Below, piece after piece: positions 1 to 64,000 of a DNA stretch of 64,000 nt. The translations under genes and the position numbers were made by a program. The notes under the pieces are model-generated. The model searched no databases and was not told where the DNA came from. It worked only from the letters and a program-made list of their open reading frames with translations. The stretch covers positions 148,656 to 212,655 of the forward strand of contig MDYQ01000013.1 of assembly GCA_003024175.1 (NCBI GenBank). The letters run 5' to 3'. Position 1 is the stretch's first letter. Every line of letters begins with the position of its first letter. The DNA comes from Planoprotostelium fungivorum (lineage: Eukaryota > Evosea > Variosea > Cavosteliida > Cavosteliaceae).

Positions 1-335
1 TTTATTTATCTCTCTTTTATTCTTCATCTACACGAAGTGGGCTCCTTTTCTGTTGTCCTCCTCTTGATATGATCTTGTTCATTCTACCCTCTCTCCCTCT
101 GCAAGTGTATCCGAGAGCTACGTACATCTCAGCATTTCATGTGATATATTTCCAATCTTTTCGTCAGACCGGTTCTTCATCAGTTTCCAAGATTGCTCTC
201 ACCCTAAGCCTAATATAGTACACACTCGTAGGATGTTCATTCGAGTATAGAACAGACCAGTGAAAGAACGTGAGGAAGAAAAAAAGGGGAACGAGAAAAA
301 AAGGTCTTCCGATAAACTAAACGCGTCATCTGATC
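1..335. other. Upstream region of the glutaminyl-tRNA synthetase gene
   Basis: No coding feature is visible. The stretch is rich in C/T tracts and then A/G tracts just before the ATG at 336, so it probably holds the promoter and 5' UTR of the next gene. I see no clear TATA box. Confidence 0.4.
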
Positions 336-3300
336 ATGGCAACACCAGCGGAACAGTTGTTTTTAGAGAGTGGAATCGATGAGAGAAGAGCGAAGGAGAC
401 TCTGAAGAACCCCGCCCTCACTCAGGCACTGACATCGACCATCGAGCAGGTATGATCCAAGACAAATGACTCTTCGAACTGAACGTCTAACCATCGAAAG
501 GCCAAACAGTTGAACGAATCGACTTTGAAGACCAACATCAATCTGTATTACCAGGTATCCAAATCATATCGAAGAATCCATGGGCGGATCCTGATTGATA
601 CAGGTTGCCAGTACTCTCCCCGCCAACGCGAGCGCTCACCGTCCCATTCTCGTTCAGTACATTGCCGAGGGAAAGATCCACAAGAACAACATTGAACTCG
701 CCCTCAAGTACATCAAGAAGCTCGGCGCAGATGCTCTCGATACAAACGAATTAGACAAAGAAGCCGGTGTCGGTGAGTCCATACACGTCCATATACATTC
801 CATCGATCTCATCCTAACGTGAACTCATCCCTCTCACAGGTATCGTCGTGACGAAAGAAGACATCCAGAAGGCCGTCGCTGCCGTCATCGACGCCAATCG
901 TCCCCAGATGATCGAGCAGCGATACCGCTTCTTGACCGGCCCCCTTCTCGGCAAGCTGCGTGACACCAGCCCCATCAAGTTTGCCAACGCAAAGGATCTG
1001 AAAGATGAGTTCGATGCACAGATCTTGGCTCTCTTAGGCCCAAAGACAGACGCTGACAACGCGAAGCCCGCCAAGGTGGGATCTTTCTCCGATTATTCTC
1101 GGAATATTCTGCGAATGAACTCTGTGCATCTGACCTACCAGAATTTTCTCAGAATTTACTCTGATATTTCGTAGAAAGAGGCTCCCGCCAAACCTGCCCC
1201 CAAGCCCGAGGCCGCCGCCGTCGCCGCCGCTCACGAGGAGAAGGTGATCCGTCTACACCGTTGTAGATCGTCGAAATTGACGAAAATAGGTCGAAGAGGC
1301 GAAGGAGTTGGTGAGATTCCCTGAGCCCCACGAGAACAAGCAGGCTAAGCCAGAGCTGTTGGCAGAGCATTTAAAGAGGACAAACGGTGTCGTCGTCACT
1401 CGTTTTCCACCGGAGCCTAATGTGAGAGACTTCGTGTGGCACTTTACCTTTCACGACGATCATCACCACGACACATCATGATGACGTCATCACTTTGAAA
1501 TTCGAGAGAAAACTCATTCTGACAGGGATTCCTTCATTTGGGACACGCCAAGAGCATGAACCTCAACTTCTCCTACGCGAAGAAATTCAACGGCTACACT
1601 TACTTGCGTTTTGACGATACCAACCCCGAGGCCGAGAAGATCGAATACATCAACGCCATCAAAGACGTAAGACGAAATTTCACCCGAATTTCCCTCACAC
1701 CGTGTAGGACGTCGCCTGGATGGGTCACAAGCCAGCTCACGTGACCCACGCGAGCGAATACTTTGACAAGTTGTACGAGTTGGCCGTGGAACTCATCAAG
1801 AGAGGAAAGGCATACGTTTGCCACCAGGTCGCCGACGAGATCAAGAAGGGGTGAGTCATCTTTCCATCTACTGTGATGACGTATGATGACGTGTACAGGC
1901 GTCAGGATCGTACCGATTCACCATGGAGAGATCGTCCCGTGGAGGAGAATCTGAGACTGTTTGAAGACATGAAGAACGGAAAGTTCAAGGAGGGAGAGGC
2001 CATCTTGAGAATGAAGCAGGACATGAAGTCAGAGAATCCAGTCATGCGTGACCTCATCGCTTACCGCATCAAGTGAGATATGCTTCTCTCCTCGAATCTA
2101 TTTTCCCGCCATTTCTCCGTTTACCCTTAAATCTCATTTTGGCGGGAAATTTTCCCGCGCGATTTTTTTCGGAGAATTTTCTCTCACCCTCTGACAGGTA
2201 CACACCACACCCCCACGTTGGAGACAAATGGGTCATCTATCCCTCGTACGACTACACTCACTGTCTCAACGATTCGCTGGAAGACATCACTCACTCCCTC
2301 TGCACCCTGGAGTTTGAGAGAAGGAGAGAGTCTTACAACTGGCTCGTGGACGTTCTCGGTCTGTACCGTCCTCTCGTTTGGGAGTGCAGTCGATTGAACG
2401 TGACGCACGTCGTGCTGTCGAAGAGAAAGTTGATCAAGTTGGTCGACGGAAGTGAGTGATCGCATCATCCGACTCATCACATGATATCATCATCCAGACA
2501 TCAACACAATCACTTTCATACCATTCTCACGATATCGTCATCATCCATCATCATCCATCATCATCATCCATCATCATCCATCATCATCCATCATCATCCA
2601 TCATCATCCATCATCATCCATCATCATCCATCATCATCCATCATCATCCATCATCATCATCCATCATCATCTCGACATCATCCATCATCATCTCGACATC
2701 ATCCATCATCATCCATCATCATCCATCATCATCCATCATCATCCATCATCATCATCCATCATCATCTCGACATCATCCATCATCATCTCGACATCATCCA
2801 TCATCATCCATCATCATCCATCATCATCATCTCGACATCATCCATCATCATCATCCATCATCATCCATCATCATCCATCATCATCCATCATCATCATCTC
2901 GACATCATCCATCATCATCTCGACATCATCCATCATCATCTCGACATCATGATGATGACGACACTCACCCATCTCAGAGTTTGTCAGCGGTTGGGACGAT
3001 CCCCGCATGCCCACCATCCGTGGACTGAGAAGAAGAGGTTACACTCCCACCGCCATCAACGACTTTTGCAACCGTGTCGGAGTCACGCGAACGGAGAATT
3101 TGATCGCGTACGAGATGCTGGAGCAGTGCATCAGAGAAGACTTGGACCTCTCCGTTCACAGGGCTATGGTCGTGTTGGATCCCATCAAGGTACGTTTTAT
3201 TTCATTTGATTTCGTTTTATCCTCTCGTGTGGCGATGGACTCGAATCGTGAAAATTTTCTTTTCTGTGTCTCTTTTTTCTTCGAATGTTGACCAATGCGC

Positions 3301-4546
3301 AATATCTGCTTTTACAAATGGAACACTCACCACTTGCATCACCATCATCACCATCATCACCTTCCGATCTTTAGACATTCATCATTCAACAGGTCACCTT
3401 CACAAATTTCACCGGAGAAGACAGAAAGGTCACCGTACCCAACCACCCCCGCGACCCTACCAAGGGCACCCACGATCTCGTATTCTCCAATGTCATCTAC
3501 ATCGAGAGGGCAGATTTCAGGTTAGAAGAGCTGAAGGGCTACAAGCGGCTCGTACTGGGCAAGTCCGTTGGACTCAGCCACGCCGGGTTCTTGGTTCACG
3601 CGAAGGACGTGAAGAAGGACGGAGAGGGTGGGGGAGGCCGGAGTGGCGGGTTGTAGATTGACGGGGGGTAGGTAACGTGACGGAGATTCTCGCGGAGATC
3701 GAGTACCAGCCGGCGAAGAAACCTGCTGCGTTCATCCATTGGGTCAGCGCAAAGAGTGGAACTACACCCGCTACTGCCGAGGTATTTTATTCTATTTTAT
3801 TCTCTCTCTCCTGTCTTCACATTTGATCTCTGTAGGATTCTATTCTTCTTATTTTTTCCTTCTTTGTTTTTCTCTAATTTTTCCCTTCTTTGCTTCTCTC
3901 TCATTTTATTTCTTTTTTATTCATCTCCTGCATCGTCCCATTCATTTCGAAAAATAGCATACCATCTCATTTTATTCTATTTTATTCCTCTAGCGCTTGA
4001 AACTCACGTGACGACAGGTGAGACTGTACGACAAACTGTTCAAGTCTCCCACACTGGCTGCCTACAAGGAAGAGAAGAACAAGTGGTCCACCAGCGGAAA
4101 GACTGCTGCCCCTGCCGAGGACGTTGATGAGGTTGAGGAGGGAGAAGAAGAGGACAAGGCGGAGGATAAGGACAAGTGGCTGGCCGATCTCAACCCCGAT
4201 TCTCTCAAGATCGTCACTGCTTACGTCGATGAGTCCATCGCTGGTGAGTCACATCTCTTTGTCATCACACTTCAACATCATCGACCACATCATCACTTTA
4301 TGACATCACACATCATCAATCACACCTCACATCATCAACACCATCAACACAATCACATCATCATTACATCAACATCACATCTCTTCCATACACGTGATGT
4401 CGATCTGACGATGTTGTCCAGACGTCAAGGAGGGTCACAGAGTGCAGTTTGAGAGAAACGGCTACTTTGTGGTGGATAGGGAGGTCACCTCTGAAGGCAG
4501 ACCCGTCTGGAACCGCACCGTCAGTCTTAAGGAAACAAAGTGGTAA
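336..4546 (+). CDS. QARS1: Cytosolic glutaminyl-tRNA synthetase, 15 exons
   Basis: Class I aminoacyl-tRNA synthetase that charges tRNA-Gln with glutamine in the cytosol. The first ~190 codons match the eukaryotic GlnRS N-terminal RNA-binding domains. A linker then leads to the catalytic core, with the HIGH-type motif FLHLGHAKS (exon from 1526), RFDDTNPE, and the KMSKS-type VLSKRKL just before 2451. The C-terminal beta-barrel anticodon-binding region ends [12 protein letters not shown]. Exons as read: 336-449, 501-554, 604-772, 840-1075, 1175-1243, 1290-1421, 1526-1666, 1708-1850, 1899-2072, 2198-2451, 2978-3189, 3393-3627, 3672-3781, 4018-4243, 4422-4546. Frame is kept across every junction and the gene looks intact. 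Two introns carry the CTACAAC/GTTGTAG motif, and one holds a 400-nt CATCATC minisatellite. An acidic insert ([11 protein letters not shown]) lies near the C-terminus. Confidence 0.95.
1244..1289 (+). repeat. 46-nt intron carrying the palindromic CTACA..TGTAG motif
   Basis: Intron of the GlnRS gene. Positions 1251-1268 read GTCTACACCGTTGTAGAT, a near-perfect inverted repeat. The same motif recurs in introns of unrelated genes at 8694, 10924, 21280, 39758 and 41317. Confidence 0.75.
2530..2953. repeat. CATCATC minisatellite inside a GlnRS intron
   Basis: About 420 nt of CATCATC(CATCATC)n, broken at intervals by CTCGACATCATC. It fills the intron 2452-2977, which lies between the KMSKS exon and the exon coding [10 protein letters not shown]. 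The long Ser/His/Ile open frames here are repeat artefacts. This intron is about ten times longer than most others in the gene. Confidence 0.9.
3628..3671 (+). repeat. 44-nt intron with GGCGGGTTGTAG motif
   Basis: GlnRS intron with GGCGGGTTGTAG at 3645-3656, the reverse complement of the CTACAACCCGCC form found in other genes at 10590, 21119, 42640 and 50819. Splicing here joins KKDGEG to NVTEILAEI in frame. Confidence 0.7.
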
Positions 4547-4784
4547 ATCACGAAATAGATTTGTTTTATTCCACTCTCAGCGTCGTCATCATCGTCTCAT
4601 GTTCTTGATTGTTAGAGGAGCACGAGTGTGTCTTATGTAATCGATAGAAGTGATATTGTCTAAATGTGACGGGAATGCCGCGCTGGCATCTGCCCTGAAG
4701 GCATATATGTTTGGTGTCAATGTCGTGTCTGTCAAGAACATGTGGCACAGAAACAACATCAGACACATCCAAACCGACCGGGCA

Positions 4785-5819
4785 ATGAGAGCCGCACTTC
4801 TCCTCCTCGCTCTTTGCTTCTTCGGTGATCCGTTACATCCGACGGACATGGTCTGATCTTTTCACAGCTGTGGCATCTTCTAGATGGGCACCCAAAGCGA
4901 AGGGAACCTTCCACATTCAGTATGTGGGAACCATCAACACCAATCACTCGGTAGAGGTACAGCCAATCGCTCCATGTGACGAAAATGGATTGACGGTATC
5001 CACAGGCCTATGATATCGACATGGAAGCCGACGCAAAGATCTTCTCCCAGTTGAAGAAGAACGGAAAGAAGATCATCTGCTACTTCAGGTAACACTAATC
5101 GATGCGACATTTCCAATCTACCCTACCGTTCCAATCTGACATTCTTTCAGCGCTGGAAGCTGGGAGAACTATCGCAGTGACGCCAAAGACTTCCCCCAGA
5201 GTGTCTTAGGAAAGATCATGGACGGTTGGCCAGACGAGAAGTGGCTCGACATTCGTCAGATTGATGTCCTCTCTAAGATCATGGGAGCCCGTCTGGACAA
5301 GGCCAAGTGGGTCTTCCATTCACCATCGGTCTGATTCTCATCTTCTATAGAGCCAAGGGATGTGATGCAGTCGATCCTGATAACTCAGACGGCTATAACA
5401 ACGACTCTGGTTTCCCTCTTAAGGGTTCCGACCAGATCAAATACAACAAGATGATCGCTGCCGCCGCTCACGCTCGCAACATGAGCGTCGGGCTTAAGAA
5501 TGACATCGATCAGATCCCCGATCTCGTGGGCAGCTATGACTTTGCCGTCAACGAGCAGTGTCACGAGTACAGCGAGTGCGGTGGTTACGATGCTTTCATC
5601 TCAGGTAAATCACTCATGGATCGATCGTCATATAGTCACATGAGAAACACCATCAGCTAACAGAGAGTAGCCGACAAGCCCGTCTATAACATCGAATACA
5701 AAAAGAAGCCCGCTTCTTTCTGCAAGGCTGCCAACAAGCAGGGACTGAGTGGACAATACAAGAAGTTGAGTTTGGATGGCACCACGAACGACTGTATGTC
5801 TGGAGCCTCTTGGAAGTAA
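4785..5819 (+). CDS. Secreted GH114-type glycosidase (endo-polygalactosaminidase-like), 6 exons
   Basis: Predicted extracellular TIM-barrel glycosidase of the GH114 / DUF297 type, a family linked to alpha-1,4-polygalactosaminidase activity. The signal peptide is MRAALLLLALCFFG. The family pattern is clear: KIICYFSAGSWENYR, then GCDAVDPDNSDGYNNDSG, then GLKNDIDQIP and FAVNEQCHEYSECGGY. Exons as read: 4785-4824, 4868-4956, 5006-5088, 5151-5306, 5351-5604, 5671-5819. The ATG at 4785 is chosen because it opens directly into the signal peptide. Cysteines in the mature part suit a secreted protein. Substrate is inferred from the family only. Confidence 0.85.
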
Positions 5820-6081
5820 CTCTTTTGTCACACTATCAACCGATAAATCGGATTTTGAAGTAGATTAAATCATTTTATTCTATTTTATTTCAATGATATG
5901 TTGTGCTTTGATTCATCATCATGCACGAACGATCAGCCGTAATGAACAGAGCTCTCTTTACATCAGTTCATTTACCTCAAATTCATTTGACGTGTCTCTC
6001 ATCACATCTCACCGTGATCGACCCCCAGATCTGGCTGGCTCAGTCATGATTGAAATACAATAAAAAGTTGAAATACAATGT
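5820..6081. other. Convergent intergenic spacer with ATTTTATT tract
   Basis: Short spacer between two convergent genes. It holds ATTTTATTCTATTTTATT near 5872, the same tract seen in many introns of the window. It may serve 3' end formation here. No gene is seen. Confidence 0.4.
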
Positions 6082-7006
6082 TTACAATCTATTCGAAATC
6101 TCGTCACGACCACTGACACTCCACCGCCTCAAGTTGAAGATGGAAGGTGTTCTCTTCAGCCACCTGTGGTTCAAGACTTCCTTCATGGTCGGTCGAGCCA
6201 TCGGCTTGAGTTTTTTCCCTCGCATCAGCACTGACGTCGATGTCTTTCGGCCAATACACATCTGGACTGACTCTCGTGCGTTGCACTTGTGCTGGATCGA
6301 ATGGAAGACATCCAGTGAGAAGGATGTGAAGGATGATGCCTAACGACCAAACGTCTGAGCATGATGGCTCGAAAGGCATGTTGCGCCAGACTTCAGGTGA
6401 CGCATAGTCGGCCGATCCACTGAACTGATGACAGAGACCGAGAGTTTTTGCGGCCAGTCCAAAGTCGATGAGAGTGAGGTGACCGTCCTTGCCGACCATA
6501 ATGTTCTCTGGCTTGATGTCCAAGTGAGCGATGCCTTGTCTGTGACTGTGCTCTAAACCTTTCTACATGTTAGATCAAGTTGAAGATGAAAGTAGATGAG
6601 ATGAGTCACCTCTTGCTACACCCTTGAACATCTTCTTCGCTCTGCTCTCTGTTTAGTGTTCCTGTGAGTTCTTCTGCAGACAATCGTAGAGGTTGCAGCC
6701 TTTGACGACGTCCATGACGAGGCAGTGGTCTGTGGCCGTGTCGAAAGAGCCTCTCATGCGGACCAGGTTGGGATGCTTCAACTTCATGCCAAAGTCAAAC
6801 TCTCTTCGAGCCATGCCCTCTGTACTGCGAGACGGTGTCTTTGTCATCGTCTTCAAGACGACGTCGGTAGCTCCCACAGTGGCATGGAATACCCTTCCGT
6901 AGCCACCTGCAGCATCGTCAGTCGTCATGTTGCAGTGATGGTGACGTCTCGTACCCTCTCCAATTCTCTCTCCTATCTCCAGTGTGCTGTGATCTGTCTG
7001 TCTCAT
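6082..7006 (-). pseudogene. Ser/Thr protein kinase (CAMK-like) with two disabling lesions
   Basis: Reads on the minus strand as a protein kinase domain: glycine loop GEGGYGRVF (across intron 6907-6954), VVLK, catalytic HLDIKPEN, DFG (LIDFGLAA), APE-type YASPEV, then DVWSLGIILHILLTG. HLDIKPEN suits a CAMK-type kinase. Exons: 7006-6955, 6906-6610, 6558 to the end; intron 6559-6609. Two problems are visible. An in-frame TAA at 6653-6655 sits between QKNSQEH and TESRAKKMFKG, where a sense codon is expected. A run of six A in the coding strand near 6210 shifts the frame just before RPTMKEVLNHRWL, which is read only in the other frame and ends at 6082-6084. Unshifted, the frame stops at 6104. Either a recent pseudogene or sequence errors; the rest of the domain is well conserved. 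Confidence 0.75.
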
Positions 7007-8463
7007 CTTCGGACTGTGTTGTCTGTTGTGTGGTGTGTGGGTTTATGCACGGTAGTCGCTCATAAGCGGTTTCCATGGACATCACCAGGGGTGTTCTTAC
7101 AGAGACAGCTGGGATCCACGACTGCACTTTGTACTGACGTGCTCCTTCGCAAAGTGCAGTGCAATCTACTTGTTAGTAAGAATCTGGGCCATCGTTTCAT
7201 CAAAACATGATCGGACTCTCCGACGTTCAATTCGTTTCCCAGAGTCTCACCCCCCGAGCGCCCCCAGCTGCCTGAATTGGTGACTTCTCGTTGAAAACTA
7301 ACGTTGAGGCTCTTGCGATAGGTCGCCAAACTGTCTTTTTGGGTTACTTGGTGTGGCTAAGTGGTTCGTGAAATAGATCTGTTGACCTTAGTACCGTTCG
7401 CAGTTCGATAATCGCATATCTAAATTTTTGCTGCACCTGTCAAAAGTGGGACATAACGAAATCTGCAGGGAAATCGTGTTCACGATTGTAGAGATGTCTT
7501 TCTGAGAAAAATCTCTCCTACGGAGCGAGCGAGTACGTATGTTACGTACCATCGCAATCCACACCATGGACTCAGGAGCACATTCGTGAACAACCTATGT
7601 ATACAATCAAGCTCATTCTCGGTCAGCCTAGCTGAGAGACAGTCATGCTGTGAGAGGGGAGAGACATAGCAGAGAGAGATATAGAGGAAGAGAGTGCGAG
7701 CTGACGATGTGCAGGTGTTGAATACGAAAAGATCGAGTGAAAAAGGCGGGAAAAGAATTGGAACAAGCTCTAGAAGAGGAAGCCCGACAACATCACCCTA
7801 TCTGAAGAAGATAAAGAAGTAGACATTGTGGTCGTCTTGTCTATTGTCCGAACGGCTTGTGGCTGCTTCTGCGTCAACGGAGTCTTGATGTTCTACAAAC
7901 AGCCAATTATATTGATGGAAATCAAGCCCAAAAATGGTTATCCACCGCGATTGCCATGGCGAACCGCAAACTCCGACGCTTCCGAGAGAGGAACTGATGA
8001 TGTAACTCCGCATCTCTTCATCTTATGCACGATCCTCCTTCTCCGCCTCTTGTCTTTGGTGTAAGGGAAGAAGTGGATGCCCCACCCATTCTACATCACA
8101 CGTCTCACTTGATTTCGCCATTTTTCGTGGATGATCCCACTGTGAAGAAACGCCCAAAAGAGCAGGATTACCACTGAGAAGCTCATGAAACCAGCAGCAG
8201 TATATCAAGTGGTTCTCTATCATATTCAGAACCGAGATGGAATATTCACATCACGATCGTCGAGTGTGATGCATCACACAGATCATCGAATGGCATCACA
8301 CGCACAGAAGAAGAAACAACATCTCGACTACAGAAATCCTTCCTTTCTCTTCTTACGATACACTTTTCTCTCATCCGTGACCCTTCGTCTCATCATCTTC
8401 TACGTCACTTGGTCCATGTAGTCTCTCCGCTGTGCAAGTTTGTTCCTCAACTCCGATCCGTCA
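7007..8463. other. Gene-poor stretch, possible unrecognised minus-strand gene
   Basis: No confident gene. On the minus strand at about 8000-8200 there is a hydrophobic segment (SFSVVILLFWAFLHSG) followed by a basic stretch (KDKRRRRRIVHKMK), which could be exons of a small membrane protein. I could not build a continuous model with ordinary introns. 7330-7800 shows nothing. Confidence 0.3.
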
Positions 8464-11400
8464 TCATCTTCTGTCTGTGACGTCGTCTTCCGCAGAGTGG
8501 CCGTAGAAACGGACCTCCCTGAATAAAAGTGAATAAAAGTCGATTTCTCCTGTTTTTCGTGACACTATGACAACTGCGTGAACGGATTTGGGACGTAAAG
8601 TTCACCTTGCGTCCCAAATTTGTTTCTGTTCGGCCGCGTCGGCGATCTGACTGTTCCGTGGGCAGGTTGTACACCTCCCAAAGTCAGCTCCATCTACAAC
8701 GTTGTAGACGGATGAACTCACTGTGTTTCTGTGGTGGTCTCCTCGTTTGATTCGTCACCGCAGAAGGTCCAGTGTCTTTCTCTCTCTGTCTCACGGCAGC
8801 CTTCACACCTCCTTCCTCGTTGTAGAACGACGCATTCATCTGTACTCTTCCCGTGGGAACAGTGTTGACGGGAGGTACGTACGAGGTTACGCTCGCGGCG
8901 TACGTCTTCACGTCGGGTGTTACGTCTGGCGCATTTTCTTGTCCTTCTGGGTCACCTCCGGTGGCGTCCGGGATGGGTCCGTGTCCATCTGGGTCCACAC
9001 CGATTTCCGTTACGTTGACAGGTGTCAGATTGACATGTGTCACTACAGTCGGTTGCTCTCTTTGTGGCTGCGGTGGCCTCGGTGGTCTCGGTGTAGTCGG
9101 TCTCGCCCCGGCAGGTTGTAGTGGAGGTGAGGAATGGGGCTGCGGCGTACTCGGTAGCGGCCGGCCCACGTTGGCGGATTTTTCCGCGTCACGTCTGAGT
9201 GTACCACGGTTGGGCAGTTGAGGTGGAGTGTCTGGGCGAGGAGCAGGTGATAGAGATCTCGTCTGTTCTTTCTGTCGTGCGGCTTCGTTGTTCCTGTCTG
9301 GGTCAGGAGGATTCAAAGTGAGAGTGAAGGTGTGGGATATCGATAGGGGGTAGGGTGATGGATGTGATGATGTGATGATGAGATGATGAGATGATGGTAT
9401 GGTTGTGATGATGAGATAGATGAGGTAGATGTGATGATGATGTGCATGATGTGTGGTGATGTGCATGATGTGCATGATGGATGATAGGATGGATGTGATG
9501 GTGCATGCGTGATGATGAGATGTTGGATGTGTCACGATGAACATCACTCGGTGCGAGGATGACACAACGATCGAATTCGAATCTCTGCGAAATTTCACTC
9601 ACTTTGCCGTGTGGGTCATGCTGACGAGATCGTTGTAGAGATTCTTCGTCCTCGCAGGTCTCGCCGGTGGTCCCGGCTTGGCCGCCTCCTCTTCCGTCCC
9701 AATATTTTGTGCCGTCCCAATGTTTTGCGACGGCGGTGTTGGCGGTGGTGGATGGCTCGGTGGTAAGCTGAAAGGCACGAGGGGTGACGAATGTGAATGA
9801 TCACGGTTCATGATGAGGTGATCGTCAGATGATCTAGACAACACACTGTCTCTCGTTTTTCTCAGAACTTCTTTCGGTGGAATGTTTAGAGAAGGCCGTG
9901 ACGCGTGTTGGGAGTGGATTGCGATGGTGGCGTGGGGTTTTCGCTGAGAGGTGGTGAGATGGCGGGTTGTAGATGGACTCACGTCGGCTTTGGGGGTGGT
10001 GGGCACCGATAGGACTCGTGTGTCGCTGGCTTCACCGTGTTGCAATCTTCTCTTCAACTGAAAAAAAAAGTTGAGAATTTTTTAATAGGTTAGAATTTTT
10101 CTTTCGTCAAAAAAAGTCGTGAAACAGAATTTCATCGGTACACAATGGATGATCTCGTTGTAGATGAATTTTTCTCAGAATCTTCACCTCCATCATCATG
10201 TTCTCCGACACTACACCTCTGACGGGTGTCTTCTCTAACACGACGCTTAGGTCCCTGATGACTGGCTTATTGTTCGGTTGTGTCGTTGTAGACGAAGCAG
10301 TCGATTTTCTCTCCAGCATGTTTCGAATGAAATGTTTGACCGAGGTTGCCGTGGTGATGCGAGATGTCTCCGGTGACATCTATTTGGGTCAGATTTGGGA
10401 CTCATTTGAGACGAAAAGATGTCGAGAATTTTTTCTGATGATCATCTCATCTGGATGGAAAATGTCGTTGCAGATGGATATTGGGACCCCGCGCGAAATT
10501 TGGGACTCACCACAGAGTCCGAACTATTCGTCGCCGTGACATTTCTCGTCCGATCCACGTCCAAACTCGCCCGCGCTGTTTCCGTCAATCTACAACCCGC
10601 CGTTCCGAATTCCTACCTCGGTCCGAAGTCGGGTCCGAATCTTTCCGAGTCGTATTCTTTCGGAAATTTTGGATTCCACCTATGATGGAGCTGATGGCCC
10701 CCGTCTCTTGCTGATGTTCCGCCTGCATCGCCATCTCTTGCGTGAAATGTTCGGCTTCCCGCTCGAATTGGACCAACTGCTCGGTTTGGTTCTCTATGCC
10801 CAATATGAATTGATGGTACATCTGACAGTCTTTGAAATTGAAGAGAAACTGTAGAGGTGAGAAGTACATCACGAAAAGGCTCGAGGTAAAAAAAGAAAAA
10901 AAGTCCGTGTACACGTTATCGATCTACAACGATGTAGACGACACACCTTCTGAATACTCTTCGGTTGTTCGTTCTCGAACGCCTCCCGATTGAAACTCGA
11001 TTTTCCAGTCTGACCTCCCACCTTGTGGTCTCTCACTCTACCGACAATGTTCAACCAAAATCGCAGCATTGCCTTCTGTGTCGCCTCCGTGTCGAACGTT
11101 GCGGGACTCGTACACTCTGGGGGAGGTGAGGGAGTGGCGGGTTGTAGATGGACTCACTCTTGGCGGAGACTCGCAGGGGTTTGAGCGCGGATTTCAGTTG
11201 GTTGACGGCGTGGGGGGGTAACATGGACACGTCATTGTTGAACGCTTCGTTCGCGTGGACTCTGTCGATATTTCAGTGAAATTTCATCGTGGAAAAAGGG
11301 CGGGAGATCTTTCATCGCCGCGTGCGGGGAAAATGGCGGGAAAATCCAAACGGTGATACAAAAAAAATGGCGGGAACGCACCTTCCACCGTCTAGATCTA

Positions 11401-13122
11401 CGAAAACGATCTCTTCTATGGGCATTTCCCACAGAGTCTCCAGATTCGAATCCATAACTCCAACGACAAATGGCATGGGTGCACAGCAGTAGTGAATGAG
11501 TGAAGAAGGTAAGAGAGGGATGAGAATGCCCTGAGGAGGTTCGACGAAAACAATAAAATGAAATAAAATAGGAGACGCACCTGCCAGGCGAAGGGATAGA
11601 GAGCCGCGTTGAAAGCCATGACGGTGGAGGATAAGTGGGAAGGGCTGGAGCTGCTAAAAATAACTCTCCTCTCCCACACCATTGAAGCCATGATCTATTT
11701 TTGGCGTCGGCTCGTTGTAGATGGATTATATTCTCATATTTTCTTCACCTTCACGATGGAATCTCTCGTCAGGCTGTTCATGAGGTAAAAGAAAGTCACC
11801 TGAAGGATCGTTACGTTCGTCTACAACGATGTATATGGAGGACTCACGTCACCAAACTCAGAGAAGCCCGGCTTGAGGGACATGTCTATACTTCCAAAGT
11901 CATCGAGCATGAGCTTCGTCTTGTTGCCTTCTTTCGTCTTCAATTGGTCCACGTGATAGATCTTGTCGAGCATGCCTTGTGCTTCCGAGATGGAAGTCGA
12001 CATCTTCTGATGGCTGTCGATGAGTTGTATGGATTGATTGAAGAAGTGAAACCAAGGTCTGCGAGGGTGAGATGGAGGTGATGATGATGAAATGGGTCGA
12101 ATGAGATCGGATGATGGTGGTTTAGAGTTGGTGGAAGATTGAGAAGGAAAAAATGGTGAGATGGATACCTCTTGGAGAGAAAACAGATGGCGGTGTTCCC
12201 TCCCATCAAACCTGAATGAGACGTGAGATGTTAGACATTTGTGCGATATTCGGGAGAGATAGGAGTCAATTGATGGATGAGTGGTGTATGTCGATCACAA
12301 TGTCGTGGCTTGCATATGTGCAATGTGATCCATAACGTGATTGAACTCACCCTTCCAGCGTCTCGCGAATCCAAACTTTTTGCTTCCATCGCTTGCCGTC
12401 ATGATGAAATAGAAGGTGTCTTGCCTGTAGACAATGTAAGATCCCGTATCAATCTTCGGCCATCAAACGGTATTGGTCGATCGAATGAAGATCTATCGCG
12501 TTCGCTCTTCCAGAGCGATGAACATGGACATACCGACATTTCCATATCTATATGTTCCGCGAGTGAAATACGAATAGATAGATGAACGTTCTATAGACAT
12601 CGATTCGTATCCTTACCCCTGCTGCTTCTCTCGCGGATCCGACGGCTCCTCCTCTTCATCTGGGAAACAGAAGAGAGGCACGGCCGACAAATCTTCCGTC
12701 AGCTTCTTATCGTTGCCTCCCGCCGATGGTGGGTACTGATACACGGGATTGGCATTCCCTTGTATGATCTTTATGAAGAAGATGTAACTCCCCTCTCCCA
12801 TGTTTGAGGTCGATTACCTCTATAGAGAAGGACTCCTGTTGCTCTTCTAATGATGTTGCCGAGGCCGCTCTTGTCAAGAGATCGCTGTAGTCCAAATATC
12901 TTTTCTTTTTGGCCTTTTTAGATGGCAATGTGTTCCCGTTTCAGACACTCCACCTCTCAATTGCGGTAGCAGTTGTACCCAAAGGTCTTCCTTTGTCTCT
13001 GTGGACATCGATCTATGTCCCGCCTGTAGACGATGAGCTCACGTGTTCAACTGACGGTCGAATCTATGCACAGAGACGAGCGACGCATGCGACCTCGAAT
13101 TGTCGGACGAACAGAGTGACAT
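8464..13122 (-). CDS. DENN-domain protein (candidate Rab GEF), about 17 exons
   Basis: Minus-strand gene with all three parts of a DENN module, which usually activates Rab GTPases on membranes. uDENN: SYIFFIKIIQ, VPLFCFPD, then FYFIMTASDGSKKFGFARRW (12419-12351). cDENN: GLMGGNTAICFLSKRPWF (12211-12169, 12058-11848), VTFFYLMNSLTRDSIVK (11799-11749), MASMVWERRVIFSS and NAALYPFAWQ (11694-11581), GILIPLLPSSLIHYCCAPMP (11530-11382). dDENN: RVHANEAFNNDVSMLPPH (11261-11158), AMLRFWLNIVG (11116-10947), FLFNFKDCQMYHQFI (10848-10680). The CCAPMPF signature recalls DENND1. A long Pro/Ser-rich tail follows (10575-8464), possibly an SH3 ligand region. The start is weak: ATG at 13122 is a guess because the first exons (12930-13122) need very short introns. 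The end at 8464-8466 depends on the last two splice choices. Confidence 0.8.
8691..8711. repeat. Perfect 14-nt palindrome CTACAACGTTGTAG in a DENN intron
   Basis: Positions 8694-8707 read CTACAACGTTGTAG inside an intron near the 3' end of the DENN gene, shortly after its donor. Identical copies lie in introns of the MFS (21280) and ABCC (39758, 41317) genes. Confidence 0.8.
9350..9540. repeat. GATGATG/TGTGATG-rich simple repeat in a DENN intron
   Basis: Degenerate GATGATGAGATGATG and GTGATGTGCATGATG repeats fill the intron between YNDLVSMTHTAK (ends near 9601) and NNEAARQKEQT (starts 9293). It belongs to the same CATCATC-type repeat class seen in the GlnRS intron. Confidence 0.7.
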
Positions 13123-13231
13123 AGATGACGAATGAGAGAAGTGGCCTCTTCTGAAAGAACAACATGAGACGCACGATGGCTCATCTGCTTGAAAAACGAT
13201 TCGATTAAGTGGATAAGGTGATGCAAGTTCT

Positions 13232-14531
13232 TTAATGAACGATCAGTTCCGTCTTTCTGTCGGGTGCATAGAGGTCCTTGTACTTGTCGTAGATTCTCTG
13301 CAGCTCTGCAATGTACTTCTCTTGCACTTCATCGATGTAAGCCTCGGTGGGGTTCAGATTCTGAACCGTCGCAATCGGATGACCCACTGCATCACGATCA
13401 GCATCACTCTCCATCATCATCATCGTCATCGTCATCACATATAGACATACGTCACACTCGATCGAGAACATGATGCATGAGACTCACCCACGGTGGCCAC
13501 CTTCTTCCTTAGAGGTAACATTCCGTAGTCATAGTTAAAGACACCACGGCCGTAGAAAACAGGAGGCGACACGTTCGTGTACTTCTGAAACGTCTCTTGG
13601 ATGTGTCTCAATCTAGAACCCTTTGGATTCTCCACGGTGTTGTAGAGGTCGTTCTCTCCAAAGGAGAAGATGGGAACGAGAGAAGCACTGCACGTGTTAG
13701 ACGATGATGGGATCGTGTGGTGACGCATTCGAGATGGGATCGGACGATGATGGGATGTGATTCGATGGAAATGAAGATCACCCGTTGCGGATGGCGACCT
13801 TGATGAAACCTTTTCTCCTTCTCAGAGTGAGTTCGGCCTTGCCCACGTGTGCGTCTAACGCCTCCGCGGCTCCTCCGACGACAATGACGATGGAGGTAGG
13901 GTCCTTCAACTTCAAGATGCTCTCGCACGATTGGAGGGAGACGGAGGCGATGCCCATCGACAAAATGATGTCGCGATAGAAAGGGGTTCTGAAATTTTGA
14001 TCGAGGGTGAGGAGTCTGAGCTTGAGGCCCTTGAAGATCTTTGAGAAACCTGTTCCTTCTGTTCCAAAATTGATGGCTGCACCGTGGCTGATGATACCTT
14101 CTCTCGATCAATCGAATGGTGTTTGAGATGACTGCGACTCACCGTGAGGGTGATAACCGAAGACATAGCGCTGTTTGGGATCGAGATCGACTTCTTTGAT
14201 GATAGTGACGGGGAAATAGTTCGCCATGTACTTGAAGAACTTGAGTTCTCTAAACCATTGGATCGGGCGTCCACCCGTACGATGGGCTCTGTCCGAATCA
14301 TCAGATATCGACACGTCTAACGTCTAACTCGGATCAGATTGAATGAATCTCTCACTGATCGAAGAACATCCATCCGAGATAGATGACTAGAACCGGCCAG
14401 AAGATGGGAAAGAACAAGAGGGCGAGAAAGGCGGAAAGACATAGGAGAGGCAGTAGAGACCAAGTCAGAATGGCAGTCGTCTGAAGTCTTCTCTCCAGAG
14501 GTATCCTGTGGAAAGGTACCCAGTTGACCAT
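13232..14531 (-). CDS. DGAT2-family acyltransferase, 5 exons
   Basis: ER membrane acyltransferase of the DGAT2/MGAT family, which makes triacylglycerol from diacylglycerol and acyl-CoA. The start ATG at 14531 gives MVNWVPFHRIPLERRLQT, a good match to the family N-terminus, followed by a hydrophobic hairpin (LLPLLCLSAFLALLFF). The catalytic HPHG lies across the 14143/14097 junction (VFGYHPHG + IISHGAA). Further motifs are GGAAEALDAH, KGFIKVAIRNG, LVPIFSFGENDLY and FYGRGVFNYDYG. Exons: 14531-14356, 14288-14143, 14097-13782, 13687-13488, 13386-13232. It is intact from start to TAA. Exact substrate (mono- or diacylglycerol) is not decidable here. Confidence 0.9.
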
Positions 14532-14904
14532 GTTGTTTGTGTCGAGTGGTTGAAGATGTGACTGACACACGGAATTGTCCCAATTTACCCGGTGTGGTTT
14601 CTTCTTTGTTCCTACCGAATAAAGCCGGGTAAATTATTTTAATCCATATATCGCCATTGGTGGACACACTACTGTCTATGAGACATCTATGCACGAGAGA
14701 GAAACATGATGGAAGGAAGAATGCTCGCTCGATCAGAGGACGAACTCTCGACAACAGAAACGAATGATGGATTCCTTCATCCATTCAACGAGACGTAGTC
14801 CATCAAGTCGTCGTCTCATCATCGTGTCGCTGAACGCGGCAGATTGAGGCTTGCACGGATCACTTTGTTCATCGATCGAGACGACTCTGCACTCTTCTTT
14901 ATCT

Positions 14905-15923
14905 TCACTGCTTCTCGACCCATTCCTTGTACGTCTCCAGCTTTCCCTTCACTAGCTCCTGCGATGGCTTCACGTCTGCTCCACCGTAGTAACCGTACTC
15001 TGCGAAATAGCGCATCATCTCCCACAGCTCCTCTCCCATCCTCTCGAGCACTACTTCCTTCGGTGGCTGCACGTGAACCACCTTCTTTCCCTTCAGATTC
15101 CAAGCCTCCACCATCTCGGCCGGCGTCAGCTCGTCAGTGCAAGCCAAGATGCGTTTGCCGATTGCAGACTGACCCATATCGAGGGCCGCTCTGACCTATG
15201 GCGCAACGATCAGACAATTGATCGTGATCGCGAAAGATGATGAACTCACAAACTTTCCATAGTCGGCGGCGGTGTTGATGGCAGATATCTTCGTGTCAGA
15301 AGGTACCGGAAGAGATATGGCAGTGACACCGTTTGGAAGGTCTTTGGGTGCTAAGACGTCAAAGTAGGCCGCACAGAGGACAAAAGAGGCCGGAAGTCCT
15401 ACGCAGCATCGTCAGAACAGACGCTCGATGATGGAGAGATCACCGATGGATCGGATGTATTCCTCGACTTCGTACTTTCCGTCAAAGTGTTGGACTTTTG
15501 TAATCTTTCCGTTGGATATCTTGTCTACCGAGTCGACACTGGACCAGATGAAATGCTGGACGCCGGCAGCCTTCGCTGCATCGGCCATCCTCTTTCCATC
15601 TCCAACTTCCCTCTCTTTCTCTGACGAATCACTTCAGCTCACGACGTCTTCTTCGTCATCATCGAGGCAGCTCACTCTGATGCTCCCAGAAGTTTGTGAC
15701 AGCGAACACGGCGTGACATTCTGTGAATGCAGCGAGAAGCTCTTCGTAACTCTGGATGTCTGCCTTGACCACTTCGGCTCCCTTTTCCTTCAGAGAGATA
15801 GCTGCTGGCTTCTCAGTGTCTCGTGAGGGCTCTGATCTTCCATTCGGCATCGCCCAGCAGGTGTTGAATGACTGAGCCTCCTTGTATTCCGGTGGCACCG
15901 ATGACTGCGATTGTCTTTACCAT
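14905..15923 (-). CDS. NmrA-like NAD(P)-binding Rossmann protein
   Basis: Atypical short-chain dehydrogenase of the NmrA/HSCARG type, often a redox sensor without enzyme activity. The N-terminus MVKTIAVIGATGIQGGSVIQ carries the GxxGxxG dinucleotide motif. The gene continues with VFAVTNFWEHQ, GDGKRMADAAKAAGVQHFIW, SSVDSVDKI and LPASFVLCAAYFDVL, and ends ELVKGKLETYKEWVEKQ at 14905. About three introns (near 15200-15250, 15400-15450 and 15600-15670). The start 15923 is chosen because it gives the complete Rossmann strand. Function beyond the fold is inferred. Confidence 0.8.
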
Positions 15924-16606
15924 TGTTGTTGTTGTCTTTGTTCTTGTGTGTTGCTGTTCAAGTGAGGAGGTTGGCTGGCACAATTTCTGTCCGGCGATCG
16001 GACTTCGGACCTCGGAACTTCGTGATTGCGACAGACGCTCGTCATCACCTCACAGTGCATCATGTGATGCAGTGCGTTTTAGACAACTCCTGTATCCTAC
16101 TCATTAATGGATGTTCTCAGTGGTGGATTGCAAGAACTATATCAGAGTGGGAGACCCTGGATATTCGTACTATCATAAACCCAGATTCCTCTCGTGCAGT
16201 CTCGTACGTTGGATGTGTTGATAGCGGTACAGGAGGTCAGTGCTGTGACAACTGACGTATCTGTGACCAGAATTTGAGTGATGGTCGTACAGTCTTGCGT
16301 CGATCCATCTGATCTGCTGGGAGTAGCAGAAGCAGACTGAATCGTACATCTCAACATCACATGTTCTGCGCAAGTCTTTGTGTCGTCTCGTCTTAGTCGA
16401 ATTGTTCGCTCCATTCGTTCAGTTATCTATCCTCCGATGATAATGCTTGCAATATACCATATATGATTTATCTTCCACCACAGATCTGAAACGATGTATG
16501 ATCGTGCGTTGCATCAGACGAACCTGAAAAATATTTTCGAAGAATTTTTCCCACAACTGCATCTGATCTTCGCTTTCAGTTGGGCGAAATTCAAAACCAA
16601 CAACAC
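15924..16606. other. Divergent intergenic region
   Basis: Spacer between the NmrA-like gene (minus) and the SWI3-type gene (plus), probably holding both promoters. I see no convincing coding segment and no repeat family member. Confidence 0.4.
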
Positions 16607-19042
16607 ATGTCGGCCATCAAGAGGGAGAACGATGGAAGTATTAACACTCCCGATTCAAAGAAGATGAAGACAGAGACTTCCTTCAATCCTGTACCTGTTA
16701 AGCCATCTCCGGGCACACAACGTCCACCGTGAGCCCCTATCACATCCTATGTCTAACGTTTCATTCGTCCCATCCAAATATCAATGATGAACATATCACA
16801 GAATCACATCGACGACAAATCTATCCAATTCGGTCCCTCCCGCGAACAACGTCTCCGTTGTTTCAGGCAACGGTGGAGCGAACCCTCCGGTATTGAACCT
16901 TCCTGCTCATTGCAATTGGTTCAAGTTCAATGCCATCCACGACACGGAAAAGGCGGCACTACCCGAATTTTTCGATGAATCATCTCCTTCGAAGACACCT
17001 GCAGTGTGAGTCGTCTCGTCATATCACATCACTTCGTACCGATCCACAATCATCCTGCATCGTGCATCCATCTCTTCAAGGACGAACAACAGAATCGATT
17101 GAACCACATTCACCGTCATCTCATCTGCCTACAGTTATAAAGAGTATCGTGACTTCATGATCACCGTGTACCAACAGAATCCCATGCTCTATCTCACCCA
17201 GACAGCCTGCCGTCGCAACCTGGCCGGAGACGTCTCGGCCATATTACGGTGATGCTCCACTCTCACGATCATCATCACTGACATCTCATGCTCAGCGTCC
17301 ACACTTTCTTGGAATACTGGGGACTCATCAACAACAACATCGCCCCTGATCTATCGATTCCACTTTCCGCTCAACTTTTATCACCCACAGCGAATCGACA
17401 GAAACAGCCAGTCGAACAACTGTTAGACCTGCAGAAGAATGTCAAAAAAGTTGAGAGTCCGGGCGTCGATCTCGTGACACACCAGAACATCTTCCCCGTG
17501 CCTTCTCTGCCCCAACACAGGTAATACTTTTTAAAATTCGAAATTGACCCGTTGTAGATGCTCACTCTGCAAGGTGGATTGCAGTAAGTCGTGGTACACG
17601 AACCTCAACGTCATGAGCACTCACACGTCACTCCTCTTGGGCGCAGAACGTAAAACGCAGATTTCAGAGATCTGCCCCGAATGCTACACCCTCGCGAAAT
17701 ATCCAGACAATCTCAACTCTTCTGATTTCAGCCGAATGGACGCCAGCGTCGATGTTCCATCTACAACGAACGATTGGACGGATCAAGAGACACTGTTGCT
17801 CTTGGAGGTAAGTCTCACATTGAAACCACGGTCGCAATTGAATGAGACGATGACGTCATCAGGGTATAGAGAAGCACGGAGAAGAGTGGGATTCCGTCAG
17901 TGCACACGTTGGGACAAAGACAAAGGAACAGTGCATTCTTCACTTCATTCGCATACCGATAGAAGATCCATTCTTGGAGAATCAGCTCCATCAGGCTCAC
18001 AACTTCCGTATGGGTGAGTTATGATCGATGTGGATGTCATGATGCATGTCATGACGATCATCTCATGTCTGTGCGATCATCGTCTCATCATCTCGATGAA
18101 TATTATCATCTTCTTCATGATCATCATCTAATCATCTCCTTCATGATGATCACCACCTCCATGATCATCATCTAATCATCTCCTACATGATGATCACCAC
18201 CTCCATGATCATCATCATCATCTCCTTCATGATGATCACCACCTCCATGATCATCATCATCATCTCATCCGCGACAGCACCCAACTTGGACGTCGCATCG
18301 GAAGACACCCAGCAGAAGGCCTCCGAGGTCTTCAGTCGAGAAGACATCGCCTTCTCTGCATCATCGAACCCTGTCATGTCCATGATCGCCTTCTTGTCTT
18401 CTGTCATCAGCCCAACCGTCGCTGCCGCTGCGGCAAAGGCGGCAGCCGAGAGCTTCAAGGGACAATTCGGTGAAAAAGTGGAGGGACAGGTGATTTATTC
18501 TATTTTATTGTTTTTGTTGCGACGTATTTTATTTACTTTTATACTTTTTCATGGAAAACTTTTTTTGGGTTATTATTTCTTTCGAGAGGTTTGGGTCTGA
18601 TGATAGAAGGTAAATGAGAGTGCAGTGAATGAAGCTGCTGCTGCTGCCGTTGGTGCTGCTACAGTCAAGGCTAAGGTGAGACGATCGTATTTATCTGCAT
18701 AGAGAATAAAATGAAATAAAACATTTCATCGACAGAATAAAATAGAATAAAATGATTTTCATTGTCATGGACTGATGAAGGACAGCTGATCGCAGAGAGA
18801 GAAGAGAAACAGATATACGGACTCGTATCTAGAGTCTTAGACTTACAGCTCACTAAATTGGAGATGAAGATGTCCTTCTTCAATGACATGGAGGCCATGA
18901 TGGACAAAGAGATGGCACAGGTGATGCATCATCATCGGATGTCTTTGATGACTCACGGTTGTAGATCGAGAGGGAGAGGCAACAGATCTTCATGGACCAA
19001 GTGGCGATCAACGCATCACGTCTGCAGGGAAACAATCAGTAA
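16607..19042 (+). CDS. SWI3/SMARCC-type SWIRM-SANT chromatin remodelling subunit, 10 exons
   Basis: Scaffold subunit of a SWI/SNF-type complex. The order is a basic N-terminus ([10 protein letters not shown]), a SWIRM domain ([46 protein letters not shown]), a zinc-finger-like [13 protein letters not shown]...ICPECY, SANT ([38 protein letters not shown]), and a C-terminal coiled coil ([20 protein letters not shown]) as in SMARCC/RSC8. Exons: 16607-16728, 16802-17005, 17135-17248, 17296-17520, 17558-17807, 17863-18013, 18278-18489, 18619-18675, 18786-18920, 18965-19042. Two 3' splice sites use the GTTGTAG motif. An Ala-rich stretch is encoded at 18420-18660. It looks intact. Confidence 0.92.
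17521..17557 (+). repeat. 37-nt intron ending in GTTGTAG
   Basis: The half motif CCGTTGTAG forms the 3' splice site at 17549-17557, joining PQHR to CSLCK. The same arrangement occurs at 18958-18964 in this gene and at 25604-25610 in the primase gene. Confidence 0.7.
18112..18265. repeat. Tandem repeat of ~40-50 nt in a SWI3 intron
   Basis: About three copies of a unit with CTCCTTCATGATGATCACC and ACCTCCATGATCATCATC in the intron 18014-18277. The expansion is intronic and does not alter the protein. Confidence 0.75.
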
Positions 19043-19365
19043 AGAAGATGACATCGGTTGCATCATGTGAAGGCGTCTGATACATGTGTGTTCGTGTCAC
19101 AGTGGAGGGGTGAAGAAGGTACATGGATGCGTGAGAACGATTCAGATGCATGGGTAACAGGGTAGACCATCAAGTCACCTCCTATTCGATTCTCTACACG
19201 CGGTAGCTTGTATAACACAGACTTTCGCTTCTCTCGGGTGACATCAGAGGACATCAGCTCATCTTCTTAGGCTTTCCAGGTGTTGGGTGGAGGTGTTTTC
19301 ATCGTCTACAACGATTCCGTTTGGAGATCGCTTCCCAGATACGACGACAGGCTCATGCGATCTGA

Positions 19366-21561
19366 TGTCTCCTCGTATGTCTATATCTCCTCGTATGTCC
19401 ATGTCTCGTAAGCAATCGTTATACTATGGAACCATCAAGATTGTTGTCATTGCATTCACCGTCACATTCCTTGCCACATTAGCCAGAAGGAATCTAAACT
19501 CTGCACTCTTCAAATTTCTAAAGGTGTGATCCTTTCCCCTTCACATGGACTATTTATGATCTCGTTCGTTTGTGAACTATTCACAGGACCCGGATGTCCA
19601 TGTGACAGAGACACAATACGGAATGATCAACAGTCTATGTTCTGCGGCTTATTCTTTCAGGTCTCTCCGATGCATCTTCCATATCATCTGATATCGATTC
19701 ACAGTAAAGTCATCGGAGGCATCGCCGCCGATTATGTCGTCACTCCTCGCACCATGCTCTTCTTGGCCGTATCTGCAGGTGGTCTCGCCAGCGTCTTCTT
19801 TGGAATGTCATTCACGGTGAGTCGCTGCGATGGGATTGGAGAATGACTCTCATTTCCCTCTCGAAATCTGACGTAAATCAGTTGACACAATTTGCATTGT
19901 GTTGGTCTCTGAATGGACTGGCGTCTGGTATATCGTGGATACCTTGTGCGAAGGTGATCATGATCTGTGGCTTCATCTCATCGTGCGATATCGTCTCTCG
20001 TCTTTCACTCTCCATTCGAAAGAACAGACAATGTCTTCGTCTCATCACGATGCGCTGTGATCACATCATCTCAACTCATGTTCTCTCTTCGATTGTTCAA
20101 GCCATTTCTCATCATAGTCTACCATCACCGTTTCATTTCAATGCAACCTTCAGATTTCCTCCAATTTTCCATCGAATTCACGTTAGACAGATATTGAGCT
20201 CTTGGGTGGCCGAGTCAGAGAGAGGAACAAAGTTTGCCATCGTGTCTTCAGCACAGACGGTGGGAGGTGCTGCCGTTGCTCTCCTCGGTTCTATCACGAC
20301 TGAAGCTTACGGTTGGAGGTGAGAGATAATTTTGGCGGGAAAACGAAATTGAGACGCGGAGGGTAACCATGCTGGGGTCGGGGGTCATCGTGTTGTTCGT
20401 GGGAATTTCGGCGGTTTTTCAGATCACGGATACACCTGAGAAGGCGGGGCTGGCGGAAGAGATACCATTAGAGAAGGTGAGTCGTCGGCCTCATGACGAT
20501 GACGATTCCTCATCGCTCATGACTTACCAGATCCGGAGCCCCAGCGTGAGGGCCGAGGGAAAGGTCCAGGTGTACAAGATGAAATTTCATCGACATTTCT
20601 AACTCGACAGGTCAACACCGTACGCGTCGTGTTGACCAGCGGCTCGGCCTGGCTCTTGTCTCTCTCTTGTATGTTTCTCTACATCGTACGTAACGCCATA
20701 TTGGACTGGTGAGGTCACACTACAACGAGCCAAATCTGATGCAAGCAGGATCGTCCTCCTGATGGAGGAGCAGAGGTCGTTAGATGCCATCCAGGCGAAT
20801 TCTTGTATGTTCTGGTTCGAAGTGTTTGGGTTTTTGGGTGAGGTTTTATTTCATTTTATTCTCGTTCTCCTCGAATCTTCGCGAGAATGTCTTCACAATC
20901 TTCCACGAAAGAAAATACAAAAAAAGAAAATGATTCGAAGAAAAAGAAGAAAAATTAGACAATAGAGAAAAAAATGAAGAAAATGTATTGATTCTCTCTG
21001 CAGGAGGATTTGCAGCCAGTATAGCCAGCGATCGCCTCTGGCAGGGTAAACGAATACCAATCATGATGTTGTGCTCCGTCTGCCTCCTCTTCGCGGTGAG
21101 TCTTACCCTCCCCTCCATCTACAACCCGCCAGATCCTCGCCTTCAGCATCGACAAATCAAAATCGTTCTTCGTCAACAGTGCATTCTTATCTCTCATTGG
21201 CTTCATGATTTACGGCCCGCAAACTCTACTCAGTCTCGCTGCAATCGAAATCACAGATAAGAGAGCTACGGGTGACCGTCTACAACGTTGTAGATGGGAG
21301 ATATTGACGGGAGGCAGGGACGATACTTGGAATGATCGGAGTCTTTGCGGGCGTCGGCTCCATCCTCTCTGGAGCACCCATGGGTGATTCTCCACGATCT
21401 GACAGTTACCGACGAGATTTCAGGTTACGTAACGAAGAGGTTCGGCTGGAACGGCTTCCTCATCGTCTTGTCTGCTCTGTCTGCTCTTGTTCCCATTCTC
21501 ATGATGCCTCTCATGTACTGGGACAGCCGCGAGAAGACGAAAGAAGTGGAAGCACCTTGAT
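19366..21561 (+). CDS. MFS transporter, organophosphate:phosphate antiporter type, 13 exons
   Basis: Twelve-segment major facilitator protein resembling the glycerol-3-phosphate/hexose-phosphate family (GlpT/UhpT, SLC37). The start ATG at 19366 gives a Ser/Arg-rich N-terminus (MSPRMSISPRM), then TM1. TYGMI-like TQYGMINSLCSAAYSFSK, GGIAADYVVTPR, LNGLASGISWIPCAK, SSWVAESERGTKFAI and GGFAASIASDRLW are typical. Exons: 19366-19522, 19587-19660, 19705-19816, 19882-19953, 20191-20318, 20362-20476, 20531-20563, 20611-20708, 20749-20837, 21004-21095, 21133-21271, 21318-21383, 21424-21561. Three introns carry the CTACAAC family motif (20720, 21119, 21280). Substrate is inferred from the family; the membrane is not shown. 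Confidence 0.87.
21096..21132 (+). repeat. 37-nt intron with CTACAACCCGCC at its 3' end
   Basis: CTACAACCCGCC at 21119-21130 is followed directly by the AG acceptor (CCGCCAG). It splices LLFA to ILAFSIDKSK. Confidence 0.7.
21272..21317 (+). repeat. Intron with perfect CTACAACGTTGTAG palindrome
   Basis: The palindrome at 21280-21293 lies 8 nt from the donor of a 46-nt intron in the MFS gene. It is the same core as at 8694, 39758 and 41317. Confidence 0.8.
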
Positions 21562-21820
21562 TGGAAGAGGAGGAGAGAGAAGATGAGAAGCGATGACAAG
21601 GAGACGGAGACGATCATGAGATGGATGGCGTCTCGTGAGGAGGAAATGAATGTCTCGAATTGTGAAGAGTTGGAATGTTTCTTGTGATCCGTGATGCATG
21701 TGATGCATGTGAGGTGATGCACGTGAGGTGATGATGGTTTGATGTGATGATGTGAGGTAATCATGTGGGGAAATACAATACGAAGAATAGAATGTCTGTC
21801 ACTCTGATTCATTTCCATTG

Positions 21821-24406
21821 TTATCTATCATCCAGGATGTCTTCTATCCGATCCACGATCGTCTGTACAGCACCATCGATGTCTTTGGCGAACGAGCGCA
21901 GTACACCGGATAAGCCGTTCAGCCTCTCGATCTGTGGCAGCATCTGATAGAATTCATACAAGTCCATCGCTTGTTCCAGCAGTCCTTCACTCTCTAAATA
22001 TAATCCTACACAACATCAGCACGAGTTCATCATCGTTCGTGGTCATCGTCGTCAGCATCGTCGCACACATGATGTGACGGATAGATATTCGACCCACCCA
22101 ACCTCTGTGCATCTAAAGCTTGCAATACTTCTCCCTGCTCGTGAGCTTCTCTCAGAACATTCAGGTACCACGCGATCTGGTCTACGCCGACCACCCTCTT
22201 TCCCTCGAATTCTCTGCCGAACGCGTCACCATCCATCGCCTTCTAAAGAATCACCTGACAGCGGGATCGATCGAGGGTCGATCAGCGTGGGTTTCTATCT
22301 TATCCTGGCATCTTCTCACGATGTCGTGACACAGTTCATCCTCCCAACCTGTTACAATCAGTACATATCGATAGAAGATCCCCACCCGTTCGCAATATGG
22401 CCGTCTTGAGGTCCAACCACGTGTCGTAATCGTCGATACGATCTGCTATTTCGAAGGCTTGATGATAATGTTCTCCTCTCAGTAGAACGTGTAGGTGTCT
22501 CCTGTGACAGACATACAGATCGGCGGCCTTCACTTTCTTCACGTCGTAGTCTTCTTCACACGTCTCCAGTAGTCTCCTGACCACTTGCAAGATGTCCTCT
22601 ACTTCTCTTCCGTTGGCCGTACATTGCAAAACTAATTTCAGGAGGCAATCGAAAAGGAAGAGGAAGAGGGAAAAGCGTCTCTCGGTATCACTCTCTCTAT
22701 GGACTAGGGCCAAGCCATCATCGAATCTCTCTTCGTTTACGTATTGTCGTGAGAGGGGTAACATGCAGCCACCGGACATTTCCTCTGGTGTACAACCCAG
22801 GTGGAAGCGCAGTATGGCGAGGGGACCACCTCGAGAGAAGAGGAGGAGGTGAGGTGGTGGCCTCGATTGCGATGGGTTCGATACACTCGACCACTGAAGC
22901 AAGAGCGGAGATTGTAGCGTGGGGCAGATGCGAGAGTGATCCAGTAGTGTCGTATTGATGGGACGCAGGGTGAGGAGTTTGAGATTTGGATCGGTGATGA
23001 AGAGATGTTTGTCTGTGCTGAATGCGACGAGACCACTCGCGGAGCAAGCGAGAGACTCGATTTCATCACCAGTCTGTATACGTGTGTGAATGACAAGTTG
23101 GCAGACGATTGTTGTATTCAGATGATACATCCAAAATATCACGATAGAATGATTTGTGGAGAAGATGAAAATAGTGAGATGTGATTCACCTTGACGAAAT
23201 TTGCGTCTTGCATGTGTCCATTTCGAGTGTTGTAGATCGATACACCACCACTGTGCACGAAGAGTATGGCATCATCTGCAGTGCATTCTGCCTTGAGTAT
23301 ACTTCCTTTGATCGGTATGACATCCGATCGATCCTTCTGCGATATCCACTGTACAGATGCATTGAGAATGGATTTAGGGTTTATCGCGGATGATACTGTG
23401 ACTCACTCGATTCTGTTCCGGATAGTAACTCCATCGAACGAGTTTGACTTTACCGGCGAGAGACTTGATGACGTAAAGAAGGTGTGGGTCACACTGACTC
23501 ATCCTGCACATCACTCTTCTCTTCTTCGATGAAAATTCCGTGACGTAAGGTTCGTTCAACCGGATGCCTCCCCTGCAAACAGTTTGAATTTTGAATCTGG
23601 CGGGAAAAATTTCACCCTCGCTCGCTCGTCAGAGCATATATGCGAAATCCTCTGGGCTGACACACCATCAACATGGTCTCGTCACTGTTGACATGCAAGC
23701 TAGACCATTCTACATCCTCTAAATCCGTCGTGTGAACTGTCTTTGCACATGTGAGACGTGATATGGATGTAGAGGGTGATGATCTCACCGATGATGTCGT
23801 TCGTCGCAGGTCTCTCAAACTGATCTTTGGATTTTTTCGGTTCGAGAGTAAGATGAGCTGTGGACCTCCCCTCTCCCTTCCTTTGCCACCACCTTTGCTG
23901 AGACAGACACTGAGACCGCCACTGCCGAAGGTGGCTGCGGGTGTCTATCATCTGTGAAGAGGTGGAGGAAGATCTTCACCTCGATGGATCTTGCCTGTCG
24001 TCGATATGATGCGATCGGCCAGTTCGATCTGGCAGTGATCTGCTTCTATATGAAAGGATACTAGAGTCGAATCGTCCAATAACATCTGAGACGATAAGAC
24101 GACAGAAAATGTGATGTGATTCAATCATCATCACCCAAGCTCTGTCGTCTTGGAACCGAATGCATATCGGTTGTTGAGACGAAAATAAAGCTTCAAGACG
24201 GTCCAATGTCTTCTCCGATGTGCCAGCGCCATTATTCGCTATAAAAGACATCAACCGATGCAATATATCCGAACAGCTGACTCACCAGCGGTGGGTCTCT
24301 TGAATCTCTGGTATTGAGCCTCTTGTTTCTCATCTAATGTTAAGACCTTGTCGACTGTTCGCCAATCGGGAGGGATCACGTTCGTGCATTTGGCCCACAC
24401 CGACAT
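21821..24406 (-). CDS. Large WD-repeat/helical-repeat protein, trafficking or planar-polarity type (tentative)
   Basis: Minus-strand multi-exon gene ending at the TAA 21821-21823. The first half looks beta-propeller-like: SVWAKCTNVIPPDW, LLYVIKSLAGKVKLVRW, DVEWSSLHVNSDETMLMV and CSASGLVAFSTDKHLFITD. The second half is helical: DILQVVRRLLETCEEDYDV, LHVLLRGEHYHQAFEIADRI, DDYDTWLDLKTAI, WYLNVLREAHEQGEVLQ and RLGLYLESEGLLEQAMDLYE. This order recalls WDPCP/Fritz and other propeller-solenoid coat proteins, but I cannot fix the family. The ATG at 24406 is one choice; another at 24574 would overlap the start codon of the divergent primase gene. Confidence 0.55.
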
Positions 24407-24572
24407 GGTTACAGCTTCATCCAATAGATGTAAGCTACAGCCTCTGAAAGCTCTAAGAAAAGTCACCCAATGCGATGAGATCGCGAGGTGGCTCAATGTT
24501 TTGAGACGCTTATGGGTTGGCGGGAGATTCAAATTCAGTTGGCCCTCACATCGGCAACAAAAGAGGAACATC

Positions 24573-26391
24573 ATGGTCAAAACCATCGAATCGAAGGCGA
24601 AGATCTTTGTCTCGGATTCCAACAAGAGAACAGGAAAGAGTTGGATCAGTAATTATCAGATCCCACCAACAGATGATCTCAGCATCGACGACTTTCAGCA
24701 GTGGGGGCTGAATCGTATTCGAGGTGAGGAGATATAAGGAGATGAAATTCTTACCTTCTCAGTCCTGAAACACATTGACGAGTGCCGAATCAATGGAATC
24801 AGCGGTGACGATCTCAACAGGAAACTGAGAGCGATGGAAAATCAATTCTTACCCCTCACCAATGAAGAGGAACAGAAGAGAGACATTGTCAGCCATTGGA
24901 CACTCCGCCTCGCATACTGCCGCCCGTGAGTCCGTTGCATCATCACCTCTGATGTCTATAGAGCCGATCGTAATTGGTTTGTCACCCAAGAAGGTGCACT
25001 TTTGAAGTGGAGACTGAGCCAAAAGGATGATTACATCACTGAGTACCTATCGGATAACCATCTCGACCATCATTATCGTCTCGTCACGACACAAGAGAGA
25101 GAACCATTCCAGAAGAACCTCAAGTCATTGTTTGGAGAGAAGCCCGTCTACAAACTCCCCTTCGAACAAGCTCTCGACCTCTTGAGACAGAAGAAGGTGA
25201 AACCTCTCATCGTCGATCACGTATCGAGATGGAGATATGTCAACATATGATATCATGCACATCCATGCGATCGATGTTGACCGACGGCAGGTCTTACTCC
25301 ACAACGGTGATTGTTTCGTCAGCAAAGACGATTTCGCATCCATCCTCGTCGCCGCGTTCAAGAATGACCTCCACGATGCGTTGGCCGTGTTCTACAAGGC
25401 TCAGGCCAATATTTTAAACCAGAACGATACCATCGCTCCCTTTGTAGAACACGTGGGCACCATGTACTTTGGTAGTGACTACGGAGTGAGACGAAATTTC
25501 CACGCATTTTCACTGAAATTTCCACAGGTCGACTCGACGAAGAGATCAGGTCAAGTCAAACCCGCAGACGTGAATTGATTTCGTTTTATTGTCCGTTTAT
25601 ACCGTTGTAGATCGACATGCTCGACAAGAGATCATTTCCGATGTGCATGCACAATTCTCACACCAAGTTGCGAGAGACTCACCACCTCAAGCACGCCGCC
25701 AGAATGCAATACGGTCTATTTCTCAAGGTAATCCATCTACAACGAGCCACTCCTGACCCTCCCAGGGCATCGGACTGTCTTTGGAGGATGCCCTCTCCTT
25801 CTGGCGCACAGAGTTCACTCGCGTGATGGGCGTGGACAAGTTTGACAAGGAGTACAGCTACAACATCAGACACAACTATGGAAAGGAAGGAAAGAGAACA
25901 GACTACACTCCTTACTCTTGCATCAAGATCATCAACAACGGAGGGGGCAATGATCACGGGTGCCCCTTTAAAAACTTTGATGCGGTCAATCTGAGGGTCA
26001 ACATGCTTCAGAGAGGTGATGATGATGATGATGATCGGATGATGATGGTGGACAGGTGTGCCTGAGAACGGCGTGAGCGAAGTTTTGACTTTGGTCAAAG
26101 ACCACCACTATCAGGTGATCATCCATCACGATCACCGATCATCATCTCATCATCGATCGATGATCTCATTCTAACGATGACGATCAGATCGCTTGTAGAA
26201 AGCATTTCGAGTGGACTCACCCCAACAACAACTTCCAAGAGCTGAGCATCCAACACCCCAACCAATACTTTGAGCACTCTGAAAAGTTTTTCAACAACGG
26301 AGAACAAGCCAAGGGAGAGAAGAAGACAGAGAAAGATTTCCTCGAAGAGAACCAATTGGAGGAGGCAGATCTGATCGCATTGGAGAATTAA
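24573..26391 (+). CDS. PRIM2: DNA primase large subunit (PRIM2/Pri2), 9 exons
   Basis: Iron-sulfur subunit of the primase-polymerase alpha complex that starts DNA strands. The N-terminal helical domain begins [20 protein letters not shown], then [17 protein letters not shown] and [12 protein letters not shown]. The C-terminal 4Fe-4S domain has [67 protein letters not shown] and the last cysteine in [12 protein letters not shown]. Exons: 24573-24723, 24763-24925, 24962-25196, 25291-25485, 25528-25569, 25611-25727, 25766-26015, 26056-26114, 26188-26391. All candidate cluster cysteines (MCMH, YSC, GCPF, ACRKHF) are kept. The start is the first ATG in frame before the conserved core. Confidence 0.93.
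25728..25765 (+). repeat. 38-nt intron with CTACAACGAGCCA
   Basis: CTACAACGAGCCA at 25737-25749 inside an intron of the primase gene, the commonest form of the intron motif. A neighbouring intron ends in CGTTGTAG at 25603-25610. Confidence 0.7.
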
Positions 26392-26558
26392 AATATATGA
26401 TAGAGACAACTTTTCGTCGTTTTAGAGAATGAGGCGTGATGGCTTGTGATACGTTTGAGAACAACTGATGATGAGATCATTAAGAAGATGATGGAATTTT
26501 AGTCTCACGCGCCAACGTTTATTTCCGTCACAGACGATGACAGGTTCATGATGTACAA

Positions 26559-27408
26559 TCAAGATATGATACACTTTTTTCCTTTCTTTCCTCTCTTCTC
26601 CTTTGATAAGACGCACTTCACTGCCTCCTCAAACTGCAATGTGTCAGACCATCATCATCGTCTAAGATGATTCGAGATGAACGTTCACCAGTTGGTTGAC
26701 TCCCTTCTGTGTCATGGAAGAACATTCGATGTAGAGCTCAGCGCCAATTTCCTTCGCCTTATCTTCTCCCTCTTCCATCGTGATGGGTTTCTTTCCTCTT
26801 TGAGACAATCTCAACAGCATGTCTCGATCTTCTCGAAGGTCTATCTTGGTTCCCACGAGGATGATCTTTGCATGTGGACAATCTGAAAATGAGTCGACAT
26901 GTGATACGAATGAGAGGTCGAGAGGTGAATGATGGACGAAGAATGGATATCTTACGTCTCTTGAGGTCGGGTAACCATCGCTGAGAGACGTTTTCGAAAG
27001 AGTTTGGGGAGACGATCGAGAAGCATATCAGGAACACGTCGGTCGATGGATATGAAAGTGGCCGGAGGTGCTGCGCCGTTGAGAATGATAGTGGTAATCA
27101 TTCCTCACATCAAAGTCTTCTCCCCCCATTGTATCCCACATTTGCAGCATGACAGCTCGGTCACTGACTACGATATTCCTCATAGACGAGTCAAAGGTAC
27201 TGGGTATATATCCCGCTGTCCATACGTTAGTCACAATGTATGACGATGCATCTTCTTACTCAGAAACGCATCTGTGGTATCTATCTCTCGTCAATCGTCA
27301 CCTCTTCCATACACATCAGACGTTCTCACATGCAAAGAAGAGCGAAGTCTTGCCCACTGAGCCATCCCCTACAGCACCCAGTCGAACAGTGCGAACAGAG
27401 ACAGACAT
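26559..27408 (-). CDS. Atypical Rho/Rac-family small GTPase with CAAX box
   Basis: Minus-strand Rho-type GTPase, a membrane-bound switch for the actin cytoskeleton. P-loop [15 protein letters not shown], switch I GYIPSTFD, switch [12 protein letters not shown], then [29 protein letters not shown]-like [22 protein letters not shown] (NKxD type), [17 protein letters not shown] (SAL type). It ends with a polybasic tail and CIIS, a prenylation box. Switch II departs from DTAGQEDY: Ala59 is Met and the catalytic Gln61 is Gly, read directly at about 27095-27130. Stop at 26559-26561. Residue changes suggest low intrinsic GTP hydrolysis; that is inference. Confidence 0.88.
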
Positions 27409-28357
27409 GGATGTATAGGAAGAGAAGGCGATAGAGACAATAAGAAGATGAAGAGATGATGTGGCTTGGTTCGCCGAAGGCAGTTCATCGTTTTGGTCAG
27501 TCCCGAACGGCTGACAGAATTGTAGACATCATCATTTTGATCTCACAACGAGCTCTGCGCAGACAAAGAAGGGGGGAACGAAGCTGACCGTTATGGATAG
27601 AATGCAGCAGAGAGTCCCGCGGGCGTATGAAGATGTCGATGTTGATCTGTTGAATGAGGGAGTACCTTCTATGTATAGATCGTCGAGACCACTTCCTGTT
27701 GCTCTTTCAGATGTGTTCTGTATTAATATTGAAAGAAATTACAAGGTGGAAGCCAAAGTACGTGGACAATGGAGAGGTCCAGCGGATCATCGGAGAGTGT
27801 CGTGGAAGAAAAGTCGGTCGTTGATCGCCATCGTAATACGAAGGATGGTCTGTTCTGCCTCCACGATGATCAGAAGCTAGAAGGACAAATACAAAGCAGG
27901 AGGATGTTACGTGTAGGCCTCTTCTCGTTGCTGTGACCTCCCTCGCGATCGAAATTTGATGAGATCTCACACCACCTGGTGTGTCCTCATAGGCTTTCAT
28001 TCCACGATGACGACACCACCACCGAAATAGCTGTGGAAGGTAGCATTTCTATTATGGCGCACTGCCATCACGAGAGGATGAGTCCAGGGAGACGGTGTTC
28101 TATGCTCTGATAAGCCTCCCTCTAATCACATTTACCGGTGTCCCTACCGTCGGGAAAGAGACACCTGCCTCGATTTATCACGCGCAACCATAGGCAGCAC
28201 GTCAGTGGAAGAGAGAAACCCGACAAAATCTCTCGTCAGTAGTAGGGGCTTCTATTGCGGCAAAGCCTCAAGCGCCTTGCGAGATAGAGAGACTGTCGGC
28301 GTCTATATCGGTAGAGATCACAAAGAGTTTGTGGCCAGATAAAGTCATTCGTTAGAG
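27409..28357. other. Intergenic region with an unassigned open frame at 27593
   Basis: A plus-strand frame from ATG 27593 to 27880 (MDRMQQRVPRAYEDVDVD...) could be the 5' exon of an unknown gene or an upstream exon of the cyclin gene, but I find no family match or clear splice partner. 27900-28350 shows nothing recognisable. Confidence 0.25.
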
Positions 28358-29041
28358 ATGACACAGATCGCATACCAACCGAATGGATCTCGACTTCAAG
28401 AGCTGCAGTTCTTGTCATTGGACGTAGAGACGAGACCCCGCAGAGATAGCATGTCCCCGAGAGCACTGTCCATGCATCGATCTCGATCGTGCTCGCTGAT
28501 AGAAGGCCTGACCGAGGAGGAAATGAAACAACTTCAATCCGAGATCGACATCCTCTTGTGGGGAACCCGTCTACGGCTGCCAAAGAAAGGAGGGACATCA
28601 GACATCACGGAGAGGGAGCTCTATGACTTCATCAACATCTTCTCAAAGGGGTGGCTGGCCAGTGGAGAAGAGGATCTCACACCATTGGAGACGACACAGG
28701 CGAGGGACGTGGTCTTGGGGATCTTTGAGTTAAGAGGCCAACCGACGAGGTTCTACATTCCAGTCCTCGTCTATACCGATCGATACATCAAGAAGAGAGG
28801 AAAGGTAGAGAGGCGCTGCCTGGCACCACTACTCTTCATGGCCTCCATCTTGGCCGTCAAATTCTGGTCAGAGGCGGGCATCAACTTGAAACACACATCA
28901 CTGGTGTGTGGGGTCGATCGAGTGGCTCTGTTGGACTTCGAATGGAAGTTTCTGGCGGCATTAGAGTATTCTCTATTCGTATCGGAAGATGAAGCGCTCC
29001 TCTACCGATCAACGGGCGAAAGTAAGAGTGGGAATCATTGA
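28358..29041 (+). CDS. Cyclin-box protein, PHO80/cyclin-P-like, single exon
   Basis: Intronless frame of 227 codons starting at ATG 28358. A Ser/Arg-rich N-terminus (RPRRDSMSPRALSMHRSRS) has likely phosphorylation sites. The cyclin box reads FYIPVLVYTDRYIKKRGKVE, LAPLLFMASILAVKFWSEAG and VALLDFEWKFLAALEYSLF, which matches the five-helix fold of PHO80-type cyclins that bind a CDK. The lack of introns is unusual in this window and could mean a retrocopy or simple loss. The CDK partner is unknown. Confidence 0.7.
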   Translation: MTQIAYQPNGSRLQELQFLSLDVETRPRRDSMSPRALSMHRSRSCSLIEGLTEEEMKQLQSEIDILLWGTRLRLPKKGGTSDITERELYDFINIFSKGWLASGEEDLTPLETTQARDVVLGIFELRGQPTRFYIPVLVYTDRYIKKRGKVERRCLAPLLFMASILAVKFWSEAGINLKHTSLVCGVDRVALLDFEWKFLAALEYSLFVSEDEALLYRSTGESKSGNH

Positions 29042-29705
29042 ACATTAAAGTGTACATGTTTTATATCGTTCTCTTTTCTCTCGTATACATAGCCATTGTG
29101 TGACCTATAAGATGTGAGTTTGAGAACGCTTCACATCAATTCGAGATGAAATGAAAGCTTCAGAGAGCTGTTATGCTCGGGTCAATCATCATGATCAGTT
29201 TGGGGCGACACAGAATAGTCATCAGGAAAGAGAGAAAGGAAGAAGAATGGTGGAGAGAGACTCACCAGTGGCCGAGGATGGAAAGAATGACGATCACCGA
29301 TCGCTGGCTCATTCTACAATGAGACGTTTTTACCACGATATATTCTTCATTTCTCTGTTGGTGTAAAGAGGCTGGTGTCATACTTCCACATTCGATTGCG
29401 TTCGTTGCCTTTCACGTACGTACACACTCTTCCTTCTCGACTTCTCGAACATGCGTCATCACACCGCATCAGACGGAGTTTTCGTGCAACCTCACACACA
29501 TGAGACGATTGACGCGACAACAAGAATTTCTCACCACACGAAAACTCTTGCTGAATACAAATCTTCCATACTGCTGAGAAGGTTTCCCACACTTCTCCAG
29601 ACGTCTAGGAAGCTTCCGTCGGCACAAAAACGCCATTCTCGTCTTGGAAAAGTTAGAAAATCTCCTGACAGAACACTCTAACAAAACAGCGGGAGCATCA
29701 TACAG
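29042..29705. other. Intergenic region
   Basis: Spacer between the cyclin and transporter genes. A short minus-strand frame from ATG 29636 to 29469 (MAFLCRRKLPRRLEKCGKPS) is basic and could be a small protein, but there is no second line of support. Confidence 0.25.
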
Positions 29706-31993
29706 ATGGCAATCGACTACGGATCAGAAGGGTCGACAGACGCCCCAATCAACGGACAGAATGACACGTTCTATGACGAACATGGAAACGTCTTGGAGGT
29801 AATGGATCCGAATGGATCGAAGCAAGTGGCTGACAGCGGATCCAGGTGTATCAGGACTCAACGACGGGTCTATGGTACTCTCTCAATGCAAAGGGTACAC
29901 CTGTATGGAGAGCAGCCATCAGTGCTATGGCCACAGTGGCTGGAATTGGAGTTGTATCCTTTGTCAAGTCCTTTTGACCTGCTCGCGCAGAGTTGCATAT
30001 GATGTTCTACATGATATGTTTCCTTGACTCGATCTTCACAGCTCGGACTCTCGAAAGGTTTATCTCAGGTAACGGTTGACGATCTTTGTCTTTGACTGAT
30101 CCGATCCAGGCTGGTTGGGTTGGCATTCCTCTTCTCATTTTCCTCGGTTTCATGTCCAATTACACAGCCAAGGTAATGCATCGTTTCAAACCACTGCTTC
30201 CATACATCCCCATTCGTGATACCATCTCTAACATACACTACAGGTACTCCTGAAGAGTATGTACCTCCAGAGAGAGACTGTCACGACCACGTGAGTGTCC
30301 CTCCATGCATCTAGACTGATGCAACACAGCTATCACGGCCTATCCAGAGTTGCATTCGGCACCACGGGCTACTACATTGTCATCTTCATGCAAAATCTCG
30401 CTCTCTTCTCCGCTTCCACTCTCTTCCTCGTTCTATCGGGTGACCGTCCATCCCATCCTCCATACAGATCACATGATCCATCTTCACCTCCTCACGAACG
30501 TCTCAGGCATCAACATCCACGACCTCTTTAAGAGTTGGGGTCTGCCAGAATTTCACATGGCCTATTACGTCGCAGCCACCGGTCTCATTGTCCTCCTGCC
30601 CATCGTCGGTCTTAAGACATTACGCGAAGTCTCGTGGATCGCGTGAGTGAAAAGAAACGACGGGAGTGGACGTTGAAATTATGACAGTGTCTTTGGCATC
30701 GCCGCCACAGTCCTCACCATCATCATCATCATCGTCATGCCGCCGATCATGAAGTCGGTGACGTTGAGTGGGAACATGAGCCACCCACAGACGACCGTCA
30801 TCTCGACGATCAACTTCCCTACGGCATTTGCAACGATGGTCTTTGCATTCGGAGGACACAATGTGGTGAGTGATCGTGATGATCATCGTCACACGTTCAT
30901 CACATCATCATCCGTCTTCTCGATGCGATGGCGAGACATCATCAAACACTCTTTAGAATTCGATCCACACAACCACCATCCACCATCCACCATCATCATC
31001 ATCGTGTCGAAGCGTACAATCTGATGACGTCATCAAAGTTTCCCGCCCTCGCTTCTACCATGAGAGACACCCGCTCCTACGGTACATTTCTCAACGTTGC
31101 CTTCGTGTGCGTCATCATCCTCTACTTACCCCCCGCCATCCTCCCCTACATCTACTTTGGTGATGCCGTACGTAACCCGAAATTTCGTCCGATTTTCACA
31201 CCCCGCCAGGTCAAGAGTCCAGTTTTAGAGTCCCTGTCTACGGCCGTGGCCGGTCTGTCCAGGTCGTACACCGTACCGATCGATCTTGCCCTTGTGGCAA
31301 TCACACTTCACTTGTGGTTGACGATTCCCATCTTGAACAATCCGGTCTTCTTGTACTTTGAAGAGGTGACGAGGTTAGACAAGGCGAAGGCTGCACCCGT
31401 CTATCGCATACTGTATCGAACGGCTATATTGGCTCTTCAAGTGCTCGTCGCGTGTGTGGTGAGTGCTTCTATCGAATGTAGACATCAGCGACATCTCCTC
31501 TTTCGTTTTTCCCGTACATGTGTTTTTCTATTTATGTATGTGTAAATAGAAAGACCAGTGAAATGGTTTGAAATGATATATTCATCATGTATCACATTCA
31601 ATACACGCTCGAAATTGAATGGTTAACGCGAACGGACAGGTCAAAGACTTTGGTGACTTTATGGATCTGTTAGGAAGCACCGTCATCTCGGCCACTGTCT
31701 TCTTCTTCCCCTGTCTCATGTACCTCAAACTCAACTGGAACAACATCCCCGTGTACGAGAAGATGTGGAACTATGTCGTCCTCCTGCTGGCATCTCTCGG
31801 TAGCATCGTTGGTTTCATCAGTGCGTCGATCGAATTGGGCAAAGACTTTACGGGCAGAAAGGATTTTCAGCTGGACATGAAGACGAGGTACATCATCATC
31901 GGGTCAACGACGGGAGCGGCTGCCATACTCTTAGCATTGGCTTTTCATCTCATCGCGGTCAAGAACAGAAGGAGCGGATACCAAGCGATATAA
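29706..31993 (+). CDS. Amino acid transporter, AAAP/SLC32-36 family, multi-exon
   Basis: Multipass amino acid permease, probably vacuolar or plasma-membrane. An acidic cytosolic N-terminus from ATG 29706 (MAIDYGSEGSTDAPINGQND) leads to WRAAISAMATVAGIGVLGLS, the conserved first helix. Then come GWVGIPLLIFLGFMSNYTAK, FGTTGYYIVIFMQNLALFSA, LREVSWIAVFGIAATVLTI, FPTAFATMVFAFGGHNVFPA and LWLTIPILNNPVFLY. The carboxyl end (VKNRRSGYQAI) precedes TAA 31991-31993. About nine introns, one of them GAAATTT-rich (near 31168-31208). About eleven membrane helices are visible. Substrate is not known. Confidence 0.88.
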
Positions 31994-32831
31994 AGTGTTC
32001 AGTTCATCTTTTGGTTCATTTGATGATGAAGGTGATGGGAGGAAAGAGAAGTGCAGATGAGATGTGGAACATCTTCTGAATCCATCATCGAAGTCACAAC
32101 AACCGAGAGAAATCTCTTTTATGTTCAATTCTTCGTGGTGCGTTCCTGCTCGATGATGTTGTCTTCTTGACACCACGATCCTCACTCGAGTATATAGCTT
32201 AGCCATCCTATACTGTGATGTCGTGATCTCTTCACACGCCACTCGACCTTTGATGTCTACTTGTGTGTCCGCTTGAAGATGGTTTTCACCAGAGCTCATT
32301 CGCGACGTTCATCCAAAGTAGAGATTGAGATTTTCGGCCTGAACGTTACCTTCACAACGATTAGGTGATCAGATGCGGGGTCAGCGTACGTCGCTTCGTG
32401 TGGACTTGGTTGATATAGCCTTCTGTTGAGGCACAGAGATGGGCCGCTGAGTAGTGTGACGTTGTTTCAAGCCTCCCCAATGTTGAAGTCTCTTCCTTGC
32501 GACCCCTGTGCCATCGATGAACAGACATCTCTTGATTCTCAACTCGAGGTCCTCACCAAAAAGATGGATCCCTCCATCAGAATCTTGAGGAGGATCTCAC
32601 CTCTGTTTTCAAATCTACCGTCATCGTGACGGTGTCTTCCTGCTGAGCGACCTGGGATCATATTTCTCAAAGTGTGTCTGTGTGATTGTGATTTGTTTCG
32701 GAGGTGATTCCGGAACGAAAAAGTTCGCTCCAACATGAATACCACCCAACTCCAAAGTTCATGGTAGCGTTGCAAAGGTGAACGATGAAAAGAGAATAAA
32801 TGAAAGAGATCTATTTTTACAGACAAATGAT
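31994..32831. other. Intergenic region with a possible small plus-strand gene
   Basis: An exon-like frame from ATG 32279 (MVFTRAHSRRSSKVEIEIFG) ends at a GT donor near 32362. Another frame runs 32480-32630 (SLDSQLEVLTKKMDPSI). These might form a small gene ending near 32650, but the middle exons could not be placed. No family is recognised. Confidence 0.3.
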
Positions 32832-33841
32832 TTAAGCATCTACGGGTGCATCAGGCTGGTTGCTAGGTTGGGCCGCAATGAAGGCAGGGAGAACAGACAA
32901 GTTCTATCCTCCATCAGTCATCTCCATCTTTTTCATCATCTCATCTTCACCTCGCAGACTCGGACGATGGTGGGGTATTTTGTCATGTCCACTTTCCAGC
33001 GAACAGCATTGTATACCTGTTTGAGTCAATCTTTTCAACTCGAAAGAAATTCACCTGAGGTACCAGGCAGACATCAGCCATGGTAACATCATCTCCCACG
33101 CTGATGGGATGTTTAGTGAGAATTCGATCTACATCGAGCCAAACCTGTATTTTCCAGCCAGGGGGGCCAGCATCTGCTCTAATGCATCGAAACCAAGGGA
33201 GATCCAATATTGAGCCCAGGCAGCCCTTTGATCAGGATCTTCACTGTATTTCTTCTGGACTCGAAGGTTCTGAATGGAAATGAGGAGACGGGATGCATTA
33301 TAGTGGACGTGTCGATGAAGAGACGAACCTGGATGGGATGGATGTCGGAGACGATGGTGCCCACGATGGCTCTGACCTGCACGACATTTGAGAACTCCCA
33401 TTCCAACAATGTGATGTGATAATGTATCGCACCTGTGCTCTCTTGTAGGCATCGAGGGGTAACAGGGAGGGAAAGGAGTGTGTCTCCTCTAGATATTCTA
33501 TGATGGCGGACGACTGTGTCAGAGTCCTTCCATCTGTCAATTTGAGAGCCGGAATCTCTGCCAACGGATGGATCTATCTTTCCATCAGAGGGTCCATCGC
33601 TATGATTATCATTCACCTTCTTGTATTCTTCAGATTGTTGTTCGTTCTTGAGGAGGTTGATGGGATGGATACGATGGGGGATGTTCTTGAAGGCCAAGGC
33701 GATGCGGACTCTCCAACTGGCGGTGCTACGCCAGTATGAGAAGAGCTCGTACTCCTGACCTTGTTGAATGGCTTTGTCGACTTCATCGGAAGCTGCCGTA
33801 GGGTATGCATGAGTGTGGATGATGGGTGTTGTGCTTGCCAT
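32832..33841 (-). CDS. Maleylacetoacetate isomerase / zeta-class glutathione transferase
   Basis: Zeta GST acting in tyrosine and phenylalanine breakdown (maleylacetoacetate to fumarylacetoacetate). From ATG 33841 there is a ~30-residue N-terminal extension, then YELFSYWRSTASWRVRIALA, FKNIPHRIHPINLLKNEQQS, PLAEIPALKLTDGRTLTQSS and AIIEYLEETHSFPSLLP. The C-terminal helical domain has SDIHPIQNLRVQKKY, WISLGFDALEQMLA and VTMADVCLVPQVYNA. The last exon ends QPDAPVDA before TAA 32832-32834. The usual SSCS active-site start reads STAS, so the cysteine is replaced, as in many bacterial relatives. About six exons. Confidence 0.9.
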
Positions 33842-34563
33842 GTCGGTTTGTATGTGCTTGTGTGACGTCAAATCTGAGCGTTGTAGATTGACTTCTAATT
33901 GTTTCGGCGGAATCTTAGATTTTGCTCCCGATTTGGACAAACATCATCATCACCAGCATCACGTTCCATGGGTGAGTTGACGCAGAGAAGAAGCATCATC
34001 CTCTCTGCAACGAAGTATTGATGCTTATGCTAGAAGCACTCAAGCTACCCAACGTGGGTAGACCTTCAAGTGCCTTCAAACCAACCATTCCTGTCACAGA
34101 GTTACGCCCACAGACATCCATTGAATCGACAAAGTATAAGACGAGGAAGAAACCAGCATCACCTGAGCCGTCTCGATTCCGAGCGTTGCAGCCGAGGGAT
34201 CGAACCAGCGACATCAGAACGGGGTGATGCTGTTCATCTGTTGTCAGATCGTGTCGATCGTGATACGATGATCTTGTGTTCGTGCCTAGAGGAAAAGTGG
34301 ATTCAGGCTGATGAGGGAATAGGAGAGAGAGTACACCCAGGAGACCAAATGAGATACGAATCGTACACCAAGTGGCTGAAGAAGAAGAATTTGGCTTTCC
34401 CATGAAACTTGTGTTAGGTGAACACATCTTCTCTATCTGCAGAATCCATGCTGCCGTCATGATGGTGTGACAATATGTAGGACGCATCATAACACCTCTG
34501 ATACGTTTTCGTTTGGGAGCGAGAAAAGTGTTAGCTCGTGGGAGACTGAGACGGCGGCTCATC
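33842..34563. other. Intergenic region, no confident gene
   Basis: Holds a 189-codon minus-strand frame (34565-33996) and a 69-codon plus-strand frame, neither with a family match. GCGTTGTAGATTGA occurs at about 33880, just upstream of the GSTZ start, perhaps in a 5' UTR intron. Confidence 0.25.
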
Positions 34564-35050
34564 ATGCTCCGAGATCTCGTCGATCAATTGAAGAGTGAGC
34601 GCGATGCAAACACGCGTTACCTCGACGACTCAAGGGAGCCTCTCAGGTGGTCGACAGAACTTTTCATCTCTCGTGGATGCTTTCTCATCGAAGCTGGCAA
34701 GAGCTCCATCGGCTCCTGCCATCGATGTTCAGGCCATGATGAAAGGTATCGATGAAGACTTCTTTCGAGCAGATCCACGTTCGATCATCGATAAATATCA
34801 ATTGGACCCCACACCGGTGGAGGTGAGAGACTGCATCCACCTGTTAGGAGGAACACACCCATAGCTCAGCATCTAACAGTGTTAGATATCACCTCTATCG
34901 AGTATCATCAGCGATCATATACCCGTTTTCAATAAACCTGATCCATCCATCTGGCTTCCGATCGATCACCTGCGGACGTTCGATCTCACGCCCGTCCACC
35001 GAGCTCCTCTGACGATCACCAACCCACCACCCCTGAGGCAACCTCCATAA
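34564..35050 (+). CDS. Small protein of unknown function, 3 exons
   Basis: Reading from ATG 34564 gives MLRDLVDQLK, an intron of about 41 nt, then RSLSGGRQNFSSLVDAFSSK, MMKGIDEDFFRADPRSIIDK and YQLDPTPVE. A second intron (about 34822-34885) joins ISPLSSIISDHIPVF and LPIDHLRTFDLTPVHRAPL. The TAA is at 35048-35050. About 125 residues, amphipathic N-terminus, Pro-rich end. No family recognised; both introns keep frame, which supports a real gene. Confidence 0.55.
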
Positions 35051-35133
35051 AGATGCACACACCGTCGGTGTCTTTACTTGTCATCTCGCACGGGTCACAA
35101 ACCGAAAATGTTTATTTTTTTCGCAGCGCAGCG

Positions 35134-35614
35134 ATGGACGAGAAGAAGGTGGATCCCACGTTCGCCTGTTGGTTTGAAAAGAAGGGAACGAAGCCAGGGA
35201 CGAAGTGGCAGAAGAGGTGGTTTATAATGGAACCCACGGGTCAATTATCGTGGCGCGAGCAACCTGAAGATGCCTCTGAGAAGGGGCACATCAATATCGC
35301 CGATCTCACGGGTCTGTCTGCCGATTCGAGGCTGGGAAGATATTCGAGTGAGAGATTGACGATGTATGTCCATCGGTAACGATATGCAGTGACCAACAGC
35401 GGTTTTCAAGTCGAAAAGTCGAAAGAACAGAAGCCAAACTCACCGCATTACGTCTTTAATCTGAAACACAGGAAGAAGACATATCATTTGAGGACAGATG
35501 ATTTAGAAGAAGGTGACTGTGTATTGGAGAGAAATATTCTGACTGAACACATCAGGCATGAAGTGGTTGAGATATTTTGAGTATTTGCACAACAAGTTGA
35601 CCGCGAGGGCCTAA
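35134..35614 (+). CDS. Small PH-domain protein, 3 exons
   Basis: About 130 residues, almost only a pleckstrin-homology fold, which binds phosphoinositides or proteins at membranes. WFEKKGTKPGTKWQKRWFIM is the first PH strand pair, then HINIADLTGLS, FQVEKSKEQKPNSPHYVFNL and KKTYHLRTDD, ending in the conserved C-terminal helix with Trp (MKWLRYFEYLHNKL). Exons: 35134-35347, 35390-35512, 35556-35614. The first intron (42 nt) starts GTGAGAGATTGACG. Partner proteins are unknown. Confidence 0.75.
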
Positions 35615-35681
35615 ATGAAGAGACTGAATCATGTTCCTTTCTATTCGCCTTCATTCGGCCTCTTTTACAAGCATGATCTCA

Positions 35682-35960
35682 TCACTCTTTCTGCTCCTCT
35701 TGTGTCGATATCTCCACGTGCATTGTGCTGTTCTGATTGTGTGCCTGAGTTGTGACCATCTGATCAGTTTCCTTGATGATCTTCACAGTCCTTCGGTTGT
35801 TCTGTTTGATCGCCTTGACACATTCTGTGCAGTACATCTTGCCCAGATGTGGATTGAGTTCCTCGTTCGAGGACACCATCTTCTCACAACCTTCACATTG
35901 TAGTCCGTTCTGACTTCCGCTCTTCTCCTCGTCAACGGGTGTCGATAGCCATCCCCCCAT
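35682..35960 (-). CDS. Small zinc-finger-like protein with N-terminal glycine
   Basis: 92 codons, single exon, from ATG 35960. MGGWLSTP has Gly2 and Ser6, compatible with N-myristoylation. CEGCEKMV...HLGKMYCTEC resembles half of a LIM or similar zinc-binding site. The C-terminus is Gln/Thr-rich. No clear family. It lies convergent to the PH gene and just downstream of the surface-protein gene on the same strand. Confidence 0.5.
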   Translation of the reverse strand: MGGWLSTPVDEEKSGSQNGLQCEGCEKMVSSNEELNPHLGKMYCTECVKAIKQNNRRTVKIIKETDQMVTTQAHNQNSTMHVEISTQEEQKE

Positions 35961-36078
35961 TGTGTTGTCGGGAAGTTGTGTTGCAGAGATGTGACAGCCA
36001 GGCTGAGCCGAATATTCGAAATAAATCCTGAGATACGAGATTTTATTCGCCGATGAGTACCAGGTGGATCGACCCTCA

Positions 36079-37935
36079 TCAGAACAAGAGAGCGACACAA
36101 GAGACGATCAAGATGACACAGACAGTCACTGCGCTCGATCAGACAAAGAGGAAGAGAGGTGACCCACCGGCGTCCGCCGCTCCACTGCCTCCAGCAGGAG
36201 AACGAGTGTAGGTGAAAGTGTTACTGTAAATCTCGCGGGTTTGCAAATTGCGATCGTAGGTAGTGGCTGTGACTCTGTAGTCGTGCTTGCCGAACGAAAC
36301 CCTCTTGAATGTGGCCTGGTACTGGAAACATTTCAGCGGATGACATTTCGATGGGTTCACCTGTCCGCCGACCAATTTGGGATAGACTCTGTTGTTCACC
36401 TCGTCCTCGACAACATAATCTGTCTGTCGTACGTCACTCATCTCGAACATCGTGATGACAATGATGGAATCTCACGGAGGATGTTAATAGACAAGAGTCA
36501 TTGATTGGAGAGAAAGTAGCGATGGCAGTGTAGATGTTGTCCCCTCGGTGCACCTCCAAATCTGTCATTTTTTCAGGGGTCTTGTACTTGAAGATGGCCA
36601 GCTGGAGTCCCATATACGAAACTGTCCACTTCGTCAGCTTCGAGCATGAATGAGGTGTAGGGCGTATCTGCATGTATTATCGATCTACAACTCACCACTC
36701 TTCGTATAAGCCAGGGGTTGGCAAGATTGATCTGCGTAACTGGAGACGACATCTATTTGCGATCCAGCCACAGTGTCCTGCTGGAACAGACTCGATTTGA
36801 TGAGATAATAATCCTCTGTCCTCCGTCAGATCATGTGAAATGAGATCACTCGCTCATCACCTTCGGTAATGTCAATAACAGGAGTCTTCAACAGTAGTGA
36901 AATCTTAGTCGAGTCAGACAGTTTCAAGTAACTGTCGCCCAGATCGATAGAAGGTCTCGTAGAGAAGTTTTCCTTTTCCAAGATGATGCTCGTGTTGTCT
37001 CCAAACACGACAGCCTGAGCTCTCCAATGGGTGTATTGAACGGTATAGAAGGTGATATCCATCAAGCCTATGAAACCTTTGGGTGTGTCGAAATAGGGAC
37101 GATTACGAAAGTCTCCGGTAGTCAGGAATGATGGTGCTTTGGGGTTTCCAAAGAAGTTAGAATCGATGGCAAAGGGGGAGGTGTAATTTCCATTGATATC
37201 TAGACGATCTCCACTGGACGGTGTGAATGACGTTGACATCATCATGCGATGTGCAATGTGAGACGGTGTAAGATGAATGACTCACACCATCCAATTGATC
37301 GTAGCTCTATCGATGGAGGGTATTTTGATGACCGCCGTCTTTCCATTCATTCTGGTCACCGCGGAGAAGATGTAGACCGACTTCTTGAGAGAGGAGATGA
37401 TGGCATTGTTCAAGGTCAGTCCCTTGAAGTAGGCAACGTCCGCATTCAGTCCCAGTGTGGAAGATGTGACGGAGACATCGAAAGGAGGAGTGGCGGCAGA
37501 GTAGACTAATGTACCACCGTTGACGACTTCGAGGGTTGTGATCTGAGGAGGCGTGAGATGAAACATGACTTTGTGATGTTCGCGACTGACCTTGGGGGAG
37601 AGAGACTGGATCTCCAAGTAAGACTTGTTCACTGTGATCGAGTTGATCGTGATGTTGGTCACGATGACCAGGGCCGTATCGGTTTCACCGATGGAGATGG
37701 TGACGTCGTCCGTAGAACTTGGAATCTGATCGTGTTCAGAAGTGTAGACGATACGAAGATACCTTTCCACTGCTCCAGCAAGACGGTGTCTCGAATGCGA
37801 TGGCGCCACCGGTGCAGCCCGGCCCGGCAGACAGCCAGGAGACTGGATCAGCAGCGGCAGATGCAAGAAGGAGGATGCACAGAGTGACACTGTTCCCTTC
37901 AGAATTGGTGGCGGTCGGCTGCCTCACCTGTTCAT
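36079..37935 (-). CDS. Predicted GPI-anchored or membrane-tethered surface protein
   Basis: Start ATG 37935, with a junction after two codons, giving the signal peptide MNSVTLCILLLASAAADPVS. The body is beta-rich with many N-glycosylation sequons (ITINSITVNKSYLEIQSLSP, NYTSPFAIDSNFFG, GLMDITFYTVQYTHWRAQ). It contains CHPLKCFQYQATFKRVSFGK. It ends GSGAADAVTVCVILIVSCVA LLF at TGA 36079-36081, a small-residue site followed by a hydrophobic tail typical of a GPI signal. About seven exons, with introns near 37240-37290, 36670-36840 and 36140-36170. The family is not recognised; adhesion or recognition is only a guess. Confidence 0.65.
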
Positions 37936-38201
37936 TGTGCACGGAAGATGGAGTGATGATAACTCTAGGCATATCCTTCAATCGTTTGTTCGCGCGAACG
38001 CCGAGCTCGTCGTGACGAATGGAGAAATTCTCGTGATCACAGCGCAGCCTTAGAGTCATCTCGCGGGGATTTTGTTCTGGGCACCTTTTTGTCTGCGAGA
38101 GAATGATTCTACGAATTGTGGCCTGTAGATCTTATCCAAAAATCACCATACAAATGATAATAATTTTTGGCAAACTTCGACTGTCCACGAATTGTGGGAA
38201 T

Positions 38202-38324
38202 ATGATTTGGTTTTTCTGGTTGGTGTCCATGCATTTGTTTTTGTCGTGCATATTCCAGTAGTCGGGAGAGAAGTGATCCATTCTCAATGCACCGTTTGAC
38301 TACCAACCGGAAAAACCGAATCAT
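38202..38324. mobile_element. Short inverted-repeat element (MITE-like), related to sequence at the right end of the window
   Basis: About 123 bp with imperfect terminal inverted repeats: ATGATTTGGTTTTTCTGG at the left and its near complement CCGGAAAAACCGAATCAT at the right. Positions 38247-38324 match 63923-64000 in inverted orientation with 3 differences in 78 nt. No coding capacity. Confidence 0.7.
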
Positions 38325-38523
38325 ATGCATGTTGTGCTACGGATTCCACGAATATACATCACATGCACGGCCTTATGCTGCGAATTCTTCGATTCTTTAT
38401 GTCCTGCCTGGTTATCAACAAAAGCAGAGGTTTTATTCCGATTTATTGTCCGGAATGGGGGTAAAGGACCTGAGGACAAGCATCGGCGTGGCTGCGATCT
38501 GATTCAGAAACTGAGCCGAAAAG

Positions 38524-45306
<6,783 letters not shown>

Positions 45307-45450
45307 ATCATCGTGTCTATGTGTGGTTTTCGTTGGGTTCGTGTCGAGTCTGTCACGTTGCGCTGTCAGCGAACTCCTTTGTCTCCCTGCATGACACAAC
45401 CGCGTTTTTTCGGGCGGTTGTCGCTTCATTTCATTCTCTTCCGCGACAAG

Positions 45451-46407
45451 ATGGTGAGCACGTGGGTTGAATCCACCGACTGACTCTGAGAAGAGATCCT
45501 TCATCATCCTCGCCGTGGTCATCTTAGCTTGTGCTCAGAACGTCCGTCCAACCAACGATGTGAGTCGTAACATCAGTTAGGGACACCTTCTGAAGAGAAG
45601 CAGGTGGATGTCCCCTCTTACTTGAGAGGTGCATACAAGAAGATCGGATTACAGAGACCCAATGGAGGAGCCGATGGAGACTATTTCAAGTCATGCGGAA
45701 AGAAAGCTGGACCTAGTGGCAAGCAGTGCTTGTGGTTCACCGTGAGCGACAATGTGAGGATCGATCGATTCATCTCCCATGTGACATTTTGTATCAGCAA
45801 CACACCGGAGATGGACATAATGGAGAGCTCGGTAGACCCAGAACCGAAGTTCTTCTCTACGACTTTGTGAGCTTTCTCCATCATTGTTCACATCCGACTT
45901 CTCATCTCTCACAGACCGCTAAAGATGGAGAGACCTGGAACTACCAGTGGAACTTCTTCATCCCCTCCGATTTCCCTACCACTGCTGATTGGTGTCACAT
46001 CCATCAGCAGATCGCTCAGGGCGGTCCAGCTGTGACTCACACCATCCATCCCAGCAGCTTCAGTGTGGAGTCCAAAAAGTTGCCCCAGGGTGGAGGCAGC
46101 GGTCAGAGCTACATCAGCATCCCCAAAGACAAGATCTTTGGAAGGTGGATCTCTGCCAATGAGACCATCACCTACGGAAAGAGATACAGATTGGTCCTCA
46201 AGGCTCAAAACGAAGTCCTGGCCAACGTGAGTCATCCCTTGTCCATCGCTTTGCATGATGCCGAAACTGATGGATAGCCAGATCGATCAAAAGTTCTTCC
46301 CTGGAACGTCTGACGAGTACCAGTTCAAGATGGGCACGTACAACGACAACGGAAGTTTTGGAACCCGTTCAGTCGCCTTCACCCTCCCTTCCATCAAGAA
46401 GATGTAA
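45451..46407 (+). CDS. Secreted protein of unknown function, possible beta-sandwich lyase fold
   Basis: The first exon is only the ATG codon (45451-45453), then a 37-nt intron; the next exon gives the signal peptide KRSFIILAVVILACAQ. The mature part reads VDVPSYLRGAYKKIGLQRPN, DYFKSCGKKAGPSGKQCLWF, ETWNYQWNFFIPSDFPTTAD, WCHIHQQIAQG and ITYGKRYRLVLKAQNEV, and ends SFGTRSVAFTLPSIKKM at TAA 46405-46407. The NYQW...F.IP...HIHQ pattern looks like a concanavalin-type polysaccharide lyase (PL20 or alginate-lyase-like), but this is tentative. About five exons. Confidence 0.6.
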
Positions 46408-46452
46408 GATGATCTGATCTCATCGTATGGACGAATAAAGACGTTCCTTTAT

Positions 46453-47047
46453 TCATGTGACGATCATACCTTCTTCTGCTCCCTCTGGAACGTCCAATAG
46501 AAAGACTCCTTCGGTCTTTTTTGTCTCTGAATTGGTTGGTGGATGCCACGCGGCCAAAATCATGCCTTCACTGACACCGAATCTGATTGACGATCATGAT
46601 TCACGATCGAGAAGAAATCATGTCGACCTCATCTTCCTCGGCTGAAGATTCGATAGGTACAGAGTCTTCCGCCCGATGAGAACTTCTGGTTCTGGATAGT
46701 GCTTCTTGATGCCCGAGAAGACTGTCCTTTGGATCTATCATCGTATGAGTCGTAATGTTCACGAGGATGTCCTTCACCTGCGCTCCTGACGTGTCCACAC
46801 CCAGAGACAATGTGATTTTCAAGAGGTTGTCCGATTTGGGTATCGTTTCAGCTGACAATACCTTGGCCACTCTCAGATCCATCTTACTGAAGTCATCGAT
46901 GGTGATGTTGGGCTTCAGATTGTTGTCTGTTGTGGCTGTTGTTGATGCAACGGGTGGAACCTCGGTCGAAAAGTTTCGATGAGAAGCAGAGAAGGAAGAA
47001 ATGGGCCTCTTTGGGTGAAGAGGAAGTCTTCTGGCGAGATGGAGCAT
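46453..47047 (-). CDS. Mitochondrial tRNA-binding domain protein (EMAP II/Arc1/MetG-C type)
   Basis: Start ATG 47047 gives an Arg/Ser-rich presequence ([20 protein letters not shown]) typical of mitochondrial import. The OB-fold tRNA-binding domain follows: [33 protein letters not shown], then (after an intron) [32 protein letters not shown], and after a second intron [14 protein letters not shown]. Ends at TGA 46453-46455. These match the methionyl-tRNA synthetase C-terminal / Arc1 domain. It may support a mitochondrial synthetase; the partner is not in the window. Confidence 0.85.
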
Positions 47048-47224
47048 CTTGATGGCGTTGCGATGTGACTGATCACAAGGTGTCTTACGTACGTTTTACA
47101 ATTCGATCATTTCATTTCGTCTCATTCATTCACTCCAAATCAAACAGTGATCCTACATCAGCATCACACCCTCATCTGTCATCACGAAGACACTCCACCT
47201 CCTCAGACACACGTCATCGTCATC

Positions 47225-48504
47225 TCATCCACTTTTATTCATCGAGTCCAACATCGCATCGATCTCATCTTCAAACTTGATGGGCGGCTCGACACCTTCC
47301 CTCCCTTCTCTCGTCTTCACTTCCATCTCCTTCTCCCAATACGACGCCTTCTCGCTGTCTCCATATCTCGTATACATCTTAAACAGTGCAGTCTTGTCTC
47401 CCTGAGACAGAGGGAAACCTTGCTTCTCCATCACGGCCCTGATCTTCTCGGCCATCTTCAGATCTCCGGCCTGAGCGTAAGCGGACATGACCACAGAGAA
47501 GGTGACGGCGTCTGGCTTGTAACCCTTTTGTATCATCTGACTCCACACGGAGACCAACCGGGTGAGGTCCTCTTGCTTCTTGAAGAAAGTTAAGAGGATG
47601 GTGTAGCTGCGGACGTCGTGGTCGACTCCGGCCGTCTTGAAGAGTTCGAACGTCCGGAGGACTTGAGACGGGTCGCCGCGCTTGACGTAGAGAGAGAGGA
47701 GGATGTTGTAGAAGTCGGTGCGTTGGGGGACTCCGAGGGAATCGAGAGAGGAGAGGACCTTTCTGAAGCCGGCACTGTCGTCTGCTCGTGCGTACATGCG
47801 GAGGATGTGACTGATGGCCTTGTGATGGGGTTTGATGCCGAGCTGATGGAGGTGAGATGATGCGACGATCGAGATTTCGTGATGATGGGTGATTCGTGAT
47901 GGGATGATGTGGTTTGTGAGTGGATCATGTGATTTTTGATGGGATAATGTGATTTGTGATGTGACAGTGTGTCGAACACAAAATAAAGAACAAATATCAG
48001 ATAGATTTACAGATCGATATTCACCTCGTTCATCAGAGACAAAACATTCTGTATCGATCGTAGATCGTCAGTCTTGGTATAAACTTGAATGGCCGAATTC
48101 AATATCGTCGTGTTGACTTCGCTCACTCTCAACTTCTCAAAGAGTTTCGAAAATTTGAATGGATCGTTCTTAATTGCCGCCAGCTCGATAATGGCCGTGT
48201 AGTATTGTATATCATCGATGAGACTAGTCCCTCTCAACTCTTGAAATGCACTGTATGCCTCGTCTAAATGGCCTCGACGTAGATGCTCGTCTAATCGTTC
48301 TATTTGTGCCTCTGCTTTCTTCCGTTGTGCCCATGAAGGAGCTTTCTTGAAATTGGCCGTGCTGATCTGAGCAATGTGTCGAGGGGCGTTGATGGGTGGT
48401 CGTGATGTCGGTGGATGATGTGTTCTGTGTGGCAATTGACAGTGTATCCGTTTAGGTTCTCTGACTAGAATGTGTCTGATCATGTTCCGTCCAACATGAT
48501 TCAT
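47225..48504 (-). CDS. Pentatricopeptide-repeat (PPR) protein, probably mitochondrial
   Basis: From ATG 48504 a basic, Arg/His-rich N-terminus (MNHVGRNMIRHILVREPKR) looks like a targeting sequence. Then helical repeats of about 35 residues: DDIQYYTAIIELAAIKNDPF, TTILNSAIQVYTKTDDLRS, RTDFYNILLSLYVKRGDPSQ, DVRSYTILLTFFKKQEDLTR, PDAVTFSVVMSAYAQAGDLK. This is the P-type PPR pattern used for organelle RNA processing. One intron at about 47850-48025. Ends at the stop 47225-47227. It is a neighbour of another mitochondrial gene. Confidence 0.85.
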
Positions 48505-48659
48505 TATCGTGATGTGACGATGATTGTGAAGCGTGACCTCTCCAGTGTTGTAGACGAACAAAAATTCAATTTCCATTTTCCTCGAATTTCGAACATCGTG
48601 ATGATCTACTCTGTGAAATTCGCGATACAAGAGAAACACCGTAACACTCTCCGTTCTCT

Positions 48660-51600
48660 TTACAAGTTCTCTCCTTCTTTCTTTGGCGGTCTCATCTTCC
48701 TCATCACCTCTTTTAACAGATTGAGATCGATGGGCTTCGTCAGATGCAGATCGAAGCCGTGAGATCGGCTCTTCTCGATGTCTTCAGACATTCCATATCC
48801 AGACAACGCGATAGCCTTGAAAGCCTGCCCACAGTCTCCCTTCAACTGCGTGATGACATCGTAACCGGTCCCGTCGGGCAGCCCGATGTCCGAAATCAGG
48901 AGATTAAAATCGTAATTATGTGCCATCTACAACGCGTCAGGTCTCATCGATTTTCATCGACATTTCACCTCCCGGGCAGCTTTGCATGAATCAGCTGTCT
49001 TTAAAATGTTGAAACCCATCAGCTTCGACAAGACACGTCGCATGACCATGAGCGTCGTCTTATCGTCTTCTACCAAGAGTACCCTCCATTCTTTCGGGTC
49101 GAAGTCCCTCTCTTCCTCCACTCCGTTCTCGTCTTCATCGCGATGGAGATGATGGACGTGATGATCGATGCCGTGATGATGATCGTGATGATCGTGATGA
49201 TGATCGTGTGCCGGTTTCGGTTGGGTGAGAGGCAGAGAGAGAGAGAAAGTGCTGCCGAAGCCTCTTCCCTTGGACGAGACAGTCAAGTCCCCGTGGTGCA
49301 TCAACGCGAGAGATTTACACAGGCTGAGACCTTGACTACCATCAGATCCATCTACAACGAGGCACGATGGGGAAATTTCGACGGAAAATCACCCAATCCG
49401 AGGCCACCGAACTTCTGGTTGATGCCTTCTCCTTGTTCGAAGGGTCTGAAGATCTTGTCTGTCGTCTCTTGGTCTATGCCTATGCCATGGTCCGTCACCG
49501 TCACAATCATTTGGTCCCCCTCTGTTGTCATGGTCACTTGTATCTTTCCGTCTGACGAGGGGGTCAGATTGGAAAGTTGGAAAGTCGGACGAGATAGGAA
49601 TGTGTTGGAAAATTGGACACGAGATGAAATGAGATGGTACGAACAAAAGTGAATCGAATGAGATGATAAAAAGAAATAAAACAGCTCACGCTCAGGTGAA
49701 AATTTGATGGCATTTCTCAATAGATTCCAATAGATCTGTTGTAGACGGACCGAATCAGCCTCTATGTCCACCCTGTCGTGTGTGCATGCGAATGTAACCT
49801 CCTGCGAACTATGAGTGATATCGTGTAGACATCCCACCTGATTCTTTTCCGTGAAGTCTATCCTCAAGTTTGAAATGGTGTGGTCCATCAGCTCGCGGCC
49901 GTCGGCCATCTGCGTGTGTAATACCATCTTGTCTTTCGTTGTCTACAACTCGATCAGATCGTGAAATTTCATCGGAATTTGATGTCCATGTCACATCGAT
50001 GTACGAAGAGATGCATCGATGATGTGGAATGCGTCATCAGTTTGAACATCGTGATCTCACCTTTGTAACGTCTAGTAGATCGTCGATGAGTTGGATTTCG
50101 GTCTTGATGTTCTTGTTCATCAAGTTCAGCGTATCTCGGTTCGTTGTAGATAGAGTGTGATCTAATAATATATCTTGTATCATCAACAAGATGGGTGCTG
50201 TCACTCTTCAGCTTCAGATGCCAACGATCACGCACCCAGCGGTGTCCTCATCTCATGAGACAGTGAGGCTATAAATAGATCCTTGCTGTGGTTCACTTTC
50301 TCCGCTTGCAGCCTCAATAATTCTCTGCGATTCGATTCTTTTCTCATTTCGTTCAGCTTCAGCTTCGATATGACTCTCGCTTTGAGATCTAAGGCTGAGA
50401 GGAGGTCAGTCTATAAATAGAACCAAGGTGCAGACCTGAAAACGGCTTCAACATGTAATCGTCCGCTCCCAAGCCTAATCCTAGGTGCTATCGTCGGTCA
50501 GTACGAATTAAAATCATTTTCTTCGATTTTTATGTTTGAATCGTCTCACCCTGCTGTCTTCTCCCGTTCTAGCGGTGATGAGAATGATGGGAATATTTTC
50601 CGTGTGCACGTTCGCTCTCAATCTACAACGAGTCAACCTCATCGATGACGTCACGCCACGTCACCGTTGCAATAATTCAAGCCCATCTACAATCGGCATC
50701 ATGACGTCGGATAATATGAGGTCCGGCTGAATTGTTCCGGGCTTACAAGCATCCAGGGCCTCCTGCCCGTTCCTAGCCGTTTCCATTCTACCGATCTACA
50801 ACGAGTCATTTCCTCCATCTACAACCCGCCCCACCCCCGTCAGTAACTTGCACAGATAGCCTCTCATGTCCGAATTGTCGTCCACGACGAGTATTCGAGG
50901 TAAGATGTCGTTGCTGATATCATCCCCTCTGGAGCTGTGAGCTTGGGAGCTGTGATCACCCTTCGAACTCGAACTGTCCGATGGCAGCATGAGATCGATG
51001 TCTGCGTGTTGGTTGTCTGCGTGGGACAACAGAGGGGAGGGAGCGTGGGGGGAGAGGGTGCAAGGGATCGTGACGCTGAAGGTACTACCTCGACCGGGTA
51101 GAGAAGTGAGAGAAGCCTGAGAGAGTTCAGATGAGATGATGATCATGGTCGATCGCGATCGTGATCGAGTCGTGATCCGATCACGATGCGATGCGATCCG
51201 TCACATGAAATGCGAAATTTCGCTCACTTTTCCCTTGTGTAATTCTACGAGTTCTCTCACTAACGACAGACCGATACCGGAGCCCTTCCATCCGTCAATC
51301 CCCAAACCATCGAAATGTCAATGAAATTTCCACCTCGTGGCTCCTCCCCGCGGCGTGAGCGACTCGATAGAACCTCTCGAAGACTTTCTTCTGGTCCTCC
51401 TGGCTGATGCCGACGCCCGTGTCCGTAACTCCGAAAGTAAACTGGGAAAATCAATCTACAACGCGGGAAGATATCGCGTGAGATATCGTACCTCTCTGTC
51501 GTCTTGTTGGATGTTGACGGTGATGGAACCACTCATGGTGTATTTGAGGGCGTTGGACCTGTAATTATTTGGCGGGTTGTAGTGGGGGGATAAGATGAGA

Positions 51601-53903
51601 AGAGAGAGTTGACTCACATCAGATTGTATACTATGGTCTCCCAGATGTTGATGTCTGCAGCAATCTACCATCGTGTCAATCAAACATCACATCGTGATCA
51701 CCATCGACGATCGCATGATCATCATCATGATTGACGATGATCATCATCATGATTGACGATGATCATCACATGATCTCATCATCACTCACGATCTCCTCCC
51801 TCTCTGACTTGTTCACGATCAACTCTAATCCAGACTTCTCGCACGCCGAACGGAAGATGGAGACAAAGTCCATGACTGCACCGCAGAGATTAGTGGGCTG
51901 CATGTTGAGCTGCATTCTCCCCGTCTCGATTCTCGTGAAGTTGAGAAGGTTGTTCACCAATTTGAGAAGTCGACCGGAATTACGCCGGATCAATTGTAGA
52001 CTGTCTTCGACGTGGAGGATGGGAGTATTCCTGGAAGATTCAGCGTGGAAGATGGCTCGTTGTAGAACGACGTGATTCCATGTAGGAATGCGTATATGGA
52101 ATATTTCATCGTGTCTGTATATACAGGTGATATAGATATCATCTGTAGAATATACGATATGTATTACGATCATTATCATGCATACAAATCATATTTGATA
52201 GAAGATTCAATATCATCAGACACAATGAAAAGATACGTCCTATCATGATAGAACACATGATGGACACTCTTAATATTCACCTGTCCAGTTGTAGAAGGTC
52301 ATCCAGAGGCCCCAGCATGAGAGTCAGGGGCGTTCTGAACTCGTGAGACATGTTCGAGAAGAAGGCAGTCTTCTCCCTGTCCAATTCTGCCATGGCTTTC
52401 ACTCTCTTCGCTTCTTCCTCTCTGTTCTTGATCTGAACGAGGACCGTCGTGATCTGTCGGGCGTCAGATCTATAAATAGATCGATGACGTCATCACACCT
52501 GGCTACCGATGGATTGTAGAAAGACGGAATAGTGATGATCTAACTCCCTCCATGGGTTGATGCCGATCATGATCACTCCCAATTTTCCCATGGGAAGGAT
52601 GAGTACCTACCGTACGGGTCAACGCGGTCGACGTGGAATATCCTAGGAAATTTCGAGGAAATCTCGATCAAATATCACCTGTTGGATGCGACGCGAGTGG
52701 GGTTCGGCTGTGATCGGTTGATCTCCCTCGTTCAGATCGAGGATCTGGAAAAATCAGCCTCGTTGTAGATCGATGACGTCATCGTACGTCATACCTTCAT
52801 TTGTGATGTCTTAAAGACCTCCCTGACCGCATTCGTCAGGCTCCACTTGGGGTCTGAATCGGTGTAGTCCTGATCTAAAAATAGAACGTGAGGAGGGATC
52901 GGATTTGGCGGGTTGTAGTTCGACTTACCTCCCAGAGATATCTTCCTGTGGCACAGACTCTTACCGATAGAGGATGTGTAGTTGCCGGTCAAGACAAGGT
53001 GGTCTCCTGAGCGGTTGATGCAATAGAATAAATTGAATGGGATGCATGAATATTGGGACATGATCTGCATGGAGTTGTTGATGGCATCATTCCTCGTCTT
53101 CTGTTGTAATTGGGAGAGCTCTTTTAGAACGTGTGTGTCTCCGTGATTGAAGACGTAACTGAGGTGGGATGATTAGATGACGTGGTCATATGAAGATGAA
53201 ACATACGAAGTAGTCTCGTAGACGGTGATGAGTACTGCAGTAATTTCATTTCCATTTAAAAGTGGAGAGAAACACCACTGAAGGTTCGTCAACATCGTCC
53301 ATCTTTCAATGTACATGTTTCATCTTCTCACCGATAAGTATCTCTCCTTCGTGCTCCCTCCGTCTCCACTGTTAAGAGGTAACATGACGTCTTCGGAGAG
53401 GTTGGGCTTTCCATCTGTCATCACCCCCTTTAACATTGGACCGATGGTCGGCCAGATCTCTTGCCAGACGTGTTCCGCTGGATGCGCATACTTTTGTGGA
53501 TGTTTCTGTCCCATGACCGATCGATAGTGATCGTTATAGACCTGTTTCGACGTAAGAGTTGGAAATGTCACACATGTACGCGATGCAAAGACTCTAGACT
53601 CACAACGAGCAGGTCGCTTCCTAACATGAGACTGGATGCCCATTGCGAGGTTAGCATGCTGTCTATCGCCGAATGATATGCAACAGGCCAGGTATCCCTC
53701 GGACCAATAGAGGTTTCGTGCCAAGGATATTCAATCATCATCCTCCCCGTCTCACCCGTCAGCTGTGCGATCTGTTCCGTCGATAGTCGACTGAAATTCG
53801 ACCGATCACTCCTTCCATCTCGAGACAATGTCAGCATCTCTCCTCGATCATATCATCCATCCTCTATACCTTCCGTCTTTCTCTTCTTCGTAGCATGTTC
53901 CAT
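48660..53903 (-). CDS. Double hybrid histidine kinase (sensor-HisKA-HATPase-REC-HisKA-HATPase-REC)
   Basis: Very large two-component sensor, at least 15 exons. Start ATG 53903 ([12 protein letters not shown]). The N-terminal sensor region looks PAS/GAF-like: [49 protein letters not shown]. First kinase: phospho-acceptor [20 protein letters not shown] (near 52350), [20 protein letters not shown], ATPase [20 protein letters not shown]. First receiver: [20 protein letters not shown] and [19 protein letters not shown] (Asp). Second kinase: [12 protein letters not shown] (near 50250), ATPase [24 protein letters not shown]. Second receiver: [20 protein letters not shown] and [20 protein letters not shown], to TAA 48660-48662. 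Phosphorelay His and Asp residues are present in both halves. At least ten introns carry the CTACAAC family motif. No transmembrane segment is obvious, so it may be cytosolic. Confidence 0.92.
49140..49225 (-). repeat. Coding simple repeat giving a His/Asp-rich linker in the histidine kinase
   Basis: GATGATCGTGATGAT-type repeat read on the minus strand as a run of His and Asp codons ([12 protein letters not shown]...HHVHHLH) between the second ATPase domain and the last receiver. It resembles the CATCATC repeat class of introns but here lies in an open exon. Confidence 0.65.
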
Positions 53904-54225
53904 GCTTGACGATGGGTGCCTGGTGAGAAGCGGGTTGTCAAGTGTTATGAAAACTGGGGGAGAAACAGTTAGAGGGTCACGTGACTCTTTTCTACCGCTC
54001 CATTTCTCTTCGTGCGTAATTGCATCAGGTGCGATGCCTCCCGCATGAGGTCCACGCAGAAGGTCTATCCTCAGTTTCTATCGCCTTAATTACGATGACT
54101 ATATTAATATAATAGACGTTGGTCTCGTGATGCTGTCTCCTCGAATCCAAGTCGTGGAATCACGCAGATCGTGGGACTGGACGAATAAAACAATTTAGTC
54201 TATCATTTTATAGTTTCACACGGTT

Positions 54226-55429
54226 TCACTGAGCTCTGCAACCAGTGGGCATGTCTGTCAGTGTGTCAGATCGTGCTGCACCGTCGTATCATCATGATCT
54301 CACCGGAATCATCTCCGAGTCCGATGACTCTTTTTCCCTTGGCAACTCTGAAGTAACCCTTCTCTCCCCAACCAGTTCCCCACTGGTTCCTGACGGCGAC
54401 ATCAGCCCATCATGTTCTAATGATTGATACTCACTTGATGACCCAGCACTGCTGGGAGACACCATTGCATTGGTTGGTGATGGCGACGACGGTCACGGCA
54501 TGATTTCTGGACTTGCTGTGATTGGCATCATTGATGACTCCACTCTTGTAGCCCATCAAGAGATCGGCGTTGACACCGATGAGAACGGCTCCCTTCTGAA
54601 GCATGGTAGCGAGCTGGTCCTCTGATGGAAGATGAACACATGGGCATTTCAAATGTGAGATCACCTGTGTTGCCGTGAACTCTACCAGTGATTCTGGCTC
54701 TCTTCGTGGTATAGTGGCACTTTCCATTGGCTTTGATGTAGGGGTACTCTTGTCCATAGGCAACACCATTGGTCTTGACCCAATCGATACCTGTGACATC
54801 AGATCAGATTCGATCTGGAGGGAAGATGGACGTACCTGCGGCACCACCACCACCTCCAGGAGAGCACACGTGGGCGAACATGCAGTCTTGCAGTTGTTGT
54901 TCGGAGAGATTGGGGACCGTGATGTTGGCGGCGATGGCAACACATGTCTCTGTCGAGGAAGTTGTGGCGAAGGCCCAGCAGCTACCACCTGCGAATCATC
55001 AGACTCCATTGTGACATCGCCATGCTCACAGTTGGCCTGGTTCTTAACGGGACCGACTTTGCCTCTGGCTCTCCAGTCGACGTTGCCGTAGTATCTCTTT
55101 CCTGGGAAGGCATCTTCCACAGACATGGCACCTTCGGTCGTGTTTCCCTGATCGAGGTATCCGAGACGGTGGATGAATTCTTCTAATGTGCTGTCGCTGA
55201 ACTCGTTGATGCCTTGCTCCCAGCCGACCTCTCCAGATTTGAACTTGAGGTTGTGGAGGACACGTGCGGCTCTGTTCTTGGCAAAGATGGCCTCGCGCTT
55301 TGCATGCTCTACGGTGGACGAGTAGCTCTTTCCGTGATCCTTCAGGAATTGACGGAACTCCTCCTTGGACTCCTGATCGATGAGGGCGACGGCTGATGCG
55401 GCCAGAAGCACGACGAGGAGGAAGCGCAT
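54226..55429 (-). CDS. Papain-family (C1A) cysteine protease precursor, about 6 exons
   Basis: Lysosomal or secreted cathepsin-type protease. Signal peptide MRFLLVVLLAASAVALID, then an I29 inhibitor propeptide (FRQFLKDHGKSYSSTVEHAK, WEQGINEFSDSTLEEF). Mature start GNVDWRARGKVGPVKNQ. The active-site Cys is in QANCGSCWAFATTS, restored by splicing at the GTGAGC donor near 55030 (41-nt intron). Oxyanion and S2 region: EQQLQDCM. Active His in SRNHAVTVVA, Asn in NQWGTGWGEKGYFRVAKG. The tail ARSDTLTDMPTGCRAQ ends at TGA 54226-54228. Catalytic triad is complete. Substrate preference is not known. Confidence 0.9.
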
Positions 55430-55663
55430 GATGGATGTGCGCAAAAATGAATGCACACCCAACGGTCTTGTCCGCTGTCTGTAAGAACTGCTTGAGCTGA
55501 ATTTATCACGTTAGTTAACGTGATAGATAGAATTTGAGGGTGAGATTTCTCGGCCAATATGACAGGATTTTTCCTTCACGTCATATGTCATCGATGGGGA
55601 CAAAGAGAAAGAAGATCTATAAAATGAGCGATCATCACATTTATTCGGTGCTGTGAGGCCGCA

Positions 55664-57504
55664 TCAGAAGCGAGCGACATCTCTACCGAAGACAAAAGAC
55701 TTGGCCCAGTAGATGGGAATGATGATCATGTTTCTGAAACTCAGCAGTTTCGTGATGTAAGCTGCGATCGAATGAGACAATCACATCGAACGTCGATCTC
55801 ATTCACCCGTGTTCCACATGATCCAAGAGAGGAAACCACTGTTCTTCACGAGCGGTGTGTCTACGAGTGCCTTTCTACCTCCGATGTAAGCCAACATGCC
55901 CATGTCATGGTAGTGGAAGTTCTCCAATTTCTCTCCGCGTGCCACTCGATTGAGGGCCTTCGACAAGTACTTTCCCTCTGATTCTCCATCAGCTTCCCAC
56001 CGTTCCTCCACTCTTCTCACGCTGCTGGGCCACCTGCGCCGTCGGCGGCAGCGCTGCCTCCCTGAACGCAGCGCAGTCTCCTGCCGCCCACACGTGAGGC
56101 ACGACGCGTAGATCTTCGTCAACAAACAATCGACCGCTCCTGTCTTTTTCAAATTGCTGGAGACTCTTCACGAGGGGGGTGGGTCCGACACCAGTGGACC
56201 ACACGACGAGGCTGTGAGAGAGGACGGAGCCGTCTGAGAGGTGGATGGTGTCTCGCGTGACCTCTTTGACCGAGACGCCGGTTCTGACGTCGATGTTACG
56301 GCTCTGAAGAGGTCAGATGAGTGACGTGTGAGGATGATGGATGATGGTGCTGATCTTGCTGATGAAGCCGATATTGGTGATGTTGGTGATGAAGAGATGA
56401 TGAAGGTGATGGAAATGGAGTCGAGATGAAGAGGCACGATGATGATCATCAAGAGGAGAACGAAACTCACCCTGAATTGTTTGGCCGTGTAATCGGATAA
56501 GTTGGAGTCAAATGTGCTCAATAGCTTCTTTCCTGCCTCGATGAGCGAGATTTGTACCAACTTTGCGTGTTGTGGGTACAACTTGTGAACGTCCTGCTTC
56601 AAGAAATCTGTAATGAATCGTCAATCCATCTACACTCCCATTGTAGATCGTAAATCAATGTATATAAACTCCATCTGAAACGTGATCTCATCTTCTCACC
56701 GTGGAGTTCGGCGGCAAATTCGACGGAGGTGGGTCCACCACCCACGATGACAAAGTGTAAGAGATTTCTCCTCTCCTCTTCACTCACAGATGGATGACAC
56801 GCCCTCTCAAAGCATTCCAAGATGCGATTGCGGATGGTCCTGGCATCGGACACTTGTTTCAAGAAGCAGCAGTATTCGTGGACGCCCGGTATGTTAAACG
56901 TGTTGGGAAGAGCTCCGACGGAGATGACCAGTTCGTCGAATGGAATGCGAAATCGCTCTTGGCTGTGTTCTTCGATGTGGATGTCACCGTAGCATGCTTC
57001 GACTTCGATTTCGCGTTTGTCGGCATCGACGCTGGAGAGGGTTAGAATGGGTTCGGATGGAATTGTACTCACCCTACGCAATTCGCCTGTACGTAATCGA
57101 CTTTCAATCGATTGTTTCGAATGGGTTCGATGACACCGCGGAATTCCAAAGTACCGACGGTCTGTGATGGTCAGATCGAAGGAGATAACGATCATATCCA
57201 TAATCGTGGATCGGTGGAATTACCGTAGAGGTTAATAGAGGGGTGAAGAGGAAGTGATTGCGGGGGCTGACAACTGTGACATCGTATCTGAAACGCAATC
57301 ACATTACGAGATCTCCACTGCTACTCACAACTTGGTATCCACATCGTGGATGAGACGAAACCCGGCCCATCCAGTGCCTAGCACTACCAACTTCTTCTTA
57401 GCAGGTGCCGCTTGCGACGTAAATCTCCTCAGGCTTGGGAAGTTCATCTTCTGTAGAGTGGTCCGTATGAATGCATCTTGCCTCGATTTCAGTAAGAAGG
57501 CCAT
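55664..57504 (-). CDS. Type II (alternative) NADH:ubiquinone oxidoreductase, NDH-2
   Basis: Rotenone-insensitive mitochondrial NADH dehydrogenase, feeding electrons to quinone without pumping protons. Start ATG 57504 gives a basic presequence (MAFLLKSRQDAFIRTTLQK, then SLRRFTSQAAPAKKK). FAD-binding VVLGTGWAGFRLIHDV; VTVVSPRNHFLFTPLL; DELVISVGALPNTFNIPGVH; NADH-binding FVIVGGGPTSVEFAAELHDF; DLRVVPHVWAAGDCAAF; PPTAQVAQQ. The C-terminal helix MIIIPIYWAKSFVFGRDVARF is the usual membrane anchor. Ends at TGA 55664-55666. About seven introns. No EF-hand is seen. Confidence 0.92.
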
Positions 57505-57739
57505 GATGATGTTGTCTGTGTGTATGCAAAGGAAACTTTGGGGAGCGGCTCGGTCTCGGATTTGGATTTTCCTAAACCCCGAATTCCGGACGTCAAAAAA
57601 CACAAGAATGCTCCTTTACGGTACGGCCCGGGGACATACTAACCATTCTTTAGAACGCAGCATAATGACCAAAGATGCTCATAAATAGTTGTATACCTAA
57701 CAAGCATTCTTTGGAGTAAAAAATTGCTGATATTTAGCC

Positions 57740-57890
57740 TATGTACGCTAATATTGAGCGTAATTCTCACTTTACTCTGATACAAACGTCCGGACGAAAA
57801 AACAGATTACACCAGCGTGTAGGCCATGTGTCTCTCTACCTGGAAAAAGTGTGAAACTGACCTGCTACCCTCCCTAAGATTTGACATGCT
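57740..57890 (-). mobile_element. Diverged copy of the second 63-kb MITE family, opposite orientation
   Basis: On the reverse strand it shares the blocks TTTTTCGTCCGGACGTT and ATCTTAGGGAGGGTA in the same order as in the copies at 63144 and 63430. GTACGCTAATATTGAGC near the left end resembles their TACGCTATTTTTT terminus. Confidence 0.6.
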
Positions 57891-57986
57891 CCTCTGGTCA
57901 TAACTGTTGGGACTCCATGGAACCAGGGGGTCAGACCCTTTCTGACCCACATCATCCTGACTCAGTCAGATGCTCCAGATGCCATA

Positions 57987-58112
57987 ATTCCGCCAAAATA
58001 GGAGAAAAGTCAGACATTCCATTCCTAAGATGACTTATGATGATGTGCATAAATGCACATCATACACAAGTCTCTTAGTCATTGCATGTCTGACTTTTCT
58101 CCTATTTTGGCG
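57987..58112. mobile_element. 126-bp foldback/hairpin element
   Basis: Left arm CGCCAAAATAGGAGAAAAGT and right arm ACTTTTCTCCTATTTTGGCG are exact reverse complements, extending to CAGACA/TGTCTG (26-nt arms). The middle has a second palindrome, GATGTGCATAAATGCACATC. It looks like a MITE or the trace of a palindromic insertion. No coding. Confidence 0.8.
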
Positions 58113-58406
58113 TCTAGTTAGATGTTGGCATTTTTATACTTTGACTGTATCCTGCACTTCTGTTGTATGTGAGTGTCAGATCCCTTACTCCCAATTCTGT
58201 TAATGTTCACGTGCAAGGTGTTCATTATAGTTGTTAGCATCATTTGTGGAATTTCATATGAGTTCAGTCTGTGCAAACTTCTTCCTGATCTGACAACTGT
58301 AGAGGATGGGATGGATGCTCACAACCAGAGTAGCTGTTGCAGTCAAGAAGAGGCATATTGTAAGAGGGTACATCAATATACAATACATTACAAGTGTACA
58401 AAGTAT

Positions 58407-60956
58407 TTATGTATCAAAGGTACAAAGACTTGAACTGACAGCTGAAGTCCATTTCCTCTTCTCTCCCAAGAGCAGATCATCAAAAGAAGAACTTCTGTGC
58501 CTCTTGACTCTCTTGTACAGCAATGCAGGTGTCCCGTACCTGTCTGTGATCTCCACAGCCTTGCCTGCGCTGATGCCCACCAATTGCATCAATTGCTTTG
58601 TGAGCACATCCCTCACGCTCAAGTTTTTTTATCTACTTGCCGCAGAGCTGAATTCTGAGAATGTCAAGTTGGTCATGTGCTGTGTCTTTCCTTTTGTGAT
58701 ATTGCTCTGCAGGTGACTTGTCATTCCTGCAAGATAATTTGCAGTGTCTTCTTGACTTGTGCTACGCTGGATTGAATGAGATGATGAAATATACATCGCC
58801 TCACGTGAGTGAAAAAGTTTTCAACACATTGGGTCTTGAGGAGGGGTGTTCAAAACCTGCGTATCGAGCATCCGTTGTGTTTAAACCTGATTCAAACGGT
58901 CGATCTGATGCATGTGATGACGTCGATGGAACGTGATGTGGGTGTAGAACCGATGAGATCGTGATGTGATGTGATAACTTCTGCGAGATAAATTATGTTG
59001 GTGATGCCACATCTCTTCAATCGAAACTTCTGCTCCTTGTATGGGCCATCTTCCACGGATGCCGCCAGGTCCTCCATCTACGCAGGATCAGTCGACATTG
59101 ATCTTTATCTTCACCTTCTCTCTCTCCCGATGTAACTCAACACGATCTCTTCTTCTCCACCATCAGGTGACCGAGCGATGAAATCCCCCAATTCTAAACT
59201 TCTCTTCTCCACCTATTCAAATGAGTCTGTCGTCATCGTATAAGCATGATCCACTCTCACATTCACGTCTAATCTCTTCAGACCTGTCGATGATTTAGAG
59301 ACGTATAGGTGGAGTGTGTACTCACAGTTGAAGACCACCCTTCAATTCGTCTCCTCTGATCTCGCAAATATCGACGATCAACACCTCACTTTGTTAATTC
59401 GATTCACCATCGTCCATTTGAACACACCACTTCCCACGAGGTGACATCTCTCTCCGGTGAGGAAAACACTTCAGGTTGTCTCATCGCAGAGGTGTCATCA
59501 TCATCACGATCGTGATGATCATCGTGATCGCGATCGGCATCGGCGATCATCTCACCTCTTGACTCTCTCTGCTCGTGCGTCTCCCCTGCTTACTCTGAGG
59601 TGATACATCGGGAGAAGGTCCGCAGATGACATCTTTCCCTTCGTAGCGTACAACTCCCTCGACAGATCCAATCCAGTCTCTGTGAGAGAGAATCTGGATC
59701 CTTCTTTCACCACGAGTTCTTTCTTGATCAACGTGTTGACGCTGGAAGTGAAATAATCAGAGTGTGTCGGTCCATGATGATCAGAGATCGACATCATCGT
59801 GATGATGAGATGATCATCATCACGATGGATCACTCACTCTGTGTGCCCATGGGAGTGTCTGAGAAGGGTTGTGACGTCCCACAATCTACTTCTTAGACAT
59901 GAATCCCGTGTGCTCCTCCAATAGAGGGTCCTCGAACATGCAGATGAGAACGGCCCAGGCTCCACTGCGGAAGGCGGGACAATAGCCGGCCCTATCGATC
60001 GTTAGTTGGCTCGTTGTAGACGGTCACCACTTTTTCCCGCCCGATTTCTTCTTCGGTCTCTGTGTGAGGTTGACTGTCTCCACTTCTTCCTCTCTTGAAT
60101 GGAATGTTCATCATTGGATGCACTCTTTGGAGGTGGACTCAACTTCGTAACGTGTCAAATCAGAGGGTGTCCTTCACTGGACAGGTGGGTGACGTTGGTT
60201 ACGGGGATATTGTGGGAGCGCGTCTCATTCGTTTACGACCTCTTCAGCTCCACGACGGTGCTGGTCAGTCGGTAGTTGCTCTGTAGAACTGGTGGTGCGG
60301 TCGGGCTGACGTAATGGTTGGATGTGCTTCAAGAAGAGAACAGACCTGACGAAGATGAGCACGAGGACCGTTAGCGCACGTAGATATTCTCACCAGTAGA
60401 TTGTCGTAGCCAGAGTCGATGAAGAGGGAAGGTATTGACTCAGTTTGAGATCATCCAGCCATTCTTTCACGTCAGAGGGATATCAGTAACCTGAGAGGAT
60501 GGGTGAGGAGAGATGTGATTCGAGGTGTGCGCCATTCTGACTGCTGTAAGATTGGACGATCTGACTGTTTTCGATTGGCTGGATTGACTGGCGGGGGCGT
60601 TGGTGATGAGGGTGTCTTGATTCTGAGATGATCCCATCCTTACAACAGCTGATCGATTGAGGCGGCGATCTTCGGACCTGAAAGGGTTCATGAAGGCAAT
60701 AATCATGACTCACCGATGCCGTTCAATTTGGTTGCTTCTTTGCCGCTCGTGATCACATCGGGATGATTTCTTACGCTCTGTATCGCCTGCGATAACGTGA
60801 CGAATAAACGAGACCGACGCGACCGTGGTGGTGCACCTTGGCGAATGTGGAGTATCTCTTGTCACCATAGCTCTGCGCCTGTTTCTCAGACTCGAGACGC
60901 TGAAGACCCTGCAAGAGTCTAGCGTTTCCCGGATTCTTCAGAGGTAGTGGGGGCAT
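58407..60956 (-). pseudogene. MUS81: MUS81 structure-specific endonuclease gene with nonsense codon and frame break
   Basis: Catalytic subunit of MUS81-EME1, which cleaves branched DNA. N-terminal HhH region from ATG 60956: NPGNARLLQGLQRLESEKQA, VRNHPDVITSGKEATKLNGI. YCPAFRSGAWAVLICMFED and the winged helix VNTLIKKELVVKEGSRFSLT. Nuclease: [79 protein letters not shown]-terminus: DTANYLAGMTSHLQS, LTFSEFSSAASR, SVRDVLTKQLMQLVGISAGK. An in-frame TAA follows SSAASR (58629-58631). No intron phase joins IGRERR to MEDL, so a 1-nt frame break at the ERK active-site motif is likely. The gene may be inactive, or the sequence carries errors. Confidence 0.8.
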
Positions 60957-60996
60957 GAATCCCCCGCCATCTTCAGCATGTATTCGAGGAAATGCG

Positions 60997-61790
60997 ATGG
61001 TCAAGCTTTTCTACAACAAACAGATCGCGATGTGCACCACCCCCGATGGAAACAGAGAGTGAGTTGTGTTGCCCGGAGACTGAATCCAACTGAAGCGAAC
61101 AGGTGCAGACGATTTCCTCCAAAAGAAGGCCGCCATAAAAAGAGGCATCTCTGCGGCAGCTGGCGAAGAGTTTCTTTCACTTTTAAAATGCCCTTTCTCG
61201 CGACACCAGCGTCGATCAACTGTGGGTGTCCAATGTATGAAGCCCGCGAACTGACATCACGCAGGACCCAGCTGTATGAGAGTACGTTATTGAGAGACCT
61301 TCAAATATTCGAATCGAGCGTACAAAAGACGAAATCCACACTCGAGATGTTGGATCGACAAGAACAGGAGGACCGAGATCTCATGCAATCAAAATGTGAC
61401 CCATCATCGTCGACATCCATCTTCCATCTCACCTCAACAGCGTCGACCATCGAGTCCCTCAAGCGGAATATAGGAGAAACTTCAGGGTGTCTTAGCTCGT
61501 GAAGAGGAGTCCGTCAAGCATAAGGAAGAATACGAGCAGTTGTGCGCCACCATCGAGACATTACCGAGTCGTCACAGAGAAGTGATGACCTATATTTGTG
61601 ATGATTTCAATTGACAGATTGAAGGAACAATCAAGATATGGAAGAACAGATCCAGCGGATGATGCAAGAGGAAGAGATGCTGGAGGAGAAGATCAGTCTG
61701 ATCTTCTTATTTCACTTGTTCTTGTATTCGCTGGATCTACTCTGTGGGCCTCAGACAGAGGACAAGTCACACAAAATGGACATAGAATGA
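60997..61790 (+). CDS. THOC7-like coiled-coil protein (tentative)
   Basis: Plus-strand gene starting 40 nt from the divergent MUS81 ATG. ATG 60997 gives MVKLFYNKQIAMCTTPDGNR. Later exons are coiled coil: TQLYESTLLRDLQIFESSVQ, TKSTLEMLDRQEQEDRDLM, VLAREEESVKHKEEYEQLCA, TIETLPSRHREV. The segment KHKEEYEQLCATIETLPSRH is like the THOC7 pattern (EYxALAxxIxxxPxR), a subunit of the THO mRNA-export complex. The end is uncertain; one reading stops at TGA 61788-61790. Not all splice junctions could be joined in frame. Confidence 0.45.
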
Positions 61791-62904
61791 ATGTATGACG
61801 TATGGCTTCATGTTCTTTGGTGATGCATCTCAACATCAGCAATGATGTTGAGAGTTCATCTTGTAGCAAAGATGTTATTACAGACAGACAAAATTGTAAT
61901 TCAGCCAAAGTATCCAGCCTGTGGATATCTGGAAAAGAGAAGCGTTCTCTCCTGGGAAAGATCAAAGTGACTCTGCTGAGAATGACCACCACAGAGCAGG
62001 AGGAGGAAGATTGAACTCAAAGAGCCGTTTTCGAGGAGACGATTAACGGATTGGGGAATGTTTGGTTATGATCGAGGGAAGATCAGATGATTTCATACCT
62101 GGGTAACATTTGAAGATCATAGGTTATTCCATCAAGTTCGCTGCGGCATCTCAAATCGTCGAAGAGAATCACATCAGAAAGAGTTAGCTCACTATGACGA
62201 GGTGAGTTGACGATAAATTCTCCACGCTACATAGTGAATAAAAAACAAAGCTCACAGCATTATTATCCTTAAAGGACCGGTTTGCGTCCGCTCATTCGCT
62301 GGTCGCAACCGTTGTATTTCATGCGGAGGGTAGTGTCCTCTCGTATCGCAGCAATTCATCAGGGACATACTGATACGGGGGATGTGAGTCGAATTATCAA
62401 GGGGCTCGCAGTCGTTTTTTCACCTCAGTAATGATTGGTTCGGCCACAATGTGAGCGACCAGATCAATACTATTGTCTGATCGTGCCAAGTCACACTGTT
62501 TGCGAATTCCCCATCCTCTTAATTTGATATCACTGAATGCATCACAGAAGTATAATCTTCCTCCTCAGCTCGGAACGGATGTCTTTAAAGCCGAGCTGCC
62601 CGTGTGTGATGTGGGCGTTGTCTGATATACATCACATTATCGATCAACCAAAGAAAGAAGCCCAACGAGATAAACATAGAGCTTAACGCAGGGGAACGCG
62701 GTGTCTACCGTATATATAGTACCCACATCGCACGAACATTACATCAAATGTGGCATCTCAAACGGAAGTCAATGTTTGAATTTTGGCCGATCAACGCAAA
62801 CCGGTCCATTCAGGGATATCGTTCAATTGCACCGATGTTCAACTTGTCAATAAAAGGAAGAGAAAAAGACAACATAATGACTACACTTGAAATTATTCAA
62901 AATA
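61791..62904. other. Gene-poor stretch with a small TATA-preceded frame
   Basis: No recognised gene. A frame from ATG 62748 to 62936 (MWHLKRKSMFEFWPINANRS) begins about 35 nt after TATATATAG (62711-62719) and is cut by the inverted-repeat element at 62905. It may be the start of a gene or a transposon remnant; support is weak. Confidence 0.3.
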
Positions 62905-63040
62905 TTGTCCAGCGGGTTCGTTTTCATAACCTTTAAATTTTTCACGTTAACAAACCGAGTTGCTAATAGCAACAGGCACGATATCAACCGTGTTTTTGTG
63001 TACTAATTTTAAATGGTTTGAAAACGAACCCGCTGGACAA
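62905..63040. mobile_element. 136-bp MITE, family 1, copy 1
   Basis: Terminal inverted repeats TTGTCCAGCGGGTTCGTTTT and its complement AAAACGAACCCGCTGGACAA, flanked by TA on both sides (62903-62904 and 63041-63042). This suits a Tc1/mariner-type non-autonomous element. The copy at 63614-63749 is identical by eye. Confidence 0.88.
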
Positions 63041-63143
63041 TACTTGAATTCTATGATTGGAAAAATATACTGTGAACCTAAAAATCAAGCCCTTACAAGA
63101 CTGAGAGGAAAAAAAGCTCTGCGGGGGGGGGGAGAGGGGGGAG

Positions 63144-63303
63144 AAATAGCATACATTGGCACTTATCACATCTTAGGGAGGGTACCAGGTCATTGATGAC
63201 AGTTTGCCCAGGTGTAGAATCACCTGGACTACACGGTGGTATATTCAGATTTTTCGTCCGGACGTTCATAACAGAGAAAAGTGCCAATGTACGCTATTTT
63301 TTT
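63144..63303. mobile_element. ~160-bp MITE, family 2, copy A
   Basis: Ends are AAATAGCATACATTGGCAC and GTGCCAATGTACGCTATTTT, an inverted repeat with small differences. The inside carries AGGTGTAGAATCACCTGG, a smaller hairpin. The second copy is at 63430-63593. Confidence 0.85.
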
Positions 63304-63429
63304 AGTGTATGTGACAGTAATCCACACTTTGCTCATCTTGGGCAACGTTTTTGTGACCTGTGTGACATACCATTGGAATCAGCGCATTTTGCTGAACAAG
63401 GTGGACTATCTATTGGATCCACGTACGCT

Positions 63430-63593
63430 AAAAAAATAGCGTACATTGGCACTTATCACATCTTAGGGAGGGTACCAGGTCATTGATGACAGTTTGCCCA
63501 GGTGTAGAATCACCTGGGCTACACGGTGGTATATTCAGATTTTTCGTCCGGACGTTCATAACAGAGAAAATTGTCAATTTACGCTATTTTTTT
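63430..63593. mobile_element. ~164-bp MITE, family 2, copy B
   Basis: Same sequence as copy A from TACATTGGCACTTATCACAT to the right end, with few changes (one in the inner hairpin, several in the right arm: TTGTCAATTTACGC). Left end AAAAAAATAGCGTAC. Confidence 0.85.
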
Positions 63594-63613
63594 CAGTTCA
63601 CCCTCAGATGGTA

Positions 63614-63749
63614 TTGTCCAGCGGGTTCGTTTTCATAACCTTTAAATTTTTCACGTTAACAAACCGAGTTGCTAATAGCAACAGGCACGATATCAACCGT
63701 GTTTTTGTGTACTAATTTTAAATGGTTTGAAAACGAACCCGCTGGACAA
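63614..63749. mobile_element. 136-bp MITE, family 1, copy 2
   Basis: Identical by eye to 62905-63040 and also flanked by TA (63612-63613 and 63750-63751). Two perfect copies 0.7 kb apart suggest recent movement or a local duplication. Confidence 0.88.
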
Positions 63750-63891
63750 TATCATTTTTTTGACTGATAGACAAGTGTCACAACTGCTAGTTCCTTTCTC
63801 TGGGAATGACTTGGATTTTTATTTTATTCCGTATTAGACGTTTATTCTTGAATGTAGAGATATTCAATAAAAGTCATGAAAAGAGCCAGTG

Positions 63892-64000
63892 AAATGATTC
63901 GGTTTTTCCGGTTGGTGGTCAAATGATTCGGTTTTTCCGGTTGGTGGTCAAATGGTGCATTGAAAATGGATCACTTCTCTCCCGACTACTGGAATATGCA
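63892..64000 (-). mobile_element. Partial short inverted-repeat element, related to 38202-38324, with duplicated end
   Basis: ATGATTCGGTTTTTCCGG followed by TTGGTGGTCAA occurs twice in tandem (about 63894 and 63923). From 63923 to the window end it matches the reverse complement of 38247-38324 with 3 differences in 78 nt. The element continues past the window. Confidence 0.75.

Follow-up and report, generated by a model that had tools for sequence, protein, structure and literature searches.

Periodic An/Tn Clusters (PATCs) of Caenorhabditis elegans are phased A/T runs located in the introns of a subset of genes. They are described as non-coding DNA able to protect gene expression from silencing (PMC7725773). 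In the human UbC gene, YY1 sites in an intron were reported to raise expression, a case of intron-mediated enhancement (PMC3680475), and a plant GATC motif is described as acting downstream of the transcription start in a position- and dose-dependent manner (Voichek et al. 2024, PMC11525189). Introner families comprise from 5 to more than 2,000 copies, with TSD evidence in 49 of 130 families and none in 81, and with TIRs in 72 of 177; none of the terms Protostelium, Amoebozoa, and Acanthamoeba appears in the main text of that article (Gozashti et al. 2022, PMC9860276). Here, we analyze a motif in a 64,000-nt stretch of the Planoprotostelium fungivorum genome (the window) that shares features with each of these systems.

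An abundant word with a sharp footprint

CTACAAC or its complement GTTGTAG matched 57 times on both strands of the window, compared to a mean of 3.97 and a maximum of 10 in 100 dinucleotide shuffles. The first-pass annotation had proposed a family of at least 40 occurrences in both orientations, and this observation was confirmed; a copy was present within 6 nt of all 24 example coordinates that it gave. CTACAACG occurred 36 times in the window (1.05 expected under an order-2 Markov model). Genome-wide, we counted 7,984 copies of the 10-mer ATCTACAACG, compared to 62 of a reversed control, and 750 copies of the palindrome CTACAACGTTGTAG (control 0). The right halves following the one core are modular, being CCGCC, GAGYCA, or GTTGTAG. 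Both extensions previously named as preferred are real, with 485 genome-wide copies of the CCGCC extension as CTACAACCCGCC (control 4) and 18 copies of GAGYCA in the DNA sampled for this count. Six of these 18 belong to a single repeat-like stretch of L006 that is devoid of intron signals. The window is richer than the sampled remainder of the genome, with the core in 35 of 194 predicted introns versus 12 of 225 in ten stretches chosen by contig number. One of these stretches, L009, contains a reverse-transcriptase-like ORF.

In 80 unselected copies, likeness stopped about 5 bp to the left and 6 bp to the right of the core, with less than 0.2 bit outside positions -5 to +12, which delimits a footprint of approximately 18 bp, TCNATCTACAACGNGNCA. 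Among 572 introns sampled without regard to the motif, exact cores numbered 80, whereas the 21 one-mismatch neighbors averaged 3.4 (single-strand counts, 30 versus 1.9 in sense and 50 versus 1.5 in antisense orientation), and the density of these variants was not above that in intergenic DNA. Sense and antisense sites have almost identical footprints. Comparison of 26 sense and 46 antisense sites, palindromes excluded, yielded frequencies of 0.92 and 0.91 for T at -1, 0.69 and 0.80 for C at -4, 0.62 and 0.70 for G at +7, and 0.77 and 0.72 for C at +11; orientations differed (p<0.05) at 4 of 22 flank positions (-8, -2, +10, and +16), of which -2 and +10 are within the footprint. At acceptors situated within GTTGTAG, the exon started with AT in 17 of 25 cases, compared to 21 of 109 other TAG acceptors (Fisher, 5e-6), and the same start was found at 10 of 15 GTTGTAG acceptors in loci not chosen for the motif. 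The footprint therefore crosses the splice site into the exon.

Placement in introns and clustering by gene

Our gene model of the window, from which the motif was excluded as a feature, comprises 14.9 kb of intron, 32.1 kb of exon, and 17.1 kb of intergenic DNA. It placed 40 of the 57 copies in introns (17 sense and 23 antisense). The remaining copies were in exons (13, all sense) or intergenic DNA (4). At least two of the 17 copies modeled as non-intronic are really intronic, namely 52912, situated in an intron of a published model, and 20720, in a probable intron recognized by inspection. The intron preference noted in the first-pass annotation was borne out, but its wording that nearly all copies are intronic was too strong. 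We compared the model with published protein models for three genes of the window; these may be predictions too, and one mapped over 1295 of 1535 residues only. In this comparison, 16 motif introns were identical, 3 were in the published models only, and 3 in ours only, compared to 34, 19, and 10 non-motif introns, respectively.

With a flank model built from intron sites, the density of cores with fitting flanks was 1.84 per kb in introns, 0.124 in exons, and 0.059 in intergenic DNA, where just 3 such copies were found in 51 kb; introns exceeded intergenic DNA by about 31-fold, and the equal density in exons or intergenic DNA that would have spoken against an intronic family was not found. 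Exons of 12 motif-rich genes contained 21 sense copies (3.5 expected) and no antisense copies (0.28 expected). This expectation is too low, since exons of 24 motif-free genes also exceeded it (9 copies versus 4.5). Some motif-bearing exons of motif-rich genes are missed introns.

Cores cluster strongly by gene (429 versus 197, sd 21), a value reached in none of 2,000 permutations. A further word, GAAATTTC, was found in 17 of 165 core-free introns of 15 core-rich genes and in 4 of 211 introns of 24 core-free genes (p 5e-4), although its rank correlation with the core over 36 genes was weak (rho 0.26, p 0.12). In the same core-free-intron test, TGACGTCA and CCCGCC did not reach significance (p 0.14 and 0.19). 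A bias toward the gene start, as in intron-mediated enhancement and for the plant motif, was absent, the mean relative position being 0.46 for 71 motif introns and 0.48 for 496 other introns (p 0.45). Motif introns were scarce in the last fifth of the gene (4 of 71 versus 91 of 496). In absolute distance, core introns lie farther from both gene ends (p 0.008 and 5e-5), which is expected if they favor long genes. Inverted repeats in motif introns are central (CTACAACGTTGTAG) rather than terminal. The individual features are compiled in Table 1; a Pfam tRNA-synthetase match on an exon at 2052-2456 belongs to the evidence for the intron at 3628.

Table 1. Motif-bearing introns of the window, with the source of their boundaries
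Position	Strand	Feature	Source
1244..1289	+	46-nt intron; antisense core, near-palindromic left arm (CTACACCGTTGTAG)	own gene model
3628..3671	+	44-nt intron; antisense core, CCGCC extension	own gene model
8694..8721	-	palindrome CTACAACGTTGTAG; modeled 28-nt intron short, doubtful	own gene model
9944..9982	-	39-nt intron; sense core, GTGAGTCCATCTACAACCCGCCA	own gene model
10058..10187	-	130-nt intron; sense core	own gene model
10576..10616	-	41-nt intron; antisense core, CCGCC extension	own gene model
10849..10946	-	98-nt intron; antisense core within near-palindrome	own gene model
11117..11157	-	41-nt intron; sense core, GTGAGTCCATCTACAACCCGCCACTCC	own gene model
11695..11748	-	54-nt intron; sense core	own gene model
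11800..11847	-	48-nt intron; antisense core	own gene model
17521..17584	+	64-nt intron; antisense core	own gene model
18921..18964	+	44-nt intron; 3' end is GTTGTAG, then exon AT	own gene model
20709..20748	+	probable 40-nt intron, missed by own model; sense core, GAGCCA	boundaries by inspection
21096..21132	+	37-nt intron; sense core, CCGCC	own gene model
21272..21317	+	46-nt intron; palindrome	own gene model
25570..25610	+	primase 41-nt intron; acceptor within GTTGTAG, then exon AT	identical in published PROFUN_04042
25728..25765	+	primase 38-nt intron; sense core, GAGCCA	identical in published PROFUN_04042
36622..36695	-	74-nt intron; antisense core	own gene model
39735..39771	+	ABC-transporter intron; acceptor palindrome	identical in published model
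39871..39909	+	ABC-transporter intron; antisense core, GAGCCACTC (GTGAGGGGGGAGTGGCTCGTTGTAG)	identical in published model
40048..40092	+	ABC-transporter intron; 3' end is TGACTCGTTGTAG	identical in published model
41304..41344	+	ABC-transporter intron; palindrome	identical in published model
41782..41885	+	ABC-transporter 104-nt intron; sense core, GAGCCA	identical in published model
42634..42674	+	ABC-transporter intron; sense core, CCGCC	identical in published model
42834..42889	+	ABC-transporter intron; antisense core adjoins GTGACGTCAC palindromes	identical in published model
48927..48968	-	histidine-kinase intron; 3' end is CTGACGCGTTGTAG	identical in published model
49331..49392	-	histidine-kinase intron; antisense core; own model end 49352	published model
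49943..50060	-	histidine-kinase 118-nt intron; GTTGTAG at acceptor	identical in published model
50623..50664	-	histidine-kinase intron; 3' end is TTGACTCGTTGTAG; own model 50569-50705	published model
50796..50834	-	histidine-kinase intron; two antisense cores, CCGCC and GAGTCA types	identical in published model
51442..51491	-	histidine-kinase intron; antisense core	identical in published model
51559..51617	-	histidine-kinase intron; sense core, CCGCC	identical in published model
52031..52280	-	histidine-kinase 250-nt intron; sense core, GAGCCA	identical in published model
52745..52794	-	histidine-kinase intron; sense core adjoins CGATGACGTCATCG	identical in published model
52854..52928	-	histidine-kinase intron; sense core, CCGCC; missed by own model	published model

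Possible origins and roles of the motif

The first-pass annotation offered two interpretations, introner-like elements spreading as new introns or a common intronic signal recognized by a factor, and only the latter was upheld. Thousands of copies in unrelated genes and on both strands, as well as 113 copies of the 17-mer GTGAGTCCATCTACAAC (control 0), would suit mobile elements, perhaps old and partly decayed, and CTCAC/GTGAG could, according to its orientation, contribute either a branch point or a donor. Likeness in the CCGCC subclass also extends beyond 18 bp: the 20 sites in sense introns are followed by a loosely C-rich tail with 0.2-0.5 bit at some positions between +13 and +25, and the antisense set (9 sites, three tandem duplicates among them) reaches 1.3 bits at -7 and +15; the other five orientation/subclass sets had at most 0.5 bit outside the footprint. 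However, in the unselected set, likeness was confined to about 18 bp rather than running from splice site to splice site, and a halo of mutated copies was not found. Among ABC-transporter paralogs (6 of 10 other contigs with ABC-transporter matches; L060 and L062 were excluded as too divergent), 9 of 21 testable motif introns and 31 of 75 others were at common positions (p 1.0), and introns at such positions were mostly unrelated in sequence. The next-best primase relatives among the matches listed were 48% identical. Junction repeats were no longer than elsewhere (140 motif versus 582 other introns, p 0.70), and intron density was similar in motif-rich and motif-free genes (6.2 versus 6.5 per kb, p 0.94). 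We therefore regard introner spread as very unlikely. Equally improbable, in our view, is functionless copying at the DNA level, in which gene conversion or repair would have carried a unit of 18 bp, perhaps the target of a recombinase or endonuclease, into existing introns and kept it identical. Exact cores in unrelated surroundings, cores at intron positions that in paralogs exist without a core, the strong clustering by gene, and the modular right halves are consistent with such a process, but intergenic DNA, expected to be just as open to copying, is depleted about 31-fold, and flank positions are graded as in a binding site, not block-copied. To our knowledge, no copying process of this kind has been described.

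It is also conceivable, though rather unlikely, that splicing or RNA-binding factors read the pre-mRNA at CUACAAC close to the 5' splice site and at GUUGUAG at or close to the 3' splice site, or that these words pair as hairpins in palindromes or between introns. In short introns, 18 sense cores were shifted toward the 5' end relative to 36 antisense cores (p 0.01). Of the latter, 12 constituted the acceptor itself, with none 1-11 nt from it; yet this coupling is expected regardless of an RNA signal because GTTGTAG supplies the TAG acceptor. Orientation-dependent position preferences could also fit two RNA signals. Palindromic and near-palindromic introns folded better than shuffles (mean z -1.2 and -2.3), but the folding of single-core introns (z -0.32 and -0.46) did not surpass that of other introns (-0.35). 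For nearly every loop length, inverted repeats with 5-bp arms were modestly enriched in introns (1.0 to 2.0-fold; intergenic DNA, 0.8 to 1.4), CTACANNNNTGTAG occurred in 2042 copies compared to 169 of a control, and exonic cores were almost exclusively sense, all of which would agree with a signal in RNA. Against this stands the flank code of 18 bp, which is largely common to both orientations, as would not be expected of two unrelated RNA motifs.

On balance, we favor the reading of CTACAAC as the core of an 18-bp putative protein-binding site in double-stranded DNA that acts from within gene bodies. This sharpens the common intronic signal of the first-pass annotation to a nearly strand-symmetric footprint clustered by gene. 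A short, sharp footprint with near variants at background and like flanks on both strands, bar 4 of 22 positions, are properties of a binding site. An ordinary transcription factor site would be expected in promoters too, where this one is hardly present, and the sense-only excess of cores in exons of motif-rich genes likewise speaks against this reading. We infer selection that would keep TCNATCTACAACGNGNCA, often doubled to the palindrome CTACAACGTTGTAG, in either orientation in short introns of a subset of genes. A sequence-specific DNA-binding protein probably docks there as a monomer or dimer within transcribed gene bodies and, alongside at least one further intronic word (GAAATTTC), might regulate or mark those genes through transcription or chromatin. 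Introns would provide free space for the sites, with the 5' donor, branch point, and TAG acceptor fitted around them according to orientation. It is tempting to speculate, as a possible though doubtful extension, that short introns serve as slots for a gene-body regulatory code of strand-blind DNA words (CTACAAC, GAAATTTC, and perhaps TGACGTCA and CCCGCC), bound by putative dedicated proteins marking or licensing selected genes, and that tiny introns persist partly by virtue of this DNA-level role, the sites being held in introns and out of promoters. If the binding-site reading is correct, thousands of protist introns of about 40 nt hold DNA-level information unrelated to splicing. Such information would be restricted to some of the genes and all but missing between them, which would bear on intron retention in intron-dense compact genomes.

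Comparison with described intronic sequences

Look-alike families of short introns are easily mistaken for introners; the tests applied here separate an introner from a functional site and favor the site. Like introners, the amoeba motif recurs in many similar copies across short introns of unrelated genes, in either orientation and in part palindromic, but it shares only about 18 bp, lacks a target-duplication signal, occupies positions that are not newer, and reaches 7,984 copies of one 10-mer. The plant GATC motif, as described, and the amoeba word both sit in the transcribed region, the former being dose-dependent and the latter having several sites per gene, whereas the amoeba word is unrelated in sequence, shows no gene-start bias, and has intron placement as the rule. 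The YY1 case, as reported for UbC, likewise involves protein-binding sites within an intron, there the 5'-UTR intron of one gene, whereas the putative sites in the amoeba are in internal introns of many genes. With PATCs, the motif has in common its preference for introns of a subset of genes, and it differs from these A/T runs in being one defined 18-bp sequence.

Abundance and placement of the core

The window contains 57 copies of the heptamer CTACAAC or its complement GTTGTAG, here called the core, where dinucleotide shuffles predict 3.97; the most over-represented 8-mers are GTTGTAGA (49 versus 1.7 expected) and CGTTGTAG (36 versus 1.05). All 24 example positions listed in the first-pass annotation carry a core. 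Across the 36.86-Mb assembly containing the window, ATCTACAACG was found 4011 and 3973 times on the two strands, compared with 35 and 27 times for the reversed word used as a control. Likewise, CTACAACGTTGTAG yielded 750 sites (control, 0), CTACAACCCGCC 485 (control, 4), CTACANNNNTGTAG 2042 (control, 169), and GTGAGTCCATCTACAAC 113 (control, 0). The pattern GAGYCACTACAAC was discarded as a form of the extended core, its extension being on the wrong side. A chromosome-scale strand polarity, suggested by the exclusively plus-strand matches beyond 188 kb of contig 1 among the matches listed, was also rejected as a listing artefact, because three further loci from that region (L046, L047, and L050) hold additional minus-strand matches. 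The predicted primase of the window is identical over 471/471 residues to PROFUN_04042 of Planoprotostelium fungivorum; according to excerpts from PMC10639083, the deposited genome is that of Protostelium aurantium, mislabelled.

Introns were predicted with our own hidden Markov model, trained on the window and the additional loci; the motif was not among its features. Its intron body model was learned from the same introns, and a slight lean toward their words is possible. Predicted introns had a median length of 48 nt, 40-49 nt being the commonest class. The models were checked against the published proteins, possibly predictions themselves, of the primase, the ABC transporter, and the histidine kinase, mapped over 471/471, 1677/1690, and 1295/1535 residues, respectively. 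In these three genes, 16 motif introns were identical, 3 were published-only, and 3 were found only by us; the corresponding numbers for introns without the motif were 34, 19, and 10. The published ABC-transporter model (1690 aa; window 39130-46407) extends into a neighbouring gene of our own model, with published introns up to 46281, and two genes may have been fused in the database by mistake.

Pfam matched 6 of 10 window pieces, one of them (HisKA) under its cut-off, and Rfam and ARAGORN gave no match on the window. Among the gene names proposed from sequence, ABCC agrees with the name of the published protein, the ABCC piece itself having no Pfam match; DENN, SWI3, and MFS found no Pfam match, and the piece named MUS81 matched only a helix-hairpin-helix family. 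Beside this helix-hairpin-helix gene, a doubtful short gene model contains a GC-donor intron with a core (59992-60040).

By our model, 40 of the 57 window cores are intronic (17 sense and 23 antisense relative to host gene transcription), 13 exonic, and 4 intergenic; the first-pass claim of nearly all copies being intronic is an overstatement. In a set made up of the window, ten stretches chosen by contig number, and six loci of ABC transporters, we counted 80 cores in 39.1 kb of intron, 15 in 50.8 kb of intergenic DNA, and 39 in 104.6 kb of exon. Cores with fitting flanks numbered 72, 3, and 13, that is, 1.84, 0.059, and 0.124 per kb, and the count by region, proposed earlier as a check, thus revealed an unequal density. 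Loci chosen for the motif (L001-L008 and L019-L058) were excluded from density, halo, unselected-footprint, and clustering figures, and included in the junction test, the count of AT exon starts (17/25), the folding test, and the subclass logos. L059-L064 were selected as paralogs and not by motif; two of their contigs are also among the CTACAACCCGCC matches.

Exonic cores are almost all sense, and encode Tyr-Asn, Leu-Gln, or Thr-Thr in all three frames. Compared with synonymous shuffles, they number 21 versus 3.5 in 12 motif-rich genes and 9 versus 4.5 in 24 genes without core introns; at least one of the 21 (52912) is a missed intron according to the published model. A reverse-transcriptase-like ORF, Ty3-like by eye, was noticed in a GC-poor part of contig 1 (L009:5477-5968, minus strand), a stretch with a single motif copy in 10 kb.

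Anatomy of the footprint

Core introns fall into three types: sense, for which GTGAGTCCATCTACAACCCGCCACTCCTGACCCTCCCAG is a composite drawn from several introns; antisense, with GTGAGTGGCGGGTTGTAGAT... or, where the site lies at the acceptor, ...TGACTCGTTGTAG; and palindromic. When the 80 unselected copies were oriented and aligned on the core, T-5, C-4, A-2, T-1, G+7, G+9, C+11, and A+12 were common, and every position outside this footprint held <0.2 bit. With palindromes set aside, the 26 sense and the 46 antisense copies each showed these flank preferences on their own, although the two groups differed at 4 of 22 positions (-8, -2, +10, and +16; p<0.05). Subclass logos showed ≤0.5 bit outside the footprint in five of six sets, the exception being antisense CCGCC, a 9-site set with three tandem duplicates among its members; the sense CCGCC set retained a weak C-rich tail.

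Exons start with AT at 17 of 25 acceptors lying in GTTGTAG (10/15 in loci not chosen for the motif) versus 21 of 109 other TAG acceptors. The footprint therefore extends over the splice junction, suggesting that the site is recognised before the intron is removed. The GAGTCA extension, reversed, places TGACTC immediately 5' of GTTGTAG, and it is plausible that TGACTC serves as the branch point before such acceptors. CTACAAC itself, which could pair with U2 snRNA with the A bulged, was rejected as a branch point: 50 of 80 copies are antisense, and of the 18 sense copies found in short introns, 11 are 6-13 nt away from the donor site.

In unselected introns, the 80 exact cores compare with a mean of 3.4 for the 21 single-mismatch words, CTACATC being the commonest (17), and these neighbours are sparser in introns (72 in 39 kb) than in intergenic DNA (140 in 51 kb). 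Neutral copies with such varied surroundings would yield a large one-mismatch class; thus, the missing decayed copies argue for either selection or some process holding the core exact.

Distribution among genes

Core introns cluster by gene (sum of squares 429 versus 197, sd 21; reached in 0 of 2000 permutations). The final fifth of the gene length holds few of them (4/71 versus 91/496 other introns), and they show no bias toward gene starts (p 0.45). Codon bias or gene length is a possible cause of motif richness, which correlates with GC3 at rho 0.27 (p 0.11) and with gene length at rho 0.29 (p 0.09).

Introns ending at GTTGTAG and core introns per gene
Feature	Position or gene	Result
Intron ending exactly at GTTGTAG	25570-25610	confirmed by published model
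Intron ending exactly at GTTGTAG	39735-39771	confirmed by published model
Intron ending exactly at GTTGTAG	40048-40092	confirmed by published model
Intron ending exactly at GTTGTAG	48927-48968	confirmed by published model
Intron ending exactly at GTTGTAG	49943-50060	confirmed by published model
Intron ending exactly at GTTGTAG	50796-50834	confirmed by published model
Core introns	histidine kinase	10/26
Core introns	8602-12801 gene	8/18
Core introns	ABC transporters	7/29, 7/25, 7/23
Core introns	kinase gene in L066 (fetched for its richness)	9/14
Core introns	L060, related gene	0/26
Core introns	L064, related gene	0/23

GAAATTTC also clusters by gene (p 0.0005) and, within core-free introns, is commoner in core-rich genes (17/165) than in core-free genes (4/211; p 5e-4), a test that was not significant for TGACGTCA (p 0.14) or CCCGCC (p 0.19). 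Clustering by gene was weak for CCCGCC (p 0.046) and not detected for TGACGTCA (p 0.22) or CATCCATC (p 0.62). Over 36 genes, GAAATTTC correlated weakly in rank with the core (rho 0.26, p 0.12); the correlation was stronger for GACGTC (rho 0.38, p 0.02) and TTTTATT (rho 0.41, p 0.01). Several words besides the core proved intron-specific over the window, L009-L018, and L059-L064: introns held 36 copies of ATGACGTCA and intergenic DNA none (counted on both strands), with 37 and 2 copies, respectively, for GAAATTTC and 60 and 3 for repeats of the CATC type, for example CATCACATC.

Competing explanations

One of two first-pass readings took the core introns for introner-like elements, spreading as new introns. 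We compared seven ABC-transporter loci (the window and 6 of 10 other contigs with matches), leaving L060 and L062 out of the position test for their 14-22% identity to the remaining loci; L062, with stops in its translated frame, was also left out of the intron-density test and kept in clustering, halo, and footprint figures. Same-position introns of the paralogs are mostly unrelated in sequence, and the core is often present in one paralog and absent in another. Thus 7 of the 23 introns of L061 carry it and none of the 23 in L064, though the two are 66% identical with many positions in common. Shared positions accounted for 9/21 core introns and 31/75 others in the alignable set. Junction repeats of the 140 core introns did not exceed in length those of the 582 other introns (p 0.70). 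The 14 core-rich genes had 6.2 introns per kb and the 24 core-free genes 6.5 (p 0.94); genes with a CDS of <300 nt were dropped from the clustering and position-in-gene analysis. With no end-to-end similarity, no mutated halo, and no difference in paralog positions, junction repeats, or density, the introner reading fared poorly and is improbable, as is a copying process of undescribed kind; both are less likely than a site or an RNA signal. At one intron position shared by L059 and L061 (55% identical), the same neighbouring words, TTTCATTCGA(A/T)TGAA and GTTGTAGA, recur. In the intron of these paralogs at alignment position 194, a near-palindromic second module, GTTTCATTCGATTGAAAC, adjoins the core and is similar in both, with further copies in L023 and, partially, L016. 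A tandem array of related membrane-protein genes (L065:2277-8233; 74-89% DNA identity) contains a similar core intron in four places.

A signal acting at the RNA level, which we consider rather unlikely, would fit the different intron parts favoured by sense and antisense copies (p 0.01), the good folding of palindromic introns, and a modest enrichment of introns in inverted repeats, seen at nearly every loop length (2.0-fold at loop 0 and likewise at loop 8). An RNA hairpin as the common principle was rejected, since single-core introns fold no better than others. Titles and opening lines of abstracts in the open-licence literature on introners and Protostelium introns contain no description of a CTACAAC intron motif, nor do those among the matches listed for intron-mediated enhancement, PATC, and CTACAACG with introns. 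The core is more probably a double-stranded DNA site readable from either side, as a half-site or a palindrome. Given this two-sided reading, the half-site and palindromic forms, the sharp edges, and the gene-level dosage, it behaves like a putative protein-binding site. Its near-absence from intergenic DNA is a puzzle for such a reading; therefore, we favour, as somewhat more probable than not, an intragenic regulatory or chromatin site.
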